NCBI RefSeq assembly: GCF_900103285.1
Contig: NZ_FNGS01000006.1
Location: 1-64,000, forward strand
Length of the DNA stretch: 64,000 nt
Reading direction: 5' to 3'
From: Siphonobacter aquaeclarae
Lineage (GTDB): Bacteria; Bacteroidota; Bacteroidia; Cytophagales; Spirosomataceae
Under the pieces are notes generated by a model. The model ran no database searches and was not told the origin of the DNA. It saw only the letters and a program-made list of their open reading frames with translations. Positions 1-64,000 of this stretch are shown in pieces; positions within the stretch are counted from its first letter, which is position 1, and every line of letters begins with the position of its first letter. The position numbers were made by a program, and so were the translations under genes.

Positions 1-66
1 ACCTGGTGAAGGTGATCTGATTGGAGAAAGGTATAGATAGAGAAGCGGCTGCCGGAGGGTAGGCGC

Positions 67-186
67 TTTTTGTTTTTCTCACAGACTTCACAGAATACAC
101 AGAAAAAAGACAGGGTGCGCGCGAATACGTCCCTGTCTCCCGAACAAAAAAAAGTCTGTGTTTTCTGTGAAGTCTGTGAGAAAAAC
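67..186. repeat. Palindromic element A1 (TCTGTG family)
   Basis: Two inverted arms built from TCTGTG units (left about 71-103, right about 153-186) flank a core with its own hairpin, GACAGGG (109-115) with CCCTGTC (131-137). The left arm read in reverse complement matches the right arm with about one mismatch over 23 nt. The right arm ends one base before the dapF stop codon at 187-189. Three more copies occur at 1062, 42073 and 53592. The first 66 bases of the window hold nothing I can recognise. Confidence 0.85.
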
Positions 187-966
187 CTACACCTCCACCG
201 ACCCTTCAAACACCCTCTCAGCCGGACCGGTCAGGTAAATATCTTCAAAGGTACCGTTGCCTTTGTCGGAGAAACTGACTTCCAGGTTGCCGCCGAGTAC
301 CTTCACTTTCACCGGACTTTGCAGGCCGAGTTTCAGGTGGCTGACGAGTGCGCTGGCCGTAACGCCGGTTCCGCAGGAATAGGTTTCGTCTTCCACACCC
401 CGCTCGTAGGTACGGACGAAAAGCGCATCGTCCCCGATTTGTTCGGCGAAGTTAACGTTGGTACCACCCCGCGCAACCCAGTCGTTGGCATACCGGATGG
501 CATATCCTTCGTCGTAAACATTGAAATCAGCCAGGTTGGGTTTGAATGCGACGACGTGCGGAGATCCCGTATTCATGAACTGGTACTCCGGAAACTCTTC
601 CAGACCATTGACGTTGCTCATTTTCAGGGAGATACGTTCAGGCGTGACAGAAGCTTCGTGTTCTCCGTCGACCGCGATGAAACGCGTTTCATCTCCGATT
701 ACTCCGAGGTCATGCGCGAAGCGAACGGTAGCCCGGCCACCGTTGCCGCACATCGAGCCCTCTCCGCCGTCGGCATTGAAGTACTTCATCCGGAAGTCAT
801 AGTCCGGGTCGTTCTGCAACAAGATAAGGCCATCGCCACCGATGCCGAAACGTCGGTCGCACAGTCTGGCAATCCGTTCTTTATCGATTGGAAAAGTACC
901 GGCTCTGTCGTCGATCATGACGAAGTCGTTGCCGGTGCCCTGGTATTTGAAAAAATGTACTTGCAT
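187..966 (-). CDS. dapF: Diaminopimelate epimerase
   Basis: Converts LL-diaminopimelate to meso-diaminopimelate in the cytosol for lysine and peptidoglycan synthesis. The 259-residue product has the normal family length. It opens with KYQGTGNDFV and carries both catalytic cysteines of this cofactor-independent racemase: C73 in MCGNGGR and C198 in YSCGTG. The open frame continues 17 codons upstream to 1017. I place the start at the ATG at 966 because homologues begin directly before HFFKYQGTGNDF. The gene stands alone, with palindromic elements just past its stop codon and upstream of its start. Identification is firm. Confidence 0.97.
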   Translation of the reverse strand: MQVHFFKYQGTGNDFVMIDDRAGTFPIDKERIARLCDRRFGIGGDGLILLQNDPDYDFRMKYFNADGGEGSMCGNGGRATVRFAHDLGVIGDETRFIAVDGEHEASVTPERISLKMSNVNGLEEFPEYQFMNTGSPHVVAFKPNLADFNVYDEGYAIRYANDWVARGGTNVNFAEQIGDDALFVRTYERGVEDETYSCGTGVTASALVSHLKLGLQSPVKVKVLGGNLEVSFSDKGNGTFEDIYLTGPAERVFEGSVEV

Positions 967-1061
967 GACAGATTGAAATAGCCGTTTGCCTGATGCCGTA
1001 ACAGTATGGGCGGGCAATAGATTCCATGAAAAAAGGTTGCCTTATCGCTCGGCGAACAGAC

Positions 1062-1150
1062 AACCTTCTGATTTATTTTTTCTGTGTATTCTGTGCTTTC
1101 TGTGAGACATTTATTTTTTCTCACAGAAAGCACAGAATACACAGAAGGTT
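1062..1150. repeat. Palindromic element A2 (TCTGTG family)
   Basis: A nearly perfect inverted repeat with arms at about 1062-1107 and 1115-1150. It has the same TCTGTGTATTCTGTG core as the other A elements and a short AT loop. The right arm runs into the TAA stop of the downstream minus-strand FAH gene (stop at 1150-1152). The element fills most of the gap between dapF and that gene, so it could end FAH transcription as a very stable hairpin. Confidence 0.88.
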
Positions 1151-2040
1151 TAGTTCGCGTCTTCCCACGAAACCGCCACCTGACGTTGCTCGCCGAGGCC
1201 CTCGATACCGAGTTCGACGACATCGCCGGGTTTGAGGTAAATCGGCGGGTTAAAGCCCAGGCCGACACCCGGAGGCGTACCCGTTGAAATGACGTCGCCC
1301 GGGAGCAGGGTCATGAACTGGCTCAGGTAGCTGATTACCTGGGGTACTTTGAAAATCATCTGGGCGGTCGTGGAATTCTGGAAGGTCTTTCCGTTGACTT
1401 TCAACCACATCGGGAGGCTGTCGACGTCGTCAACTTCATCCGGCGTCACCAGGTAGGGGCCGAGCGGGCCGAAGGTATCGCAACCCTTGCCTTTGTCCCA
1501 CTGACCACCGCGTTCGAGTTGGAATTCGCGCTCGGAGTAGTCGTTCATGACGGCGTATCCGGCGATGTAATCCACCGCCTGCTCTTCCGTTACATAGCTG
1601 CATTCCGCACCGATGACAACGGCCAGTTCCACTTCCCAGTCAGTTTTGACGGAGTTGCGGGGAATGACGACGTCATCGTTCGGACCGCAGAGAGCGGTCG
1701 TAGCCTTGAAGAAAATGATCGGCTCCTGGGGAATCGGGGCGCCCGTTTCTTTGGCATGATCGGCGTAGTTGAGGCCGATGCAAATGATTTTGGACGGACG
1801 TGCCACGCAGGATGCGTACTGGATGTCTTCGTCGAGCGGCTCCAGTTCGGAGGTGCCGTATTGCTCGAGGTAGTCTTCCAGGACGGCAATTCCTTCTTCC
1901 TCAAAGAAGTACTCGTCGAGATCGTACGCGCCGGTTTCTTCTCCGAAAGCTTCGAAAAATCCCTCCAGGCTGTACGGTTTTCCGTCGATCAGGATACCGG
2001 GAATGACGTCTTCTTCAGTGACGTAACGAAAGAGTTTCAT
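1150..2040 (-). CDS. Fumarylacetoacetate hydrolase family protein, probable 2,4-diketo-3-deoxy-L-fuconate hydrolase
   Basis: A 296-residue FAH-superfamily enzyme. The N-terminal cap covers about residues 1-75. The catalytic domain begins at GLNYADHAKE (89-98) and has acidic metal ligands E137 and E139 (DWEVEL) and D167 (MND). The stretch from YSEREFQLERGGQW to ISTGTPPGVG resembles the 2-keto-acid hydrolases of sugar-acid pathways. In Xanthomonas the related enzyme splits 2,4-diketo-3-deoxy-L-fuconate to pyruvate and lactate. A fucosidase and an SDR nearby support that substrate, but this is inference. The ATG at 2040 (MKLFRYV) is preferred to the longer frame at 2073 because a TACCTTTG promoter box (2071-2078) overlaps the upstream extension. 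Confidence 0.85.
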   Translation of the reverse strand: MKLFRYVTEEDVIPGILIDGKPYSLEGFFEAFGEETGAYDLDEYFFEEEGIAVLEDYLEQYGTSELEPLDEDIQYASCVARPSKIICIGLNYADHAKETGAPIPQEPIIFFKATTALCGPNDDVVIPRNSVKTDWEVELAVVIGAECSYVTEEQAVDYIAGYAVMNDYSEREFQLERGGQWDKGKGCDTFGPLGPYLVTPDEVDDVDSLPMWLKVNGKTFQNSTTAQMIFKVPQVISYLSQFMTLLPGDVISTGTPPGVGLGFNPPIYLKPGDVVELGIEGLGEQRQVAVSWEDAN

Positions 2041-2070
2041 GGATCGTTGTGATATGACTGGTTCCGGAGG

Positions 2071-2078
2071 CAAAGGTA
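2071..2078 (-). promoter_or_regulatory. Bacteroidota -7 box (TACCTTTG) of the FAH gene
   Basis: On the minus strand the bases read TACCTTTG, an exact match to the Bacteroidota -7 consensus TAnnTTTG, 30 bases before the FAH start. No clear -33 TTTG is visible. It lies in the 74-base gap after the fucosidase stop, so the FAH gene probably has its own promoter. Confidence 0.55.
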
Positions 2079-2114
2079 GGGTTTCTTCCTCCGGCGGTCG
2101 GTTTTTTATTTCAA

Positions 2115-3440
2115 TTACTTGGTCCGGACTTCCAGGATGGTATCCCAGTTGTCGGTGCTGATGCCGTCGAGGTACACAAAAAGACCTTCCGGCTGTTGCT
2201 TGAATTTCAGCGGCTTCTTGCCTTCATACGTCTGGATGGAACCGATTTTCGCGGTGACATTCGGAATGAACAGGTAACTCGTCGCCGGTTTCTTCAGGAT
2301 GTGGAAGTAATGCAGCCCGTCGCCCTTGCGTGTGCTGACACCCCAATCCTGCGGCGGAACAATACCGCCCCGGGTACCATAGATCGTTTCGCCGTTGGCC
2401 TGAAGCCATTTACCGGCGGCGGCGAGGCGTTCGACAAATTCCGGCTGGATTTCGCCGTTCGGCATCGGCCCTACGTTGAGCAGCAGGTTGGCGTTCCGGC
2501 CGGCGGCGTTGACGAGGTAACGGACAATCTGCTCCGGCGATTTGTAACGCTGATCCTTCAGCTCAAAACCCCACGCGCCGTTGAGGGTTTCGCAGGTTTC
2601 AAGGGGAAGCTGGCTGATGGTCGACGTATTGTATCCAAACTGATTCTGGCCGGGGAGATCCCGCTCAAACATCTGAAAATCTTCGCCTTCGAATGGGGTA
2701 ACGTGGTGGTTGTTCCCGATCAGCGCGGCAGGCTGGAGCTTGTGAATGAGGTCATAGGTACGGCGCAGCTTCCAGTCGATGTTGGTTTTGCGCTCGTTTT
2801 TTTCGTGCTCATCAACCGCCTGGTCCCACCAGCCGTCAAACCAGATACCGGCGATTTTGCCATACTGCCCGCTGAGCAACTCGGTCAGTTGCGCATCCAT
2901 ATACTGGAGGTACTTGTCGAAATCGCCGGATTCCGGGCGACCAAGGTTCCGGCCGGTTTTTCCCCGGGGGAAATAATCGGGACTGTGCCAGTCGAGATGC
3001 GAGTGGTAAAAGAACAGTTTGATACCTTCTTTTTCGCACTCGTCGGCCAGGGCTTTCAATACGTCTTTGCCATATGGCGTCGCATCGACAATGTTGTACT
3101 TCGATACCTTCGAATGCCACATCGCAAAGCCGTCGTGGTGTTTGGAGGTAATCGTGATGTACTTCATGCCGGCGCTTTTGGCCACCTGTACCCACTTTTT
3201 GGCGTCGAACGCCGTGGGGTTGAAGAAGCGGGGGAGCTTTTCGTAGACGGGAACGGTGATGTTCTGATTGTTCATCACCCATTCTCCATCACCCAGAATA
3301 CTGTATACACCCCAGTGAATAAAGAGGCCGTAGCGGGCGTCCTGAAACCACTTCCGGGCTTCGAGGTTTTCCGGCGCGGGCTGGTAGGACTGAGCCGACG
3401 CGCTCGCCGCCAGCAACAGCAGAAAGAGAATACGTTTCAT
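2115..3440 (-). CDS. Secreted alpha-L-fucosidase, GH29
   Basis: A retaining exo-glycosidase that releases L-fucose from fucosylated glycans. The 441-residue protein starts with a Sec signal peptide (MKRILFLLLLAASASAQ) and is predicted periplasmic or surface-exposed. GH29 hallmarks are the WFQDARYGLFIHWG segment near residue 31, the HHDGFAMW substrate-binding motif at 101-108, and the nucleophile aspartate at about 202 in IWFDGWWDQ. The C-terminal part (about 350-441) is probably the usual beta-sandwich. It starts one base after the SGNH esterase stop, so the two are almost certainly cotranscribed and may act on the same acylated, fucosylated glycan. Confidence 0.95.
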   Translation of the reverse strand: MKRILFLLLLAASASAQSYQPAPENLEARKWFQDARYGLFIHWGVYSILGDGEWVMNNQNITVPVYEKLPRFFNPTAFDAKKWVQVAKSAGMKYITITSKHHDGFAMWHSKVSKYNIVDATPYGKDVLKALADECEKEGIKLFFYHSHLDWHSPDYFPRGKTGRNLGRPESGDFDKYLQYMDAQLTELLSGQYGKIAGIWFDGWWDQAVDEHEKNERKTNIDWKLRRTYDLIHKLQPAALIGNNHHVTPFEGEDFQMFERDLPGQNQFGYNTSTISQLPLETCETLNGAWGFELKDQRYKSPEQIVRYLVNAAGRNANLLLNVGPMPNGEIQPEFVERLAAAGKWLQANGETIYGTRGGIVPPQDWGVSTRKGDGLHYFHILKKPATSYLFIPNVTAKIGSIQTYEGKKPLKFKQQPEGLFVYLDGISTDNWDTILEVRTK

Positions 3441-3441
3441 T

Positions 3442-4098
3442 TCAGAGTTGTTGGAGGACTTTGGCCATTTGCTCGGCGACGAACTGGTTGCCGGCTTCGT
3501 TGAGGTGAACGCGGTCGGTTGTCAGGATACCCTTTTCAGCGTTCTGGGGGTTATTTTTGACGTTGTACTCGTGAAATGCCCGGCGCAGGTCTACCACTTC
3601 GAGGTTGTTTTTAGAAGCGAGGTTGCGGATAATGGCGCTGTAGTAGTTGAGGTCGCCGTCCTGCTGGTTGCTGAAGTCGGTCCGCTCGCCGATCGTCGCC
3701 GGCGTCGTCAGAATAACCTTGATATTCTGCGCCTTGAGCTTGTTGATCACAGCCTGGTAAAACTTCTCGAATTTATCCGGATCGGTACCGGTGCCGAAGC
3801 TGGCTTTGTGCCATACGTCGTTGACGCCTACCCAGATCACGACAACGTCGGGCTTCTGCGCCAGCACGTCATCTTCCATACGCAGGTAAAGGTCGTAGAT
3901 CTTGTTGCCGCCGATTCCCTTTCCGACGAGCTCATACTTCTTCTTGTCGAGGATATTGCCCAGCTTCGTGATATAGCCGGTGGGGCTGACGCCGGCCTGG
4001 GTAATGGAGTCTCCGAAGAAAACGACTTTGAGGGGTTTGTCCGAACGGAACGCGAAGAGGACGGCAGCCAGACTGAGCAGCGCGAGCGGATTTTTCAT
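3442..4098 (-). CDS. SGNH/GDSL-type secreted esterase
   Basis: A 218-residue SGNH hydrolase with all four catalytic blocks: FFGDSI (nucleophile S31), GIGGNK (oxyanion Gly about 63), WVGVND (N93) and DRVHLN (D195, H198). The hydrophobic N-terminus (residues 1-17) looks like a signal peptide, implying export. Members of this family deacetylate polysaccharides or hydrolyse lysophospholipids. Tight coupling to the GH29 fucosidase (one base apart) suggests removal of acyl groups from a fucosylated substrate. A strong hairpin terminator separates it from the upstream SDR gene, so transcription of the pair probably starts near 4100. Confidence 0.9.
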   Translation of the reverse strand: MKNPLALLSLAAVLFAFRSDKPLKVVFFGDSITQAGVSPTGYITKLGNILDKKKYELVGKGIGGNKIYDLYLRMEDDVLAQKPDVVVIWVGVNDVWHKASFGTGTDPDKFEKFYQAVINKLKAQNIKVILTTPATIGERTDFSNQQDGDLNYYSAIIRNLASKNNLEVVDLRRAFHEYNVKNNPQNAEKGILTTDRVHLNEAGNQFVAEQMAKVLQQL

Positions 4099-4120
4099 CG
4101 AAATGAGGGATTTTGAGGTA

Positions 4121-4151
4121 AAGAGAAAACCGGGAAGCCATGCTCCCCGGT
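4121..4151 (-). terminator. Intrinsic terminator after the SDR gene
   Basis: On the minus strand a 10-bp stem (ACCGGGGAGC with GCTTCCCGGT, loop ATG) is followed by TTTCTCTT. It lies 7 bases beyond the SDR stop codon and before the esterase start, so it separates the SDR gene from the esterase-fucosidase pair. Confidence 0.7.
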
Positions 4152-4157
4152 CGGAAA

Positions 4158-4928
4158 TCAGTTATTGAGGGTGGTGAAGCCGCCGTCGATGGGGTAGTCG
4201 ACCCCCGTGATGAAGCCGGCGGCATCCGAGCAGAGGTACAGTGCCAGCTGGGCAATTTCCTCCGGCTTCGCCATCCGCCCGATGGGCTGGGTAGCTGCCA
4301 GTTTCTCGAACATTTCGGCTTCTTTGCCGGGGTAGTTTTTGGCGAGGAAGCCGTCGACAAACGGGGTATGTACCCGAGCGGGAGAGATGCTGTTGCAGCG
4401 GATGTTGTCGGCGAGGTAATCTTTTGCGACGGACAAGGTCATGGCGTGCGTGGCGCCCTTGCTCATGGTATAGGCAAAACGGTCGGGAATACCCACCAGC
4501 GCCGCAATAGACGCCATGTTGAGGATCACGCCGCCGCCGTTGGCCTTCATGGCAGGTACGGCCGCGAAAAGGCAGTTGTACACGCCTTTTACGTTGACGT
4601 TGTAGATGCGGTCGAGGTCTGCCTCGGCGGTTTTTTCAAGGTTTCCGACATGTGCAATGCCGGCATTATTGACGAGGATGTTGACCGTGCCGATCCGCTC
4701 AAAGACCTGGAGTACATCTGCCTGGATCGTCACGTTGACGCCGTGAACGGATACCTTGCCGCCGTTGGCGGTGATTTCGGCTGCCGTAGAGGCGGCTGCC
4801 TCCTCGTTGAGTTCAAGAATATGGACGTGTGCTCCCTGTTGCGCAAACAGAACGCTGATAGCCCGGCCGATGCCGCTGCCGCCGCCGGTGATGACGGCCG
4901 TTTTTCCGGTAAGATCAAAAATACCCAT
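4158..4928 (-). CDS. Short-chain dehydrogenase/reductase, candidate sugar-acid dehydrogenase
   Basis: A classical 256-residue SDR with the nucleotide-binding motif TGGGSGIG (14-21), NNAG (87-90) and the catalytic triad S140, Y153, K157. Close to the C-terminus it has the family motif GFITGVDYPIDGG. The sequence resembles dehydrogenases that act on sugars or keto-deoxy sugar acids. With the fucosidase and FAH hydrolase beside it, L-fucose dehydrogenase or 2-keto-3-deoxy-L-fuconate dehydrogenase are the natural guesses, not proven. The ATG at 4928 (MGIFDLTGKTAVITGG) is chosen over the frame starting at 5042 because SDRs begin just before the Rossmann fold. Confidence 0.9.
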   Translation of the reverse strand: MGIFDLTGKTAVITGGGSGIGRAISVLFAQQGAHVHILELNEEAAASTAAEITANGGKVSVHGVNVTIQADVLQVFERIGTVNILVNNAGIAHVGNLEKTAEADLDRIYNVNVKGVYNCLFAAVPAMKANGGGVILNMASIAALVGIPDRFAYTMSKGATHAMTLSVAKDYLADNIRCNSISPARVHTPFVDGFLAKNYPGKEAEMFEKLAATQPIGRMAKPEEIAQLALYLCSDAAGFITGVDYPIDGGFTTLNN

Positions 4929-5062
4929 GCTACTTGTTGTAATCGTTTTCCGTAAAAAGAGGCCTGCGGGGGCGGTAATACCCGGAAACGCCCCCGGAAT
5001 TTCCCCGCAAGTTTCGTGCATACGGAAACACGACGAAAGCAATAGCGATGAATTAATTTAAC

Positions 5063-5593
5063 CTACCAGTGGATTCGGCGGCGAATCTGTGAGAAAACGA
5101 ACCCGAGGCTGAAGGCAATCACACAGCCGATGAGTACTTCCATCGTCCGGAGAACAGCAAAGGGTAGCGCTTCCTGCCAGGTATAATGCTGCATAATGGC
5201 CGGCGACATCACGGCGATGACCGTTGCCGGCGCCAGTTTCCAGCTGGAAGGATAGTTCCGGATCATCGTCGCAAGCAGGATAGCAGCCGTCACGCCGATA
5301 AACAGGGAGGGAAGGTTGACACCCATCACGAGGATGGAGAAAATCCCGATCAGACAGCCGCTGATGGTGTTAATGATCCGGGAAACGGTGTTCTTGCGCA
5401 GATCGCCGAAGTCAGGTTCGGAGACGATGGCGACAGAAATCAGCGCCCATTCTTTCTTTTCAATGTGCAGCGCTTCAAGCGTAAACCAGGCAATGATCGC
5501 GCCCAGTACAATCCGGAACGCGTATAAAAAGGTTGTTTTACGAAAATCGACCAGTCCCGTAACAGTCTTCAGGGAGCGGGGGAGTATCATCAT
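5063..5593 (-). CDS. FUSC-family integral membrane protein
   Basis: A 176-residue membrane protein of the FUSC (fusaric-acid-resistance/aromatic exporter-like) type. Hydrophobic segments lie at about 24-42, 78-96, 98-112, 124-142 and 147-168. The EPDFGDLRKNTVSRIINTISG stretch after the first helices is typical of the FUSC fold. Full-length FUSC proteins have two such modules plus soluble domains; this is a single half-module, which is common in Bacteroidota and probably acts as an oligomer. Two ATGs occur in tandem at the start (5593, 5590). Substrate unknown. Confidence 0.75.
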   Translation of the reverse strand: MMILPRSLKTVTGLVDFRKTTFLYAFRIVLGAIIAWFTLEALHIEKKEWALISVAIVSEPDFGDLRKNTVSRIINTISGCLIGIFSILVMGVNLPSLFIGVTAAILLATMIRNYPSSWKLAPATVIAVMSPAIMQHYTWQEALPFAVLRTMEVLIGCVIAFSLGFVFSQIRRRIHW

Positions 5594-5708
5594 AGATCGG
5601 GTTGCGACGAGGGGTGGAACTTCGTTCGCTATAATTTCAACACGGGAAAACGGCTTTGGGTTTGCGGGAATATGGTACTATTGGGGGGAATGGTGGGATT
5701 AAGTGGAG

Positions 5709-6012
5709 AGTTTTCGGGTTTTCGGTTTTCAGTCTTCGGTTTTCAGTTTTTGGTTGGATGGAAGCGAAGCGATACCGGGAACAGGTTGTTTGTGGCTGTT
5801 GCAGACGAAATCGCAAGGTCGAATCGGCCAGCTTGCCGTGCGTAGCTCCACTACGGTAGCATTCGCTACGCACGGCAGGCAAGCCGATCTGGTCTTGCTA
5901 TCCCCCCGCTTCAACTCCCCGCTTTTTCCGTTCTTTGCACTCCCCTCCAACCCCAACTGAAAACCGAAGACAGAAAACCGAAAACTGAAAACAGTAAAAC
6001 CGAAAACCGATT
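5709..6012. repeat. Long palindromic element C1 (TTTTCAGTT family) in a divergent intergenic region
   Basis: The left arm (about 5709-5755) is a run of GGTTTTCGGTTTTCAG-like words. The right arm (about 5957-6012) is its inverted counterpart built of AACTGAAAACCGA words. The 200-nt core holds another inverted repeat, 5823-5845 with 5866-5888, that contains the GTAGCGAATGCTAC word also found at 26729. Unlike the other elements it sits between divergent genes (FUSC and exonuclease), and its right arm ends 3 bases before the exonuclease ATG. I see no convincing promoter in this 422-base gap. Confidence 0.8.
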
Positions 6013-6015
6013 CCC

Positions 6016-6639
6016 ATGCCCTACCTAGTTCTCGACCTTGAAATGACCGGCGGTGAGCCGGGCTGGAACGAAATCATCCAGGTCGGCGCCGTATTGTGCG
6101 ACGACAACTGGAACGAGCTCGGTCAATACCTCACCAACGTGTACCCTGAAAACGAAGAAGCTTTTTCCGAATACTCCGCCCGCATTCACGGTCTGACCCT
6201 TAGTGATCTGGACGATGCACCGATGATCTACGATGTCATTCCGGCCTTTGAAGAATGGATACTGGAGAAACTGGGTCGCCTGCGCGGCCGTACCCAGACC
6301 CTCGACAACTCCCAGTACCTGCGCGATGTAGTAATCTGCGGGCAGTCTGTCATTAACGACATCAATTTCCTCCGCTTCGCCTACCGGGAAGAGAAAATAA
6401 AATGGCCGTATTCCAACAAATTGCTGGACATGCACACGCTGGGCTACTTCGTCTTCGAAGTATTGAAAGCCAACGGCCAGGCTGTTCCCAAGTCGCTGAG
6501 CCTCAAAGCCATCGCGGGGTACTTTGGCCTGTCGCGGGAGGATGCCGAATTTCACAACGCGCTGGAAGACGCCGTTCTGACCACGGAGTGTTTCAAGAAG
6601 GTATTTGCGCTGGCGAAGACGTTCAAACTGAATCCATGA
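6016..6639 (+). CDS. DEDDh 3'-5' exonuclease domain protein
   Basis: A 207-residue exonuclease of the DnaQ-like DEDDh superfamily. Exo I is LDLEMTGG (D7, E9), exo II includes the ND aspartate of SVINDINFL, and exo III is HNALEDAV with H180 and D185. This composition marks a metal-dependent exonuclease on DNA or RNA ends. No polymerase or helicase domain is attached. It is not clearly RNase T, Orn or DnaQ, so I give no symbol. The start codon directly follows palindromic element C1, and a shared terminator separates it from convergent pgk. Confidence 0.88.
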   Translation: MPYLVLDLEMTGGEPGWNEIIQVGAVLCDDNWNELGQYLTNVYPENEEAFSEYSARIHGLTLSDLDDAPMIYDVIPAFEEWILEKLGRLRGRTQTLDNSQYLRDVVICGQSVINDINFLRFAYREEKIKWPYSNKLLDMHTLGYFVFEVLKANGQAVPKSLSLKAIAGYFGLSREDAEFHNALEDAVLTTECFKKVFALAKTFKLNP

Positions 6640-6657
6640 GGTGTCAATCAAAAAAAA

Positions 6658-6685
6658 GGCTGCTCTTTATCGGAGCAGCCTTTTT
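6658..6685. terminator. Bidirectional intrinsic terminator between the exonuclease gene and pgk
   Basis: A perfect 8-bp stem, GGCTGCTC (6658-6665) with GAGCAGCC (6673-6680), is flanked by a run of seven A on the left and five T on the right. It therefore reads as a terminator on both strands. It lies 18 bases after one stop codon and 21 bases before the other, as expected for convergent genes. Confidence 0.9.
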
Positions 6686-6701
6686 CGAGGAGCAATTACC
6701 C

Positions 6702-7889
6702 TTAATCCAGTGCCGCAACACCCGGGAGAACCTTGCCTTCCATGTATTCGAGCAGGGCGCCGCCACCGGTTGAAACGTAGCTTACGCGGTCGCCGTAGCC
6801 GGCATTGTTAACCGCAGAAGCCGAGTCGCCACCGCCGATAAGGGAGAACGCACCGTTTTCTTCCGTAGCCTTCACGACAGCTTCCGCGATCGCGTTGGTA
6901 CCTACGGCGAAATTCGGGAATTCAAATACGCCCATCGGACCGTTCCAGAGGATGGTTTTTGAGCCTTCGATGATTTCCTTGAAGATGGCGATGGACTGAT
7001 GTCCGATGTCGAGGCCTTCCCATTCGTCGGGGATCTGACCGGCCGGAACTGTCGTCTTATCCGCGTCATTGGAGAATTTGTCGGCGATAACCGTATCGAG
7101 CGGGAACACAAGGTTTACCCCTTTTTCCTTCGCTTTTTCGATCAGGTCGAGGGCCAGCTGCTGCTTGTCGGGCTCGTTGAGCGACTTGCCGATCTGACCG
7201 CCGAGGGCCTTCGTGAAGGTATAGGTCATGCCGCCACCCAGGATGAGGTTGTCAACCTTGTCGAGCAGACGCTCAATCACGAGAATCTTATCAGAAATCT
7301 TCGCGCCGCCCATGATAGCGGTGTACGGGCGCTCCACGTTGTCGAGGATGCGCTGCGCGTTATCAAGCTCCGCCTGCATCACATAGCCGGCTACGCGGTC
7401 GGCGAAAAACTGGCCTACAATGGCGGTAGAAGCGTGTGCACGGTGAGCGGTGCCAAATGCGTCATTCACCCATACGTCACCCAGTTTGGAGAGCTTTTCA
7501 GCGAAAGCAACATCGCCTTTTTCCTCTTCCTTGTAGAAACGCAGGTTTTCGAGCAGGAGGATTTCGCCGGGCTGCAGCGCAGCGGCGTAATCGGCAGCCT
7601 GCTGACCGATGCAATCGTCGGCGAACTTCACCGGACGGTTGAAAATCAGCGAAAGGGCGTTGACCAGGTGCTTGAGTGAGTATTTCTCGGTCGGGCCATC
7701 TTTCGGGCGGCCCAGGTGAGACATCAGAATGACCGAACCTCCGTCATTGAGAATTTTTTGAATCGTCGGAATCGTCGCCTTGATGCGGGTGTCATCCGTA
7801 ATTTCGTAACGCTCGTTGAGAGGAACATTAAAATCTACGCGGACAAGAGCCCTTTTTCCGGCGAAATTGTACTGGTTCAGCGTCTTCAT
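6702..7889 (-). CDS. pgk: Phosphoglycerate kinase
   Basis: Cytosolic glycolytic enzyme that transfers phosphate between 1,3-bisphosphoglycerate and ADP. The product is 395 residues, the normal bacterial length. It contains [11 protein letters not shown] near the start, SHLGRPK (substrate site), [13 protein letters not shown], the nucleotide-site segment beginning MGGAKISDK, and the C-terminal [13 protein letters not shown] motif. The start at [19 protein letters not shown] agrees with homologues. A TAACTTTG promoter box lies about 80 bases upstream on the same strand. Single-gene unit ended by the shared hairpin at 6658. Confidence 0.98.
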
Positions 7890-7967
7890 CTATGCGAATC
7901 AGAAGTTAAAATGAGAAATGTTTTGACAATTCCTGTTCAAGGTGTTGATGAGTCGTTCGGGGAGCGA

Positions 7968-7975
7968 CAAAGTTA
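7968..7975 (-). promoter_or_regulatory. Bacteroidota -7 box (TAACTTTG) of pgk
   Basis: The minus strand reads TAACTTTG, an exact TAnnTTTG match, 78 bases upstream of the pgk ATG. A matching -33 TTTG is not obvious. The 5' leader predicted from it is about 70 nt. Confidence 0.5.
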
Positions 7976-8055
7976 GAACTTCGGGGTAACTTCTCTATAT
8001 GCGGGGCATTTTTGATGGTTAAGTGAAAGTTTTTAGCGGAAAAGGAATAAGCTGT

Positions 8056-8162
8056 CCGCTCTAAGCGGTAAGCTATAGGCGGTAAACGGGCAAAGAGCGG
8101 CTGCCGTTTTCCAACGCTGCATCGCGTCTGAGGCTTACAGCTTATGGCCTATAGCCTAATGC
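8056..8162. repeat. Palindromic element B1 (TAAGCTATAGGC family)
   Basis: The left arm (about 8056-8089) contains TAAGCTATAGGC. The right arm (about 8130-8162) contains the inverted GCTTACAGCTTATGG and CCTATAGCC words. It lies upstream of pgk and ends six bases before the -33 box of the riboswitch promoter, so it forms the boundary between two divergent transcription units. Related copies are at 10948, 38436 and 49758. Confidence 0.8.
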
Positions 8163-8167
8163 AGCAG

Positions 8168-8199
8168 TTTGCTACTTGATGTTTTGGCTTCTACCTTTG
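8168..8199 (+). promoter_or_regulatory. Promoter of the metE riboswitch transcript
   Basis: A -33 TTTG (8168-8171) and a -7 TACCTTTG (8192-8199) are separated by 20 bases, an almost ideal Bacteroidota housekeeping promoter. It lies immediately upstream of the cobalamin riboswitch, with a start point expected at about 8206. Confidence 0.75.
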
Positions 8200-8224
8200 C
8201 CCCACTTTGTAATGCCCCGTCAAT

Positions 8225-8448
8225 CGGATGGCCGGTTTCGTTGGCCCAGCTTCGGGCCGGACGAATGAAAAAGGAATCGTGTGAAAATCACGAGCAGACG
8301 TGCTACTGTAAGTACCCGTTCTCACGGACAGGTCACGGTTCACAAGCCCATTGTTTCGTCAGAAATGAGAAGGGGAACCGCTGATGGTACAAGCCAGGAG
8401 ACTTGCCGACCTTCTCAATGACCATGTCCTCACGACTAGGACCTGGTT
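8225..8448 (+). ncRNA. Cobalamin riboswitch upstream of metE
   Basis: The aptamer core is recognisable from GGAATCGTGTGAAAATCACG (about 8271-8290) through GACGTGCTACTGTAA to the B12 box AGCCAGGAGACTTGCC (8392-8407). A 10-bp hairpin with loop CACGACT follows at 8421-8447 and may be the P13/kissing-loop arm. Cobalamin binding is expected to shut off metE, because the B12-dependent enzyme MetH then suffices. Between it and the metE ATG lie about 170 nt with a CGTCTG/CAGACG hairpin and a weak GGGTG/CACCCTTTT hairpin (8576-8604), a candidate regulated terminator. The exact 5' boundary is approximate. Confidence 0.9.
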
Positions 8449-8616
8449 CACGCATTGATTTTACAAATCCGTTTCTGAAAAAAATAGGCGTCTGTCGCAG
8501 ACGTACGGTCTTCCTGTGTCTTCCGTCGCAGGGAGCGGAGCCGTGATTTGTTGAATCCACCAGTTCTGGCGGAGTGGGTGTTTCAAGGGCTTTTTCACCC
8601 TTTTAACACAACAACC

Positions 8617-10953
8617 ATGTTTACGCACAACCTGGGCTACCCGCGCATCGGTAGCCGCCGCGAACTCAAAAAAGCCTGTGAGTCGTTCTGGGCCGGAACC
8701 CTGACCAAAGACGAACTCCTCTGGGAAACCCGCCAGCTCCGCCGCCGCCACTGGCAGTTGCAACGCGAAGCCGGGATAGACCTCATTCCCTCCAACGACT
8801 TTTCGCTTTACGATCACGTCCTGGATACCGCGCTGATGGTCGGCGCGGTACCCGAACGGTACCACGTTCTGGCCGACGGAAAAGCAGGCCGCGAACTTGA
8901 AATCTACTTCGCCATGGCCCGTGGCGTGCAGCGACCCGGTGCAGACATCCCGGCGATGGAGATGACAAAATGGTTTGATACCAACTACCACTACATTGTT
9001 CCCGAATTCCGGAAAGACCAGACTTTCCGACGGTATTCCGATACCGTTATTCATGCCTTCGAAGACGCCCTTCAAATGGGTATTACGACGAAGCCCGTCG
9101 TACTCGGACCCGTTTCCTTTCTGTTGCTCGGAAAGGAACGCGAAGCGGGTTTTGACCGGATCGACCTGCTCGACCGCCTCCTGCCCGTCTATGCCGATAT
9201 CCTCCGGGAACTGACCGCCCGCGGCGCGGGCTGGATACAAATCGACGAGCCCTGCCTGGTCCTGGATCTCACCGGAAAACAGCAGGAAGCCTACCGGAAA
9301 GCCTATGCCTGGCTCCGGAAAGAGGTACCCGGCGCGCAACTCATACTGGCGACATACTTTGATTCATTGGGTGAAAACCGGTCGCTGGCCGCAGCGCTAC
9401 CGGTAGATGCCCTGCATATTGATGTCGTTCGCGGACGGAAGGATTGGGCAGAAATCCTGACCGACGATACCTTCCTATCTGCCGGACGGATACTCTCCCT
9501 CGGTGTGGTCAACGGGCGGAATATCTGGAAAAACCAGTATGCCGACTCGCTGGCGCTTATCGCACAGGCAGAAGCCGTACTCGGGCGCGATCGCCTTTGG
9601 ATTGCCCCTTCGTGCTCGTTACTGCACGTCCCGTGCGACCTCGATCTGGAGACCGACGAAATCAGCCTGCCTGCCGAAATCCGCGACGGTATGGCCTTCG
9701 CAAAACAAAAACTGACCGAACTGGTACACCTGAAAATACTCGCTTTCGGGGAGCCTTCGGCGTCAGGAAAGGCCATTCTCGCAGAAAATGAAGCGGCCGT
9801 TCGACGCCGTCAGACCTCTTCCCTGATTCATCGTCCACATGTAAAAGAACGGATGGAAGCGATACAGGAAGCTGATTTTGAGCGGATTAGTGTATTCGCA
9901 GAACGGCAGTCCATACAACAGGCCTGGTTGCAGCTTCCGGCTTTCCCGACGACGACAATCGGTTCTTTCCCCCAAACCCCGGATATCCGGCAACTGCGGG
10001 CATCGTTTCGAAAAGGAACGCTTTCGGCGGAAGGATATGAATCCGGTTTGGAAAAGGAAATTGCCGAAGCCATCCGTCGTCAGGAAGCTATCGGTCTGGA
10101 CGTACTCGTTCACGGAGAAGCCGAGCGAAACGACATGGTTGAGTACTTCGGAGAGCAACTTTCCGGCTATGCCTTCACCCGGAACGGCTGGGTACAGAGC
10201 TATGGCAGCCGGTGCGTGAAGCCGCCGGTTATTTACGGAGACATCGAACGGCCGGAACCGATGACTGTTCGCTGGGCGACCTATGCCCAGTCGCTCACCG
10301 ATAAACCTGTAAAAGGTATGCTCACCGGGCCGGTGACGATTCTGCAATGGAGTTTTGTGCGGGACGACCAGCCCCGCCGCGATACGGCCTTTCAGATTGC
10401 GCTGGCCATCCGTGACGAAGTGACAGACCTCGAAAAAGCAGGTATCCGTGTTATCCAGATCGATGAGCCCGCCATCCGGGAGGGACTTCCGCTGCGACAG
10501 GCCGACCGGGCGGAGTACCTGCGCTGGTCGGTAGATGCCTTCCGCCTCAGCACGGCGGGCGTTGCCGATGAGACCCAGATCCATACCCATATGTGCTACT
10601 CTGAATTTAACGACATACTCGAAGCAATTGCGCGGATGGATGCTGACGTGATTACCATCGAAACGTCCCGCTCGCAAATGGAGCTGCTCGACGCGTTTTC
10701 GGAGTTTGCCTACCCGAATGAAATCGGCCCCGGTGTTTACGATATTCACTCGCCGCGGGTTCCCTCTGAAGACGAAATGGTACAGCTTCTCCACAAAGCA
10801 CTCAACCATATCCCGGCCCGGAACCTCTGGGTCAACCCCGACTGCGGCCTGAAAACCCGCCGCTGGGAAGAAACGGAGGCCGCGCTGCGGAATATGGTAG
10901 GGGCTGCGAGGCGGCTAAGGCCCGTAATTAGTCAGGAAGTAACCGGGCTCTAA
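8617..10953 (+). CDS. metE: Cobalamin-independent methionine synthase
   Basis: Transfers the methyl group of methyltetrahydrofolate triglutamate directly to homocysteine, in the cytosol. At 778 residues it is full length. The N-terminal domain starts with [16 protein letters not shown]. The C-terminal domain carries [10 protein letters not shown], the IDEPAIREG segment, and the zinc ligands in [11 protein letters not shown] and NPDCGLKTR (C743). The ATG at 8617 ([12 protein letters not shown]) is chosen rather than the frame opening at 8548, because homologues begin here. Expression should be repressed by cobalamin through the riboswitch. Its stop codon is embedded in palindromic element B2. 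Confidence 0.98.
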
Positions 10954-11030
10954 GCTTTAGGCTGTAAGCTTTATGCCAAGGCAGTACCCCTGTCCGGGGC
11001 TTAAAGCTTACGGCTTAGTGCCTAAAGCCG
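10948..11030. repeat. Palindromic element B2 (TAAGCTTTAGGC family)
   Basis: The left arm TAAGCTTTAGGCTGTAAGC begins at 10951, so the metE stop codon TAA is its first three bases. The right arm runs from about 10996 to 11029 with GGCTTAAAGCTTACGG and CCTAAAGCC. The element occupies nearly the whole gap to the FAN1-like gene. A CAACTTTG box at 11055-11062 is only 4 bases from the next ATG. Confidence 0.85.
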
Positions 11031-11066
11031 CTTTTCTTTCCGGCGGGTAAGTCCCAACTTTGCTTC

Positions 11067-12746
11067 ATGTCTGAGCGAATAGAACTTCCGCCCAAATACT
11101 ACCTGGAGTACTTTCGGTACCTGATCGACTTTGTCCGGCGGTTTTACGAAAACCTGCTGGTGGAGGATGAGAAGGAATTTCTCTATGCCTTTGACGCACT
11201 AAGCGAAGACGCGCAGTGCCTTTTTATCCGTTTCACCAACCGGCGCAGCGCTTTTTTCCGTACCCGGCGGCTAAAATATGCCGAGCTGGCAGATATCGAC
11301 GCATCGCTCCGGGAGTTGCTCACGGTAGGCTTTGCCGCAATACTTTCCGGTGATCACCTCTCCCGGGGCGGGGAAGTCTTCGATATCTTCAACAAGAACG
11401 AACTACTGGCATTCGCCAAACAGGCCGGACTGGACACGAAAGGGAAAGCGGCACTGAAGAAAGAGGAACTATCCGACTGGCTGCTCGAAACCCTGCCGTT
11501 TGCCGATGCCGTCACCCTGATCGAAGCTGCCGAACCCGTCGTCAAAGTCAATTACGAAGCGCAGACCATGCTCTTCAAGTTTCTGTTTTTCGGGAACAGG
11601 CATGCAGACATGAGTGAGTTTGTGGTACGCGACCTCGGCCATATCCGGTTTGAGCGGTTCGACGAAGACCGTTTCGTCCCGCATTTTACCACCCGGGAAG
11701 AAGTAGAACACCGCCTCAGCGTATCCCTGGCGTCAGAGGATTTCCACCTCATGAAAGCCGCCGAAACACCGCCTGCCGAGATCAATACCTGGTTTCTGGA
11801 CTGGTACGAGGCGCATATTCCGCTGGCGGAAATTGCGCAGCCGGCGCTGGACCGCCTCGTTCTCAAAGTCGCCGGATTTATCGAGCGGCAGAAAATGCTG
11901 GAAGAAGCCCTGGTCCTCTTCCGGCTGACAACCATGCCGCCCTCCCGCGAGCGGCAGGTACGGCTGCTGATCAAACTGAAAGACCCGGAAGCGGCCCTGG
12001 CCCTTGCCGAGGAAATGCTCCAGCAGCCCGTCAATGCCGACGAGCAGTTTTTTGCTATTGATTTTCTCAACCAGCGTGCCGGTCAAAAGAAACGCGTGGT
12101 GAAATCCACGACGGAATGGCTTCAGAAATCGGAAAGCGTTTCGATTCCGGTGATGTGGCGGTACCGGGTGGAGGAAGGGGTCGCTACCCATTTCAGGGAG
12201 CGCGGGTATCAGGCGGTTCATACCGAAAATTTCCTGTTCGACGGACTGTTCGGCCTGCTTTTCTGGGACATCATTTTCGACGCCGGTACGGCCGCGATAC
12301 ACCATCCCCTTCAACGATCTCCCTCCGATATATACAAGCCTACGTTTTTCGAAAAGCGCAGACCGGCCTTGCTCGACCGGATGGACCTGCTTGATTCGCA
12401 GGAAGATGCGCTGGCTTTCCTCGAAAAGCTGTTTGAAGAAAAATACGGCATAGTTAATCCGCTCGTCGTCTGGTTTCCGGATTTGCTGCTGCTGATCCGC
12501 GTAGTGCTGGAAAAGATACCGGCGCCGTTGCTGAAGAAACTACTGCTCGAAATGGCGGTCAACGTACGCGAGCATACGCGCGGGTTTCCCGATCTGTTTG
12601 TCTGGAACGAAGAAGGATATGATTTTGTGGAAGTGAAATCGCCGACCGACCACCTTTCCCCTCAGCAGCTGTACTGGTTACGGTTTTTCGAGACGAATGG
12701 CATCCGGTCGCGGGTACTGCGTGTGGTTTGGGATTCAGAGGCCTGA
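11067..12746 (+). CDS. FAN1-like structure-specific nuclease with C-terminal VRR-NUC domain
   Basis: A 559-residue protein with the FAN1 arrangement: an N-terminal DNA-binding region with a SAP-like segment near ALKKEELSDWLLE (about 131-143), a helical middle, and a C-terminal VRR-NUC (PD-(D/E)XK-related) nuclease. The catalytic signature is visible: D509 in FPDLFVW, E522 and K524 in EVKSPTD, and Q533 in SPQQ. LFGLLFWDIIFD near residue 395 is the other conserved FAN1 block. Known relatives (human FAN1, Pseudomonas FAN1) cut 5' flaps and unhook interstrand crosslinks. The 3' end overlaps the convergent DUF922-type gene by 12 bases. Confidence 0.88.
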   Translation: MSERIELPPKYYLEYFRYLIDFVRRFYENLLVEDEKEFLYAFDALSEDAQCLFIRFTNRRSAFFRTRRLKYAELADIDASLRELLTVGFAAILSGDHLSRGGEVFDIFNKNELLAFAKQAGLDTKGKAALKKEELSDWLLETLPFADAVTLIEAAEPVVKVNYEAQTMLFKFLFFGNRHADMSEFVVRDLGHIRFERFDEDRFVPHFTTREEVEHRLSVSLASEDFHLMKAAETPPAEINTWFLDWYEAHIPLAEIAQPALDRLVLKVAGFIERQKMLEEALVLFRLTTMPPSRERQVRLLIKLKDPEAALALAEEMLQQPVNADEQFFAIDFLNQRAGQKKRVVKSTTEWLQKSESVSIPVMWRYRVEEGVATHFRERGYQAVHTENFLFDGLFGLLFWDIIFDAGTAAIHHPLQRSPSDIYKPTFFEKRRPALLDRMDLLDSQEDALAFLEKLFEEKYGIVNPLVVWFPDLLLLIRVVLEKIPAPLLKKLLLEMAVNVREHTRGFPDLFVWNEEGYDFVEVKSPTDHLSPQQLYWLRFFETNGIRSRVLRVVWDSEA

Positions 12747-13784
12747 TATCTCCCGTAGCTCGTCGGCCACTTTCTGCGCCCACCGGGCCTGCTCGGGTTT
12801 GATAATGCTGTGCCGGGTTTCGGCGTCGTATTGCTCCTGGTAGCGGTTCATTTCCCGGAAACAATCCAGGAAAATATACTGGATGCGGCTGTCGTAGTCT
12901 TCCACGGGGAGGTCTTCCGCAAGAAGGGCTTTTTTGAATCGCTCCGCCACAAGGTAGGTAATGTCGAAATGCAGCTGCTCATGGGCAAGGGCATAGAGAT
13001 TGTCCGGCGTTTCGACGGTCCACGACGAGTTTTTGAGCATGAAAACCTTTACCGTCATATCCACCCATACCGTTCCGTTTTCGACCCGGGTATTGGCTTC
13101 ATAGCCAAAGCTGGTGTAGATCGCCGCGCCATACAGCGGGTTGCGCCGCCGGGCCGGGCCGGTGAAATCGCTCCAGCGGATCGGGCGGTTCCGGGAATAA
13201 AAGACGCTGTCGCCCACGGCCCGCTTCGGCACATAATCGGAAAACCGTACCCGGACGCGGTGCGCGAGGCGGTCGTCCGTCGTTTCATGCGTCTTCATCC
13301 AGTTTGTAAATTCCCGGAAACAGCGTTCCAGCGTGGTGCGAAGCTGTATTTCATAGGAAGCTTCCAGGGACAGCGACCGGGAAAACTCCGCGCCCGCCGT
13401 GCATTCGGTGAGTTCCAGGTAAGAATCTTCCATTTTTCGTTCGAACGTCAGACGTACCCGGAGCGTACCGTGTACCATTTTTCCTGCCAGTCTTTCCTGA
13501 AACCAGAGCTCGCGGACCCGCACGCGGAGCGCATACGCAGCGTCTTTTTTTCCCGGAGGAAGAAGTACCCGCAGCGCTTCGGGTACCGGAGCGGGGAGAT
13601 GCAACGAGGCCGGCCTGCCGGAAGGCAGGTAGATGGAACCGATCTGCGTAGACGGCCGCTCCGCCACAATTTCAGCCCATTCGTAGTTTCCGGTGGCAAC
13701 GGCCAGTCGCCCGGACCGCCAGTCCAGTACCTGCTGTCCGAAACAGCCCGTCGCGCAAAGCCACAAGAAGAAAAATAACCGCAT
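12735..13784 (-). CDS. Secreted DUF922-type putative metalloprotease
   Basis: A 349-residue exported protein with signal peptide MRLFFFLWLCATGCFGQ. The frame has an extra upstream ATG at 13799, but the one at 13784 gives the better signal peptide. The C-terminal third resembles DUF922, with an HEQLHFD sequence (about 268-274) that looks like a zinc-binding HExxH-like protease site. The preceding RWSDFTGPARR segment is the usual entry to this domain. The N-terminal two thirds are not recognised. No peptidase activity is established for the family, so the role is inference. The last 12 bases overlap the FAN1-like gene. Confidence 0.75.
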   Translation of the reverse strand: MRLFFFLWLCATGCFGQQVLDWRSGRLAVATGNYEWAEIVAERPSTQIGSIYLPSGRPASLHLPAPVPEALRVLLPPGKKDAAYALRVRVRELWFQERLAGKMVHGTLRVRLTFERKMEDSYLELTECTAGAEFSRSLSLEASYEIQLRTTLERCFREFTNWMKTHETTDDRLAHRVRVRFSDYVPKRAVGDSVFYSRNRPIRWSDFTGPARRRNPLYGAAIYTSFGYEANTRVENGTVWVDMTVKVFMLKNSSWTVETPDNLYALAHEQLHFDITYLVAERFKKALLAEDLPVEDYDSRIQYIFLDCFREMNRYQEQYDAETRHSIIKPEQARWAQKVADELREISGL

Positions 13785-13916
13785 CTGAGAGGGGAACATC
13801 GTACGCCTAACGAAAGATACAGGGAATTCTGCATGTACCGAGGGCGGCAGGACGGGAAATTACTGCCGCTGGCAAGGGGAACGGACGCGGCAGGCGGAGT
13901 TTTGCCCGTTCCCGAT

Positions 13917-13924
13917 TAGTTTTG
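13917..13924 (+). promoter_or_regulatory. Possible -7 box (TAGTTTTG) of coaX
   Basis: TAGTTTTG fits TAnnTTTG and lies 44 bases before the coaX ATG. The same ATTAGTTTTGAAC context occurs at the ABC ATPase gene (47684-47691). No -33 box at proper spacing is visible. Confidence 0.45.
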
Positions 13925-13968
13925 AACACGGAAACCCGGCCTGACGGGTCATCCGATCCCTTTTACGC

Positions 13969-14748
13969 ATGTTTCTGGCCATAGACATCGGCAATACCGA
14001 CATTGTGTTCGGGTTGCATGCCGGAGAAAACTGGTTGCGCCAGTTCCGGATTCCTACCCATTACAGTACCCGGCAGGCGGATTACGAGGCCCGGCTGCGG
14101 ATATTTTTCCTGGAGAGTGACCTGAAAGTCAGCGATGTATCGGCAATAGGTATCAGCAGCGTCGTCCCCGGCGAAACTGCGCTGATCCGGACGATGGCCG
14201 CCGGCCTGTTCGGGATAGAGCCGTTTCTGGTAGGTCCGGAAATTTACCCGCAACTGGGCATGGAGATCGCCAGTCCCCGTGAAATCGGCACCGACCTTGT
14301 CGCCAACGCGGTCTACGCCTGGTATACCTACCTGCAGAATTGCATCGTGGTGGATTTTGGTACCGCGTTGACCTTCACGGTGGTATCGGACGCCAAAATA
14401 CTTGGCGTCAACATTGTACCCGGTATCAAAACCGCCCTCCGGTCGCTTTTCTCGAATACGGCGCAGCTACCCGAAGTACCGCTGGAATTACCGGAGTCGG
14501 CGATCGGCAAAAATACCGTTCACGCTATCCAGGCGGGTATTTTGTGGGGATATGTCGGATTGGTTAAGGAGCAGCTCATTCAGATCCAGCGGGAGGCCGG
14601 ACCGTGCAAGGTACTGGCAACGGGCGGTCTTTCTTCCGTCCTCCGTCCACTTCATGAATTATTCGAAGAAGTAGATATCAACCTGACGCTCAATGGTATC
14701 CGAATCATAGGAAGTATATTGAATGGAACTATCCCGGGAAAACATTAG
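13969..14748 (+). CDS. coaX: Type III pantothenate kinase
   Basis: Phosphorylates pantothenate, the first step of coenzyme A synthesis, in the cytosol. The 259-residue protein has the ASKHA-fold phosphate motifs of CoaX: AIDIGNTDIVFG at the start, GTDLVANAVYA in the middle, VDFGTALTFTVV and the ATGGLSSVLRP segment near the end. It is unrelated in sequence to CoaA/PanK-II. The gene is alone on its strand, 71 bases before the TetR gene. Identification is firm. Confidence 0.96.
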   Translation: MFLAIDIGNTDIVFGLHAGENWLRQFRIPTHYSTRQADYEARLRIFFLESDLKVSDVSAIGISSVVPGETALIRTMAAGLFGIEPFLVGPEIYPQLGMEIASPREIGTDLVANAVYAWYTYLQNCIVVDFGTALTFTVVSDAKILGVNIVPGIKTALRSLFSNTAQLPEVPLELPESAIGKNTVHAIQAGILWGYVGLVKEQLIQIQREAGPCKVLATGGLSSVLRPLHELFEEVDINLTLNGIRIIGSILNGTIPGKH

Positions 14749-14761
14749 TTTTAATAAAGTA

Positions 14762-14781
14762 TTTTAAACGTATGTTTAAAA
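14762..14781. promoter_or_regulatory. Predicted TetR operator O1 upstream of the efflux regulator
   Basis: A 20-base inverted repeat, TTTTAAAC-GTAT-GTTTAAAA, lies 38 bases before the TetR start codon. It shares the half-sites TTTAAAC and GTTTAAA with 4-base spacing with the site before the tolC gene. This suggests that the regulator binds both and represses itself. Confidence 0.7.
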
Positions 14782-14819
14782 CATTGTTGTAAGATTCAGA
14801 AACGCGTTTTTAATTTGCA

Positions 14820-15440
14820 TTGGATATGACGACGAATCAACCGGATACGGAAGAGAAGATCAAGGAAGCTGCCCGGAAAATCTTTCTGGAGAAAGGGTAC
14901 GACGGGACGACGATTCGCGATATCGCGGAGACGGCGCAGATCAACACGGCCCTGACAAACTACTACTTCCGGAGTAAGGAAAAGCTGTTCTGGCTCGTGT
15001 TTGAATCCATGCTGCGGGAATCGATTGAAAAAATGCAGGCGATTCTCGACAAGCCGATCGACCTGAAAATCAAGCTCAGCGAGCTGATCGACCATATGTT
15101 CCGGCTGCAGGCCGAAAACCCGAATATCTCCCTGTTCTTCATGAACGAAATCCGCCGGGATCCGGCGCATTTTGTGGAGCGGACAGGCGTCAGTTGCCGG
15201 ATTGTGGAGACGTTTCTCAACCAGCAGCTGGAAGAGGAGTACCGGGCGGGCCGCATCCGCGAAATCAGCGCCCTGCATTTGCTGCCGCTGGTTTTCGGAA
15301 CGATCCAGCAGGTATTCGCGAGCCGGACGCTGCATATGTTCCTGTTTCAGGTCGGAGAGGAAGAATTCATGGCCTTCGCCCAGGAACAGAAGCGACTCGT
15401 AATGGAAATGGTCCTGAACTGGCTTTACCGGGAAAACTGA
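14820..15440 (+). CDS. TetR/AcrR-family repressor of the adjacent RND efflux operon
   Basis: A 206-residue TetR-family regulator. The N-terminal HTH is clear: EKIKEAARKIFLEKGYDGTTIRDIAE through TALTNYYFRSKEKLFW (about residues 11-60). The rest is a helical ligand/dimer domain. It is transcribed in the same direction as the TolC/MFP/RND genes and ends 105 bases before them. Identical-type palindromes upstream of itself and of tolC suggest autorepression and control of the pump. An alternative ATG is at 14826. Ligand unknown. Confidence 0.92.
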   Translation: MDMTTNQPDTEEKIKEAARKIFLEKGYDGTTIRDIAETAQINTALTNYYFRSKEKLFWLVFESMLRESIEKMQAILDKPIDLKIKLSELIDHMFRLQAENPNISLFFMNEIRRDPAHFVERTGVSCRIVETFLNQQLEEEYRAGRIREISALHLLPLVFGTIQQVFASRTLHMFLFQVGEEEFMAFAQEQKRLVMEMVLNWLYREN

Positions 15441-15498
15441 CCGGAAAACATACCTTGAATTCCTTAAAGATGCCACGCATCTTTATTTTTTACACTTG

Positions 15499-15518
15499 AT
15501 TTAAACAATTGTTTAAAT
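15499..15518. promoter_or_regulatory. Predicted TetR operator O2 upstream of tolC
   Basis: A perfect 20-base palindrome, ATTTAAAC-AATT-GTTTAAAT, sits 27 bases before the tolC ATG in an AT-rich stretch. It repeats the TTTAAAC-N4-GTTTAAA layout of O1 at 14762 and would overlap the promoter of the efflux operon. Confidence 0.75.
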
Positions 15519-15545
15519 TCCTTATTTTAATCAAATAATCCAATT

Positions 15546-16853
15546 ATGTATCGCGTGCCCCTGTTCCTGCTGTTGAGCACCGTTTCTGCCTTCGCACAGG
15601 AAATATCCCTGAAAGAGCTGACGGACAAGGCATTGGTCCACAACCTCGAGGTTCGGTCGTCCGAACTCGGCCGGGACATCAACGAAGCCCGTATCCGCGA
15701 GGTGAAGTCGTCGGCCCTGCCCCAGGTCAACCTTGCCGGCGATTACAAATACTACATCAAGATTCCTGCACAGGTCATACCGTTGTCGGCCTTTGGCGGA
15801 CCGGAAGGCCAGTATTCCAAAGCAGCTTTTGGCTTGCCCTGGAACCTGGGAACGACGGTGCAGGTCAACCAGATCCTGTACAACCCGTCGGTTTCGATCG
15901 GTCTCAAAGCCGCGAAAGTAGGTCGGGAAGTAGCTGATCTTCAGGTTCGCCGGACAAAGGAAGACATTTCCTATAACGTCGGCGTAGCCTATTACAACGC
16001 CCAGACCGTCGCCCAGCAGATCGCCTTTCTCGAAGGCAACGTAGCGGCGCTGGATCGTACCATCCGCATTACGGACCTCCAGTACCAGCAGCAGCTGGCC
16101 AAGGGAATTGACGTAGACCGCCTTCGCCTGAACAAAGTATCCATGCAGACGCAAATCGCCTCTTTAAAGGCAGATTACGACAAGCTGCTGAACATGCTGA
16201 AGTTTCTGGCGGGAATCCCGCAATCGGAAACCATCCGCATCCGGAATACGGTGGAAGAGAACGCGGTACAGTTGCCGCCTGCCCAGGAAGACGGGCTGAA
16301 CCGTACTGACCTCGCCCTGCTGGACCGCCAGCTCTACGGCAATACGCTTGAGCAGAAGAACATCAAGGCGGGTTTCCTGCCGACGGTCTCTGCCTATGGC
16401 GTCGGTAACGTAGGCGTTTACGGTATCGGAGGAAGCAATTCCTACTTCACCGGTATTCCGGCGTATTGGGCTGGTATTCAGCTGAACTGGAGCATTTTCG
16501 ACGGAAATACCCGGAAAAACAAGCTGTCACAGAAGCAACTCGAAGGCCGGCAGATGACCCTTCAGCAGCAGCAGGTGAAAGAGTCCATTTCGATGGATAT
16601 CTCCAACGCCCGGAACCAGATCTCGGTGCAGCAGCAAAACCTGAAGACGTCGGGCGAGCAGGTAACCCTCGCCCAGAAAGTCTACGAACAAACCCAACTG
16701 CAGTTCAAGGAAGGTACGATTGATATCAGCAATCTCATCCAGACTGAAAACGCCCTCCGGGAGGCGCAAAATGACTACGTGACCTCGCTCGTCAAGCTGC
16801 GCACGGCCGAGCTCGACTGGAAAAAAGCCACCGGAAACCTCGTCCAGAACTAG
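15546..16853 (+). CDS. TolC-family outer membrane efflux protein
   Basis: A 435-residue outer membrane channel of the OEP/TolC family, with signal peptide MYRVPLFLLLSTVSAFAQ. Two long helical repeats rich in Gln and Asn (about 150-230 and 330-430) and strand-rich segments (about 270-300 with GVGNVGVYGIGG) fit the alpha-barrel/beta-barrel layout. NLIQTENALREAQNDY near the C-terminus is typical. It is the first gene of the operon, followed after 21 bases by the adaptor and then the pump. It should form the exit duct of the tripartite efflux system. Confidence 0.93.
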   Translation: MYRVPLFLLLSTVSAFAQEISLKELTDKALVHNLEVRSSELGRDINEARIREVKSSALPQVNLAGDYKYYIKIPAQVIPLSAFGGPEGQYSKAAFGLPWNLGTTVQVNQILYNPSVSIGLKAAKVGREVADLQVRRTKEDISYNVGVAYYNAQTVAQQIAFLEGNVAALDRTIRITDLQYQQQLAKGIDVDRLRLNKVSMQTQIASLKADYDKLLNMLKFLAGIPQSETIRIRNTVEENAVQLPPAQEDGLNRTDLALLDRQLYGNTLEQKNIKAGFLPTVSAYGVGNVGVYGIGGSNSYFTGIPAYWAGIQLNWSIFDGNTRKNKLSQKQLEGRQMTLQQQQVKESISMDISNARNQISVQQQNLKTSGEQVTLAQKVYEQTQLQFKEGTIDISNLIQTENALREAQNDYVTSLVKLRTAELDWKKATGNLVQN

Positions 16854-16874
16854 AATTCTCAAACCATCATCCCT

Positions 16875-17924
16875 ATGAAACGGATTTTTGTAGCAATCAT
16901 CCTGGTGGCCACGCTTGGTCTGACCGCCTGGAAACTGCTGGATAACAAGGAAAAAGTGGCAGAGAAAGTGTATCGCCCGGACCCGAACCTGAAAGTGGGC
17001 GTACGCGTCGAAGCCGCGCAGGTGCGGGATCTCTCGCAGGTATCGAGCTTCCTCGGATCGTTTGCACCCAACCGGGAAATTGAAATCCGCCCGCAGGCCG
17101 GCGGAGAAATCGTGCAGCTTCCGATTGCGGAAGGGCAGGCAGTAGGCGCAGGAAAACTGATCGCCAAACTCGACGACGACCAGCTTCGCTTCCAGGCAGA
17201 AGGACTTCAGGTAACGATCGAAGGCTATCAGAACGACCTCAAACGGTACGAAACCCTGGTGAAGGGAGACGCCACGCCGGCGGTCAACCTGGAAAAGACC
17301 CAGCTCAACATCCGGTCTACCCAGGCGCAGGCCAAACAAATCCAGAAGCAGATCGCCAATACCACGATCACCGCGCCGTTTTCGGGCGTTGTGACGCAGA
17401 AAATGGTTGAAAAAGGCTCCGTCGTCTCTCCCGGTACGCCGATCGCCAAAATCACCGATATCTCCCTGCTGAAACTGGTGGTGCAGGTACCGGAAAAGGC
17501 AGTCGGTCAGTTTAAGATCGGCCAGTCGGTCGGTATCCGTACCGAAGCCTACCCCGACGAGCGCTTCACCGGCCGGGTATCCCTGATCGGGGTACAGGGC
17601 GATGCCGCGCATAATTTCCCGGTAGAAATCACCGTCGCGAACTCCGGAGCACACCCGCTTAAGGCAGGTATGTACGGAAGCATCGAAAATACGTCACAGG
17701 TACGCGGTAAAACGCTGACAGTGGCCCGCCAGGCTATTGTAGGCTCTACGAAACAGCCGCAGGTGTTTGTCGTCGAAAATGGAAAGGCCGTCCTCCGTAA
17801 CGTACAGATCGGCGCGACTACCAACGACTATTACGAAATCACCGGTGGGCTGAAAGAAGGCGAGCAGATCGTCGTAAGCGGGCAGATCAACCTGCAGAAC
17901 GGTACGCCCGTTGTCACCCAGTAA
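16875..17924 (+). CDS. RND efflux periplasmic adaptor (membrane fusion protein)
   Basis: A 349-residue HlyD/AcrA-type adaptor. One N-terminal hydrophobic segment (residues 2-20) anchors or exports it, without a lipobox cysteine. The lipoyl half-motifs flank a helical hairpin: REIEIRPQAGGEIVQLPIAEGQAV (about 75-98) and NTTITAPFSGVVTQKMVEKGSVV (about 174-197). Beta-barrel and membrane-proximal domains follow, ending in EGEQIVVSGQINLQNGTPV. It should bridge the TolC protein and the RND pump encoded on either side, with gaps of 21 and 22 bases. Confidence 0.93.
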   Translation: MKRIFVAIILVATLGLTAWKLLDNKEKVAEKVYRPDPNLKVGVRVEAAQVRDLSQVSSFLGSFAPNREIEIRPQAGGEIVQLPIAEGQAVGAGKLIAKLDDDQLRFQAEGLQVTIEGYQNDLKRYETLVKGDATPAVNLEKTQLNIRSTQAQAKQIQKQIANTTITAPFSGVVTQKMVEKGSVVSPGTPIAKITDISLLKLVVQVPEKAVGQFKIGQSVGIRTEAYPDERFTGRVSLIGVQGDAAHNFPVEITVANSGAHPLKAGMYGSIENTSQVRGKTLTVARQAIVGSTKQPQVFVVENGKAVLRNVQIGATTNDYYEITGGLKEGEQIVVSGQINLQNGTPVVTQ

Positions 17925-17946
17925 TTCCCGGTAAACGTCTCTGACT

Positions 17947-20900
17947 ATGAAATTCATAGAAACGATTATTAAGCGGCCTTCGATGATCATCGTCCTTTTT
18001 TCGGTGCTCGCGCTCGGAGGGTTGTTTTCCTACAAATACCTGAGTTACGAGCTGATGCCGGAGTTTTCGGTGCCGGTCGTAACCGTCACGACGGTCTATC
18101 CGGGCGCGGCGCCTTCCGAAGTGGAATCGGAAGTGAGCAAGAAGATTGAAGACGCGGTTTCGGGGCTCGACAACATCGACGATATCATTACGAAATCGCT
18201 CGAAAACGCCTCCATCGTCATCATTCAGTTTAAACCGGGGACCGACATCGACAACGCGCTCGACGAAACCCAGCGGAAGATCAATAACATGGTGAGCGAT
18301 TTGCCCGACGACGTCGAAACGCCTTCGCTCTCCAAAATTTCCCCGAGTGATCAGCCGATTATGCAGTTGCTGGCCACGTCGGCGCTGCCCAACGAGGTAT
18401 TCTACCAGCAGGTGGAAGACCGCTACCTGCCGCTTCTCCAGCAGATTCCCGGCGTCGCCGAAATCACGATGGTAGGGGGCGACAAGCGGGAGATCCGGAT
18501 CAACGTCGACGATGACAAGCTGAACTACTACGGCCTGTCTCTTCTTCAGGTAACCCAGGCGATCAACCAGGCCAACCTGGAGTTTCCGACGGGTAAAGTG
18601 AAAAGCTCTTCCGAGCAGATTACCCTCAAGCTGGCGGGCAAGTTTACTTCGCTGGACGATATCCGGAACCTGGTCATCGTCACCCCGCCCAACGGCAGCC
18701 CGATCCGGGTAGGAGATGTGGCACAGATCACGGACGGCCTCGCCGAAACCGAAAGCATCAGCCGGTATAACGGACAAAACGGAATTGGTCTTTTCGTGAA
18801 AAAGCAATCCGACGCCAACGCCGTGGAAATTAGCCGCCAGATGCAGGAGCGTCTCGCGCAGATCGAAAAGGAAAACGCGAAGGACAAAGTAAAATTCACC
18901 ATCGCCTACGACAGCAGCGTTTTTACGCTCAACTCCGTCGAAGCGGTGACGCATGACCTCGTACTTGCAGTAGTACTGGTAGCCGCGGTAATGCTGCTCT
19001 TCCTCCACAGTTTCCGGAACGCGCTGATTGTCATGGTATCCGTGCCGGCGTCGCTGGTGTCTGCATTCCTCTTCATGTATGTGATGGGGTACTCGCTGAA
19101 CCTCATGACGCTGCTGGCACTGTCGCTCGTCATCGGGATTCTGGTGGACGACTCCATTGTGGTACTGGAGAACATCCAGCGACACCTTGAAATGGGGAAA
19201 GACCGGTGGAAAGCAACGCTCGACGGCGTCAGTGAAATCGGTTTTGCCGCCGTCGCCATTACCCTCGTGATCGTGGTGGTATTCGTACCGATTACAATGG
19301 TGAACTCGGTCATTGCGGATCTTTTGCGTCAGTTCTCGCTGACGGTGGCATTCTCCACCCTGGTCAGTTTGCTGGTGAGCTTTACGCTGACGCCCTGGCT
19401 GACGTCCCGGATCGCCCGGCTCGAACACCTCAACCCGAAAAACCCTTTTCAGGCGTTTCTGCTGTGGTTTGAGCGTAGGCTGGATGCCCTGTCGCACTGG
19501 TACAGCAACGCCCTGGCCTGGGTATTGGGGCATAAAATTGCCTTTACGGGTATTCTTGCGGTGATTTTTGTGGTGACAGGCTGGGTAATGGGTCTTGGCA
19601 TCGTAGGGCAGGAGTTTGTAGCCCAGGGAGATCAGGGAAAGTTTCTGTTGACGATGAAGCTTGACAAAAGCGCTTCGCTGCAGCAAAACAACCTGACGGC
19701 CCGCCGGGTGGAGGAGTATCTCCGGAAAAAGCCGGAAGTCGCCGCGATCTTTGCCAACGTCGGCGGAGCGAGTACCGGGATGGCCAGTACCGGTCAGGGT
19801 GAAACCAACCGGACGGAGCTTACCGTTGAATTACGGCCTGTTGAGGAACGTCCCGGCCATCTTCCGACCGAGAAATACATGATCGAAGTCCGGAAAGAAC
19901 TCGCAAAGCAATTCCCGGGTCTGGAACTGAAATCAGCCATTATCGGCATGGTCAACTCCGGATCTTCCCCCATTGAAATGATCCTGAGCGGCGACAATCT
20001 CGACGAACTGATGAAAACCGCCGAAGACGTTGCCAACCGCCTCCGCGCCATGCCGGGCGCCAATGATATCAAAGTATCGGTGGAATCCGGAAACCCGGAA
20101 GTACAGGTCAACATCGACCGGGAGAAAATGGCGAAACTCGGTCTGAATATTCAAACAGTAGGCGCGTCGCTTCAGAATGCATTCGCCGGTAATGACGACT
20201 CGAAATACCGCGATGGCGCCGAAGATTACGACATCCGCATCATGCTCGACGCGTTCGACCGGAAAAACCCGGAAGACGTGAAGAACATTACCTTCTTCAG
20301 CCCCGTTGCCAACCGGCCGGTACGCCTGACAGAGTTTGCCGACGTGCGCCTCGGCAGCGGCCCGTCGATGCTGGAACGGAAAAACCGGCGGACTTCCGTG
20401 ACCGTTACCGGTAACACCCTCGGCATCGGTTCCGGGACACTGATCAACTCCATCAAGCAGGACCTGGTGGCGAAGCCCCTGCCGGCGGGCGTTTCCCTGA
20501 GCTGGGGCGGCGATGCCAAAAACCAGGACGAAGGCTTCGGCTCGCTCGGTCTGGCAATGATGGCGGCATTGGTACTTGTGTACTTCATCATGGTGTTGCT
20601 GTACGACAGCTTCATCTATCCGCTGGTGGTACTCTTTTCGATACCGGTGGCGGTGATCGGAGCGCTGATCGCGTTGGCGCTGTCGTCCTCCAACATGAGC
20701 ATCTTCGCCATGCTCGGGATGCTGATGCTGATCGGTCTGGTAGTGAAAAACGCGATTCTGATCGTCGATTTTGCCAACCAGCTCAAGGCGCAGGGTATGC
20801 CTTACAAGCAGGCAGTGCTCAAAGCCGGTGAAGAGCGCCTGCGGCCGATTCTGATGACGACTATCGCCATGGTGATCGGGATGATACCGATTGCGGTGGC

Positions 20901-21081
20901 GAGCGGAGCCGGGGCAGAATGGAAAAACTCCCTGGCGTGGGTACTGATCGGCGGTCTGACGTCGTCCATGATCCTCACGGTCTTCCTCGTGCCGATGATC
21001 TACTACCTCGTCGACCGCGTCGCCGAGCGGTGGGGACGGAAGAAAAAGAAGGTGTACGAAGAAGAGTCCGTACCCGTATAA
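17947..21081 (+). CDS. RND-family efflux permease (AcrB/HAE1-like)
   Basis: A 1044-residue inner-membrane proton/substrate antiporter with the RND duplication: TM1 at residues 11-30, a large periplasmic domain, six helices, and a second copy from about 525. Proton-relay residues are present: the two aspartates in IGILVDDSIVVLEN and the lysine in LIGLVVKNAILIVDF. Clustering with TolC and adaptor genes and a TetR repressor indicates drug or lipid export. Long minus-strand open frames across it (such as 17914-19686) are antisense shadows. A 12-bp inverted repeat follows 14 bases after the stop. Confidence 0.95.
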   Translation: MKFIETIIKRPSMIIVLFSVLALGGLFSYKYLSYELMPEFSVPVVTVTTVYPGAAPSEVESEVSKKIEDAVSGLDNIDDIITKSLENASIVIIQFKPGTDIDNALDETQRKINNMVSDLPDDVETPSLSKISPSDQPIMQLLATSALPNEVFYQQVEDRYLPLLQQIPGVAEITMVGGDKREIRINVDDDKLNYYGLSLLQVTQAINQANLEFPTGKVKSSSEQITLKLAGKFTSLDDIRNLVIVTPPNGSPIRVGDVAQITDGLAETESISRYNGQNGIGLFVKKQSDANAVEISRQMQERLAQIEKENAKDKVKFTIAYDSSVFTLNSVEAVTHDLVLAVVLVAAVMLLFLHSFRNALIVMVSVPASLVSAFLFMYVMGYSLNLMTLLALSLVIGILVDDSIVVLENIQRHLEMGKDRWKATLDGVSEIGFAAVAITLVIVVVFVPITMVNSVIADLLRQFSLTVAFSTLVSLLVSFTLTPWLTSRIARLEHLNPKNPFQAFLLWFERRLDALSHWYSNALAWVLGHKIAFTGILAVIFVVTGWVMGLGIVGQEFVAQGDQGKFLLTMKLDKSASLQQNNLTARRVEEYLRKKPEVAAIFANVGGASTGMASTGQGETNRTELTVELRPVEERPGHLPTEKYMIEVRKELAKQFPGLELKSAIIGMVNSGSSPIEMILSGDNLDELMKTAEDVANRLRAMPGANDIKVSVESGNPEVQVNIDREKMAKLGLNIQTVGASLQNAFAGNDDSKYRDGAEDYDIRIMLDAFDRKNPEDVKNITFFSPVANRPVRLTEFADVRLGSGPSMLERKNRRTSVTVTGNTLGIGSGTLINSIKQDLVAKPLPAGVSLSWGGDAKNQDEGFGSLGLAMMAALVLVYFIMVLLYDSFIYPLVVLFSIPVAVIGALIALALSSSNMSIFAMLGMLMLIGLVVKNAILIVDFANQLKAQGMPYKQAVLKAGEERLRPILMTTIAMVIGMIPIAVASGAGAEWKNSLAWVLIGGLTSSMILTVFLVPMIYYLVDRVAERWGRKKKKVYEEESVPV

Positions 21082-21094
21082 GCCATGAAAAAGG

Positions 21095-21126
21095 GACGAC
21101 CCGTCTTGACTTTCAGACGGGTCGTC
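21095..21126. terminator. Strong hairpin after the RND operon
   Basis: A perfect 12-bp stem, GACGACCCGTCT (21095-21106) with AGACGGGTCGTC (21115-21126), 8-base loop. It has no T tract on the plus strand, but five A precede it. It probably marks the end of the efflux operon. It also argues that the second TetR gene starts downstream at 21190 rather than at 21085. Confidence 0.6.
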
Positions 21127-21189
21127 TCATTACCAGGTATTTGGGAGATAGTCATCGGAATTTTAACCGGGCAGAAGCCCTGCAACGCC

Positions 21190-21789
21190 ATGGAAATGAT
21201 ACGCTCTACACCCGAGCTGGAGCGTGAACGGATCGTTCGCGAAGCCCGGAACTGTTTTCTCCGGTACGGATGGCGGTCGGTCAGTCTGGACGACCTCGCC
21301 GGACGTATTGTGATGTCCAAAAAGAAAGTCTACACCTATTTCGAGAGCAAGGAAGACCTCATCCGGCAGATCATCGCCAATGATCTCGAGCAACTTCGCA
21401 CCAAAGTATCCTACCTGCTTGCCACCCGGCGCAATCCGATTGAACAGTTTTTGTCGGTGGTGACGGTATTCATCGGCCACTGGGAGTTTTCGGACGGAAA
21501 GATTGTCAACGACCTCCACAAGTATCACCCGGGTATCTGGAGCGGGGCCGAGCAGGCGAAGAAAGACCTGATTTCGTATTTTATTGATTTCAATTCGGCA
21601 GCGGGCGTCGCCGCTCAGCTATACCTGCGCGACATTGATTTTCACTTTCTTTACCGATTTCTCTTTGATTCCGTATTGCTGACGGACTATCCGGAAGCTA
21701 CCAAAGACGAACTATCACGGCATTTTCTCCGGGGATTACTCACTGAAACCGGTATGCACAATTACCAGTCGCTCGGCCCCGTTCGTTAA
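21190..21789 (+). CDS. TetR/AcrR-family transcriptional regulator
   Basis: A 199-residue TetR-type protein with the HTH in ELERERIVREARNCFLRY through VMSKKKVYTYFESKEDLI (about residues 6-60). The open frame extends 35 codons upstream, but that part overlaps the efflux-operon hairpin and has no homology, so the ATG at 21190 (MEMIRSTPELE) is preferred; 21196 is also possible. It differs from the regulator at 14820 and its target is unknown. No TTTAAAC-type operator lies nearby. Its 3' end overlaps convergent dinB by 4 bases. Confidence 0.88.
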   Translation: MEMIRSTPELERERIVREARNCFLRYGWRSVSLDDLAGRIVMSKKKVYTYFESKEDLIRQIIANDLEQLRTKVSYLLATRRNPIEQFLSVVTVFIGHWEFSDGKIVNDLHKYHPGIWSGAEQAKKDLISYFIDFNSAAGVAAQLYLRDIDFHFLYRFLFDSVLLTDYPEATKDELSRHFLRGLLTETGMHNYQSLGPVR

Positions 21790-22859
21790 AACGGCAGGGT
21801 AAGCTGGCGGCCTTCGAGGTCGTCGAGTGAATCCAGGTTGGACAGCGAGATACCCAGCAACCGGATACCTTTCCGCAGCGGCAGGATACTGTCGAACAAA
21901 TCCCGGATAATCCGCTCATAAACAGGTTGTTCCGTCAACGGCTGGAGGCTCGTCCGGCTGCGGGTAATCTGTTCGAAGTCGCCGAATTTTACCTTCAGCG
22001 TCACCGTCTTGCCATACAGGTGCGCACGCTCGGCCCGTCGCCATACTTCTTCCGAAATGGGCCATAATTCATTGAGCAAGAGTTCTATTTCTTCGAGATC
22101 GGTAGAAAAGGTTTCTTCCGCGCCGATGGATTTCCGGATGCGGTCGGGGTTAACCGGCCGGTCGTCCTGCCCCCGCGCTATCTGGTAGTACCACCTGCCG
22201 GCTTTACCGAAGTGTTTGACCAGGTTTTCGACCGGCTGTTCGCGGAGATCGGCGCCGGTGAAAATGCCCATTTTGTGCATTTTTTCAGCCGTTACGCGGC
22301 CAATACCGTGAAAGCCCTTGACTTCCAGCGTCTCCACAAATGCCTCGGCCTGGCTGGGTTTGATAACAAAGAGGCCGTCCGGTTTCCGGTAGTCTGATGC
22401 GATCTTCGCGAGAAATTTGTTGAACGATACCCCCGCGGAGGCCGTCAGGCCGGTTTTCTCTCTGATCTTTTCCTTGATTTCCCGGGCGATCCCGGTGGCA
22501 GTGTCGATGCCTTTGAGGTTTTCGGTGACGTCGAGGTACGCTTCATCGAGCGACAATGGCTCGATCATCGGCGTGTATTCGGCGAATATTTCGTGGATTT
22601 CGCGGGAAACGGCTTTGTAAACGTCAAATCGCGGGCGGACGAAAATCAGTTGCGGGCATTTCCGGATGGCAGTCACAGAGGGCATGGCCGACCGTACCCC
22701 GAACTGCCGGGCCTCATAGCTGGCGGCGGCAACGACGCCCCGTTCGCGGCTGCCGCCTACGGCCACGGGCTTTCCGCGCAGGTCGGGGTTGTCCCGCTGC
22801 TCGACGCTCGCATAGAAGGCGTCCATGTCGATGTGGATGATTTTCCTAAATGTTGCCAA
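21786..22859 (-). CDS. dinB: DNA polymerase IV (Y-family translesion polymerase)
   Basis: An error-prone DNA polymerase for bypass of damaged bases. The 357-residue protein contains HIDMDAFYASVEQ (first catalytic Asp pair), the YEARQFGV finger segment, SLDEAYLDVT (catalytic D-E), the HhH thumb around GFHGIGRVTAEKMHKMG and the little-finger domain. It ends in QLTLPF, a sliding-clamp binding motif, so the C-terminus is intact. The start MATFRKIIHIDMD is standard. It shares a divergent region with arfB and overlaps the 3' end of the TetR gene by 4 bases. Confidence 0.97.
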   Translation of the reverse strand: MATFRKIIHIDMDAFYASVEQRDNPDLRGKPVAVGGSRERGVVAAASYEARQFGVRSAMPSVTAIRKCPQLIFVRPRFDVYKAVSREIHEIFAEYTPMIEPLSLDEAYLDVTENLKGIDTATGIAREIKEKIREKTGLTASAGVSFNKFLAKIASDYRKPDGLFVIKPSQAEAFVETLEVKGFHGIGRVTAEKMHKMGIFTGADLREQPVENLVKHFGKAGRWYYQIARGQDDRPVNPDRIRKSIGAEETFSTDLEEIELLLNELWPISEEVWRRAERAHLYGKTVTLKVKFGDFEQITRSRTSLQPLTEQPVYERIIRDLFDSILPLRKGIRLLGISLSNLDSLDDLEGRQLTLPF

Positions 22860-22963
22860 AATTGGGTGTTAACTTCGACCGCCGGCAGCGTGGCAGTAGC
22901 CGGCATCCGATATTGCTGCCAAGATACGCACAGACCGAACCTCACAAACGACCTGTTTCTTCC

Positions 22964-23368
22964 ATGCTTCCGGATCTGACTTCCGAATTGCGCTTTCAGA
23001 CCAGCCGGTCTTCCGGTCCGGGAGGGCAGAATGTCAACAAGGTAGAGAGCCGGGTAGAGGTGCGCCTGTCTGTGCCCGCTTCCCGCCTCCTGACCGATGA
23101 ACAGAAAGAGCGTATTTTCCGTAAACTAAGTTCCGCACTGACGGAAGAAGGAGACCTGGTCGTCACCGAACAACGCACGCGCAGCCAGCTCAAAAACAAG
23201 GAACTGGCCGTGCAGAAGCTGAACAACCTTCTGGAGAAGGCATTCCGCGATCCGAAACCCCGCAAAGCAACCCAACCGACGAGAGCATCCGCCGAAGAAC
23301 GCCTCCAGCGCAAACGGATTTCTTCCGAACGCAAGGCCTCCCGGCAACGAAAAAATTGGGAGGACTAA
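22964..23368 (+). CDS. arfB: Alternative ribosome-rescue factor B (peptidyl-tRNA hydrolase)
   Basis: A 134-residue class-I release-factor relative (YaeJ/ArfB). It has the GGQ motif at residues 20-22 within SSGPGGQNVNKVESRVEVR and a basic C-terminal tail (about 105-134, many Arg and Lys) that enters the empty mRNA channel of stalled ribosomes. It lacks the codon-recognition domains of RF1/RF2. The ATG at 22964 (MLPDLTSELRFQTSRSSG) is favoured over the frame start at 22850, which would add 38 unrelated residues. No neighbour suggests a further role. Confidence 0.93.
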   Translation: MLPDLTSELRFQTSRSSGPGGQNVNKVESRVEVRLSVPASRLLTDEQKERIFRKLSSALTEEGDLVVTEQRTRSQLKNKELAVQKLNNLLEKAFRDPKPRKATQPTRASAEERLQRKRISSERKASRQRKNWED

Positions 23369-23381
23369 CTTCCCGAATGGC

Positions 23382-23389
23382 TACTTTTG
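23382..23389 (+). promoter_or_regulatory. Bacteroidota -7 box (TACTTTTG) of pafA
   Basis: TACTTTTG matches TAnnTTTG and lies 17 bases before the pafA ATG; a TTGG at 23356-23359 is a possible weak -33. The predicted leader is very short, about 10 nt. Confidence 0.5.
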
Positions 23390-23406
23390 CATCAAATGAT
23401 TTCCAC

Positions 23407-25059
23407 ATGAATCGGTACAAACTCAGTTTCCTTCTTCTTCTCTCCCCTCTGTTGCTCCTGGCGCAAGCCAAGCCGAAAACCGCCTCCGGGCCTGCTGCCC
23501 GCCCGAAACTCGTCGTCGGGATTGTCGTCGACCAGATGCGCTATGACTTCCTCTTCCGCTATGCTGCGAAGTACGGAAACGGCGGGTTCAAACGTCTCCT
23601 CGGCGAAGGGTACAACTGTGCCTACACGCATTACAACTACATGCCGACGATCACCGCACCGGGCCATACCTGTGTGTTTACGGGTTCTATTCCGGCGATT
23701 CACGGGATTGTCGGGAACGACTGGTTTGACCGCAGCCTCGGCCGCGAAGTGTACTGTACCGAAGATACCCTGGCGGAAGCTGCCGGTGGCAGCGGTTCAA
23801 AGGCTGGTAAAATGTCTCCCCGGAACGTACTCGCCACGACCATTACGGATCAGCTGAAGATCGCAACCAACTTTAAGTCGAAAGTCATCGGTGTATCCCA
23901 GAAAGACCGCGGCGCGATTATCCCCGCCGGTCACTCTGCCGACGCGGCCTACTGGTTCGACTCCCGCGACGGAAGCTGGATCACCAGTACCTTCTACATG
24001 AAAGACGTACCGCAGTGGGTGAAGGATTTCAACGCGAAAAAACTCGCCAACAAGTACCTCGAAAAACCGTGGACAACGCTGTTGCCCATCGAACAATATA
24101 CCGAAAGTACGGCCGACGACATGCCGTGGGAAGTACCCATCCCGGGCGAAAAGAAGCCGGTTTTCCCGCATGAAGTAAGCGGTACCTTCCAGGGCTTCTA
24201 CGAAAACTTCCGGAAGACGCCGTTCGGCAATACCATCACAAAGGATTTCGCCATCGAAACCCTGAAAAACGAAAAACTGGGCAAGGGAACGGAAACGGAC
24301 TTCCTGACGGTGAGCTTCTCGTCCACCGACTACGTAGGCCATAGCTTCGGCCCGAACTCCATCGAAACCGAAGATACCTACCTCCGCCTGGATCAGGATA
24401 TTGAAGCGCTTCTGAGCTTCCTTGATACCTGGGTAGGGAAGCAAAATGTACTCGTTTTCCTCTCTGCCGACCACGGTGTAGCCGATGTATGGGGTTTCTC
24501 CCGCGAGCATAACATCGCCGCCGGTTCCATCCAGAAAGTAACCAACGCAGCCAGTGCGGCCCTGACGGCTGCATACGGCGAGGCCGACTGGATTCAGTAC
24601 TTCGGTAACTATCAGATTTACCTGAACCCGGAAGTTCTGAAAGCCAAAAACCTGACGGTCAGCCAGGTATACCCGAAAGTGAAAGAAGCCGTCATGAAAG
24701 TACCGGGAGTTGCCAACGTACTCAATCTGCAGGATTTCGCTTCGCTGCAAATCAATGACAATCAGGCCTATTTCGTGAAAAACGGCTACCACCTGAAGCG
24801 GGGCGGCGACCTGATGGTCGTAGCCGAACCCGGCTGGCAGGAAGGTTATGTCCGCGCCGGTACTGGCCACGGCACGCCTAACAACTACGATTCACACGTG
24901 CCCTGTCTGTTTTACGGCTGGAAAATTCCGCACGGCAAAACCGGCGCTTCTACGCACGTAACCGACATCGCTGCCACCGTCGCCTACCTCCTCGACATCC
25001 TCGAACCGAGCGGCTGCGTGGGTAAGCCGGTGGAGGACCTGGTGTCGCAGGTTAGGTAG
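23407..25059 (+). CDS. pafA: Secreted PafA-type alkaline phosphatase
   Basis: A periplasmic phosphomonoesterase of the Bacteroidota-typical PafA (SPAP) group, 550 residues with signal peptide MNRYKLSFLLLLSPLLLLAQ. Metal and catalytic residues fall where expected: D42 in VDQMRYD, nucleophile T83 in PTITAPGH, and K166 and R168 in SQKDRG. Metal ligands follow in FSSTDYVGHSFGP and SADHGVADV, and GTGHGTP comes late. Replacement of Ser by Thr at the nucleophile is characteristic of PafA, which in studied species is made independently of phosphate status. The start at 23407 is set by the signal peptide; the frame opens earlier. Confidence 0.94.
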   Translation: MNRYKLSFLLLLSPLLLLAQAKPKTASGPAARPKLVVGIVVDQMRYDFLFRYAAKYGNGGFKRLLGEGYNCAYTHYNYMPTITAPGHTCVFTGSIPAIHGIVGNDWFDRSLGREVYCTEDTLAEAAGGSGSKAGKMSPRNVLATTITDQLKIATNFKSKVIGVSQKDRGAIIPAGHSADAAYWFDSRDGSWITSTFYMKDVPQWVKDFNAKKLANKYLEKPWTTLLPIEQYTESTADDMPWEVPIPGEKKPVFPHEVSGTFQGFYENFRKTPFGNTITKDFAIETLKNEKLGKGTETDFLTVSFSSTDYVGHSFGPNSIETEDTYLRLDQDIEALLSFLDTWVGKQNVLVFLSADHGVADVWGFSREHNIAAGSIQKVTNAASAALTAAYGEADWIQYFGNYQIYLNPEVLKAKNLTVSQVYPKVKEAVMKVPGVANVLNLQDFASLQINDNQAYFVKNGYHLKRGGDLMVVAEPGWQEGYVRAGTGHGTPNNYDSHVPCLFYGWKIPHGKTGASTHVTDIAATVAYLLDILEPSGCVGKPVEDLVSQVR

Positions 25060-25280
25060 TGTTTGGCGTTTTGAGTTTAGTGTTTTGAGTTAGGGGCTGG
25101 CAGATTTGTCGGCCCCTTTTGCGCAATAGCCGGTGGTTGAGCTCCGTCGAAACCAGCGCGGCGGGTGTGGTAGGGATGAAAATAGAACGGCTGCCGGAGG
25201 TTTCGACGGAGCTCAACCACCGGAGAGAGAGATTCGCCAAAGTCATCCCTCAGAACTCTAAACCCTAAACTCTAAACCGC
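25060..25280. repeat. Nested palindromic element C4/D4 between convergent genes
   Basis: The outer arms are degenerate TTTTGAGTTTAG words (25060-25096 and 25251-25278). The inner D arms carry GGTGGTTGAGCT plus CGTCGAAACC (25131-25153) and the inverted copy (25200-25222). The pafA terminator lies between the outer and inner left arms. The element starts directly after the pafA stop and ends 6 bases from the stop of the convergent lipocalin-like gene, filling the gap. Confidence 0.82.
25093..25120 (+). terminator. Intrinsic terminator after pafA
   Basis: GGGGC (25093-25097) can pair with GCCCC (25112-25116), followed by TTTT. It lies 33 bases after the pafA stop, inside element C4/D4. The loop is large, about 14 nt, so efficiency is uncertain. 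Confidence 0.6.
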
Positions 25281-25285
25281 CTTCC

Positions 25286-25705
25286 TCACCTCACCTTCTC
25301 AAACCGGTACGATACCTTCTTTTTCCCGTCGCCTATTTCCGCGTAGAGATTTTTGGGGCTCTCGAGGGAATAGGCGACGTATTTCGGGAAGTCATGTTCG
25401 GGATTTTCGACGCGGAAGCCGGTGGCTGCAGCCTGCACGACTTTGAACGGCACCGGCGCGGCGTTTTCTCCTACTTCCGCGACAAACGTGCATGCTCCGC
25501 TTTTGCAGCGGATGGTTAGCTTTTCGGAGACGGTTGTATCCTTCCCGGCAACGGTATACGAACGGCCTTTCCATTCGTTGCCAACCCTCTTCCATTCTTC
25601 GAATTCGCCTGTTTTGACGTTTTTCCAGGTTCCTGCGAGCCAGTGAAAGGACGAAATGTCGGTTGCCGGCGCCGCCAGCAGCAGCAGACAGATCCAGTTT
25701 TTCAT
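25286..25705 (-). CDS. Small exported DUF6265-like protein
   Basis: A 139-residue protein with a short hydrophobic leader (MKNWICLLLLAAPATD) and a compact beta-rich domain beginning FHWLAGTWKN. The block order (LAGTW, W-K-GRSY, ENPEHDFPKYV, YRFEKV at the end) matches small lipocalin-like proteins annotated as DUF6265, from memory. No function is known. The ATG at 25705 is preferred to the frame start at 25744, since it opens directly on the signal peptide. It converges with pafA across element C4/D4. Confidence 0.65.
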   Translation of the reverse strand: MKNWICLLLLAAPATDISSFHWLAGTWKNVKTGEFEEWKRVGNEWKGRSYTVAGKDTTVSEKLTIRCKSGACTFVAEVGENAAPVPFKVVQAAATGFRVENPEHDFPKYVAYSLESPKNLYAEIGDGKKKVSYRFEKVR

Positions 25706-25761
25706 GTGAACAGCGATTGATGTGTTACAGGCAAGATAACACACTTCGGCAGTACTTTTCT

Positions 25762-26370
25762 TTATCCGACGATCGTCCGGAATGTCAGGTTCACCCGGGG
25801 CGTGGCAATTTTTGTTGTCGGCGGCAGGCGGTGCTGCCAGTAGGTCTGGGTAGTACCTTTCATGACGAGCAGGCTGCCGTGTTCGAGCTGTAACTCAACT
25901 TTCTCTTTCGTGGCTTTGTGTTTGAACGCAAACTTCCGCTCGGCGCCGAGGCTGAGGGAGCCGATGGCGCCGTCTTTTTTCAGGTCGGTTTCGCCATCGC
26001 TGTGCCAGGCCATGCCTTCCTCGCCGGTATGATAGAGATTGAGCAGACAGGAATTATAGGTTTCGCCGCTTTCCTTTTCTATGAGCGCTTTCAGTTCCAA
26101 CAGGTCGGTTGTCCAGGGGAGGGCAAGTTTGGTGGTATTGGAATAGGTGTATTCGAAGGGTTGATCGCCGTACCACGCTACTTTTCGCCTGGTGATGATC
26201 TTTTTTCCGAGGATAATCGCCTCGTCGTTTCGCCATTCGATGGTTTCGAGCAGGCGACGGAAATAGGAGTCGGCCCGGTCCCGGTTCATGATTTTGCCGT
26301 AATACAGTACGACGCCGTCCTGCGGAAGCCAGTTATGCGTTTTGTCGGCAGGAAAGTCAAAAAGTTGCAT
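25762..26370 (-). CDS. alkB: AlkB-family DNA repair dioxygenase
   Basis: A 202-residue 2-oxoglutarate/Fe(II) dioxygenase that oxidatively removes methyl or etheno groups from N1-methyladenine and N3-methylcytosine. Visible motifs are the nucleotide-recognition part KVAWYGDQPFEYTYS, the Fe ligands in AWHSDGE (HxD) and YWQHRLP, and the 2OG-binding arginines in TPRVNLTFR. It resembles the ABH2/ABH3-like branch more than E. coli AlkB. Its start overlaps the end of the Ada-type zinc gene by 14 bases, which implies coupled translation and membership in the alkylation-repair group at 25.7-28.5 kb. Confidence 0.93.
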   Translation of the reverse strand: MQLFDFPADKTHNWLPQDGVVLYYGKIMNRDRADSYFRRLLETIEWRNDEAIILGKKIITRRKVAWYGDQPFEYTYSNTTKLALPWTTDLLELKALIEKESGETYNSCLLNLYHTGEEGMAWHSDGETDLKKDGAIGSLSLGAERKFAFKHKATKEKVELQLEHGSLLVMKGTTQTYWQHRLPPTTKIATPRVNLTFRTIVG

Positions 26371-26602
26371 ATTTCCAGTGTTGATAGGCCTCGCGGAGGC
26401 AGTGCCCGCAGGGACGGTAGCCGTGTTGTATGGCTTCGTCTTCCGAAGAAAAAAACACCCGGTTGGCCCGTTTCATACGCTTTCCCGACGAGCAGCTCAG
26501 CAATCCGTAAATCTTCAGCCGGGCGTTCCCACCGAAGCGAATGGCCCCCGTCCGGATCAGACGCCGGACGGCAGAATCGGTGAGGGAGGGGTGAGAGAGC
26601 AT
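26357..26602 (-). CDS. Stand-alone Ada-type metal-binding domain protein
   Basis: An 81-residue protein corresponding to the N-terminal zinc domain of Ada. The block from KIYGLLSC through KRMKRANRVFF to GYRPCGHC aligns with the domain. Cysteines are C37, C65 and C68. The residue aligning with Ada C38, the methyl acceptor and fourth ligand, is Gly33, so phosphotriester repair by the known mechanism looks impossible. It may be a DNA-damage sensor or helper for AlkB, whose gene it overlaps by 14 bases. The separate AraC-OGT part of Ada lies 1.1 kb upstream. Confidence 0.8.
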   Translation of the reverse strand: MLSHPSLTDSAVRRLIRTGAIRFGGNARLKIYGLLSCSSGKRMKRANRVFFSSEDEAIQHGYRPCGHCLREAYQHWKYATF

Positions 26603-26607
26603 GGGAA

Positions 26608-26966
26608 CAGTTTATCGTTTTCAGTTTGCTGTTTTCAGTTGGGTTACCCAGCGCAGCCGCATTTACCGGGGTGGTTGAGCTCCGTCGAAACCACCCGGCG
26701 CAGGAGCAGGCACAAACCTCTCTTCCCGCCGTCCGTAGCATCCGCTACGGACTTTTTTTAATTGGCAGGCTGAGCCTGCCTCAGCCGTTTTTCCATTTTA
26801 CCGGATTGCAGGCAGCCTTTTATCAAATATTCAAAGATACTTTTCAATATACTCCTGCGCCGGGTGGTTTCGACAGAGCTCAACCACCCCGGTCGCGACG
26901 GCTGCACTGGGTAACCCAACTGTAAACAGAAAACTGTAAACAAAAAACCGCAAACCGAAAACTGCC
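26608..26966. repeat. Long nested palindromic element C2/D2
   Basis: The arms, about 26618-26706 and 26853-26940, are highly complementary over some 75 nt. From outside in they carry TTTTCAGTT words, GGGTTACCCAG plus GCAGCCG, then the D module (GGTGGTTGAGCT, CGTCGAAACC) and GGCGCAGGAG. Each D module is itself a GGTGGTT/AACCACC hairpin. The 146-nt core holds a perfect 9-bp hairpin (26731-26752, GTCCGTAGC/GCTACGGAC) with seven T, plus GGCAGGC/GCCTGCC at 26764. It abuts the oxygenase stop at 26967 and fills the 364-base gap; no gene is seen here. Confidence 0.88.
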
Positions 26967-27680
26967 TCAACTTTCCGCATCATGAAAAATCACCCCCAAC
27001 GCATACCGTTCACCGCTGCGTACTTCGCTGACGCCGTGTTTCATCGTGACGCGGTAGTAGCCGTTGCTGCCCTTTTCGGGCTTGAAGTTGGTGGTGAATA
27101 TGAGCAGATCGCCTTTGCCGGGTTGCAATACCGTCGCCTTGGACTGCGCGCGCGGTACCTGCTGAGTTAAGACAAACTCTCCTCCGGTAAAATCTTCGCC
27201 GGTCTGACTGAGTAAAAAGACCATCTGAAGCGGAAAGTATACTTCCCCGTACAAATCCTGGTGCAGGGTATTGAACCCGCCTTTGGTATATCGGAGAATC
27301 AGCGGGGTAGCTTTTTCCTGCCGGTTATCCCGGCATTCACGCAGCAGATCAGCGTGGACAGCCGGTACCTGCCGGTTGATTTTCAACGCCTCGAACCAGG
27401 TATTGGCAACCGGTGCAAGATGTTGATAGACAGCCGATCTCGCCGTTTGAATCAGGTCGGGCAGGGGATACGTAAAGTACTTGTATTCCCCTGCTCCGAA
27501 GCGGTAGCGTTCCATCACCACCGTCTTCCGGTACAAACCCGTGACGGCATAGGCGGCCTTGAGCGTTTCGCATTCTCCGTCTGACAAAATACCCGGAATC
27601 AGAGCGTATCCATGCCTGTGCAGGCTCTCCCGGGCGCCGTCCCAGTCGGCGCGCCGGATTCGTTCCAGTAAAGGACTCAT
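26967..27680 (-). CDS. 2OG-Fe(II) oxygenase in the alkylation-repair cluster
   Basis: A 237-residue prolyl-4-hydroxylase-like 2-oxoglutarate oxygenase. The double-stranded beta-helix core carries the Fe ligands H140 and D142 (LHQDLYG) and H215 (MKHGVS), with R225 in GERYALG as the 2OG-binding arginine. It is not an AlkB homologue. Its ATG overlaps the Ada stop codon by one base (TAATG), so it should be translated with Ada and made under alkylation stress. Substrate is unknown; a nucleic acid or protein target is inference from context. Its own stop is next to element C2/D2. Confidence 0.88.
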   Translation of the reverse strand: MSPLLERIRRADWDGARESLHRHGYALIPGILSDGECETLKAAYAVTGLYRKTVVMERYRFGAGEYKYFTYPLPDLIQTARSAVYQHLAPVANTWFEALKINRQVPAVHADLLRECRDNRQEKATPLILRYTKGGFNTLHQDLYGEVYFPLQMVFLLSQTGEDFTGGEFVLTQQVPRAQSKATVLQPGKGDLLIFTTNFKPEKGSNGYYRVTMKHGVSEVRSGERYALGVIFHDAES

Positions 27681-28525
27681 TACCCCTCCTGACTGATTTG
27701 AGCCCCTTCCCAGCCGATGATGGCCGTTTTACGGGTCGGTCCCCACATATAGCCGCCGAATTTGCCGGTCGACTGGATTACCCGGTGACACGGAATCAGA
27801 AACGCGACCGGATTACTGCCGATAGCCGTTCCGACGGCACGGGAAGCCTTCGGTCGACCGATCCGCTGCGCAATGTCTCCGTAGGTCGACAACCCGCCCA
27901 TCGGAATTTTTAAGAGGCTTTCCCACACTTTCAGCTGAAAATCAGTACCCTTCAGGTGCAGCTTGATTTCGGGAAGGCGGCTCCAGTCGTGCTGGAAAAT
28001 GAACAGGGCATTTTGTTGCAGCAGGTCCAGTTTCTGCTGGAAGGCGGCATTGGGGAACAATTCCCGAAGATGGATAAGAGCCTGTGTTTCATCGTCTTCG
28101 AAAGCCATATGACAGACGCCTTTGTCAGTGGAGGCGACAATCAGACTTCCGAACGGACTTTCCGCAAAGCTGTAGCGGATGGATAAGTTCCGCCCACCGT
28201 TTTTGTACTCGGCCGGCGTCATGCCTTCGATCTTCACGAAAAGATCGTGGAGGCGGCTGGTACTCGAAAGTCCCGTTTCAAAAGCCGCTTCCGACAGGGT
28301 AGCCCGACCCCGGAGCACGCTTTTGGCATGGTCCAGGCTGATATATTGAAGAAATTTCTTGGGGCTGGTCCCGGCCCACTCCGTAAACATACGCTGAAAG
28401 TGGGCCGGGCTCAGGTGTACATTCCCGGCGACTTCCTCCAGATCCGGTTGTTCCCGGAAATGCTCCTGGATGTAGTCAATTGCCCGGGCGATACGCTGGT
28501 AATCGAGAGATGCTTGTGTTTCCAT
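27680..28525 (-). CDS. ada: Ada-like AraC regulator fused to O6-alkylguanine-DNA methyltransferase
   Basis: A 281-residue protein with two domains. Residues about 8-108 are an AraC-type double HTH (AIDYIQEHFREQPDLEEVA through GMTPAEYKNGG). Residues about 115-281 are an O6-methylguanine-DNA methyltransferase with acceptor C246 in IPCHRV. The N-terminal zinc domain of classical Ada is missing here; a related stand-alone domain is encoded at 26357. It likely repairs O6-methylguanine and activates this cluster, though without the zinc domain the inducing signal is unclear. A CACCTTTG box lies 23 bases upstream. Confidence 0.92.
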   Translation of the reverse strand: METQASLDYQRIARAIDYIQEHFREQPDLEEVAGNVHLSPAHFQRMFTEWAGTSPKKFLQYISLDHAKSVLRGRATLSEAAFETGLSSTSRLHDLFVKIEGMTPAEYKNGGRNLSIRYSFAESPFGSLIVASTDKGVCHMAFEDDETQALIHLRELFPNAAFQQKLDLLQQNALFIFQHDWSRLPEIKLHLKGTDFQLKVWESLLKIPMGGLSTYGDIAQRIGRPKASRAVGTAIGSNPVAFLIPCHRVIQSTGKFGGYMWGPTRKTAIIGWEGAQISQEG

Positions 28526-28547
28526 GACTTTTTCTGTTTGGGTACGA

Positions 28548-28555
28548 CAAAGGTG
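28548..28555 (-). promoter_or_regulatory. Possible -7 box (CACCTTTG) of the ada operon
   Basis: The minus strand reads CACCTTTG, one mismatch from TAnnTTTG, 23 bases upstream of the ada ATG. An Ada-type activator site may lie just upstream, but I cannot identify one. Confidence 0.35.
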
Positions 28556-28603
28556 GGGGAGTTGTCGTTCCTAAAAAATCCGGAATATGCGGAGTTGGGG
28601 AAT

Positions 28604-28836
28604 CTGTTTTCGGTTTGCAGTTTTTGGTTTTCAGTTGGGGACGGGGATGGACCAATGGGCGTCGCAAAGGCTAAGCGCTCTCCCCGGTGGTTGAGCTACG
28701 TCGAAACCTCCGGCAGCCACCCATTTTTATTCCCAGCGTATTCGCCACGCTGGTTTCGACGTAGCTCAACCACCGGCTATGGCAGCCGGCCCGCCTTGCC
28801 CCCAACTGAAAACCAAAAACTGAAAACCGAAAACAG
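28604..28836. repeat. Nested palindromic element C3/D3
   Basis: The outer arms (28605-28640 and 28800-28835) are complementary over 36 nt with about two mismatches and consist of TTTTCGGTTTGCAG/TTTTCAGTT words. The inner D arms (28682-28711 and 28749-28776) carry GGTGGTTGAGCTACG and its inverse. The element ends 8 bases from the stop of the Gfo/Idh gene and occupies most of the 318 bases before ada, with no gene inside. Confidence 0.88.
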
Positions 28837-28843
28837 CCCCGCC

Positions 28844-29950
28844 TCACAACCTGATCTCCACCTTCTTCCCACTCCTCGCTGCCTCGTAAATCGCATCGAT
28901 GATTTTGAGGTCTTTGACACCTTCTTCTCCGTCAACGGGAACGGGCGCCTCTTTGCCCTGCAGGATGATACCCGCCATGCTATCCATTTGAAGGGTCTGG
29001 TGGGTAACAACCGGCTGATTCAGCTCTCCTTTGTGCGTACGCCCGCGGATAGGCCCGTAGCCCGTGGAGGGATTGAGCTCGGCAAAGCCTTTTTCACCGA
29101 CGAGGTAAAAGCGGTCGAGGTAGTTGAATGCGTACGTCGACAGGCACGAGGCCGTTACCCCGCTCGGAAAGCCCAACTGGAAGGTAATGGTTTCGTCTAC
29201 GCCTTCCTTGAATTTCACCGGGTCGGTCTTTGTTTCCTGTGCCGTGACCCAAATGGGATCTTCGCCGACCATGTACCGGGAGCCGTTAATGGAATACACG
29301 CCGATGTCCATCATCGATCCGCCGCCGGCCAGCTTCTTATTCAGTCGCCATTGGGTAGGATCCCCGATCTTGAAGCCGGATAATCCCTGGAAAAACTGGA
29401 TCTTCCCGAATTCCCCCGCTTTCCGCATCCGGATGATCTCGACAGTATGCGGCTCGAAGTGCATGCGGTAGCCTACGAGCAGTTTTACGCCGGCTTTTTT
29501 ACAGGCATCTACCATCTCCTGACCTTCTTTGGCATTGACCGCCATGGGTTTTTCGCAAATGGCATGTTTACCCGCTTTGGCTGTGCGGATGACGTGCTCG
29601 CGGTGCAGGCCGTTGGGCGTGATCACGTATACGGCGTCGATATCCGGGTTATCCTTGATTTTGTCGAAGTTCTCGTAGCTGTAGCAGTTTTTGTCGGGAA
29701 TACCATACTTGGTTTTCCAGGCTTCGATTTTAGCAGGCGTACCGCTGACGACGCCCACCAGTTTCGCCATTTTACAGGCCTGCATAGCCTCCGCGACACG
29801 GGTACCATAGCCGCCCAGGCCCATAATGGCCACGCGGAGGACGGGTCCGTCGTACGGCGCAGCACCGGCTTGTTCGCTTAAATAGGGAAGAAGCGGAAGC
29901 CCCGCGGCTGACGCGCCGAGCTTCTGCAGAAAATCTCTGCGGGTTTGCAT
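28844..29950 (-). CDS. Gfo/Idh/MocA-family oxidoreductase with Tat-like leader
   Basis: A 368-residue NAD(P)-dependent sugar or cyclitol dehydrogenase of the Gfo/Idh/MocA type. The N-terminus, MQTRRDFLQKLGASAAGLPLLP, has the twin-arginine pattern, so it is probably exported folded with its cofactor, as in glucose-fructose oxidoreductase. The Rossmann motif is IMGLGGYGTRVAEAM (about 42-56), and the catalytic lysine lies in ICEKPMAVN. The C-terminal domain has GGGSMMDIGVYSING. It stands alone, divergent from nothing close. The substrate cannot be inferred from its neighbours. Confidence 0.93.
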   Translation of the reverse strand: MQTRRDFLQKLGASAAGLPLLPYLSEQAGAAPYDGPVLRVAIMGLGGYGTRVAEAMQACKMAKLVGVVSGTPAKIEAWKTKYGIPDKNCYSYENFDKIKDNPDIDAVYVITPNGLHREHVIRTAKAGKHAICEKPMAVNAKEGQEMVDACKKAGVKLLVGYRMHFEPHTVEIIRMRKAGEFGKIQFFQGLSGFKIGDPTQWRLNKKLAGGGSMMDIGVYSINGSRYMVGEDPIWVTAQETKTDPVKFKEGVDETITFQLGFPSGVTASCLSTYAFNYLDRFYLVGEKGFAELNPSTGYGPIRGRTHKGELNQPVVTHQTLQMDSMAGIILQGKEAPVPVDGEEGVKDLKIIDAIYEAARSGKKVEIRL

Positions 29951-30045
29951 GGTTTTCGTGGTTTGAGGTTGTCCGGAAGAAGACCGGTTACCAAAAATGC
30001 GGATTTTTCCCGAAAGCTTCTACGTAAAATAACCTGCCAGTGGGT

Positions 30046-30801
30046 TCAGCGAAGTACTTTGAGCGTCAGGAGGTTGACGAGGGAAGAAGCGGTCAGCGCA
30101 GCCGCATACGCCGCCCAGATTGGTACGACGGGCAACAATAGCCCCGTCGCATACAGAAATACCGCGAATCCGAAGCCCGAACTTGCCATGCCGCGCAGGA
30201 TCCGGGCCGTTTGTTCCGGTCCCTGCTGAATATGGGTAAAAACCGCCAGCGAGGCCGTCATGATCGGAAACGGCGTCAGTAGCCCGCTCCAGACAGGCCC
30301 CGTCCAGGAAGCAATCTGCGTAATCGACGCGACGAAAAGCGTGGCGACCGCCATCCGCAACGGGATATCAAACCGGGGTGGAGGAGGAATATGCGCCGGT
30401 ACCGCCGGCCGGGGAAACTGCCAGTATACCAGCGCCATAACAGCGAGTAACAGCACAAACGCCAGGTGGATATTTCCCGGAAAATACTGCCCCGCCCATA
30501 ACCCGGCGATGACTACGCTGTAGCCGAGCATAAGGAGCGGAAACCAGCTCATCTTTCCGGCCAGCCGCGCATATAACCACGCGAAAAAGTAGGTTACCGA
30601 AGACCCGACAAGAGACCCCGTCGCCGACCGGGCCGCAAATGCCGGTCCCTGCTCCAGTGCCAGAAATATCGAAATAGGCCCTGCAATCCACGGAAAACCA
30701 CCTAACCAGCCACCGATGACATTACCCCAGCGCCGGGCGGCAAGCGTCACGCCGCCAATCAGCGAAGGCATCAGAATGAGCTTGATGAGGAGGGTAGACA
30801 T
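30046..30801 (-). CDS. Multispanning inner-membrane protein of unknown function
   Basis: A 251-residue hydrophobic protein with about seven or eight membrane segments, beginning MSTLLIKLILMPSLIGGVTLAARRWG and ending in a hydrophobic helix before LLTLKVLR. Glycine-rich helices (GNVIGGWLGGFPWIAGPIS) and a Pro-rich loop (PAVPAHIPPPP) near the middle stand out. I do not recognise a characterised family. The start at 30801 is chosen over an upstream extension of 20 charged residues that would overlap the preceding gene. It is the last gene of a tight minus-strand operon (OsmC, thyA, GNAT, this gene). Confidence 0.7.
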   Translation of the reverse strand: MSTLLIKLILMPSLIGGVTLAARRWGNVIGGWLGGFPWIAGPISIFLALEQGPAFAARSATGSLVGSSVTYFFAWLYARLAGKMSWFPLLMLGYSVVIAGLWAGQYFPGNIHLAFVLLLAVMALVYWQFPRPAVPAHIPPPPRFDIPLRMAVATLFVASITQIASWTGPVWSGLLTPFPIMTASLAVFTHIQQGPEQTARILRGMASSGFGFAVFLYATGLLLPVVPIWAAYAAALTASSLVNLLTLKVLR

Positions 30802-30805
30802 GCGG

Positions 30806-31246
30806 TCAGAGCGGTTTTTCGAGCCAGATGCGGTGCTGGTCGACCGTCGCCGCCGGCTCAAACCCGATGATTTGAAAGCCGTTTTTCAGCGCGAACCGGA
30901 GCATGGCCACATGCGTATTGCGGGTTTTGAACCGAAGTGACTCATACCCTTTGTCCCGGCACCAGTCTTCCATAAACTGCAAAAGTAACCCCGCCGCACC
31001 TGCCTGCCGGTGCGATTGCGCCACGCCGCCCATCCAGGAGTAAAAACTGCCGTCGGCCGACCGCTCATACCCGAGTTTGAACCCAACCGGCCGGTCGTTG
31101 TCGTACGCGATGAGTACCAGCGACCGCATCGATTCCCGGAACTGCTCTTCGTAGCGTTCCTTCGAATACGGCTGTACCAGTTCGGGTATGGCGGAGTAGA
31201 GGGCAATTACCTCGTCGAGGCTGCCCTCCCGGACGGTCAGAGGCAT
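30806..31246 (-). CDS. GNAT-family N-acetyltransferase
   Basis: A 146-residue GNAT-fold acetyltransferase. The acetyl-CoA segment is around VAQSHRQAGAAGLLLQFMEDWCRDKG (about 72-98), followed by the typical SLRFKTRNTHVAMLRFALKNGFQIIGFE end of the fold. The canonical Q/RxxGxG/A loop appears as RQAGAAG. The acceptor is unknown. It starts 5 bases before the thyA stop region and is followed after 4 bases by the membrane protein gene, so it is cotranscribed with both. Confidence 0.87.
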   Translation of the reverse strand: MPLTVREGSLDEVIALYSAIPELVQPYSKERYEEQFRESMRSLVLIAYDNDRPVGFKLGYERSADGSFYSWMGGVAQSHRQAGAAGLLLQFMEDWCRDKGYESLRFKTRNTHVAMLRFALKNGFQIIGFEPAATVDQHRIWLEKPL

Positions 31247-31251
31247 GGGTA

Positions 31252-32046
31252 TCAGACGGCGACCGGCGCCTTGATAGCCGGCCAGGGATCGTAGTTTTCG
31301 AGTTGAAAGTCTTCGTACCGGAACGCAAAAAGATCTGTCACGTCCGGATTGAGTTTCATGACGGGAAGCGCCCGCGGCTCACGCGATAGCTGCAGTTCCG
31401 CCTGCTCGAGGTGATTGAGGTACAGGTGGGTATCCCCGCCGGTCCAGATAAAATCACCGAGGCCGAGACCGGTCACCTGCGCGATCATCATCGTCAGCAA
31501 CGCATAGCTGGCAATGTTGAACGGCACACCCAGGAAGACATCTGCACTGCGCTGATACAGCTGGCAGGAGAGTTTATTGTCCGCCACATAAAACTGAAAC
31601 AGGGCATGGCAGGGCTGCAATGCCATCTGGCCGAGATCGGCCGGATTCCAGGCGGAAACGAGGATGCGGCGGGAGTCAGGAGACTTCCTCAGCAACTCCA
31701 CTACCTGCGTGATCTGGTCGATGACCTGCCCGTCCGGACCTTCCCAGCTGCGCCATTGCTTGCCGTATACCGGGCCGAGATCGCCGTTTTCGTCGGCCCA
31801 TTCGTCCCAGATACGGACGTTGTGTTCTTTCAGGTAGCCGATATTCGTATCGCCCTGCAAAAACCACAGCAATTCGTGGATGACCGACTTGAGGTGTACT
31901 TTCTTCGTCGTCACCAGCGGAAATCCCTCTGCAAGGTCAAACCGCATCTGATGTCCGAAAACCGAAAGCGTACCGGTGCCTGTGCGATCCGTTTTGCGCG
32001 CGCCGTCGGCCAGAATATGGCGGAGAAGATCCTGATATTGTTTCAT
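31252..32046 (-). CDS. thyA: Thymidylate synthase
   Basis: Makes dTMP from dUMP with methylenetetrahydrofolate, in the cytosol. The 264-residue protein matches E. coli ThyA in length. It has [18 protein letters not shown], the active-site cysteine C146 in [11 protein letters not shown], the dUMP-binding RS motif in [16 protein letters not shown] context, and the conserved ending [21 protein letters not shown]. It follows the OsmC gene by 3 bases. No dihydrofolate reductase gene (folA) is adjacent, although the two are often linked. Confidence 0.98.
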
Positions 32047-32049
32047 GCC

Positions 32050-32475
32050 TTAGGAAGGTTCAACGGTCACGGTATGGGTAATTTCAGCAGAAGGAGACAA
32101 CTGGGCGGTAGCCGAGCAGTACTTCTCCATCGATAGCTGAATGGCGCGCTGGGCTTTTTCAAGCGGGACATTGCCCTTGATCTGAAAATGCACGTTGATT
32201 TTCCGGAACGGGCTCATCTCTGTGCCTTCAATCTTCACCCGCTCGCCGGATACGCTCACGCGGAAATCGTCTACCTGAAGCCGCTGCTTTTTGAGGACGA
32301 GAATCACGTCAATGGCGGTGCAGCCGCCGAGACCCATCAATAACAACTCCATCGGGCGGGAGCCGGCGTTATGGCCGCCAACCGCTTCGGCAGCATCAAT
32401 CGACACGGGGATGGAGGAAGAACCCTGCGCCTGGAAATGAAACGCGTCATCAACGCGGACTAATTCTACTTTCAT
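32050..32475 (-). CDS. OsmC-family peroxiredoxin-like protein
   Basis: A 141-residue OsmC/Ohr superfamily protein. The two redox cysteines are at expected places: C52 in LMGLGGCTAID and C120 in EKYCSATAQ, with GGHNAGSRPMELLL preceding the first. It resembles the YhfA/OsmC-like subgroup rather than Ohr. It probably reduces organic hydroperoxides with a thiol donor. It is first in the operon with thyA, three bases upstream of it. The preceding 132 bases to the TPR gene hold no gene. Confidence 0.9.
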   Translation of the reverse strand: MKVELVRVDDAFHFQAQGSSSIPVSIDAAEAVGGHNAGSRPMELLLMGLGGCTAIDVILVLKKQRLQVDDFRVSVSGERVKIEGTEMSPFRKINVHFQIKGNVPLEKAQRAIQLSMEKYCSATAQLSPSAEITHTVTVEPS

Positions 32476-32607
32476 GTATCAATCGGATTAGCCGGGACGC
32501 CGGATCGCCGGACAAACTCACATACAAAATTAGGATTCTGTTCGAGCTTAACCCTGTGAGGCGGGCACGAATTTCAAGGGTAACGGCATTCCGGCGCGAA
32601 AGGTTTA

Positions 32608-34734
32608 CTAACCCGTCGGGCACTCGGTACTGCCCCTTCTGGGCGACGGGCGCCTGGCCTTCAGCGGCTTGCCTTTCGGGCCGGTGTATACCCGCGGCTC
32701 GGATTTGACGGGTTCCGGCGCGGGTGGCTCCGGAATCGCCTGGTAGTCAGGATACAACATCCATTCCTGGGGCTTTCCGGTATCGGCTGAGAGCGGGAAA
32801 CGGGGATTGCCTGGAAACGGGTATGGATTATACTGGTAATCAAAGAGATAAATGGTAATGTATCCGTCTTTGCTGTACTTCCGGGAAATAGCGTTCGGGG
32901 AAACATAATTCTCCGCCCGCAGGTACGATGCCCGCAATTGGAGTGAATCCGGAAACAGCTGGCGGTACATCCGGGCCCGGTTGAAGAGGAAGGAGCTATT
33001 GACGGAATCGAGCCGTATCGCCGTCGTAATGTAATAGTGCGCGTACTGAGGCTGCTTGTGGGCGGCATACAGGGCGCCGAGGTTGTTGATGGACGTCTTG
33101 CTCAGGTACGCCTCGTAATTACTGATCGCTTTTTCCTTTTCGTTGATGAGGCGGTAGACGTTCCCGATGTTATTCCGGAAATACCCCGTGGAGGTATCGA
33201 GCCGGGCCGCCCGCTGAAAGTCTGCCAGGGATTTGGCATAGTAGTTCCGGGCGTCGTTTTCCTTTTTATCGAATTCGGATTGAAGGCCTTTGTACGACTG
33301 CGCCACACCCCGGTTATTGAAGATCATGGCCACCTTCGGATACTTCATAATAAGGCTATCGTACCGGACGAGGGCCTCGCCGATGCGGTCGCCCTCCAGG
33401 TCGGTGATCGCCAGACCATTGTGTGCGTTGAGCTCCAGGGGATTAAGACGGATGGCGCGCCGGAAATCGTCCGCCGCATCGTCAAACTGTTGGATATTAA
33501 GCTGGAAATTACCCCGGTTGGTCAGCAATCCCGGATTATTAGGTTGAAACTTCAGCGCTTCGTTGACATTGCGGTGTGCGCTGGCAAAGTCGCCCGTACC
33601 CCGGTATGCTTCGCTGAGACCAGCGTATACGGCCGTTTCCCGGGGTTTGGTTTTCATCGCGTTTTCGAATTCGGGAATAGCCCGGGCATATTTTTTCAGA
33701 TTCAGCAACGTGAATCCGCGGCATAGGTAAAAGTCGGCAAAGTCCGGATTGGACGGGTTAATGAGATGCCCGGATGCTTCAAAGTCCTTCCAGGCTTCGG
33801 CATACCGCCCGAGCCGATACAGCGCCATGGCCCGGCCAAGGCGCGCCGGGGCGTAGGCCGTGTCATAGCTTACCGCCCGCTGGTACTGGATCAGGGCGCG
33901 GGCATCGAGTTGCTGGGCGAGCAGTACGTTTCCGATTCCGGCGGCGGCTTCTGCCGACCCCGGTTTGATCCGCTGTACCCGCTGGTAGGATTCGAGTGCC
34001 TGACCGTAGTTTCCCTGGCGGTAGTAGGTCTGCGCCAGCCCGAGGTGAGCGAGGTAACCTTCCCGACCGCCTTTTTCCAGGTATTCCTGAAAGCGGGCTA
34101 TGGCTTCTTCTTCCTGGCGAAGCGCGAGGTGCGTTTCACCGAGACAAAGCAATACCCGGATGTCAGCGCTATCATTTCTTGCCTGCTCAAACTGCCGGAG
34201 GGCTTCGTCCCAGCGGTTCTGCGCCGCGTATAACTGGCCCAGCGCCACCCGCGGCCGGGAGTCTCCCGCGGCATTGGCTCCCTGCTGAAGGTAGTTTTCG
34301 ATATGGGGATAGGCGTCGGGCAGCCTGGCCGAACGCCAGAGCGCCAGCGCCTGGTTGTAGAAAAGGGCTGTATTGTTGGCGCCATCCACCGGCGTCGTCC
34401 GGAAGTAATTAAGGGCTTCGTTATACCGACCGCGCTGGGCTTCGGCCAGTCCGCGTTGCAACCCCGCATTGGGAAAGGGCAGCGACCCCTGCAGCCAGCG
34501 GGCAGCCTGATCATAGTGACGCTGGGCCAGTTCCGCCTGCCCCAGGTTATAGCGGAGGGTATCTTTCGGTTGAACCCGGACGGCGCCACCGAGCAGCTGA
34601 CCGGCCCGGTCATACCGCCCTTTGCGGGCCAGCTCCACGGCCATGTTATTCACTTTCCGCAGCGAATCCGTTCGGTTGGATTGTGCCCAAACCGTCCCCG
34701 TCCAACAGCAAAACAGGAGCAAACGCAGTATCAT
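32608..34734 (-). CDS. Secreted tetratricopeptide-repeat protein
   Basis: A 708-residue protein with signal peptide MILRLLLFCCWTGTVWAQ, then roughly 15 TPR units (about residues 35-620), with clear matches such as ARALIQYQRAVSYDTAYAPARLGRAMALYRLGRYAEAW. The C-terminal 90 residues are Pro-rich and strand-like, ending in a basic segment, not recognised. TPR arrays are protein-protein scaffolds; export suggests a periplasmic or envelope role. The start at 34734 gives the signal peptide; the frame extends to 34776. It lies 107 bases after cca. Confidence 0.85.
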   Translation of the reverse strand: MILRLLLFCCWTGTVWAQSNRTDSLRKVNNMAVELARKGRYDRAGQLLGGAVRVQPKDTLRYNLGQAELAQRHYDQAARWLQGSLPFPNAGLQRGLAEAQRGRYNEALNYFRTTPVDGANNTALFYNQALALWRSARLPDAYPHIENYLQQGANAAGDSRPRVALGQLYAAQNRWDEALRQFEQARNDSADIRVLLCLGETHLALRQEEEAIARFQEYLEKGGREGYLAHLGLAQTYYRQGNYGQALESYQRVQRIKPGSAEAAAGIGNVLLAQQLDARALIQYQRAVSYDTAYAPARLGRAMALYRLGRYAEAWKDFEASGHLINPSNPDFADFYLCRGFTLLNLKKYARAIPEFENAMKTKPRETAVYAGLSEAYRGTGDFASAHRNVNEALKFQPNNPGLLTNRGNFQLNIQQFDDAADDFRRAIRLNPLELNAHNGLAITDLEGDRIGEALVRYDSLIMKYPKVAMIFNNRGVAQSYKGLQSEFDKKENDARNYYAKSLADFQRAARLDTSTGYFRNNIGNVYRLINEKEKAISNYEAYLSKTSINNLGALYAAHKQPQYAHYYITTAIRLDSVNSSFLFNRARMYRQLFPDSLQLRASYLRAENYVSPNAISRKYSKDGYITIYLFDYQYNPYPFPGNPRFPLSADTGKPQEWMLYPDYQAIPEPPAPEPVKSEPRVYTGPKGKPLKARRPSPRRGSTECPTG

Positions 34735-34841
34735 TCGGAGAGTGGATTGGCTGCGGCCGGCGTACGGCCGAGTCAAGCGAATAGTCTTCCGGGAACAGAA
34801 AAGCCGGTTGTAAAATTAACGGAATATCCAGACATCCGGAG

Positions 34842-36272
34842 TTATCCGGCCGTCGGGCGGGCCAGCTCCTTCACTGGCCGGAATCCCAGCGCGGCTCCGG
34901 CTTCCAGCAAAAACGGGTAGGCGTCTTCCCAGGTATTGGGCAGCGTACCTTCGAGAATGGCTTCCCGGACAGTATTCTTGAGTTGCCCGACTTCCTTCGA
35001 AGGCCCCATTCCAAATACTTCCATGATCATTTCTCCCGTGATCACCGGCTGAAAATTCCGCAGCTGATCCCGTTCTTCGACCTCCTTCATCAAAATCTCC
35101 ACCTTATCAAAATTGGCAAGGTACCGGCGGACGCGGTTGCCGTCTTTCGAGGTAATATCGGCTCGGCAGAGCTTCATGAGGTCGTCGAGGTCTTCTCCGG
35201 CCTCCACCATGAGGCGGCGGAGAGCCGAGTCGGTAATGCCTTCCTTCGCGAGGACGATCGGGCGGAGGTGCAGGCGAACGAGCTTCCGGACTTTCCGCAT
35301 TTCTTCTCCGAGCGGCAGCCGGAATTTCCGGAAAATGCCCGGAACCATGCGGGCGCCGAGGTCTTCATGTCCGTGGAAGGTCCAGCCGATTTTCGGATGA
35401 AAACGCTTGGTCGCCGGTTTGGCAATGTCGTGCAGTACCGCCGCCCAGCGCGTCCAGAGGTCGTCCGTCATCCGGCAGACATTGTCCAGCACCTGCAGCG
35501 TATGGTAAAAGTTATCCTTGTGGCCTTTGCCGTCGATTTGCTCGACGCCTTTCAGTTCCACAAATTCCGGGAAAATCAGTTTGAGCAGGCCGGCCAGTTC
35601 GAGGAGCTTGAAGCCATACGAGGGGACAGGCGTCCGGAGGATCTTGTTCAGCTCGTCGGTGATGCGTTCCTGGGAGATGATCTCAATGCGCGGGGCGGTC
35701 CGGACCAGCCCGTCGAACGTATCCGGGTCGATGTCAAAATTCAGCTGCGTGGCAAACCGGATGGCCCGCATCATGCGCAGGGGATCGTCGGAAAAGGTAA
35801 TGTCGGGATTGAGGGGCGTCCGGATGATGCGTCGGCGGAGATCGCCGACGCCGTCGAACGGGTCAACCAATCTACCGAAATCAACTTTATTGAGTGATAA
35901 TGCCAATGCATTGATCGTAAAATCGCGACGGTTCTGGTCGTCTTCCAGCGTACCGTCTTCCACGACCGGCTTCCGGGAGTCGGACCGGTAGGATTCTTTC
36001 CGGGCGCCGACGAATTCGACTTCATACCCGGCAAATTTCACCTGGGCAGTGCCAAAATTCTTGAAAACGGCGAGCGTCGCTTCTGCGCCCGCCAGCCGGG
36101 CTACGTGTTCGGCCAGGGCAATGCCGCTACCCACGCACACAATATCTATGTCTTTGGAAGGACGTTTCAGAAACAAATCCCGCACATAGCCACCGACGAC
36201 ATACGCCGGTACGCCAAGCTCGCCGGCCGCACGCGATACGAGCTGAAAAACGGGATGGGAAGGTTCAATCAT
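34842..36272 (-). CDS. cca: CCA-adding tRNA nucleotidyltransferase with HD domain
   Basis: Adds or repairs the 3' CCA of tRNAs. The 476-residue protein has the class-II head motif YVVGGYVRDLFLKRPSKDIDIV (G27-G28, R31, D32 and metal-binding D41, D43), the DDQNRRDFTINALAL block and the RMMRAIRFATQLNF helix. An HD phosphohydrolase domain contains WAAVLHDIAKPATK and GHEDLGARM. An HD domain at this length is usual for Bacteroidota. The YrdC-like gene ends 28 bases upstream, so the two may be cotranscribed. Confidence 0.96.
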   Translation of the reverse strand: MIEPSHPVFQLVSRAAGELGVPAYVVGGYVRDLFLKRPSKDIDIVCVGSGIALAEHVARLAGAEATLAVFKNFGTAQVKFAGYEVEFVGARKESYRSDSRKPVVEDGTLEDDQNRRDFTINALALSLNKVDFGRLVDPFDGVGDLRRRIIRTPLNPDITFSDDPLRMMRAIRFATQLNFDIDPDTFDGLVRTAPRIEIISQERITDELNKILRTPVPSYGFKLLELAGLLKLIFPEFVELKGVEQIDGKGHKDNFYHTLQVLDNVCRMTDDLWTRWAAVLHDIAKPATKRFHPKIGWTFHGHEDLGARMVPGIFRKFRLPLGEEMRKVRKLVRLHLRPIVLAKEGITDSALRRLMVEAGEDLDDLMKLCRADITSKDGNRVRRYLANFDKVEILMKEVEERDQLRNFQPVITGEMIMEVFGMGPSKEVGQLKNTVREAILEGTLPNTWEDAYPFLLEAGAALGFRPVKELARPTAG

Positions 36273-36300
36273 GGCTGGGAATGGCTATTCCGGGAAAAAA

Positions 36301-36813
36301 TTACTTCCGGATAAATTCAAACTCTCCGCCGGAGCCGAGCCGGACAATCCGGGAAAGCTTGCCGGCCTTCCAGGAGGGGGGAGCTGGAAACAGATGGGCG
36401 TCGACCTCCGCAGCGGGAGCAACCGTCGAAAGCACCGGCCCGCCGAAGGCGCGGAGAAGCTCGAGGCAGGGACCGTCCTTGACTACCCGGATGGCGATGC
36501 TGCCGTCGGGACCGGATACGTTGCCGGCAACATTTTTGCCCTGAGAAAAAACTACTGTCAGCGGATCTTCGGCGTAATCAATCAGATCGTAGGCTAATTC
36601 GGGCAGGCGGACGACGTACCGGTCGAGCACCGAACTGTCCCACAAAAGAACAATCAGGCCCTGTTCTGCCGGTATCCCCGCCGCTTCCCGCAGCTTCGCT
36701 ACGGTTTCCGGACGGGTGGCATCTCCGCCGAGGCTCCACACCGTATCACTGGGAAAACGGACCAGCTGACCGTTGCGAAGGGCCTGAACGGCCGCACGTA
36801 TTTCTGCATTCAT
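36301..36813 (-). CDS. YrdC/Sua5-fold protein with degenerate active site
   Basis: A 170-residue YrdC-like domain. The PSDTVWSLGGD segment (21-31) corresponds to the PTDTVYGLG motif of TsaC/Sua5. The normal KxRP stretch is replaced by AGIP (45-48), and the SxN stretch by STVAP (129-133). Those residues bind ATP and carbonate in threonylcarbamoyl-AMP synthases. A canonical t6A role is therefore doubtful, and a true tsaC gene is expected elsewhere. Position next to cca hints at tRNA or RNA binding, but that is inference. The ends are intact and no frameshift is seen. Confidence 0.8.
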   Translation of the reverse strand: MNAEIRAAVQALRNGQLVRFPSDTVWSLGGDATRPETVAKLREAAGIPAEQGLIVLLWDSSVLDRYVVRLPELAYDLIDYAEDPLTVVFSQGKNVAGNVSGPDGSIAIRVVKDGPCLELLRAFGGPVLSTVAPAAEVDAHLFPAPPSWKAGKLSRIVRLGSGGEFEFIRK

Positions 36814-36847
36814 CCCGCAAAAATACGACGGATTTCCCGAAAACCGG

Positions 36848-38314
36848 TTAGTTCACCGCCGGCGAGGGTTCGAGCTTGTACACAAAGAAGGCATCCCGGG
36901 GGGAAGGGCCGGCGTCTATTTTCCGGAATCCCCAGGTCAGAAAATTGGCGTCATACCAGGCGGAAAGAGAGGCAGGAGCGTCGCTGTTGAGGTTTTTCCG
37001 TACCGCTTCCGGCAACCGCTCCGATTCTTCACCGGCGCCGAGCGTCTCTCCGCCGCGGATGCGCTGTGTGCGGATTTTTGTTTCGTACGGATAGGCGAGC
37101 AGCAGGGTATTTCCCTGCCGGCTGAGCTGTATCTGCTGGGTGAGCTCGCCGCTGGTCAGGTCATCGAGGGAGACGCAATTGTCCCACAGCAGGTTTCCTG
37201 CCCGGTCCAGTCCGCAGACGATGGCATGCGTATACCGGAAAGAGTCCTGCGGGCGGTTCCGGCCGGAAAAGACGGTCGATGCCGTTTTGTATTGCGGGTA
37301 ATATGCCTCGGCCAGCAGCAAGTATCCGTTTCCGTCCGGAATGACGTCGTGTACCTGTAGGAGGTAGCTGAGTTTGGGGTCTTTGCCTTTCTTCCGGCTT
37401 TCGGCGATGCGGGTGCGCATGCGCTCCTGCCGGCCGGGTTTCAGGTAATTGAAAAAATTCGGAAGATCCGAAAAGGGAATATACCGGATATCCCGGCGGC
37501 CATGCTCGCCGAGCCGGGCCAGGTACAGGCCCTGCGAATATTCCGAACAATGAAGGGAGTAGTTTCCGACCAGCAAAGATTCTCCGTTGGAAAGCGGGAT
37601 GACCTTGCCTGTGATCAGGCTCTTGTCTGAGTCGTCGGAGAGGTCTTCCTTGCGAACCAGCTTTCCGTCGTAATCATACACATGCAATAATAGCCGGCAG
37701 CGGCCTTTGCGGGTGGAATGAGCGAAGACGTGTACCTGGTTACGCTGCTCGTTGACTTCCAATCCGTTTAAAGCGAGATGATAATCAAACAGATCCGGTA
37801 ATGCTTTGGAGCTTTTATCGAAGAAACTAAAGGCGACGACTACCGGCCGGTCGTTATACTTTCCGGCAAGAAAGGCCTTGTTGCCGAGTACCTTAAACTG
37901 GGATACCTCGTCGATAGCCAGTACTTCGCCTTCAATGAGCTCGGTGTCGCCTGTTTCGAGGTGTACTTTCCAGATCTGGATTTTGTCGGACGAAGGGTCG
38001 CCGCAGAGCCAGTACAGGTGATCTCCGGTATGATAGGAAAGCAGCCCTTCAAACGGGTATTTCAACCGGAATTCGCTTTCCCATTTGCGGGCGAGTGTTG
38101 AATCGTAGCGGGTAAACTGATAGAGATGGGAGACGTTCCGGAACGGATCGTTGACCGTACGGGTAATGAGCAGGCCATCGGCACCGAGAGACAAAACATC
38201 GAAGTCTTCCGTCTTTTTTTCGTCGCACAGTATCTCCAGATGCCGCGTCGGAAGCATCTGCGCCCATGCCGTACCGGACAGCAGCCAAAGCCAGAACAGA
38301 AGCAAGCGTTTCAT
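36848..38314 (-). CDS. Secreted protein of unknown function
   Basis: A 488-residue exported protein with signal peptide MKRLLLFWLWLLSGTAWAQ. The mature part is strand-rich with repeated Asp/Gly turns and aromatic residues (GLLITRTVNDP, HLYWLCGDPSSD, LLVGNYSLHCSE, YLLLAEAYYPQYKT), suggesting a beta-propeller-like fold, but I recognise no family. The frame runs upstream to 38503 through repeat B3; the ATG at 38314 is set by the signal peptide. It is first in a run with the YrdC-like gene (34 bases) and cca. Confidence 0.75.
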   Translation of the reverse strand: MKRLLLFWLWLLSGTAWAQMLPTRHLEILCDEKKTEDFDVLSLGADGLLITRTVNDPFRNVSHLYQFTRYDSTLARKWESEFRLKYPFEGLLSYHTGDHLYWLCGDPSSDKIQIWKVHLETGDTELIEGEVLAIDEVSQFKVLGNKAFLAGKYNDRPVVVAFSFFDKSSKALPDLFDYHLALNGLEVNEQRNQVHVFAHSTRKGRCRLLLHVYDYDGKLVRKEDLSDDSDKSLITGKVIPLSNGESLLVGNYSLHCSEYSQGLYLARLGEHGRRDIRYIPFSDLPNFFNYLKPGRQERMRTRIAESRKKGKDPKLSYLLQVHDVIPDGNGYLLLAEAYYPQYKTASTVFSGRNRPQDSFRYTHAIVCGLDRAGNLLWDNCVSLDDLTSGELTQQIQLSRQGNTLLLAYPYETKIRTQRIRGGETLGAGEESERLPEAVRKNLNSDAPASLSAWYDANFLTWGFRKIDAGPSPRDAFFVYKLEPSPAVN

Positions 38315-38358
38315 AGCGGAGGTTTTGAGGCCGGGCGACGGGCCCTGTACCGCAAGCG

Positions 38359-38391
38359 TTAAGTTACCGAAGGAACCTGTTCGAAGCCAAA
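38359..38391 (-). promoter_or_regulatory. Possible promoter upstream of the 36848-38314 gene
   Basis: On the minus strand TTTG (38388-38391) and TAACTTAA (38359-38366) are separated by 21 bases. The second box departs from TAnnTTTG at its last two bases. It lies 45 bases before the start codon. Confidence 0.4.
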
Positions 38392-38435
38392 GAAGAGGCG
38401 GACTTTTTTTGGGGGAGGGGGTTGGTTGGGGGGGT

Positions 38436-38560
38436 AGTAAGCGATAAGCTGTAGGCTTTAAGCTATAGGCAGAGGAAGCCGAGCACAGTCGGTTTCCGGA
38501 CAACGGGCCGTATCCCTGCCTACAGCTTAAAGCCTACAGCTTATCGCTCAAAGCCTGCCA
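38436..38560. repeat. Palindromic element B3 (TAAGCTATAGGC family)
   Basis: The left arm (38436-38473) reads AAGCGATAAGCTGTAGGC plus TTTAAGCTATAGGC. The right arm (38516-38559) is its inverse and also contains AAAGCCTACAGCTTATCG. It stops about five bases from the dgkA stop codon. Just upstream, at 38411-38434, is a G-rich tract (G5-A-G5-TTGGTT-G7). Confidence 0.87.
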
Positions 38561-38564
38561 ACCT

Positions 38565-38957
38565 TTACAGCTTAAATCCCTCCTCCAGCCATTCCTCCCA
38601 CGGCAGGTATGCCTGAAAAACCATGATTCCGATTACCAGCGCGAAAATAGCGGCAACAAGGACCGCGCCGGCGGCGAGGTCCTTGATTTCACCGGCGATC
38701 TTCCGGTATTCGGGAGATACCATGTCCACCATCTTTTCAATGGCCGTATTGATGGCTTCTGTTACCCAGACGAGGGTGATAGCCAGAAGGAGATTGAACC
38801 AGTCCCGGAAGTCGATCTGCAGGAAGATACCGAGCAGAATGACGAGTACGGTGGATACCAGGTGGATCCGGGCATTGTTTTCCGAATAAACCATGACCTT
38901 CAGCCCGTGCAGGGCATAGCGGACGCTTCGGAAAAACTTAGGTACGTTGATCGGCAT
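38565..38957 (-). CDS. dgkA: DgkA-family lipid kinase
   Basis: A 130-residue integral membrane kinase of the DgkA family. It has an amphipathic N-terminal helix (KFFRSVRYALHGLKVMVYSENNARIH), then three membrane segments and the signature EAINTAIEKMVDMVSPEY with KDLAAGAVL. Relatives phosphorylate diacylglycerol or undecaprenol. In Bacteroidota the preferred lipid is unsettled. The start codon touches the stop of the DUF1361 gene (38958), so it is the last gene of a five-gene operon. Confidence 0.92.
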   Translation of the reverse strand: MPINVPKFFRSVRYALHGLKVMVYSENNARIHLVSTVLVILLGIFLQIDFRDWFNLLLAITLVWVTEAINTAIEKMVDMVSPEYRKIAGEIKDLAAGAVLVAAIFALVIGIMVFQAYLPWEEWLEEGFKL

Positions 38958-39596
38958 TCAGGACTCTTCTTTTGGCATCAAACTTAGCAGCAGCAGGTAA
39001 CAAAACCCAATCAGGAGGGAAAATTCAACAGTCATGAGGAGGGCCTGCCGGGCGGTCAGCGCCGACAGGATTTCCCGGATCAGGTGCATGGGGCGCGTCA
39101 GCGGATGCCAGCTGTTGAGCCGCTGTACCCGCCCGAGGTAGATTCCGAACCCCGCCAGCGGCAGCGTAGCGAGCATGATCCGGTCGCCCCACACCGGCAG
39201 CAACTGCCGGAGGGAGCGGCGCATCCAGTGAAAGGACGCCAGCCCGCAGGCAAGGCAGACGAGCGCATAGCTGAATATCATCACCGCATCGTGCCAGACA
39301 GGTATCCGGGAGGTATTCTGAATGTGGACCAGGTCGGTGATGACATAGGGCGCATTCGGGAAGAAGAGCAGCCAGAGCAGGCCGATGGCCGTCAGGCTGA
39401 CCGTCGCCTCCGGCCGCTCCCGGGCCTGTTTTTCAAACCAGAGTGAAAGGCCCAGTGGAATCCACGCCAGAAACAGGTTCCAGTTGATGAAGACGTACCA
39501 GCCTTCGCGGGAAAGTCCGTAGCGGACGACGAGCAGGAAGACAGACAGGGCCGAGAGCGCGGCCAGACTAGCGATTAACCGAAAACGACGTGTCAT
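38958..39596 (-). CDS. DUF1361 integral membrane protein
   Basis: A 212-residue membrane protein with about six or seven helices, matching DUF1361. The conserved block WNLFLAWIPLGLSLWF is followed by LLFFPNAPYVITDLVHI and then PVWHDAVMIFSYALVCL. No activity is known. The ATG at 39596 lies inside the end of the DUF4173 gene (29-base overlap), so translation is coupled; the longer frame from 39683 would add an unrelated segment. It is directly followed by dgkA. Confidence 0.85.
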   Translation of the reverse strand: MTRRFRLIASLAALSALSVFLLVVRYGLSREGWYVFINWNLFLAWIPLGLSLWFEKQARERPEATVSLTAIGLLWLLFFPNAPYVITDLVHIQNTSRIPVWHDAVMIFSYALVCLACGLASFHWMRRSLRQLLPVWGDRIMLATLPLAGFGIYLGRVQRLNSWHPLTRPMHLIREILSALTARQALLMTVEFSLLIGFCYLLLLSLMPKEES

Positions 39597-40974
39597 GTGA
39601 AACGGGGTTGGATAAAGTTGAAAGCGATTGACGGGTTTTCCAGTCGGTATAATTCCAGGATTGCCATTTCTCCTTCTGCGCATTGGTCATGAATTCCCGG
39701 GTCATGGTATTGACCTTTTCTCGCTGATCTTTGTCGAGATGGCCATATTCCAGGAGACCGGGCAGGGAGGCAGACCCCAGCGAGAGCAGGTAATTGACGT
39801 CCTGCGTACGGGCGTAGCGAAGGTTGTAGTAGGTAATAAGCCCATTCCAGGGAATAGCAGCTGCTGCCAGAAAGAGGGCATAGGCTGCCCAGGTATTGAT
39901 CCGGACCAGGTACCAGTTGGAGCGGAATTCCTTGACTTTCAACGCCGTGGTTACCAGGCCGAAAGCACACAGCAACAGCCATACATACACGCCGATCCGT
40001 TTGAACGTCAGCCCGTAGTTGATGACATACAGGGCATTTTCACAGGCGGTGAAGAGCAGCAGCAGGGCGTTGAGGCCTACCCAGGTATACGTCAGCTTTT
40101 TCAGGAGGGAATTGCCCTTGTAAAAGTTCAGGTTTCCCCGGAAGAAAAAGAGTACAACGGCCATCGCCAGCAAAATACTGAAGATGAGAACGATGACGCC
40201 GTCGTGTACCCGGTGAGACAGATCGGCAGCCGTTGCAGCGCCGGTACCCGATGCGAGGGTAAGCGTACTGACGGCGAGAAACAGCGCCAGCAGCACATTC
40301 AGGCAGGTCATCAGGATAACGCCCTGGCGGTATTCGAGGTGCAGGGATGATTCGTCGGTTTGCTCCTGTTCGGGCGTGAGGACGTCCGGCTGCTGCAGAT
40401 CCAGCTTTGTCAGGATATTCAGCGAGGAAGGGAAAAAGAACGCAGACAGCCACACGAGTCCGAAACAGAGGCAGAAAACATACCCTTCGTCCCAGGAAAA
40501 GCGGAGAATGGAAAAATCCGGGTTGGCCCAGGCATACAGGCTATAAAACAGGAGCGTGACGACCAGCGGGAGTACCACCAGCCGGAGAACGTGGTGACGC
40601 TGCCCGTTGCCGGAAGCGGCACGCATAATCGCTTTCCCGAACGACGTAAAAAAAGCGCTGAACCCTCCGTTGAACGCTGCCACTACCGGCGACAGCCGCG
40701 AGCCGGGCAGGTACCCCGCCAGCATCACGACCGAGCCGAGAAACAGCAGCATCAGGATGGGGTTCGGATGGATGCCCATTCCCGCGCCGGCAAACAGAAA
40801 GCCTGCGCCGGCGGCAATAGCTCCTGGATTCCGGAAAACGACCGGATTGGCCGCTACGAGGAGCATCAGAACAGCGGCGGCGAAGAGCCCGAAATTCACG
40901 CCCGGATTGTAGTCGTACAGGAGAAAGTTCTGGGCAAAGGCCGCAATCAGCAGGAAAACAAAGGATTTTAGCAT
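39568..40974 (-). CDS. DUF4173-type integral membrane protein
   Basis: A 468-residue multispanning membrane protein (about 12 helices) of the DUF4173/DUF4153 kind. The conserved C-terminal part is present: YGLTFKRIGVYVWLLLCAFG, then NWYLVRINTWAAYALF, IPWNGLITYYNLRYA and VNYLLSLGSASLPGLLEYG. The last 60 residues are hydrophilic. Function is unknown. In Bacteroidota such genes commonly follow a small winged-helix regulator, as here (36-base gap), suggesting a joint envelope-related unit. Confidence 0.8.
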   Translation of the reverse strand: MLKSFVFLLIAAFAQNFLLYDYNPGVNFGLFAAAVLMLLVAANPVVFRNPGAIAAGAGFLFAGAGMGIHPNPILMLLFLGSVVMLAGYLPGSRLSPVVAAFNGGFSAFFTSFGKAIMRAASGNGQRHHVLRLVVLPLVVTLLFYSLYAWANPDFSILRFSWDEGYVFCLCFGLVWLSAFFFPSSLNILTKLDLQQPDVLTPEQEQTDESSLHLEYRQGVILMTCLNVLLALFLAVSTLTLASGTGAATAADLSHRVHDGVIVLIFSILLAMAVVLFFFRGNLNFYKGNSLLKKLTYTWVGLNALLLLFTACENALYVINYGLTFKRIGVYVWLLLCAFGLVTTALKVKEFRSNWYLVRINTWAAYALFLAAAAIPWNGLITYYNLRYARTQDVNYLLSLGSASLPGLLEYGHLDKDQREKVNTMTREFMTNAQKEKWQSWNYTDWKTRQSLSTLSNPVSHDTSFSVNR

Positions 40975-41010
40975 AGTACTTTGTTTTTCAAAGTTAATGG
41001 AGAAAAAAAA

Positions 41011-41319
41011 TTACGATTTGACAGATACGTTTTTAAGCAGGGTTTCGAGGGCGTTGATGTGGTCGTGAAAGGCCTGTCTGCCCGCGTCGGTAGCCTGGTA
41101 GGAGGTATTCGGTTTTCGTCCGATAAACCCCTTACGGACCGCGACATACCCGGATTTTTCGAGCGCCATCAGGTGGCTGGCCAGGTTGCCGTCAGTTTGC
41201 TGCAGGGTATCCTTAAAGGTATTGAATTCCACCCAGTCCTGTACCATCAGGACCGACATGATTCCGAGCCTGACCCGGTTTTCAAAGGCTTTATTTATGT
41301 TATCGATCAGGTTTTTCAT
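41011..41319 (-). CDS. Winged-helix transcriptional regulator
   Basis: A 102-residue single-domain winged-helix protein. It starts INKAFENRVRLGIMSVLM. The recognition part is NTFKDTLQQTDGNLASHLMALEKSGYVAVRKGFIGRKPNTSYQATDAGR (about 33-82). The family is the MarR-like HTH_34 type seen in many Bacteroidota next to membrane protein genes. It is likely a local repressor of its own operon. It lies 18 bases after the upstream membrane gene and 36 before the DUF4173 gene. Confidence 0.88.
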   Translation of the reverse strand: MKNLIDNINKAFENRVRLGIMSVLMVQDWVEFNTFKDTLQQTDGNLASHLMALEKSGYVAVRKGFIGRKPNTSYQATDAGRQAFHDHINALETLLKNVSVKS

Positions 41320-41337
41320 ACCACTGGCCCGCGGCCC

Positions 41338-41955
41338 TTACGCTCCGTATTTCCGGTACATCACTATTCCATATACAATGTGAAGAACCCCGAAACCAAA
41401 CCCCCAAAATAACAGGCTGACGCCTGAATTGGCAAACCAGCCGCAGCCGATACCGACGATGATTTCACACAAACCGAGGTAACGCACATCTGCGTGGGTG
41501 TATTTGCTGGCGTTGATCAGCGCTAATCCGTAGAATACCAGCGTCGCGGAAGGAATCAGCCCCGGCGCATGCAGCAGCAGCAGGTAGCAGAAAATACCGC
41601 CGGTTACGAGAGGAATAAACAGGTTGATGAGCAGTCGCTCCGTTGTCCGGTCCCATACTTTCCAACCCTGCTTCCGGGCCCGGCGGGTGGTGAAGTAGAT
41701 TCCGCCGGCGAGCGATAACAACAAAACACCGCCAAAATCAATCAGGAAGAAACGGTAGAATCCCAGCGGCCAGCTGCCGATCGGCAACGAAAGAAACGTG
41801 AAATTTCCCTGCAGGAATTTCCAGGCAGCGACTGCCCCGAGCAGCGCAACCGTCCCGGCAAAAATACCCGACAGCCCGCTGAGGGACAGAAACCGGGAGG
41901 ATCGTTCCATTAATTGCCGGATCTCGGACAGGTCACGCAGAGGATCTTGTGTCAT
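41338..41955 (-). CDS. Five-or-six-helix membrane protein preceding the winged-helix gene
   Basis: A 205-residue membrane protein with a soluble N-terminus (MTQDPLRDLSEIRQLMERSSRFLSLSGLSG) and about six helices ending in FWGFGFGVLHIVYGIVMYRKYG. I recognise it only as a Bacteroidota-type membrane protein usually placed beside a winged-helix regulator. It is the first gene of the operon running to dgkA. The frame extends to 42066, but homology and a TTACTTTG-like box at about 41976-41983 favour the ATG at 41955. Confidence 0.75.
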   Translation of the reverse strand: MTQDPLRDLSEIRQLMERSSRFLSLSGLSGIFAGTVALLGAVAAWKFLQGNFTFLSLPIGSWPLGFYRFFLIDFGGVLLLSLAGGIYFTTRRARKQGWKVWDRTTERLLINLFIPLVTGGIFCYLLLLHAPGLIPSATLVFYGLALINASKYTHADVRYLGLCEIIVGIGCGWFANSGVSLLFWGFGFGVLHIVYGIVMYRKYGA

Positions 41956-42072
41956 CGATTGAAGTACTTTGTGTTGCAAAGTAAATGCGATGAGGGAAAA
42001 TAAAACAAGCGGATGGGGAAGATTTTTTTTAAACAGACGAACAGGAGCCCGCCCGATCAAAGTCACCCCTCA

Positions 42073-42148
42073 TTTTTCTGTGTATTCTGTGCTTTCTGTG
42101 AGAAACTGATTTTTAATTTTTCTCACAGAAAGCACAGAACACACAGAA
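42073..42148. repeat. Palindromic element A3 (TCTGTG family)
   Basis: Arms 42073-42105 and 42117-42148 are inverted copies of the A module with TCTGTGTATTCTGTG and GCTTTCTGTGAGA, one mismatch, 11-base AT loop. Between it and the DUF2723 stop at 42210 lies a separate strong terminator. It is also upstream of the membrane gene at 41338-41955. Confidence 0.88.
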
Positions 42149-42153
42149 GTAAA

Positions 42154-42195
42154 AAAGACAGGGCTGTTTCCCGTGAGAGAAACAGCCCTGTCTTT
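42154..42195 (-). terminator. Strong intrinsic terminator of the DUF2723 gene
   Basis: A 17-bp perfect stem (AAAGACAGGGCTGTTTC, 42154-42170, with its complement 42179-42195), 8-base loop. The minus strand continues with a T run. It lies 14 bases after the DUF2723 stop. The GACAGGG/CCCTGTC core also occurs in the loop of element A1. Confidence 0.88.
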
Positions 42196-42209
42196 GCTGA
42201 AAAGAGCGA

Positions 42210-45200
42210 CTACTCGGCGCCTGAGCCATCGTCGAGGCGGTTGCCCAGACGTTGGTAGTGCTTGTTGAAGATCGCTTCGTATTTCGAGGCTTCCGCGGTG
42301 AGCTTGGCGTCCTGCAGCTGCTGAACAACGAGGTTCATTTCATACAGGTTCACGCGGATATCCTGGCTGTCGCCATTGGTTTCGATGTAGTAGTTCAGGT
42401 TTTCGTCGCACCGGTTCATGATGGTTTGGGCCATCTGGAGCGCGCGGGCTTTTTCGCCGACTGAAATCAGGGGGCCGATGAAGCTCACTGAAATCTGATC
42501 GTAGGGAATCGCCTTATCCGGAATGACGTCGAGGCAGCGGTTGAGAACAGCCTTCGCCTTGTCCAGCTTGCCTTCCTGAATGAGTTGCGTAGCGAGACGG
42601 TAGAACGCGATCCGCGCGGATACCACGGGAGCGCCGCGGTAGGTTTCGTCGTAATACACCTTCGGGTTGTTCATTTCGCGCCAGGCCATTTTGTTCATCA
42701 TCTTGTCGAACATGACATCGGAATTCACGAAGCCGTCACGGGCGCCGGAAATCTTGAACGGCATGAGGCGATAGGCATATCCTTCCAGCTGGAGGAACTC
42801 TTTCAGGCCCAGGTAGCTCTGGGAGCCGAGGGTCGAAGCGAAGTAAATCGGCCGCTCGAAGTTGCTGTGCGCGATGATATCCAACTGGATCAATTCCGGC
42901 TTGGTGATGTCGTTCTGGCCAAACGTCCAGGTCAGGCGATCCGTCAGCAGGGGTTCAAACTGGTTCGATACAAAGCCACCCTTCTTAATCCGCTCGGGGT
43001 CAAGCTTGAGGGAAAAGACCGAAGACGGCAGCACGTTGAGTTGCCCCATCGTCGTCTGTACCTGAATAGCCGGGTTGTTTTGCTTGACGAGCTGGATATA
43101 ATCCTGAAGATCAATGCCTTCCTTTACATTCGGGTTTTCGGAGAAGGGAATCTGGTCGTTGATGCCGGTCCGGAAGTTGTCCATTTCGAGGGAAATAGGC
43201 AGCGGCGCTGATTCATAAGTCTTCCGCTTCATTTGCTCAATGTACCAGTCGGTTCCGAGGAGCGAGAGGTTACAGACGCGTACGTCGGTCCGGAAGCCTT
43301 CCACTTCCTGCACATACCAGAGGGGGAAGGTATCGTTGTCCCCGCCGGTAAACAGAATGGCGTTCGGCGCGCAGGAGCTCAGCATATTCTTCGCGAAATC
43401 GACAGAATGCCAGCGGTTGGAGCGGTCGTGGTTGTCCCAGCTCTTGGCGCCCATCATCACCGGAATACCGATGGACAGAAGCGTTGCAAGGGAACCGGTA
43501 GCCACGGCCTTGTTTTTCAATACGCGACCCAGCAATTCCTGTAGTCCAAGCACGCCCAGACCGCACCAGAGGGCGAAGAAATAGAAGGAACCTACGTAGA
43601 TATAATCCCGTTCGCGGGGCTCTGTCGGCGGTGAGTTGAGGAATACCACCAGCGCGAGGCCCGTCATAATGAAGCTGATAGCCACCACCAGCCAGTCTTT
43701 TTCCCGACGGAAAAACTGAAGCATGAAGCCGATCAGACCGAGAATGAGCGGCAGGAAATAGAAGTTATCATGCGCCTTGTTATTCTTGATGCTCTCCGGC
43801 AGGGGAGCCGATTTGCCGGGGCGTGGCGCCCAATCGGCCCATTCGTAGTCACTCTCCCGTCCTGCAAAGTTCCACATGAAGTACCGGGCATACATAAAGC
43901 CCATTTGGTACGAGAACATGAAACTCATGTTCTGGCCGAATGTGGGCTTGAGGTAACGGGACTGATCCGACGGATCACGCGCCAGACCTACCAGCGACGC
44001 ATAGCGATCGGGGTGGCCGGGCTGTTGCGAGTACATACGCGGCAGGAAGCTTTGCTGGTCTTTTTCGAAGACATAGTCCGGCTTGTAATCGTAGATTTTG
44101 TACTTGCCGCCGTCGATTTTGTACATCGGATCACCTTTTTTGACGTCGACCACGCGTGATGTAAACAGCGGTCCGTACGTCAGCGAACGGCTTCCGTATT
44201 GCTCCCGCTTCAGGTAGCTGAGGTAGTTGATCGCGTCAGACGGGTTGTTTTCGTTGATCGGCGGGTTGAAGTTCGACCGTACCAGCGCCTGCGTATAGGA
44301 AATGTATCCGATCAGCACGAAGGTCAGCGAAAGCAGCGCAGTGCTCAGAATGACCTTCTGCTTTTTCTGCGCGTACCAGACGCCGTAGCTTACCACCGCG
44401 AAGAAGACAATCACAAAGAAAAGAACGCCGGAATTCAGCGGCAGGCCGAAGCTGTTTACAAACAGTTTCTCGAAGAAGAACGCCATACTGGGCAGCCCCG
44501 GAATAATACCGGAATTGATGATCACGAGAATCACCAGGCCGATAAAAAGGGCTACGCCGCCACCGATGAGGGACGGCTTTTCACTTTTCTTGAAGTAGTA
44601 GATAAGGGCCAGCGCAGGCAGCGTTACCAGGTTCAGCAAGTGAATACCAATGGAAAGCCCCGTCAGGTAGGCGATGAAAATGATCCAGCGGTTGGCCGCA
44701 GCTTCGTCTTCGATCAGTTCCCAGCGGAACGCCGCCCAGAAAACCAGCGCCGTGAAGAAGGAAGACATGGCGTATACCTCGGCTTCCACCGCCGAAAACC
44801 AGAAGGTGTCGCTGAAGGTGTAGATCAGGGAACCGACGATCCCGGATCCGAAAATACCGATGAGTTCTCCGGTAGAAAGCTCTGAAACCGCTTTGTTAAC
44901 GATTTTCCGTCCCAGCATGGTCAGCGTCCAGAACATGAAGAGGATCGTCATACCGCTGGCCAGTACCGACATCATGTTGACCCAGAAAGCGACCCGGGTG
45001 ACGTCGCTGCCGGCCAGCAGCGAAAACATACGGCCGAGGAGGAGGAAGATGGGCGCCCCGGGGGGGTGGGGGACCTGAAGTTTAAATGAACAGGCGATGA
45101 ACTCGCCGCAATCCCAGAAACTGGCGGTTTGTTCGACTGTCGAGGCGTAGGTAAAAAAAGCAATCGCAAAGACACTCCAACCCAGTAGGTTATTGATCCG

Positions 45201-45215
45201 CTGGTAATTTTTCAT
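42210..45215 (-). CDS. DUF2723 membrane glycosyltransferase (GT117-like)
   Basis: A 1001-residue protein. The DUF2723 domain forms the N-terminal half: WSVFAIAFFTYASTVEQTASFWDCGEFIACSFKLQVPHPPGAP (about 14-57) has the conserved aspartate-cysteine-glycine-glutamate motif, followed by about 10-12 helices. The C-terminal third (from about 650) is soluble, with TPR-like helices near 880-990. DUF2723 proteins have a GT-C fold like protein O-mannosyltransferases and act in Bacteroidota protein O-glycosylation. It is a single-gene unit, with terminators on both sides. Confidence 0.92.
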   Translation of the reverse strand: MKNYQRINNLLGWSVFAIAFFTYASTVEQTASFWDCGEFIACSFKLQVPHPPGAPIFLLLGRMFSLLAGSDVTRVAFWVNMMSVLASGMTILFMFWTLTMLGRKIVNKAVSELSTGELIGIFGSGIVGSLIYTFSDTFWFSAVEAEVYAMSSFFTALVFWAAFRWELIEDEAAANRWIIFIAYLTGLSIGIHLLNLVTLPALALIYYFKKSEKPSLIGGGVALFIGLVILVIINSGIIPGLPSMAFFFEKLFVNSFGLPLNSGVLFFVIVFFAVVSYGVWYAQKKQKVILSTALLSLTFVLIGYISYTQALVRSNFNPPINENNPSDAINYLSYLKREQYGSRSLTYGPLFTSRVVDVKKGDPMYKIDGGKYKIYDYKPDYVFEKDQQSFLPRMYSQQPGHPDRYASLVGLARDPSDQSRYLKPTFGQNMSFMFSYQMGFMYARYFMWNFAGRESDYEWADWAPRPGKSAPLPESIKNNKAHDNFYFLPLILGLIGFMLQFFRREKDWLVVAISFIMTGLALVVFLNSPPTEPRERDYIYVGSFYFFALWCGLGVLGLQELLGRVLKNKAVATGSLATLLSIGIPVMMGAKSWDNHDRSNRWHSVDFAKNMLSSCAPNAILFTGGDNDTFPLWYVQEVEGFRTDVRVCNLSLLGTDWYIEQMKRKTYESAPLPISLEMDNFRTGINDQIPFSENPNVKEGIDLQDYIQLVKQNNPAIQVQTTMGQLNVLPSSVFSLKLDPERIKKGGFVSNQFEPLLTDRLTWTFGQNDITKPELIQLDIIAHSNFERPIYFASTLGSQSYLGLKEFLQLEGYAYRLMPFKISGARDGFVNSDVMFDKMMNKMAWREMNNPKVYYDETYRGAPVVSARIAFYRLATQLIQEGKLDKAKAVLNRCLDVIPDKAIPYDQISVSFIGPLISVGEKARALQMAQTIMNRCDENLNYYIETNGDSQDIRVNLYEMNLVVQQLQDAKLTAEASKYEAIFNKHYQRLGNRLDDGSGAE

Positions 45216-45282
45216 GTAGTCGGTTTATGCTGATAAAATTCTTGGGTTCCGGATACAGTCGTAAGAATCGGCCAAAAATAGC

Positions 45283-45312
45283 AAAAAGCCTCCGACCCAT
45301 CGGACCGGAGGC
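45283..45312 (-). terminator. Intrinsic terminator after the ABC permease gene
   Basis: On the minus strand GCCTCCG (from 45312) pairs with CGGAGGC (to 45288) and is followed by TTTTT. It is 71 bases past the permease stop at 45383 and separates the ABC operon from the DUF2723 gene. Confidence 0.8.
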
Positions 45313-45382
45313 GTTAAAACTTGTTAACCCTATTCGGATATTCCCGGTTTTTATGTAAACAATCCGGGTACCTTCCCGCTCG

Positions 45383-46714
45383 TCAGGGCTTGTAGAAAAC
45401 CCACTTGGAGAGTTCTTTGAGCGTAACCTTCTTGCCGTACATCAGAATACCTACCCGGTAAATACGTGCGGCCAGCCAGGTCGTAAACAGGAAGCCGAGG
45501 ACGAGTACGGCCATCGACAGCAGGATTTCCCACCAGGGTACGCCGAACGGAAGGCGGGCCATCATGTTGACCGGAGAGGTAAACGGAATGACGGACGCCC
45601 AGAATGCCACTTTGCTATCGGGTTCACTGATCACAAAAGACATCATCATGATGCTCAGAATCAGCGGAATGGTAATGGGAAACATCAGCTGCTGCGCCTC
45701 CTGCGGACTTTCCACCGCCGAACCTACCGCCGCAAACAGCGAGCTGTAGAAGAGGTATCCGCCGAGGTAATAAAACAGAAAAAGCGTCAGCAGCTTTACC
45801 CAGGGAAGGCTCTGAACGGAGTCCATGATACCCATGACCTTCGCGCCGGGGCCGGATTCGCTCATTTGCTTGACGGCGGCGTCTACCTGCTGCCGGCTCG
45901 CCTTGCTCGACAGCTCGGTGCGGGCTTTGGCTTCGAGTTTTGCTTTGAACACAGACGAGGTAACTGTGGAGATCGATACGGTCAGGACTATCCAGAGCAC
46001 AAACTGAGTCAGTCCGACCAATCCGACGCCGATGATTTTACCCAGCATCAGCTCAATCGGGCGAACCGACGAAACAATTACCTCGATGATGCGGTTGGTT
46101 TTTTCCTCGATTACGCCGTTCATGACCTGGGAACCGGAAATGAAGACGATCATGTACAGCAACAGCGCTACAGCATACCCGATGCCCATCGCGACGCCGG
46201 AGTTACTGGATTTCTCGGCGCCGTCGCCCAGGCTGAACGTCTCCGCGTTAACGTTGACGCGGTTGTCTTCGATGATCTGCACGTCAATCCCGGCCCGTTT
46301 CAGCCGCTGATTCCGTACCTCGGCCTGCACGATTTCCTCAATGTCTCCCTGCAAACCCAGGCTGACGGATTTTTCGGAGAAGATTTCGAGCCCGTTCGGC
46401 CGGTCTACGATGGTTGACGGAATATGCACCAACGCCGATACCCCATTGGTTTTCAGGTCGGTTTTGGCTTTGGCAAGGGGATCCTTGATGAAACGGAACT
46501 GGTAGTCTTTTCCGCTTTTGAATTTGCTGGAGAAGAGGCCGGTTTCGTCAATGATTTCGACTGTCTTGGTATCGCTGCCGGCGAAATACAGCAGTGCCGG
46601 AACGGCGTAGATCGCCGTGATCAGCAGGGGGGTAATGATCGTCGTGATCCAGAACGACCGCTTCCTGACGCGGGTCATGTATTCCCGCTGGATGATGAGG
46701 AAAATTTTATTCAT
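45383..46714 (-). CDS. ABC-2 family transporter permease (NatB-like)
   Basis: A 443-residue permease of the ABC-2 type. One N-terminal helix (about 20-42) is followed by a periplasmic domain to about residue 175 and then five or six C-terminal helices. The order, with VMNGVIEEKTNRIIEVIVSSVRPIELMLGKIIGVGLVGL at about 205-245, matches NatB/YhaP sodium-export permeases. The ATPase gene lies 15 bases upstream. Substrate is unknown; sodium or small molecules are possible. Confidence 0.9.
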   Translation of the reverse strand: MNKIFLIIQREYMTRVRKRSFWITTIITPLLITAIYAVPALLYFAGSDTKTVEIIDETGLFSSKFKSGKDYQFRFIKDPLAKAKTDLKTNGVSALVHIPSTIVDRPNGLEIFSEKSVSLGLQGDIEEIVQAEVRNQRLKRAGIDVQIIEDNRVNVNAETFSLGDGAEKSSNSGVAMGIGYAVALLLYMIVFISGSQVMNGVIEEKTNRIIEVIVSSVRPIELMLGKIIGVGLVGLTQFVLWIVLTVSISTVTSSVFKAKLEAKARTELSSKASRQQVDAAVKQMSESGPGAKVMGIMDSVQSLPWVKLLTLFLFYYLGGYLFYSSLFAAVGSAVESPQEAQQLMFPITIPLILSIMMMSFVISEPDSKVAFWASVIPFTSPVNMMARLPFGVPWWEILLSMAVLVLGFLFTTWLAARIYRVGILMYGKKVTLKELSKWVFYKP

Positions 46715-46729
46715 ACGTCTGAAAAGCGG

Positions 46730-47659
46730 TTAAGGAAGCAGGGCTTCGGTGGCAGATTCTCCGACGACGCGGATAAAGATATCGTTGAACGAAGGCACAT
46801 TTTCCGAGAAATACCGGATTTCGGCCTGGCTGTTGAGCAGGTTGATCAGCTCGGGCAGCGACCCGCCTTCCCCGATCCGGATCCGGACGCGGGATACGCC
46901 GGGTTCGGGGCGGTCGACCGGAATCTCTTCATACACAGCTGGTAACGAGACTTCGCCCCGGTACATGACTGTGTACGTATTGTCCATGAATTGCCGCTTG
47001 ATGGCGCGTTTTTCACCCCGGAGGACAACCTTCGAACGGTTGATGAGCGCGATTTCGTCACAGAGCTCTTCGACCGACTCCATGCGGTGGGTCGAAAAAA
47101 TGATCGTTGCGCCTTTTTGCTTGAGCTCAAGGATTTCGTCCTTCAGCAGATTGGCGTTGATCGGGTCGAAGCCGGAAAAAGGCTCGTCAAGAATAATCAG
47201 ACTGGGTTCGTGGACGATCGTCGCGATAAACTGACACTTCTGCGCCATACCTTTCGACAGGTCTTCCACTTTTTTATCCCACCAATCGCGGATATCCAGT
47301 TTGATGAACCATTGTTTCAGTCGCTCGGTGGCATCCCGCTGCGACAGGCCCTTGAGCCGGGCGAGGTAAATGAGCTGATCGCCCACTTTCATCTTTTTGT
47401 AGAGGCCGCGCTCTTCCGGCAGGTACCCGATATGGGCAATGTGCCGGGGCTGGAGTGGCTCGCCATTGAGGAGTACTTCGCCTTCATCCGGAGCTGTAAT
47501 CTGATTGATGATCCGGATAAGCGAGGTTTTACCGGCGCCATTCGGTCCCAGCAATCCAAAAATACTGCCGTGCGGAATGGTCAGGGAAACGCGGTCGAGA
47601 GCGGTGTGGGTAGCGTACCGTTTGACCACATCACGGGCTTCAAGCAGGAAATCGGCCAA
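46730..47659 (-). CDS. ABC transporter ATP-binding protein
   Basis: A cytosolic ATPase driving the NatB-like permease. Motifs are Walker A GLLGPNGAGKTS, the signature in the form LSKGMAQK, Walker B LIILDEPFSGFDP and the H-loop FSTHRM. The tail (about 215-309) is a NatA-type C-terminal extension. The frame begins with GTG at 47725, but homology starts at ADFLLEARDVVKRY and a TAGTTTTG promoter box lies at 47684-47691 inside the longer reading. I therefore place the start at the TTG at 47659. That choice is inference; the longer form remains possible. Confidence 0.9.
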   Translation of the reverse strand: MADFLLEARDVVKRYATHTALDRVSLTIPHGSIFGLLGPNGAGKTSLIRIINQITAPDEGEVLLNGEPLQPRHIAHIGYLPEERGLYKKMKVGDQLIYLARLKGLSQRDATERLKQWFIKLDIRDWWDKKVEDLSKGMAQKCQFIATIVHEPSLIILDEPFSGFDPINANLLKDEILELKQKGATIIFSTHRMESVEELCDEIALINRSKVVLRGEKRAIKRQFMDNTYTVMYRGEVSLPAVYEEIPVDRPEPGVSRVRIRIGEGGSLPELINLLNSQAEIRYFSENVPSFNDIFIRVVGESATEALLP

Positions 47660-47683
47660 TGCTGTGCGAGGTTGATGAATGTT

Positions 47684-47691
47684 CAAAACTA
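47684..47691 (-). promoter_or_regulatory. Bacteroidota -7 box (TAGTTTTG) of the ABC transporter operon
   Basis: The minus strand reads TAGTTTTG, matching TAnnTTTG, about 24 bases upstream of the TTG start at 47659. No TTTG at -33 is seen. Confidence 0.5.
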
Positions 47692-47760
47692 ATCGGAAAC
47701 CGGGAATGCCGGCTATTTTCTGCACCAGCGATAGAAATTCCGGATAAATGGCCCGAAATA

Positions 47761-47794
47761 ACTACGCCCGACGGCACATACCATCGGGCGTAGT
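47761..47794 (-). terminator. Hairpin after the membrane gene at 47810
   Basis: ACTACGCCCG (47761-47770) and CGGGCGTAGT (47785-47794) form a perfect 10-bp stem. It lies 15 bases past the stop of the 47810-48313 gene and upstream of the ABC operon. The following T-rich stretch is short, so termination strength is uncertain. Confidence 0.6.
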
Positions 47795-47809
47795 CGAATA
47801 AAGAAGTAC

Positions 47810-48313
47810 TCAATTGTAGCGTTCCCGTACCTGAAAGAGAATCCAGAATTCTACACCGGCTACGATGATGGCGAAAAAGATACCTACAATCGAATATGGA
47901 AGGGAAAACAAGCCGGATACGACAGCGAAAGCGATGTTGATCAGTACCGCGTAATAGAGGAGGTTCCAACCCCTGCGCTGATTGGCACGCAGTGGCGAAA
48001 ACGCCATCAGGTTCAGAATCGTCGTGACTGCACTGGCAAAAAGGGAAAGCACGCCGGATACAAGCCCGATACCAGAAGCGACAAAGATGCTCGCGGTAGC
48101 CGTCAGGCCGAGCGCAACGAGGATGGCCCATAGTCCGATCACTCCGCCGATCAGGGCGAGCCAGGGCAGGATCTGGACGATCAGGTCTTTCGCATTCGGG
48201 GGAAAGGCCGGAAGTGATTTCAGGAAAAAGCCTTCCATGGCCTCTTCGAGAGGGAGTTTTGGCTCCATAAACAGAATAGATTTTAGTGGTTGAAACAGGT
48301 TTTTGTCAGACAT
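47810..48313 (-). CDS. Small membrane protein of unknown function
   Basis: A 167-residue protein with four or five hydrophobic helices (about 47-70, 74-88, 90-104, 119-140, 142-160) and a soluble N-terminus. An in-frame ATG at 48268 would remove 15 residues. The family is not recognised, though the amphipathic N-terminus followed by a membrane bundle (AFSPLRANQRRGWNLLYYAVLIN) is typical of Bacteroidota membrane proteins. It lies between the ABC operon and the symporter. The 170 bases upstream hold no gene. Confidence 0.65.
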   Translation of the reverse strand: MSDKNLFQPLKSILFMEPKLPLEEAMEGFFLKSLPAFPPNAKDLIVQILPWLALIGGVIGLWAILVALGLTATASIFVASGIGLVSGVLSLFASAVTTILNLMAFSPLRANQRRGWNLLYYAVLINIAFAVVSGLFSLPYSIVGIFFAIIVAGVEFWILFQVRERYN

Positions 48314-48483
48314 ATCAATTCTACGGGAAAGCCGCCTACTTTCAAAGAAGAAGATGAAAATACTCCCTGATCACAGCCTTCTGGTCGAAAGATACCTGAC
48401 TCCTGATTCTGGTACTGCCGATTCTCCGACGTATCTTTAACCCCCGACGGCCGTAACTACTTCATCGTTACTATCCCTTTTCT

Positions 48484-49752
48484 ATGAAACTTACCATTAC
48501 CTGGCGAATCTTTATCGGCCTGATTCTCGGCGTTATTGTCGGCTACGTTGTCCACACCGCCTATGACAGCCCGGCCGATCAGGAAACGCTCAACACGTGG
48601 AGCAAGAACCTTCAGCTGCTCAGCAAGGTCTTTCTCCGCATGATTAAAATGATCATCGGCCCGCTGGTATTTTCCATGCTGGTGGTCGGGATTGCCAAGC
48701 TGGGAGATTTCAAGCTTGTTGGCCGTATCGGCGGAAAAACCCTCGGTTACTTTCTTTTTGCGACGATTCTCTCTCTTTTGACGGGACTGGCCGCCGTCAA
48801 TATCCTCAAGCCGGGCAAAGTCATGCAGTTACCGCTGCCTGCCAACGGTACCGACACGGGCATTGAGGCCAAGAAATTTTCCCTCGAATCCTTCCTTTAC
48901 CATATTTTCCCGCAGAGTATCATCGAGTCGATGGCGGCCAACGAAATCCTGCAGATTGTCGTGTTTGCCATTTTCTTCGGAATTGCCACCGCCGCGATCG
49001 GCGATACCGGAAAAGTCGTGGTGAAAGCCCTGGACGCCGTATCGCACGTGATGTTCAAGATCGTTTCGTATGTGATGGGCTTTGCGCCGTACGGGGTTTT
49101 CGGGGCGATTGCCGCGGTGGTAGCGACGCAGGGACTCGGTATTTTTGTGGGGTATGCGTACCTGATTTTCAGTTTCTTTTTGGGACTGGCGTTCTTTGTT
49201 TTCGTCGTCCTTTGGGTGATCTGCCTCGTCAATAAGATTCCGTACTTCAAACTGCTGTCACTCATCAAGGACCCTACGCTGCTGACTTTCAGTACGGCCA
49301 GCTCCGAAGCGTCCATGCCGCAGACCATTGAAGCGCTGAAGAAATTCGGTTGCTCGGAGAAGATCATCAGCTTCGTACTCCCGCTGGGGTATTCCTTCAA
49401 CCTCGACGGCTCGATGATGTACATGACCTTTGCCACAGCATTTATCGCCCAGGCCTACGGAAAGGATCTTTCTGCCGTGCAGCAAATCACGATGCTGGCG
49501 ACGCTGATGCTGTCGAGCAAAGGCATTGCGGGCGTGCCGCGCGCGTCGCTCGTTATCATCGCCGGTACCATGACCATGTTTGACCTGCCGATCGAAGGTC
49601 TGGCGCTGCTGCTCGGCATCGACCAGATACTGGACATGGGCCGCTCCGCTACCTCTGTAGTGGGTAACGCCGTCGCCACCGCCGTCATCTCGAAATGGGA
49701 GGGCGAGCTTGACCTGAATAAGGTTCATTCGGATGAAGAGATAGCGGCGTGA
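48484..49752 (+). CDS. Dicarboxylate/amino acid:cation symporter (DAACS family)
   Basis: A 422-residue GltP/DctA-type inner-membrane symporter that takes up dicarboxylates or acidic amino acids with H+ or Na+. The signature parts are present: HP1 with STASSEASMPQT (about 268-279), TM7 with YSFNLDGSMMYM, and TM8 with DMGRSATSVVGNAVATAVISKWEGEL. The normal SSxxTLP motif reads SSEASMP. A TATCTTTA box lies about 45 bases upstream, one mismatch from consensus. It is a single-gene unit converging with the gene at 49916 over element B4. Confidence 0.94.
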   Translation: MKLTITWRIFIGLILGVIVGYVVHTAYDSPADQETLNTWSKNLQLLSKVFLRMIKMIIGPLVFSMLVVGIAKLGDFKLVGRIGGKTLGYFLFATILSLLTGLAAVNILKPGKVMQLPLPANGTDTGIEAKKFSLESFLYHIFPQSIIESMAANEILQIVVFAIFFGIATAAIGDTGKVVVKALDAVSHVMFKIVSYVMGFAPYGVFGAIAAVVATQGLGIFVGYAYLIFSFFLGLAFFVFVVLWVICLVNKIPYFKLLSLIKDPTLLTFSTASSEASMPQTIEALKKFGCSEKIISFVLPLGYSFNLDGSMMYMTFATAFIAQAYGKDLSAVQQITMLATLMLSSKGIAGVPRASLVIIAGTMTMFDLPIEGLALLLGIDQILDMGRSATSVVGNAVATAVISKWEGELDLNKVHSDEEIAA

Positions 49753-49757
49753 CGAGG

Positions 49758-49913
49758 GAGGTTGGCAATAGGCTTTAAGCTATAGGCAGTAAGCCATAGC
49801 GCGGACCCAGGCATGTATAAAAGCAGAAGGCGATAGGTGGAACGCGAGCGTTTCGTATCTATCGCCTTCTGCTTATTGCTTAAAGCCTATAGCTTAAAGC
49901 CTATTGCTAACCT
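49758..49913. repeat. Palindromic element B4 (TAAGCTATAGGC family) between convergent genes
   Basis: The outer arms (49758-49800 and 49873-49913) carry GGCAATAGGCTTTAAGC and its inverse. An inner pair, AGCAGAAGGCGATAG (49822-49836) and CTATCGCCTTCTGCT, flanks a short unique core. The element spans the whole gap between two stop codons (49752 and 49916). Confidence 0.88.
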
Positions 49914-49915
49914 CG

Positions 49916-50233
49916 CTACTGCGCCGCCGCCCCCTTCCGCATATCCAGTTTCTGAATCAGGTCGGCCGAGAGGGCTTCGGAGTAGGTTCCGTAGGCCATC
50001 ATCAGGACGCCCTTGTGCCCGCCTTTGGACTCGATGGCATATACCACCGACATATCGGACGGGTTGGATTCCCCTTCAAACCGGTAGGCTTCTACTACTT
50101 CAAAGTCTTCCGGATGGAGGATAAGGCCAAGCGTAGCCAGGCTGAGCGCGCCGTTCTCGACGCTGAAGTTTTCGTTGTATCCCCGGGCGGCCAGATCGGC
50201 GAGTGCCTCGGTTTCCGTCATGTATTCGTCCAT
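49916..50233 (-). CDS. Small phosphoribosylpyrophosphate-synthetase-like protein
   Basis: A 105-residue protein of a small Bacteroidota family annotated in databases as phosphoribosylpyrophosphate synthetase-like, from memory. It has none of the catalytic motifs of a full PRPP synthetase (about 310 residues), so that name is not informative. The N-terminal part ALADLAARGYNENFS is followed by a compact alpha/beta fold to MMAYGTYSEALSADLIQKLD. The ATG at 50233 (MDEYMTETEAL) is preferred because the frame's upstream 116 codons look non-coding. Function unknown. Confidence 0.75.
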   Translation of the reverse strand: MDEYMTETEALADLAARGYNENFSVENGALSLATLGLILHPEDFEVVEAYRFEGESNPSDMSVVYAIESKGGHKGVLMMAYGTYSEALSADLIQKLDMRKGAAAQ

Positions 50234-50366
50234 GGCTGTCGGTTTTTTAAGTGATCGGATGTGAAGAGAAAGGGCTCTTTCCGAAAGTGATGGGTAAAAA
50301 ATCAGGCCACCTCCTTTCCATTGGGAGCCGGACCGAGTAAGTTTGCTTCTGTAAAACAGCACGACC

Positions 50367-50597
50367 ATGTGGGAAGAAAAAGACAATAAACTGGTGCGGG
50401 AGTTCCAATTCCGGGACTTTTCAGAAGCTTTTGCCTTCATGACACGGGTAGCGCTCCTGGCCGAAAAAGCAGACCACCATCCGGAATGGTCCAATGTCTG
50501 GAACAAGGTCCGGATCGCCCTGTCGACCCACGACGCCGGCAACATCGTGACACACAAAGACCGTCGCCTTGCCGCCGCCATCGATAAGCTGCTCTGA
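50367..50597 (+). CDS. Pterin-4a-carbinolamine dehydratase
   Basis: A 76-residue enzyme that dehydrates 4a-hydroxytetrahydrobiopterin, regenerating pterin cofactor for aromatic amino acid hydroxylases. It matches the family length, with the motif EKADHHPEW (about 33-41), [21 protein letters not shown] and DKLL at the end. The two histidines in DHHPEW are the catalytic site. No phenylalanine hydroxylase is in the window. The gene is followed after 13 bases by rsmI, so the two are probably cotranscribed. Confidence 0.93.
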
Positions 50598-50610
50598 AAC
50601 GCCTGAATGC

Positions 50611-51285
50611 ATGAAATTATACCTTGTACCTACGCCCATCGGTAACCTGGACGACATAACCCTGCGTGCCGTCAAAGTACTGCAATCGGTCGACGCCATC
50701 CTGGCCGAAGACACCCGTACCTCCGGCAATCTCCTCAAACACCTGGGTATTCAGAAACCGCTGATGGCGCATCACGCGCACAATGAGCACGCTTCTGTAG
50801 CCGGGGTAGTGAAAATGCTGCAATCCGGGAAAACACTGGCTTTGGTGTCGGATGCCGGTACCCCTGGTATCTCCGATCCGGGTTTTCTGCTGGTGCGGGA
50901 ATGCCTCAAAAACGGACTGGAAGTGGAATGCCTGCCGGGGGCGACGGCCTTTGTCCCGGCGCTGGTTAATTCCGGGCTGCCGACCGACCGTTTTACCTTC
51001 GAAGGGTTTCTTCCCCAGAAAAAAGGCCGGCAAACCCGCCTCAAAGCATTGGCAGGAGAGGAGCGTACCATGATTTTCTATGAATCGCCCCACCGCGTAG
51101 TCAAGATGCTGGAGCAGCTTATCGAGGTACTCGGTCCGGACCGGCAGGTATCGGTCTCCCGCGAGCTGACCAAGCTGTTTGAAGAAACCCTACGCGGCAC
51201 GCTTCAGGAAGTGGTTACCCATATGATAGCCCATGCAGATAAAGTCAAGGGAGAATTTGTCGTGATCGTGGCCGGTTCGGAATAG
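50611..51285 (+). CDS. rsmI: 16S rRNA (cytidine-1402-2'-O)-methyltransferase
   Basis: Methylates the 2'-O of C1402 in the 16S rRNA decoding centre using SAM. A 224-residue SPOUT-unrelated tetrapyrrole-methylase-fold protein with LYLVPTPIGNLDDITLRAV at the start, VDAILAEDTRTSG, SDAGTPGISDPGF (SAM loop) and FYESPHRVVKML. The C-terminus ends with VKGEFVVIVAGSE, close to the norm. The ATG at 50611 is used; the frame opens at 50569 inside the dehydratase gene. Next gene is 34 bases on. Confidence 0.96.
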   Translation: MKLYLVPTPIGNLDDITLRAVKVLQSVDAILAEDTRTSGNLLKHLGIQKPLMAHHAHNEHASVAGVVKMLQSGKTLALVSDAGTPGISDPGFLLVRECLKNGLEVECLPGATAFVPALVNSGLPTDRFTFEGFLPQKKGRQTRLKALAGEERTMIFYESPHRVVKMLEQLIEVLGPDRQVSVSRELTKLFEETLRGTLQEVVTHMIAHADKVKGEFVVIVAGSE

Positions 51286-51294
51286 GGAAACTTC

Positions 51295-51302
51295 TACCTT
51301 TG
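51295..51302 (+). promoter_or_regulatory. Bacteroidota -7 box (TACCTTTG) of the DUF4105 gene
   Basis: TACCTTTG lies 17 bases before the ATG of the DUF4105 gene and 9 bases after the rsmI stop. A -33 at the proper distance is not clear, but the box is an exact consensus match, so a separate promoter inside the operon is likely. Confidence 0.5.
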
Positions 51303-51319
51303 ACGTCAAACATTGATTT

Positions 51320-52504
51320 ATGTCTTTTCGCCGTCTTTTCCTCCTGTTTTTCTTCCTGTTACCGGCCGGATTACATGCGCAGCAACTCAGCCCGCAGGCA
51401 AAGACCAGCCTGATTACGGTAGGACCGGGGAATTATATCTACACCTTTTTCGGCCATACGGCAATCTGGATCTACGACCCGCTTCTGGGTGTAGACCGGG
51501 TGTATAACTACGGGACGTTCGACTTCCGTGCGTCGGGTTTTTACTGGAATTTTCTCCGGGGAAACCTGCCTTATAAGTTGTCCGTCTCTCCGCTCGACTA
51601 CCCCGATCCTCAATACAGCCAGCTCGAATACTGGAAGTCGGAAAACCGGAAAGTCACCGAACAGGAACTGAACCTGTCTCCGGCTCAGAAGCAAAAGCTC
51701 TATCAGATCCTGGAAATCAACGCCCTCCCGGAAAATAATACCTATCAGTACCGGCCGTATTACGATAACTGCTCGACCCGCCCGCGGGACAAAATACTGG
51801 AAGCCGCGGGCGACAGTATCCGCCTGGACTCAACCGATGTCTTTCTGCTGGGGAAATCGTACCGCTCATGGATGAATGATTACCTCGCCGAAAGCCCCTG
51901 GTCCAAACTGGGGCTGAATTTCCTCCTTGGGTACCCGATTGATAAGGTAACTACCCTGGGTGAGTCGACCTATATTCCCGACAACCTATTCCGGCTGATG
52001 GAGCATGCGACCGTCCGCCGGGCCAACGGTACCAGCGCTAAACTGGTGGGAAAAACAACGGTATTATTCGAGGCAAAGCCGGAAACAACGGGCTTTCTGT
52101 GGAAGGCCGTCTTCTGGATCGTAATGGCGTCGCCGCTGGTGTATGTCATCCTACGGAAGAAAAGCCTGCGGGCCGGTGGCGCGTTTGACCGGTTCCTCCT
52201 GGCACTGACGGGTGTTATCGGCGTCATTCAGCTATTGCTTTGGTTTGGTACCAAGCATGGCATTACCGATCTGAATTACAGCCTGTTTGTATTCAATCCG
52301 GGTAATATCGTGGCACTGGCGCTGCTGAAGCGCCGGTTGAAATGGGTTTCCTATTACTTTATCGCGGCGATGGTTTTTCTGGCCGTCGGCCTGATGATTT
52401 ACATTATTCTGTGGCAGGGTACGTGCGGACTCGTCTTTCTCATGATTACGCTGTTCGGCCGGTACCGCGTACTGGCCTCACGCAAGCATTACGGTATTCA
52501 ATAA
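51320..52504 (+). CDS. DUF4105-containing membrane protein
   Basis: A 394-residue protein with signal sequence (FLLFFFLLPAGLHAQ), a periplasmic DUF4105 domain (about 25-245) and four C-terminal helices (about 262-278, 293-312, 320-352, 358-385). The domain has the conserved FFGHTAIWIYDP (with a histidine resembling an active site) and the NYGTFDFRASGFYWNFLRGNLPYKLS block. The YRPYYDNCSTRPRDKI motif has a cysteine that may be catalytic, since DUF4105 is related to papain-like NlpC-type proteins. No activity is known. Confidence 0.85.
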   Translation: MSFRRLFLLFFFLLPAGLHAQQLSPQAKTSLITVGPGNYIYTFFGHTAIWIYDPLLGVDRVYNYGTFDFRASGFYWNFLRGNLPYKLSVSPLDYPDPQYSQLEYWKSENRKVTEQELNLSPAQKQKLYQILEINALPENNTYQYRPYYDNCSTRPRDKILEAAGDSIRLDSTDVFLLGKSYRSWMNDYLAESPWSKLGLNFLLGYPIDKVTTLGESTYIPDNLFRLMEHATVRRANGTSAKLVGKTTVLFEAKPETTGFLWKAVFWIVMASPLVYVILRKKSLRAGGAFDRFLLALTGVIGVIQLLLWFGTKHGITDLNYSLFVFNPGNIVALALLKRRLKWVSYYFIAAMVFLAVGLMIYIILWQGTCGLVFLMITLFGRYRVLASRKHYGIQ

Positions 52505-52531
52505 CGGCTCCCCGGGAGCGGCTTCTTTTCT

Positions 52532-53335
52532 ATGAATCTTGAAAAACTAACCCAGGACGTCAATCAACTGGCCCGGTCAGCCGGCGAGTTTATGCTCAAC
52601 GAGCTGAAGAGCTTTGATCCTTCCAAAATCGAACACAAATACGGAGAGAATTTCAATCTCGTTTCGTATGTCGACAAGGAAACGGAAGCCCGCCTCGTCG
52701 AAGGACTGTCCCGGCTCATTCCCGGTTCAGGCTTTATCACCGAAGAAGGAACGGTGGAACAGGCGAAGGATGAAGAATTTGTTTGGGTCATCGATCCACT
52801 CGACGGCACCACCAATTTCCTCCATGCCTATCCGCAGTTCTGCACCAGTATCGGATTGATGCAGGGAGGGAAGATTATTTCCGGCGTGATCTATGAGCCT
52901 TTCCGGGACGAAATGTTCTTCACCTGGAAAAACGGCGGCGCCTGGATGAATCGCGAGCGCCTGGCTGTTTCGAAGGTATCGGCGGTACAGCACAGCCTGC
53001 TGGCCTGCGGATTTCCGAGCCGGCAAAACCAGAAGACGGAAGCGTACATGTCCATGATTCAGAAAATCACGCGGGAATCACACGGTTTCCGCCGGATCGG
53101 TTCCGCCGCGCTTGATTTGGCCTATACCGCCCGCGGCTGGTTTGAAGGCTATTTTGAGTATAACCTCAACAGTTGGGACATGGCAGCGGGCGTGTTACTG
53201 GTAGAAGAAGCCGGCGGCCAGGTGACTGATTTTCAGGGGGGAGATAATTACCTCTTTGGCGGAGAAATTATTTCTTCCAATACCTTGATTCACAAGGAAT
53301 TGATGGGAATGATTGCAGAAAGCTGGAATCAATGA
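52532..53335 (+). CDS. Inositol monophosphatase family protein
   Basis: A 267-residue Mg-dependent, lithium-sensitive-type phosphatase of the IMPase/SuhB family. Motifs are FITEEGT (metal-binding Glu), WVIDPLDGTTNFLHAYP (DxDGT metal site), GSAALDLAYTARG and NSWDMAAGVLLVEEAGG (last metal Asp in WD). Substrates of relatives include myo-inositol-1-phosphate, fructose-1,6-bisphosphate and PAP; the exact one cannot be read from the sequence. The spacing of 27 bases to DUF4105 and 25 to the next gene indicates cotranscription. Confidence 0.94.
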   Translation: MNLEKLTQDVNQLARSAGEFMLNELKSFDPSKIEHKYGENFNLVSYVDKETEARLVEGLSRLIPGSGFITEEGTVEQAKDEEFVWVIDPLDGTTNFLHAYPQFCTSIGLMQGGKIISGVIYEPFRDEMFFTWKNGGAWMNRERLAVSKVSAVQHSLLACGFPSRQNQKTEAYMSMIQKITRESHGFRRIGSAALDLAYTARGWFEGYFEYNLNSWDMAAGVLLVEEAGGQVTDFQGGDNYLFGGEIISSNTLIHKELMGMIAESWNQ

Positions 53336-53360
53336 AACATTACGCCGTTTGTAGGCGTTT

Positions 53361-53537
53361 ATGTACCAAAGTAAAAAAATAATGGAAACGGTCGTTATCG
53401 GAATCTTGTTTGTCGGAGCCGTTGCCTGGATGGGTAACAAAATCCGGCGCCAGTTCAGCCTGCGGAAGGAGGGAGGATGTGCGAAAGGTTGTGGAACGTG
53501 TGCGGCAGCCAGGCTGAGCGAGGTCAAGGCTGAGTAG
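53361..53537 (+). CDS. FeoB-associated Cys-rich membrane protein
   Basis: A 58-residue small protein. One transmembrane segment (about 9-24, VVIGILFVGAVAWMG) is followed by a basic stretch and the motif GGCAKGCGTCAA, with C40, C44 and C47. This is the hallmark of the FeoB-associated Cys-rich proteins that usually sit next to the ferrous transporter FeoB. No feoB is present in this window, so it is orphaned from that context. It lies 25 bases after the IMPase gene. An ATG at 53382 may be the true start. Confidence 0.8.
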   Translation: MYQSKKIMETVVIGILFVGAVAWMGNKIRRQFSLRKEGGCAKGCGTCAAARLSEVKAE

Positions 53538-53562
53538 GATCGTTTCGTTTGCTTTCATTACC

Positions 53563-53598
53563 GGTCGGCCCGCAGTTATCGCGGGTCGACCTTTTTTT
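53563..53598 (+). terminator. Intrinsic terminator after the FeoB-associated gene
   Basis: GGTCGGCCCGC (53563-53573) pairs with GCGGGTCGACC (53581-53591) through one G-T wobble, loop AGTTATC, followed by seven T. It ends the rsmI-to-Feo run and abuts element A4. Confidence 0.88.
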
Positions 53599-53671
53599 GT
53601 CTGTGTATTCTGTGAAGTCTGTGAGAAAAATAAAAATTGCTCACAGACTTCACAGAATACACAGACAAAAT
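53592..53671. repeat. Palindromic element A4 (TCTGTG family)
   Basis: Arms 53596-53630 and 53640-53670 are perfect inverted copies carrying TCTGTGTATTCTGTG and AAGTCTGTGAG, with a loop of about 9 AT-rich bases. The right arm ends three bases before the stop codon of the minus-strand FMN reductase gene, and the T tract of the adjacent terminator overlaps the left arm. Confidence 0.9.
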
Positions 53672-53673
53672 TT

Positions 53674-54171
53674 TCAGGATTGGTTGAGGGTAGAAAGGAA
53701 CCGCTCCATCATTTCTTTCAGCTCTACCTGCTGCCCCTCCCAGGTCGTGCGCGCGTTGGGAATAAGTCTGTCTTCTGTAATCGATGCTCCGAGGGTACGG
53801 AGAACGAGCAATAACGATTCATGCGCTTTTTCACCTGATAAAGATGCCGTGACCGGAAACGTCGGCTTCCCGTCCCAAACCATACCCGAGACGGTCCAGT
53901 CCAGCGCATTTTTCAGTGCGCCGGGCATGGCAAAAACATATTCGGGTGAGCAGATGACGACACCGTCGGCCTTCGCCAGGCGGTCTTTCCAGCGCGCAAC
54001 AGCCTCCGGATCTTCCGTGACGTCGGGGTTGAAAGCCGGAAGCTGGTCCAGTTCGTCGTAAAAATCCCACGAAACGCGGTCTGCAGAAACGGAGTGGAGG
54101 TACTGCAAAATGTCCTGGTTCACCGACCGGGAACGAAGGCTGCCGGAAACGGCAAGGAGACGGAGTGACAT
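53674..54171 (-). CDS. NADPH-dependent FMN reductase
   Basis: A 165-residue flavodoxin-like oxidoreductase of the NADPH-dependent FMN reductase (SsuE/ChrR-type) family. The phosphate-binding loop is VSGSLRSRSVN (about 8-18), and SPEYVFAMPGALKNALDW (about 75-92) is the typical FMN/ring-binding segment. Relatives reduce FMN, azo dyes, quinones or chromate; the target here is unknown. It is divergent from polA with 144 bases between. Its stop codon is bordered by element A4. Confidence 0.92.
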   Translation of the reverse strand: MSLRLLAVSGSLRSRSVNQDILQYLHSVSADRVSWDFYDELDQLPAFNPDVTEDPEAVARWKDRLAKADGVVICSPEYVFAMPGALKNALDWTVSGMVWDGKPTFPVTASLSGEKAHESLLLVLRTLGASITEDRLIPNARTTWEGQQVELKEMMERFLSTLNQS

Positions 54172-54315
54172 ACAAAACGGGTTGTGGAATCCGTAACCCC
54201 AAACCGGCCCGGAATGGTTGCAGACCCCGGCTTTTTATTTACCTGCCGGAGTCGGAGGAATAACCGAAACCTTGGTTTCAACCACTATCTTGCGCCCAAG
54301 AAACGTTGCGGCTGC

Positions 54316-57132
54316 ATGAAAAAATTATTCCTCCTGGACGCGATGGCCCTGATTTACAGAGCCCACTTTGCGTTTGCGAAAACTCCGCGGATTACCTCGA
54401 CCGGTTTGAATACCAGCGCTGTATTCGGCTTTACGAATACCCTGCTGGAACTGCTGAAGAAAGAAAACCCCACGCACCTCGGGGTGGCCTTTGATACGCC
54501 GAAGCCTACCTTCCGGCATGTCCGCTACGAACTCTACAAGGCCCAGCGCCAGGAACAGCCTGAGGATATTACCACGGCGATTCCGTATGTGAAACGCCTT
54601 TGCGAAGCTCTGTGTATTCCGGTACTTCAGCTCGACGGGTATGAGGCTGACGACGTCATCGGAACGCTTGCCAAAAAGGCTTCCAATTCCTTCGAAGTAT
54701 ACATGATGACACCCGACAAAGACTACGGGCAGCTCGTCGAAGAACATATCAAACTCTATAAACCGGCTTTTCTCGGCAAAGACGTCGAGATCATGGGGCC
54801 GAAGGAGGTATGCGACCGGTGGGGTATCTCCGACGTACACCAGGTCGTGGATATTCTGGGACTCATGGGCGATGCGGTGGATAATATCCCCGGTATTCCC
54901 GGAGTCGGTGAGAAAACGGCCGTCAAACTCATCAATGAATACGGATCGGTCGAAAACCTCATCGCCAATGCCGATCAGTTGAAGGGAAAACTGGGCGAAA
55001 ACGTCCGGAATTTCGCTGAGCAGGGGCTCTTGTCGAAGGAACTGGCGGTTATTGAGCAAAATGTTCCGATCGATTTTGTCGAAACAGAACTTGAACTCTG
55101 CGAACCGAACCGGGAAATGCTCTCGGCCTTGCTCGACGAACTGGAGTTCCGGACGCTTCGCCGTCGTTTGCTGGGTGACGAGCCCGGTGTAGCGGCGCCC
55201 GTCGCACCCAAAGCCGCCAAGCCGAAACCCGCCGGGCAGATGGATCTTTTCGGCGGAGGAGCGGTTGAAGTAGCCGTGGTTGTCGAAGTAGCGGAGGAAA
55301 CGGAAACCGGCGGCAAGCGTACCATTCACGATACCCTGCACGACTACCGGCTGGTCGATACGCCTGAGTTGCGCCGCTCCCTTGCACATTTTCTCAACCT
55401 CCAGGAAATCATCTGTTTCGATACCGAGACGACGGACGTATCGGCGGTGGAAGCGGACCTGCTCGGCCTGGCTTTTTCTTACCGGAAGGGAGAGGGCTTT
55501 TATGTTCCCGTTCCCGAAAACCGGGAGCAGGCTCAGGCGATTGTAGAGGAGTTCCGGATGGTATTCGAGAACGAATCGATCGAAAAAATCGCGCAGAATA
55601 TCAAGTATGACCTAACGGTGTTGTCGCACTACGGCATCGAGGTAAAAGGAAAGCTGTACGATACCATGCTGGCCCACTACCTCATCGAGCCGGAGAAGCG
55701 GCATAACATGGATATTCTGGCGGAAACATACCTGCATTATACGCCCGTTTCGATCGAGGAACTGATCGGAAAGAAGGGTAAAACGCAGGGGAATATGCGG
55801 GATGCCGACCTTGAAAAAGTCAAGGAATACTCGGCGGAAGACGCCGATATCACCTTCCAGTTGCATCGCCGGCTGAACCCGATTCTGGCTCAGAACGACA
55901 AGCTTGTCCGTCTGTTTGAAGACGTGGAAATGCCGCTGGCGCGTGTGCTTTCGGAAGTAGAGCTGGAAGGAGTAAGACTTGATGTAGACTTCCTCCGCGA
56001 CTTGTCGGCCAAACTCGACAACGACCTGCGTGAAACCCAGCAAAAGGCCTGGGAGCTGGCGGGTACGGAGTTCAATATCTCGTCCCCGAAACAACTCGGT
56101 GAGATTTTGTTCGAGAAACTACAACTCGATCCCAAAGCCAAGAAGACCAAAACCGGGCAGTACATGACCGGGGAAGAGGTACTCGTGACGTTGGAGTCGA
56201 AACATGAAATCGTTCGGAAAATTCTTGATTTTCGGGAGTTTCTGAAACTGAAGTCGACCTATGTCGATGCGCTGCCGACGCTGGTATCGCCCCGTACGGG
56301 TCGCCTGCATACGAGCTTTAACCAGGCCGTGACGGCGACGGGCCGGTTATCTTCCAACAACCCGAACCTTCAGAATATTCCGATCCGGACCGAACGCGGG
56401 CGGGAAATCCGCCGGGCGTTTATTCCCCGGGATGAGGAGCACGTGATTCTGTCAGCTGACTATTCCCAGATCGAGCTTCGGATTATGGCGGCTTTTTCGG
56501 GAGATGCCAGTATGATGGAGGCGTTTAACCGGGGCGAGGACGTCCACAAGGCTACGGCGAGCAAAGTATTCAACGTACCCATCGATCAGGTGACGTCGGA
56601 TATGCGGCGGAAAGCGAAGACGGTCAACTTCGGGATCATCTACGGGGTATCGGCTTTCGGGCTGTCCCAGCAGGTGGAAGTATCCCGGACAGAGGCCAAA
56701 GAGCTGATTGATAACTACTTCCGGGAGTTTCCGGCTGTCAAGCGGTACATGGATGATAGTATTCTCCGTGCCCGTGACCTGGGCTATGCCGAGACAGTAC
56801 TCGGTCGCCGGAGGTACCTGCCGAATATCAACTCGGCGAATATTACCGACCGCGGCTATGCCGAACGAAACGCCATCAATGCGCCTATTCAGGGCTCCGC
56901 GGCGGATATCATGAAAGTAGCGATGGTAAAAGTGCAGGAGTTTATGCGGAACGAGAAACTGAAATCCCGCATGATTCTCACCGTGCATGATGAATTGGTC
57001 TTCGATGCACACCGGTCGGAAATCGACTACCTGAAAGAACGCGTCAACGACCTGATGATTCATGCCCTGCCGCTGTCGGTGAAGATGGATACCGGCATGG
57101 GAGTGGGCGCCAACTGGCTCGAAGCCCATTAA
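54316..57132 (+). CDS. polA: DNA polymerase I
   Basis: A 938-residue replicative-repair polymerase. The 5'-3' exonuclease (1-270) has LLDAMALIYRAHFAF and GIPGVGEKTAVKLI. The 3'-5' exonuclease (about 370-560) keeps its catalytic sites: FDTETTD, NIKYDLTVL and YSAEDAD. The polymerase domain has motif A DYSQIELRIMAAFSGD, motif B RRKAKTVNFGIIYG and motif C VHDELV. It is thus proofreading-competent, unlike Taq. The frame opens 44 codons earlier, but the ATG at 54316 (MKKLFLLDAM) is the family start. A TATCTTGC box is about 30 bases upstream. A Pro/Ala/Lys-rich linker near 330-345 joins the domains. Confidence 0.97.
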   Translation: MKKLFLLDAMALIYRAHFAFAKTPRITSTGLNTSAVFGFTNTLLELLKKENPTHLGVAFDTPKPTFRHVRYELYKAQRQEQPEDITTAIPYVKRLCEALCIPVLQLDGYEADDVIGTLAKKASNSFEVYMMTPDKDYGQLVEEHIKLYKPAFLGKDVEIMGPKEVCDRWGISDVHQVVDILGLMGDAVDNIPGIPGVGEKTAVKLINEYGSVENLIANADQLKGKLGENVRNFAEQGLLSKELAVIEQNVPIDFVETELELCEPNREMLSALLDELEFRTLRRRLLGDEPGVAAPVAPKAAKPKPAGQMDLFGGGAVEVAVVVEVAEETETGGKRTIHDTLHDYRLVDTPELRRSLAHFLNLQEIICFDTETTDVSAVEADLLGLAFSYRKGEGFYVPVPENREQAQAIVEEFRMVFENESIEKIAQNIKYDLTVLSHYGIEVKGKLYDTMLAHYLIEPEKRHNMDILAETYLHYTPVSIEELIGKKGKTQGNMRDADLEKVKEYSAEDADITFQLHRRLNPILAQNDKLVRLFEDVEMPLARVLSEVELEGVRLDVDFLRDLSAKLDNDLRETQQKAWELAGTEFNISSPKQLGEILFEKLQLDPKAKKTKTGQYMTGEEVLVTLESKHEIVRKILDFREFLKLKSTYVDALPTLVSPRTGRLHTSFNQAVTATGRLSSNNPNLQNIPIRTERGREIRRAFIPRDEEHVILSADYSQIELRIMAAFSGDASMMEAFNRGEDVHKATASKVFNVPIDQVTSDMRRKAKTVNFGIIYGVSAFGLSQQVEVSRTEAKELIDNYFREFPAVKRYMDDSILRARDLGYAETVLGRRRYLPNINSANITDRGYAERNAINAPIQGSAADIMKVAMVKVQEFMRNEKLKSRMILTVHDELVFDAHRSEIDYLKERVNDLMIHALPLSVKMDTGMGVGANWLEAH

Positions 57133-57203
57133 AATTCACGTCCGAATCAAACGAAAAACTAATTTTACAACGTTATTCCCCTGTTTTGAACCAATAGCCA
57201 GAT

Positions 57204-57707
57204 ATGAAAAAAAGTTTGCTTGCGCTGCTCGTCCTGTTCGCCTTTGTAACCGGTTGCAAAAAGGACGACGACAAAAATCCCTCAGCCGACACCAAAACCC
57301 TGCTGACCAAGACCTGGATCGCTTCGAAAGTGGCCGGTAATGCCAGCGGTATTTCCATTACCGTTTACACCCGGGGCGCGTCGACCAACCTGTACGACAA
57401 GTTCAAGAACTTCTCCGTATCGCTGAAATCCGATGGCACCTATTCCAGCAATGACACCGAAGGAACGACGACGACCGGTACCTGGGCGTTGTCTTCGGAC
57501 AACAAGACCCTGACCCTGACGGCTTCCAACGGCGCCAAGGTGGTGTATACGGTCAATTCGGTTTCTTCGACGGCTGCTTCTTTCAAGTATACCATCGACT
57601 TGAACGCGCAGTCGACGTTCGTTACGGCGATCGTACAACTGGCTGCTGCTCAGGGTGTAACCGTGAAGACCGGGGATTACCTGACGTTTGATGTCATTCC
57701 TCAGTAA
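57204..57707 (+). CDS. Lipocalin-like lipoprotein
   Basis: A 167-residue lipoprotein with signal peptide II: MKKSLLALLVLFAFVTGCKK, lipidated Cys at about 18. An acidic KKDDD stretch right after the Cys fits Bacteroidota surface-export signals, so it may lie on the cell surface. The rest is a small beta-barrel rich in Thr/Ser, with SDGTYSSNDTEGTTTTGTWAL and KTLTLTASNGAKVVYTV repeats, as in lipocalin-like DUFs. Function is unknown. A terminator follows 19 bases after the stop. Confidence 0.8.
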   Translation: MKKSLLALLVLFAFVTGCKKDDDKNPSADTKTLLTKTWIASKVAGNASGISITVYTRGASTNLYDKFKNFSVSLKSDGTYSSNDTEGTTTTGTWALSSDNKTLTLTASNGAKVVYTVNSVSSTAASFKYTIDLNAQSTFVTAIVQLAAAQGVTVKTGDYLTFDVIPQ

Positions 57708-57725
57708 GAAATTTTTAGCAGGGAG

Positions 57726-57750
57726 AAAGGCGGGGAGACCCGCCTTTTTT
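57726..57750 (+). terminator. Intrinsic terminator after the lipoprotein gene
   Basis: A 9-bp stem AAAGGCGGG (57726-57734) with CCCGCCTTT (57739-57747), loop GAGA, runs into TTTTTT. It clearly ends the lipoprotein unit. Confidence 0.92.
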
Positions 57751-57879
57751 CGTTGGAAGAGGGTCGTCGGGGTAGTCGCACTATTTTTGGGAGCGACAAA
57801 TTTCCATCTTTGGACACCGGCGTATTCCATTCATTTTGACGACCTCCTGCGAAGCGGGAGTATTTCCAACCTGTAAGTC

Positions 57880-58863
57880 ATGGGAACCCTCAAATCTGTT
57901 GTCCACCTTTCCCTCGATGGATTCGTTGCCCGGCCCGGCGGCGATCTCAGTGCTTTTCCGTCCGGAGCTGAAAACCTGGCGTTTGTCAACGAACTGACTG
58001 ATACGGCGGATGTCGGATTGTTCGGCCGGAATTCCTTCGAACTCCTTGATACACACTGGCCCGGCGCGAAGGATCTTCCGGGTGCTACTCAGGAAGAAAT
58101 TAGCTATTCCAACTGGTATAACCGGGTGCGGAAAGTGGTGGTAACGGATTCCGGTTCTCCGGAAGGCACGGAGACCTTCCCGAGGGATTGCGCCGCACAC
58201 GTCCGTCAGCTGAAGGCTTCGACGGCAGGGGATATTCTGTTGTTCGGCAGCCCTAGTGTCACCCGCTACCTTTTGAGTAAAAGCTTGATCGATGAGCTGT
58301 GGATATTCATCAATCCGGTGTTGTTTGGAGAGGGAATTCCGCTGTTTCCGGCGTCTTCCGAAACGACGCGGCTGGCGCTGACGATGCTCAAAAAGTTTCC
58401 AAATGGAGAGATTGTGATGAATTACAGGCTGTTACCTGTCGTGGCAAAAGAGACATTGCGGGCGGAAGTAACGGTGCGGCAACCGATCGATGTAGCCTGG
58501 CTGGCATGGACCAGCCCGGAGGCGATCCGGGAGTGGAACATTCCGTTCGACCACTGGCATACGCCCCGTGCCGAGAACGACCTTCGTCCGGGAGGCGCAT
58601 TTTTTTACCGCATGGAAACGAAAGACGGCAGTGAGGGTTTTGACTACCGCGGCCGGTACGACCGGATTGAGTTTCAGGAGTTGATTACCCTCACGCTCGC
58701 TGACGGACGGAAATCGTTCATCCGTTTTGCCTCCGATGGCAAGCGCACCATCGTGACCGAACAGTTTGAACCAGAAGCGGATACCCCGCCGGAACTGCAA
58801 AAGGAATTTTGCCAGAAGGTACTGGAGCGGTTCAAGGCATATGTGGAGGGGAAAGGGATATAG
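57880..58863 (+). CDS. Fused RibD_C (dihydrofolate-reductase-like) and SRPBCC (AHSA1) domain protein
   Basis: A 327-residue two-domain protein. Residues 1-185 resemble the RibD C-terminal/dihydrofolate reductase-like fold: KSVVHLSLDGFVARPGGDLS, VGLFGRNSFELL, DILLFGSPSVTRYLLSKSLIDELWIFINPVLFGEGIPLF. Residues about 190-327 form an AHSA1-type SRPBCC ligand-binding domain: VRQPIDVAWLAWTSPEAIREWN, LRPGGAFFYRMETKDGS and GYDRIEF-like repeats. Each domain is common alone; the fusion is unusual. Function unknown. The ATG at 57880 is directly followed by homology to the first domain. Confidence 0.85.
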   Translation: MGTLKSVVHLSLDGFVARPGGDLSAFPSGAENLAFVNELTDTADVGLFGRNSFELLDTHWPGAKDLPGATQEEISYSNWYNRVRKVVVTDSGSPEGTETFPRDCAAHVRQLKASTAGDILLFGSPSVTRYLLSKSLIDELWIFINPVLFGEGIPLFPASSETTRLALTMLKKFPNGEIVMNYRLLPVVAKETLRAEVTVRQPIDVAWLAWTSPEAIREWNIPFDHWHTPRAENDLRPGGAFFYRMETKDGSEGFDYRGRYDRIEFQELITLTLADGRKSFIRFASDGKRTIVTEQFEPEADTPPELQKEFCQKVLERFKAYVEGKGI

Positions 58864-58872
58864 TATCGGCAG

Positions 58873-59084
58873 ATGACCCCGGAGGGGTCGAAGGTTATTA
58901 ACCCTGGGTAGATACCCGGGGATCTGCCCGAAGCTGGTGCCGAAGCAGGTACCCGAGCTGGAATCTCCGGGCTGGAATCTCCGAGCTGGAATCCCTGGGC
59001 TGGAATCCCTGGGCTGGAATCCCCGAGCTGGAATCCCCGGGCGCAGCCCGGGGTTACTGGCGTTTGACCCCTTCGGGGTCGGTG
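58873..59084. repeat. GACCCC/GGGGTC element E with an internal 14-bp tandem array
   Basis: Two inverted arms, about 58873-58921 (GACCCC-GGA-GGGGTC hairpin then ACCCTGGGTAGATACCCGGGG) and 59043-59084 (CCCGGGG, then GACCCC-TTC-GGGGTC), flank the tandem array at 58955-59038. It starts 10 bases after the stop of the fusion gene. The pattern resembles the other palindromic elements, with a different module. Confidence 0.75.
58955..59038. repeat. Six tandem copies of a 14-bp unit
   Basis: Six contiguous units of the form GRGCTGGAATCYCY, each 14 nt with one to three changes, run from 58955 to 59038. They read through all three frames of a 14-nt period, so they are not a protein repeat. No spacers separate them, so this is not CRISPR. 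Confidence 0.88.
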
Positions 59085-59147
59085 GTGCGGCGAGCTTCCC
59101 GGAGATATTATCTCAGTTCGCAGAATAGATCGTTTCCGGCTGAAAAA

Positions 59148-59279
59148 ATGGCAGCCCGATGGGGTCACAAAACTGGAGCCGATCCGGAGAAATTGGGCGC
59201 TCCCCGGGCCACTCCGCTGGCCTGGGCGCGGAAAAAAGAACACTTGGAAATCGAACGAATCCTGATGAATCAACCCTAA
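59148..59279 (+). pseudogene. Ankyrin-repeat gene remnant (C-terminal end only)
   Basis: A 43-codon open segment, MAARWGHKTGADPEKLGAPRATPLAWARKKEHLEIERILMNQP in parts: WGHKTGADPEKL, then ATPLAWARKKEHLEIERIL, matching the end of an ankyrin-repeat protein. The upstream DNA is the E element and tandem array, not ankyrin sequence. It therefore looks like the 3' stump of a gene disrupted by repeat insertion or deletion. It ends 6 bases before the DinB-fold gene. It could also be a small functional ORF. Confidence 0.45.
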
Positions 59280-59285
59280 TTCCGT

Positions 59286-59774
59286 ATGCTCGACATCCTC
59301 AAGGAAGGTCTCCGAAACCAGCTGGGCGCTGCGATCGACATGCTTGAAAATGCCATCCGGCGGTGCCCCGGCGAGCATTGGGAAACCAACCAGTTCTGGT
59401 ATCACGCCTTTCACTGCCTGTTTTTTCTGGATTATTACCTGGCGGAAGACCCGCCGTCGTTCACGCCACCGCTGCCTTTCGACGAATCGGAGTTTGAAGA
59501 CCGCATGCCCGACCGTATTTATACGCAAGAGGAGCTGCTGGACTACCTCGATAAGAGCCGTCGCCATTGCTACGCGCAGATTTCCGGTCTGACGAACGAA
59601 GGGTTGACCGCCCGCTGGATCAACTCCTCCGGTTCCATGAACTATTCCCGACACGAAATACTCCTCTACAACCTCCGGCATACCCAGCACCATGCCGCGC
59701 AGCTGAATCTCCTCCTCCGGCAAACCATCAACGACGCGCCGGAATGGGTTTTCCGGGCCGGGGAGCACTTCTGA
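59286..59774 (+). CDS. DinB-superfamily metal-binding protein
   Basis: A 162-residue four-helix DinB-fold protein. The three histidine ligands typical of the family are suggested by FWYHAFHCLFFLDYYL (about 37-52) and LRHTQHHAAQLNLLL (about 130-144). Members are nickel- or zinc-binding, some being thiol transferases or hydrolases; this one is uncharacterised. The name refers to the Bacillus DinB fold, not DNA polymerase IV. It follows the ankyrin remnant closely. Confidence 0.85.
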   Translation: MLDILKEGLRNQLGAAIDMLENAIRRCPGEHWETNQFWYHAFHCLFFLDYYLAEDPPSFTPPLPFDESEFEDRMPDRIYTQEELLDYLDKSRRHCYAQISGLTNEGLTARWINSSGSMNYSRHEILLYNLRHTQHHAAQLNLLLRQTINDAPEWVFRAGEHF

Positions 59775-59862
59775 CAGTTCAGCCTGCATTTGGCACAACT
59801 CGCGGAAAACGCCCGAACAAAACGGAAAAACGGCCGGTTGCTTCCCCGAAAACCGTTTTTCC

Positions 59863-60315
59863 ATGCCGAACATTACCGAATCATACTGGCTGTCCGAGCA
59901 GCAGCTGCTCGTCACGCACATCAGCGGGGATATTACCCGCGCCGAAGTCGAATACTGGGAAGATTCCCTTCACCAGGCCCTCGCGGAAATCCCGGACGAT
60001 ACGTCCTTCAAAATCTTCATTAACCTCTACGGTTTCAAGGCAACAGACCTGGATGCTCACAAACGGTTCCGGACAATTGTGCCGGCTACCCTGGCTACCT
60101 ACGGCTGGAAAGTAGGCTATGTCGACCTGTTTGCGGAAGAAGCCAAAGGGCTTGAAATCCGCTATACTCGCGGCATCCGTTGTACCGGAGCAGCACATGT
60201 GCACCAGGATGATACCAAGATCGACCGGTACGAAGCCGAATTCAGCAGCCCGCGGGAGCGGTTCTTCACCGATCCCGAAACGGCGCGGAAGTGGATCGAA
60301 GGACTCGCGATGTAA
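59863..60315 (+). CDS. STAS/SpoIIAA-like small protein of unknown function
   Basis: A 150-residue soluble protein. The order LLVTHISGDITRAEVEYWEDSLHQAL and FKIFINLYGFKATDLDAHKRF followed by FFTDPETARKWIEGLAM fits a SpoIIAA/STAS-like alpha-beta fold. No regulatory serine or anti-sigma partner is seen nearby. The identification is by fold pattern only and is uncertain. It precedes a strong 24-base palindrome that separates it from the GH76 gene. Confidence 0.6.
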   Translation: MPNITESYWLSEQQLLVTHISGDITRAEVEYWEDSLHQALAEIPDDTSFKIFINLYGFKATDLDAHKRFRTIVPATLATYGWKVGYVDLFAEEAKGLEIRYTRGIRCTGAAHVHQDDTKIDRYEAEFSSPRERFFTDPETARKWIEGLAM

Positions 60316-60334
60316 GTACCAGTTGAAAGAAAAA

Positions 60335-60358
60335 GAGCCGCCGGAATTCCGGCGGCTC
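60335..60358 (-). terminator. Palindromic terminator between the STAS-like gene and the GH76 gene
   Basis: A perfect 24-base palindrome, GAGCCGCCGGAA with TTCCGGCGGCTC, lies 16 bases before the GH76 stop. On the minus strand it is followed by TTTTTCTTT, so it should end GH76 transcription. The plus strand has no T tract. Confidence 0.8.
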
Positions 60359-60374
60359 TCATCCTGTCGATATA

Positions 60375-61430
60375 CTACTTCAACTGTTCCAGCCGTGCAA
60401 ACATCTCCATGACAGCGGCCTGATCGATGAGGGTCTTCCGGGCTTTTTTGCCGATCAGATTGGTGGCGGGATCCCGCTCCTCTGCCCAGATACGGTTCAG
60501 GTCTTTCTCGAACAACGCGATAAACGCCCGGTTATGATCAATATGGTATAGTTCGATGTACCCGCGAAGGAGCACGGCGTTGAACCAATGGTGGTCCGGA
60601 AAACGACCCTTCCGGAAAAAGTATGCTTCGCTTGCTTTGGCAATCGTCTGAGCTTCTGTGAGATAGGCCTTTTCGCCCGTCAGCCGGTACAAAATAGCGG
60701 CCGATTGCAGCATGGTACCCGTATTGTAGGTATACCGGGCCGAATCGATGGTCATTTTCGGGAGCTTGAGGGCATCGTAATAAAGACCGTCCGGCGCGCG
60801 GAGGCGATCGTGCGTCCAGGTATAGATTTTCCGGGCGACGGTGAGGTACTCCGGCTTTTTCGTCAGTTCATACAACTGCAGGGCAACCAGCACGCCCGGG
60901 CCGTTGGAACAGGTGTTCTTGGTGGTTTTGTCGTCCTCCTTCCAGTAAATACCACCGCCGGCCTGCTCGTCGTAGCCGGTCATCATGAAGCGGTAAATAC
61001 GCTCGCCGAGTTCCAGGTATTCCGGCTTTTTCGTACGCCGGTAGGCGTCGAGCGCGGCTATGGCAACCCATTGATTATCATCGTAAAAGCGGGTGTCTTT
61101 CCCGGCTTTGGCAATATAGGCCTGGTAGCCGGACGCAGGCGGCGCGTCGTTCCGGTACTGTTCAATAGCGTTCAGAACCGTCGGCATGTAGTGCAGCGAC
61201 GGCTGAATCTGCTCGGCTTCCGTGGCAGCCTGAATCAGGGCACAGAGCGGCCAGAGGTAGGAGACGGGCTTTTCGTTGTGTTTGGGATCGTTGGTTTCGA
61301 GGTAAAGACCGGTAGCCGGTTGATAGAATACCTGCTGGATAGCTTGCCGCAGCTGATCGACGCGCGCCGCATACGGCTGCTGTGCCCAGGCCTGCAGCGG
61401 AAACAGCAGGCAAATGGCCCATTTTTTCAT
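60375..61430 (-). CDS. GH76-family glycoside hydrolase
   Basis: A 351-residue secreted glycoside hydrolase of family 76 (alpha-1,6-mannanases acting on yeast mannan or cell-wall mannan). The signal peptide is MKKWAICLLFPLQAWAQ. The (alpha/alpha)6 fold is suggested by repeated helices. The pair of catalytic aspartates lies in RFYDDNQWVAIA (about 121-132), the typical DDN motif. GGGIYWKEDDKTTKNTCSNGP is another conserved segment. No other mannan-degrading gene is nearby. The frame extends to 61589; the ATG at 61430 gives the signal peptide. Confidence 0.9.
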   Translation of the reverse strand: MKKWAICLLFPLQAWAQQPYAARVDQLRQAIQQVFYQPATGLYLETNDPKHNEKPVSYLWPLCALIQAATEAEQIQPSLHYMPTVLNAIEQYRNDAPPASGYQAYIAKAGKDTRFYDDNQWVAIAALDAYRRTKKPEYLELGERIYRFMMTGYDEQAGGGIYWKEDDKTTKNTCSNGPGVLVALQLYELTKKPEYLTVARKIYTWTHDRLRAPDGLYYDALKLPKMTIDSARYTYNTGTMLQSAAILYRLTGEKAYLTEAQTIAKASEAYFFRKGRFPDHHWFNAVLLRGYIELYHIDHNRAFIALFEKDLNRIWAEERDPATNLIGKKARKTLIDQAAVMEMFARLEQLK

Positions 61431-61494
61431 GAGGAGAAGAGGCTTTTTAAAGGAATAGCGGAAAGACCTTTCTTTCAACTCAGTATCCCGGAAA

Positions 61495-61827
61495 TTACGG
61501 CAAAAGGTCCGCGCATTCGGTTTCCAGAAAATGCCGGAAACGACGGTGCAGCTCACCGTACCGCTCCAGCCACCGGAGCCCTTCCGCACTCAGGACACTG
61601 CCACCGCCTTTTTCGCCGCCGGTCTGGGTGACGACAAGCGGTTCCGGCGCTTGTTTGTTCATGGACTGGACAAGGTCCCAGGCCCGCTTGTACGACATGC
61701 CCATCGCTTTGGCGGAGGCCGAAAGCGAGCCTGTTTCCCGGATGTGCGTCAGCAGTTCCCACCGGCCGATGCCGATGAAGCGTTCGTCTCCTTCGATCCA
61801 GATCCGGCCGTTCAGTTGGAATTTCAT
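61495..61827 (-). CDS. ModE-like winged-helix regulator
   Basis: A 110-residue LysR/ModE N-terminal-type DNA-binding protein. The HTH is WELLTHIRETGSLSASAKAMGMSYKRAWDLVQSMNKQ (about 22-58), followed by VVTQTGGEKGGGSVLSAEGLRWLERY. It lacks the molybdate-binding Mop domains of full ModE, so it may be a DNA-binding stump that regulates a nearby unit, perhaps molybdenum-related. The ATG at 61827 (MKFQLNGRIWIEG) is used; the longer frame at 61890 overlaps the MFS terminator. Confidence 0.88.
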   Translation of the reverse strand: MKFQLNGRIWIEGDERFIGIGRWELLTHIRETGSLSASAKAMGMSYKRAWDLVQSMNKQAPEPLVVTQTGGEKGGGSVLSAEGLRWLERYGELHRRFRHFLETECADLLP

Positions 61828-61871
61828 GGTGTAAAAATCCGGATTTGCCGGCATTTCTTCCACCAAAGACA

Positions 61872-61901
61872 TAAAAAAAGGCCGGCACAACGGCCGGCCT
61901 T
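61872..61901 (-). terminator. Intrinsic terminator of the MFS gene
   Basis: A 9-bp stem, AAGGCCGGC (61878-61886) with GCCGGCCTT (61893-61901), followed on the minus strand by a run of seven T. It lies 13 bases after the MFS stop at 61915. Confidence 0.92.
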
Positions 61902-61914
61902 CGGGGAAGAAAGA

Positions 61915-63168
61915 TCAGGCAGGAACATTCGCCGGTTTCTGGGCGAGCGTCCGCTGAACCATGCGGTTGACGAGATACATCATGCCAATACCAATGATCA
62001 TCCCGCCGATGACGACATAACTCAGGGTATCATACTGTTCAAGCTTGCCACCGGGTGTTTCGACGACGATGAAGCCGGCCACAGCCGAGCCGATACCGCC
62101 GGCGATCTGCTGTACCGAGGAGTTGATACTCATGAAGGCGCCCCGGTCTTTCGGCTGGGGTACGGCTGTCATCAGTGCGGAGGAGGAAATAATCCGCGAC
62201 GTAATGCCCATGAACAACAGGATATTAATGCCAATGACAGTGAGAATAGGCGTGATGCCGAGGTTCCCGTAAATACCCGTCATAATCATCGACAAAACAG
62301 AGCCGATCACAAAAAGCCGGTACTTTCCGACGACGTCCGAGTACTTCCCGATCAGCGGTCCCGCAATCATCGAACTGATACCGGTAATGATGTAGATCAT
62401 CGGCAGTTTCTCGAACGGAATCCCCAGGTTGTGAATGCTGAACGCACTCGCAAAGGGCATCAGCATATAGCCGCCCATTGCCAGGAGGGTAGTCGCCGAA
62501 AAAGCCAGCAGGTAATTCGGCTGGGAGAGCGTCCTGCCGAGGTGCTCGAACGCGTTGTGGTCCTGGTTAAGTTTCAGGTGGCCGTCAATGGGCTTGAGAC
62601 GTACGAAAATCAGAACCGCGACAATCGCACTCAGGATCACGATCATGGAAAACGGTGCATGCCAGCCGAAATGATTGGCCAGGTAGAGCCCGATCGGAAT
62701 GCCGAGTACCTGACTGCTGGCAAAGGCCATCTGCACAAAGCCCATCACCCGGCCCCGCATCGCAAGCGGAAACAGGTCGGTGATGATCGCCGCACAGATA
62801 GATCCGATCACGCCGCCGAATATTCCCGTAAAAATCCGGGAAAAGAGCAGAAACGTATACGTATCCGCGATACTACAGAAAAACGTACCGACGATAAACC
62901 CGGCGTAGAAAAACAGCAGCAGTTTTTTCCGGTCGAACTTGTCGGCAAAACCCGCTGCGAGCAGTCCGGACGCGCCGGCGCTGAACGCATACGCTGACAC
63001 AACCCAGCCAAATTGCTGGGGAGAAATATGCAGCGACGGCATCAGAATGGCCCCGAGGGGCGAGAGCACCATAAAATCGAGGATGATGCTGAACTGGAGA
63101 ATGGCCAGGATGGCGATCACAAAAGCTTCGTACTTCGTGAAGGCTCTGGACGTTTCAGGTGAATTCAT
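61915..63168 (-). CDS. MFS transporter
   Basis: A 417-residue major facilitator with 12 predicted helices. The inter-helix loop motif ADKFDRKKLLL (about 74-84) is a variant of the MFS motif A (GxxaDrxGrrr), and GIPIGLYLANHFGWHAPF is motif C-like. It resembles DHA1-type drug exporters of Bacteroidota (FMVLSPLGAILMPSLHISPQQFGWVVSAY). It follows a small ORF by 22 bases and a TetR gene, so it is likely controlled by that regulator. Substrate unknown. Confidence 0.92.
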   Translation of the reverse strand: MNSPETSRAFTKYEAFVIAILAILQFSIILDFMVLSPLGAILMPSLHISPQQFGWVVSAYAFSAGASGLLAAGFADKFDRKKLLLFFYAGFIVGTFFCSIADTYTFLLFSRIFTGIFGGVIGSICAAIITDLFPLAMRGRVMGFVQMAFASSQVLGIPIGLYLANHFGWHAPFSMIVILSAIVAVLIFVRLKPIDGHLKLNQDHNAFEHLGRTLSQPNYLLAFSATTLLAMGGYMLMPFASAFSIHNLGIPFEKLPMIYIITGISSMIAGPLIGKYSDVVGKYRLFVIGSVLSMIMTGIYGNLGITPILTVIGINILLFMGITSRIISSSALMTAVPQPKDRGAFMSINSSVQQIAGGIGSAVAGFIVVETPGGKLEQYDTLSYVVIGGMIIGIGMMYLVNRMVQRTLAQKPANVPA

Positions 63169-63190
63169 GACAGAGTATGTAGCTATAAAA

Positions 63191-63427
63191 TCAGTCGGGA
63201 AGTTCCTCGCAGGTGAATCCTTTGGCTCCCAGCAGACGGATGACGTCGGGAGCGGTCAGGGTATTAGACACGATCCGGAGGACTTTGTCAACATCTTCCA
63301 GGTCGACGTTCCACCGGAGAATCCGGTCGTCCGTTTCCAGGAGGTCTTCCAGCCGGACCACGTCCGAGGGCGAGTGAACAGAGGTTTTGAAAACGAGGAT
63401 GTCGAGCGCATGGGTACCGATATGCAT
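63191..63427 (-). CDS. Small hypothetical protein in the TetR-MFS operon
   Basis: A 78-residue soluble protein, negatively charged, with a beta-alpha-beta pattern (DILVFKTSV, then SDVVRLEDLL, ILRWNVDLEDVDKVLRIVS, and IRLLGAKGFTCEELPD). It has a single Cys and no CxxC motif, so it is not a typical HMA metal chaperone. I do not recognise it. It lies between the TetR gene (15 bases) and the MFS gene (22 bases), which suggests an accessory role in transport. Confidence 0.65.
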   Translation of the reverse strand: MHIGTHALDILVFKTSVHSPSDVVRLEDLLETDDRILRWNVDLEDVDKVLRIVSNTLTAPDVIRLLGAKGFTCEELPD

Positions 63428-63442
63428 GACGACGGCTGTTAC

Positions 63443-64000
63443 TCAGGGAGTCAGGGCTTTCAGGACCAGCTGCATTGTCTGAAGGAGCAACTCTTCAGTC
63501 AGGACAAACGGCTCGTGGTTCGGAAAACTGCGCCCCTGAAAGTGAAACTTAATGAGTTGATACAAAGGCGAAAAGGCAATAGACCAGTACGCTTCAAACG
63601 GCATACGGACCAGTTCCCCACGTACGACATTGTTCCGTACAAACTGGCCGAGAACGTCAGACATCTCCGTCCCGATCAGCTCCATGGCGCGGCTGTGGTA
63701 GGGAGAGTGCCGGATTTGTTCGGTGAACGCTACCGACCACTTGTTGGCCATACAGAAACGTGCCCGGTTCAGCCACTGAATCCGGAGGCCGTCACCGAAC
63801 GACATCTGCGGATCAAAATTCTCCAGCGTCGCCCGGAACATTCTCAGGGTTTCTTCTACACATACCTGCACGATGAGGTCGTCCCGGTCCTTGTAGTAGA
63901 TGTACAGCGTCGCCGGTGACACCCCTGCCGACTTCGCCAGCTTCTGCATACTCAGCCCGTCCAACCCCTGCTCGGCAATCATTTCGATGGCTTTCTGCCG
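63443..64000 (-). CDS. TetR/AcrR-family regulator, cut at the window end
   Basis: The visible 186 codons encode a TetR-family protein with helix-turn-helix MQKLAKSAGVSPATLYIYYKDRDDLIVQVC near the N-terminus. The reading frame continues off the right edge, where codons before the visible ATG at 63982 (RQKAIEMIAEQG) still fit the TetR N-terminal helix. The true start is therefore outside the window. It likely represses the operon with the small ORF and the MFS transporter. Confidence 0.9.
   Translation of the reverse strand, partial: RQKAIEMIAEQGLDGLSMQKLAKSAGVSPATLYIYYKDRDDLIVQVCVEETLRMFRATLENFDPQMSFGDGLRIQWLNRARFCMANKWSVAFTEQIRHSPYHSRAMELIGTEMSDVLGQFVRNNVVRGELVRMPFEAYWSIAFSPLYQLIKFHFQGRSFPNHEPFVLTEELLLQTMQLVLKALTP

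Follow-up and report, generated by a model that had tools for sequence, protein, structure and literature searches.

Dispersed intergenic repeats made of 7-nt units in tandem are known as the STRR repeats of heterocystous cyanobacteria. The families described here are dispersed in the same way and differ from STRR repeats in their units and in phylum; to our knowledge, inverted pairing and matched arms do not define STRR repeats. The nearest precedent is a set of heptanucleotide hairpins in Nostoc. According to the available sections of PMC4476775, in the Nostoc tRNA-Leu(UAA) intron the stem-loop P6b is built from heptanucleotide repeats, which are TDNGATT in Class I and NNTGAGT in Class II. 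In Xanthomonas and Nostoc, the GGGNATC heptads are likewise intergenic 7-nt units, mostly transcribed. Like our elements, they are rare between divergent genes and lie preferentially, on the sense strand, up to 50 bp from stop codons (PMC4692102, in the excerpted text). They differ in that they are direct G-rich arrays, which fold into quadruplexes in vitro and do not make up hairpin arms, and in having an antisense-strand preference upstream of genes too (same excerpts). The TAACTGA heptamers of Beggiatoaceae, found in five Bacteroidetes as well, are 7-nt repeats that are direct, not inverted, and lie mostly just 5' of start codons (PMC4679880, in its available part). REPINs, the inverted REP pairs moved by RAYT transposases, are extragenic inverted doublets with predicted hairpins in the accessible text of PMC3116915.

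The genome of Siphonobacter aquaeclarae holds more than 100 hairpin-forming elements, mostly just 3' of genes. In the window, by which we mean the whole analysed stretch of 64,000 nucleotides, the original prediction listed 13 palindromic places as one architecture. All 13 are present in the sequence, far above chance. An ungapped inverted-repeat scan for arms of at least 22 nt recovers inverted arms at A1-A4, B3, B4, C1, C3, C4 and the nested D pairs, and 0 in a 100 kb second-order Markov control; the outer C2 arms, B1, B2 and E are absent from the list of this ungapped scan. The 13-element list mixes three things, unit-repeat hairpins, D doublets and E REPIN-like pairs. A single architecture holds for A, B and C, which share a unit-repeat grammar, and fails for D and E, which differ in kind. 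The statement that the modules share no sequence was incomplete, as the arms are tandem arrays of 7-nt units in B, C and the families F and H added in the present analysis, and of 9-nt units in A. As in Nostoc P6b, the arms of B, C, F and H consist of complementary 7-nt units and unit number varies, and Nostoc's two unit classes give similar structures, (PMC4476775, available sections); the A unit, at 9 nt, falls outside this type. In the same sections, P6b is one locus in a group I intron; here the loci are many and intergenic, and lie between protein genes and not in a tRNA-Leu group I intron. They represent four or more 7-nt families plus a 9-nt one, and occur at the 3' ends of protein genes and within a probable operon.

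Elements are given without a strand, and z scores compare RNA folding with shuffles for 11 loci (A1-A4, B1-B4, C1, C2 and E). In A1 (72..186; z -11.1), inverted A arms flank a terminator-like hairpin. Its polarity is reversed, the A/C-rich arm coming first, and it adjoins the stop of the minus-strand gene 187-966. The other three A elements are 9-nt-unit hairpins. The minus-strand gene 1150-2040 has its stop 3 nt from A2 (1080..1146; z -13.5), whose 28 nt arms are perfect. A3 (42076..42148; z -12.2) was said to be set off from its stop by a terminator, and an intrinsic terminator-like hairpin on the minus strand (42154..42195) does lie between it and that stop, which belongs to gene 42210-45215 (minus strand) and is 61 nt away. 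A4 (53595..53670; z -12.6), with perfect 31 nt arms, sits immediately 3' of the T-tract of a plus-strand intrinsic terminator-like hairpin (53563..53591) and 3 nt from a minus-strand stop. A G+C-rich stem with a T run is seen in some cores or neighbours (A1, A3, A4). In B1 (8046..8165), which lies 5' of a cobalamin riboswitch, the inverted B units are degenerate and the RNA hairpin is not significant (z -1.57; 11/200 shuffles fold equally well). The other B elements are 7-nt-unit hairpins: B2 (10944..11035; z -4.66) overlaps the stop of the gene 8617-10953, B3 (38436..38550; z -11.2) has 33 nt arms and a 16 nt distance to the stop of gene 38565-38957 (minus strand), and B4 (49756..49917; -99.4 kcal/mol, z -11.7), with an inner hairpin in its core, fills a convergent stop-stop gap. 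The B4 gap holds a single ordinary terminator-like hairpin in 4/5 congeners, and two terminator-like hairpins plus extra sequence in G002.

In C1 (5704..6009; z -10.4), 7-nt-unit arms enclose a long core that itself contains a palindrome, and the element lies 8 nt ahead of a start; B1 and C1 lie near starts, as predicted. The second element (C2, 25054..25285; z -8.9, inner D pair included), listed as C, reads instead as a heptad hairpin of the sister family F (GTTTTGAGTTTAG); it begins at the stop of the gene 23407-25059. C3 (26608..26962) has 7-nt-unit arms, nested D arms and a terminator-like core, and C4 (28604..28836), a 7-nt-unit hairpin, has 37 nt arms and is separated by 7 nt from the stop of gene 28844-29950 (minus strand). 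The nested D inverted doublets are at 25130..25223 in C2, 26665..26893 in C3, where the spacer is longer, and 28684..28776 in C4. By the present gene calls about 10 of the 13 elements (A1, A2, A4, B2, B3, B4, C2, C3, C4 and E) are near stops, compared to a predicted 11.

Arm and inverted-repeat counts refer to a main sample of 1.664 Mb, in which 81/132 inverted repeats have periodic arms (43 with period 7 and 38 with period 9; 1.3 expected). The prediction that modules occur mostly in inverted pairs is borne out. For 78/86 A arms, an opposite arm, identified by the exact or a relaxed word, lies no more than 200 nt away; among the remaining 8, the partner of 6 is mutated, and a stretch end truncates the other 2. 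Within 400 nt, an opposite arm is found for 36/38 C, 49/57 B, 7/9 F and 16/25 H arms, against 2-5% by chance. There is no opposite word nearby for 19 of these 129 arms, with 2 more at a stretch end, nor for 3/10 C loci in the congener G001. Arms match better within an element (identity 0.98 for A, 0.91 for B, 0.93 for C) than between elements at the best offset (0.87, 0.83 and 0.86). Both variable triplets agree across arms in 34/49 A elements, where shuffling gives 4.1 +/- 1.8; in the other 15 the arms disagree in a triplet. Common to the families is a grammar: short units, matched arms and a first arm that is mostly G/T-rich, a polarity that the unit-repeat reading does not account for. The A loops are mostly unique, while the arm words (TCTGTG) are shared. 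A near-identical copy of A3, arms and loop, is found at L114:8653-8729 with unrelated flanks, and L037:16492 and L041:5361 have a common loop and different arms, each internally matched. Direct repeats of 4 nt, which could hint at insertion, flank 3/28 A elements (simple expectation 0.2).

In the genus, A has about 100 arms per strand in this genome and 0 in five congeners, and C units occur in all six species compared. Beyond the genus, a phylum sample shows C patterns no more often than a reversed control does (5 other genomes vs 8). Among the C loci compared between two sister species, 2/8 are F hairpins in the sister, with both arms changed. For the L250/L277 slot, flank identities are 0.97 and 0.96 and slot identity is 0.60, and independent insertion may have occurred here; for the L248/L288 slot, between nuoE and nuoF, the values are 0.94, 0.95 and 0.61. 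Both resemble the repeated class replacement of Nostoc P6b (PMC4476775, available sections). The nuoE-nuoF gap of S. aquaeclarae has a C hairpin, so this gap is C in two species and has a unit hairpin in 3/3 species examined, with differing sequences; two of the three are about 77% identical at gltP. These genes are probably co-transcribed, so strong termination there is unlikely. Slots called different resemble each other somewhat above shuffles (0.620 vs 0.545 +/- 0.031 for the inner nuoE-nuoF slot between G001 and G004), and so may have been rewritten in place. Unit number also changes: L251/L276 differ by 42 nt (6 units) between sister species, and L275/L281 have about 10 and 1-2 units. 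The proposed choice between convergence of unrelated repeats and one inserting mechanism is partly dissolved, as families share a grammar and slots can hold different families.

The predicted stop-codon bias is found as well: 58/84 unit-repeat loci are within 15 nt of a stop, compared to 40 +/- 3 after the loci are re-placed within their gaps. Neither a majority of single modules nor a lack of stop bias appeared, H being the weakest family. With 37 A loci placed and 2 more not placed, 0/37 are in divergent gaps (expected 11.0) and 21/37 in convergent ones (expected 3.8); a larger, A-enriched set has 4/71 placed A inverted repeats in divergent gaps. On the gene-sense strand of tandem gaps, stem mismatches are 36 G-U, 13 A-C and 47 other (p 0.0014). 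The G-U excess holds per element (25 vs 6, with 24 ties; p 0.0009) and in both gene orientations; a convergent-gap control has 25 G-U vs 17 A-C. A simple terminator test is positive in 27/59 convergent gaps with unit elements and in 73/105 without any inverted repeat (p 0.004).

D is an inverted doublet with fixed spacing and without stop-codon bias. An inverted partner lies within 120 nt for 20/24 D modules, and the distances between plus and minus starts are 62-66 nt in 9/9 listed pairs, the nested C3 pair being wider. E (58875..59080) is REPIN-like: two hairpins of GACCCC-N4-GGGGTC type form a pair, within which lies a 14-nt tandem array (z -2.3 for the folded first 103 nt). We detect one Y1 gene in the genome and no second one as a cognate RAYT for D. 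An E-type pair begins 8 nt 3' of its stop. The protein scores 61.3 bits against the IS200/IS605 model NF033573 (cut-off 55) and 19.7 bits against the curated RAYT model NF047646, far under the cut-off of 80. One G004 gap has an E-like pair, where the G001 gap has just one such hairpin. D and E appear as separate REPIN-like elements, and E was probably moved by the adjacent IS200-like Y1 transposase.

We give a probability of about 0.5 to A, B, C, F and H being RNA hairpins of transcript 3' ends that have been shaped by unit slippage, by template switching and, now and then, by copying. Directly observed are how the arms are built and that they match, the position at 3' ends, differing unit numbers in sister species, a copy dispersed to another locus, and orthologous slots occupied by different families. 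The arrays would fold into long RNA or DNA hairpins. At the DNA level, slippage would multiply units, polymerase template switching inside the hairpin would copy one arm onto the other, so that arms stay matched although their words change, and entire hairpins may occasionally be copied or exchanged between slots. Template switching is suggested by patterns and papers rather than by single events. At the RNA level, the hairpin at an mRNA 3' end or between cistrons may have its pairing selected since it would protect or bound the transcript, and it may partly substitute for a terminator; against this reading, 27/59 element-bearing convergent gaps retain a simple terminator. More tentatively, with odds well short of even, the elements may form an intergenic class defined by grammar and not by sequence: a persistent 3' hairpin slot keeping structure and place while its arms are rewritten together and its word family is exchanged, by a dedicated or strongly biased DNA-writing process. 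Template switching and unit slippage, possibly with a specific polymerase or reverse transcriptase, would then build the matched arms.

Several other explanations account for parts of these data. Neutral or selfish hairpins from the same DNA processes, tolerated mainly at 3' ends and with no selected RNA function, are possible if less likely, and are the most probable of these alternatives. Template switching alone yields matched arms (PMC8794818 and PMC8604942, in the parts available), shared A words with mostly unique loops fit such an origin, and the 3' bias could reflect purifying selection elsewhere, neutral insertions surviving where least harmful. Deamination of non-template-strand cytosines in the course of transcription, in place of selection, could account for the sense-strand G-U excess. 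Against neutrality we count the per-element G-U bias with its weaker convergent control, the lower frequency of simple terminators where elements sit, and the unit hairpin present between nuoE and nuoF in 3/3 species despite differing sequences. Plain intrinsic terminators with long stems would explain the placement at 3' ends and in convergent gaps, the ordinary hairpins of congeners in the B4 gap and the terminator-like hairpins inside some cores (A1, B4). We find them improbable, as A2-A4 have no T-tract 3' of the stem, A4 itself follows a complete terminator, C and F hairpins sit between nuoE and nuoF, and terminator stems need neither 7- or 9-nt periodicity nor shared vocabularies.

That several families of REPINs are moved by a RAYT is also improbable, by a hair less so than plain terminators. 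REPINs were proposed as the closest analogue; the analogy is closer for D and E, while RAYT mobility of A-C is unsupported and a REPIN reading for them is already weak. The many extragenic inverted doublets, the fixed D spacing, the Y1 gene directly preceding an E-type pair and the G004 gap all fit REPINs, and the A, B, C, F and H elements too are extragenic inverted doublets of one module. Their arms are unit arrays, however, and unlike REPINs (PMC3116915, accessible text) they have no single palindromic module, conserved doublet spacing or cognate transposase; A loops are mostly unconserved. In addition, no A, B, C, F or H elements are seen in the 2 kb around the Y1 gene, this gene is under the RAYT cut-off, and G001 and G005 have C units and no detected Y1 gene. 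Arrays of binding sites for proteins that recognise the unit, in which the inverted layout would be secondary, are the least probable. The conserved TCTGTG words of A, with variable loops, would fit, and the available part of PMC4679880 discusses one cold-shock protein per heptamer, but the two arms of an element follow each other more closely than they follow a shared consensus. Besides, family differences between sister species would cost a specific protein its site.

Compensatory base pairs are standard evidence for a functional RNA structure. This genome has many matched-arm hairpins of several families, and a sister species can have a hairpin of another family in the corresponding place. 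Such a genome offers a natural setting for testing whether template switching by itself can yield compensated stems, and for learning why hairpins stay at gene ends. A concrete locus for such testing is the nuoE-nuoF gap, whose hairpin family differs among species.

The arms of the hairpins in families A, B, C, F and H are arrays of short units. We surveyed S. aquaeclarae in 81 stretches, including the window, that cover 1.664 Mb of its 6.19 Mb genome (19 contigs); loci are named here by their fetched stretch (L) and position within it. In 464 kb, an ungapped inverted-repeat scan finds 33 pairs with arms of 22 nt or more, and 100 kb of second-order Markov control sequence yields none of that length; a wider scan of the 1.664 Mb finds 136 arm pairs of at least 20 nt. 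Arms are periodic in 81 of 132 inverted repeats of this genome (p ≤ 0.01 against in-register shuffles; 1.3 expected), and by the same test in 4/27 from the congeners and 8/37 from other Bacteroidota loci. The lag profile of A arms peaks at 9 (0.71). For the heptad families the peak lag is 7 (and 14), with values of 0.70 in B, 0.78 in C, 0.76 in F and 0.74 in H; D, an inverted doublet nested in some hairpins, and the remaining palindromes have no 7- or 9-nt peak. Read by eye, the A unit is [GT]TCTGTGNN, the B unit TARGCNN, the C unit RGTTTNC, the F unit about RGTTTAG or RGTTTTG, and the H unit about GRGCANR. L124, with the word GGTTAATTGTTAATGG, seems to represent another family. The 5’-side arm is at least 60% G+T in 63/74 A and 48/60 heptad inverted repeats, and at most 40% G+T in 10/74 and 0/60.

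Several other structures were seen along with these. Unit-repeat hairpins with other words lie near stops in other Bacteroidota (L139, L187, L214), with units AATGTGNNN in Taibaiella soli (L214) and RATTRGT in Arcicella rosea (L187). Perfect one-arm arrays of more than 10 exact C units, as at G000:C7:225465-225548 in S. aquaeclarae, look as if slippage had expanded one arm. Very long near-perfect palindromes containing C units occur at L053:7657-8092 (arms of 158 nt at 0.99) and L113:18069-18481 (54 and 105 nt, nested). Some C cores contain a small palindrome, CGTAGCATNCGCTACG, at times with a T run and GGCAGGCTG-GCCTGCC; palindromes of this type are at 5830-5900 and 26730-26790 in the window, at L087:13803-13966, within L053:7657-8092, and in L251. 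The perfect palindromes at L093:8588-8645 (29-nt arms, loop of 0 nt) and L104:16539-16612 (36-nt arms, loop of 2 nt) sit at convergent gene ends and are without unit repeats. Alternating D modules form an array of several adjoining inverted pairs at L048:14237-14597. Over the window, the sole Rfam match at the gathering threshold is a cobalamin riboswitch (8216-8424, 81.4 bits), upstream of the ORF at 8617-10953 and immediately preceded by element B1. Literature queries with the sequences themselves returned unrelated topics only, and no title on these hairpins was found in the literature searched, which lay mostly outside subscription journals.

The original description of the modules as inverted pairs holds across the surveyed 1.664 Mb. 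For 78 of 86 A arms an opposite arm lies within 200 nt; among the other eight, the partner is visibly mutated in six and a stretch end cuts off two. Among arms with 2.5 or more exact units, an opposite word, exact or relaxed, lies within 400 nt for 36/38 C, 49/57 B, 7/9 F and 16/25 H arms, with 2 more H arms near a stretch end; random points give 2-5%. Mean arm identity inside one element, compared with that across elements at the best offset, is 0.98 vs 0.87 for A, 0.91 vs 0.83 for B, 0.93 vs 0.86 for C, 0.91 vs 0.81 for F and 0.92 vs 0.81 for H; the scan floor of 0.82 raises the values inside elements. Because of that floor, the cleaner evidence for matched arms is a triplet test in A: of the 49 elements that have three exact units in each arm, 34 are concordant between arms in both variable triplets, against 4.1 ± 1.8 with shuffled partners (maximum 11 in 5000). 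Beyond the A arms, complementarity exceeds that of shuffled partners chiefly in the first position (0.82 vs 0.57), and past it is near flank composition.

Most A loops are unique and the loops are rich in AT; the 10-mers they have in common are AT-rich too and by a rough estimate could mostly be chance matches, so that we use only two pairs of related loops. Window element A3 (42076-42148) and L114:8653-8729 have common arms and loops alike at 18/19 positions in unrelated flanks, and therefore copying happens. L037:16492 and L041:5361 have the same loop but differ in their triplets, which in either element agree between the two arms. A search for target-site duplications at the edges of 28 A elements finds direct repeats of 2 nt (two), 3 nt (one), 4 nt (three) and 5 nt (one), and none of 6-9 nt. 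The 4-nt count is above a simple expectation of 0.2, but the flanks are AT-rich.

The originally noted bias to stop codons is also borne out for the unit-repeat loci taken together. Genes were called with a hexamer caller trained on the sample, which predicts 59 in the window and overlooked a Y1 transposase gene in L045; family labels come from regular expressions and period, with 10 assigned by hand ahead of the placement counts. Placed A loci fall 21 in convergent, 16 in tandem and 0 in divergent gaps, where gap sizes predict 3.8, 22.2 and 11.0; the corresponding counts are 7/5/0 for B, 7/15/1 for C, 2/2/1 for F and 5/3/0 for H. In a set enlarged to 2.054 Mb by 20 stretches picked for carrying A arms, and hence A-biased, divergent gaps hold 4/71 of the placed A inverted repeats and 4/59 of the placed heptad ones. 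Placement of D is unlike that of the unit hairpins, with 3 of 6 separate D loci divergent. Of the unit-repeat loci with a facing stop, 58/84 lie within 15 nt of it, against 40 ± 3 (maximum 51 in 200 runs) when loci are placed at random in the same gaps. By this re-placement B (7/12 vs 6.8 expected) and F (2/4 vs 2.0) show no stop effect, because their gaps are nearly filled by the elements. Ten of the 134 unit-repeat inverted repeats have a stop codon at their own edge. Loop orientation of A relative to transcription in tandem gaps (13 vs 6) is not significant.

In tandem gaps, stem mismatches on the sense strand of 55 inverted repeats are 36 G-U, 13 A-C and 47 other (p 0.0014); per inverted repeat, 25 favour G-U, 6 A-C and 24 tie (p 0.0009). 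Either gene orientation shows the same lean (19 to 9 and 17 to 4), and the control counts are 25 to 17 in convergent and 3 to 3 in divergent gaps. This RNA-level bias suggests, short of proof, that pairing matters after transcription. RNA folding z-scores in the window run from -11.1 to -13.5 for A1-A4, B3 and B4 (B4 at -99.4 kcal/mol), and are -10.4 for C1, -8.9 for C2 with its D pair, -4.7 for B2, -2.3 for the first 103 nt of the REPIN-like pair E, and -1.6 for B1. By a simple terminator test of our own design on gaps of at least 25 nt, a terminator is found in 27/59 convergent gaps with unit elements vs 73/105 without an inverted repeat (Fisher p 0.004), in 12/13 with other long palindromes, and in 0/3 gaps with D or E only. 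The gap that holds B4 has no element in the congeners: four of five carry one ordinary terminator-like hairpin, and G002 carries two plus extra sequence.

Comparison of the sister species G001 and G004, which are about 93-97% identical where compared, shows what changes within a gap. Ten G001 C loci were fetched, of which eight have a G004 counterpart, five by flank match among fetched G004 loci and three by search; L247 and L254 lie outside the comparison, and among the unmatched of 20 fetched G004 C loci only L275 was traced to G001. C units are present in G004 too at 6/8 loci, including L251/L276, where G004 has 42 nt (6 units) more. At the other 2/8, G004 has an F hairpin; both are among the five two-armed in G001 (L248, L249, L250, L252, L255), the remaining three (L251, L253, L256) having no opposite C word. 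At L250/L277 the flanks are 0.97 and 0.96 identical and the slot 0.60 (shuffle maximum 0.58 in 100), with arms AGTTTTCGGTTTACAGTTTTCAGT vs GTTTTGGGTTGGGTGTTTAGGGTTTTGAGT, each with its matching second arm; either family may have been the ancestral one here. At L248/L288, between genes that we take to be nuoE and nuoF, the flanks are 0.94 and 0.95 identical and the slot 0.61 (shuffle maximum 0.59 in 200). S. aquaeclarae has a C hairpin in this gap (L110:4809-4899). Gap identity is 0.621 between S. aquaeclarae and G001, both C (shuffled 0.495 ± 0.025), 0.620 between G001 and G004 (0.545 ± 0.031), and 0.583 between S. aquaeclarae and G004 (0.526 ± 0.027). Because two lineages have C in this gap, the simpler account would be that the G004 lineage changed from C to F. 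The difference may have come about by independent insertion, by a copied hairpin taking over the slot or by rewriting of the slot in place, all being compatible with the sequences. Further differences are an F element (L075/L280) with differing unit order and an unaligned core of 87 vs 9 nt, and an array (L275/L281) of about 10 vs 1-2 units.

A 26-nt A arm pattern is matched 97 times forward and 100 times in reverse in S. aquaeclarae and never in 87 other genomes of the order sample, and a 24-nt pattern is matched 101 and 105 times, with no match in the five congeners. Each of the six species in the genus has C units (reversed control 0), as do 3/87 other genomes of the order sample (control 0); in the phylum sample, 5/147 other genomes vs 8 for the reversed control permit no claim of wider spread. 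REPINs moved by a RAYT transposase had been put forward as the closest analogue. S. aquaeclarae has one Y1 gene (PF01797, E ≤ 0.001), which scores under the RAYT cut-off and is an IS200/IS605 equivalog in NCBIfam; an E-type pair starts 8 nt 3’ of its stop. At the same threshold no Y1 gene is found in G001 or G005, both of which have C units. We reject RAYT as the main mover of A-C on these grounds, the Y1 gene adjoining E and failing the cut-off. Given this IS200/IS605-type gene and its adjoining pair, E would fit a Y1-moved element, and A-C need none. The window E contains a 14-nt tandem array (58938-59049) of about CTCCGGGCTGGAAT. An E-like REPIN pair occupies a G004 gap (L061:13480-13592) where G001 (L058 near 10571) has a single small hairpin; judged from the two gaps, one sister species has had an insertion or the other a deletion, with the look of a REPIN-like element moving or being deleted.

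Template switching between inverted arms is an established way in which arms become homogenised and spacers inverted (PMC8604942), and it has been put forward as the origin of RNA hairpins and the means of their upkeep (PMC8794818). Together with slippage of short units, it would give matched arms, changes in unit number and a limited vocabulary. Exchange of a whole family and the spread of A are beyond these two processes alone; copying between slots is needed as well.
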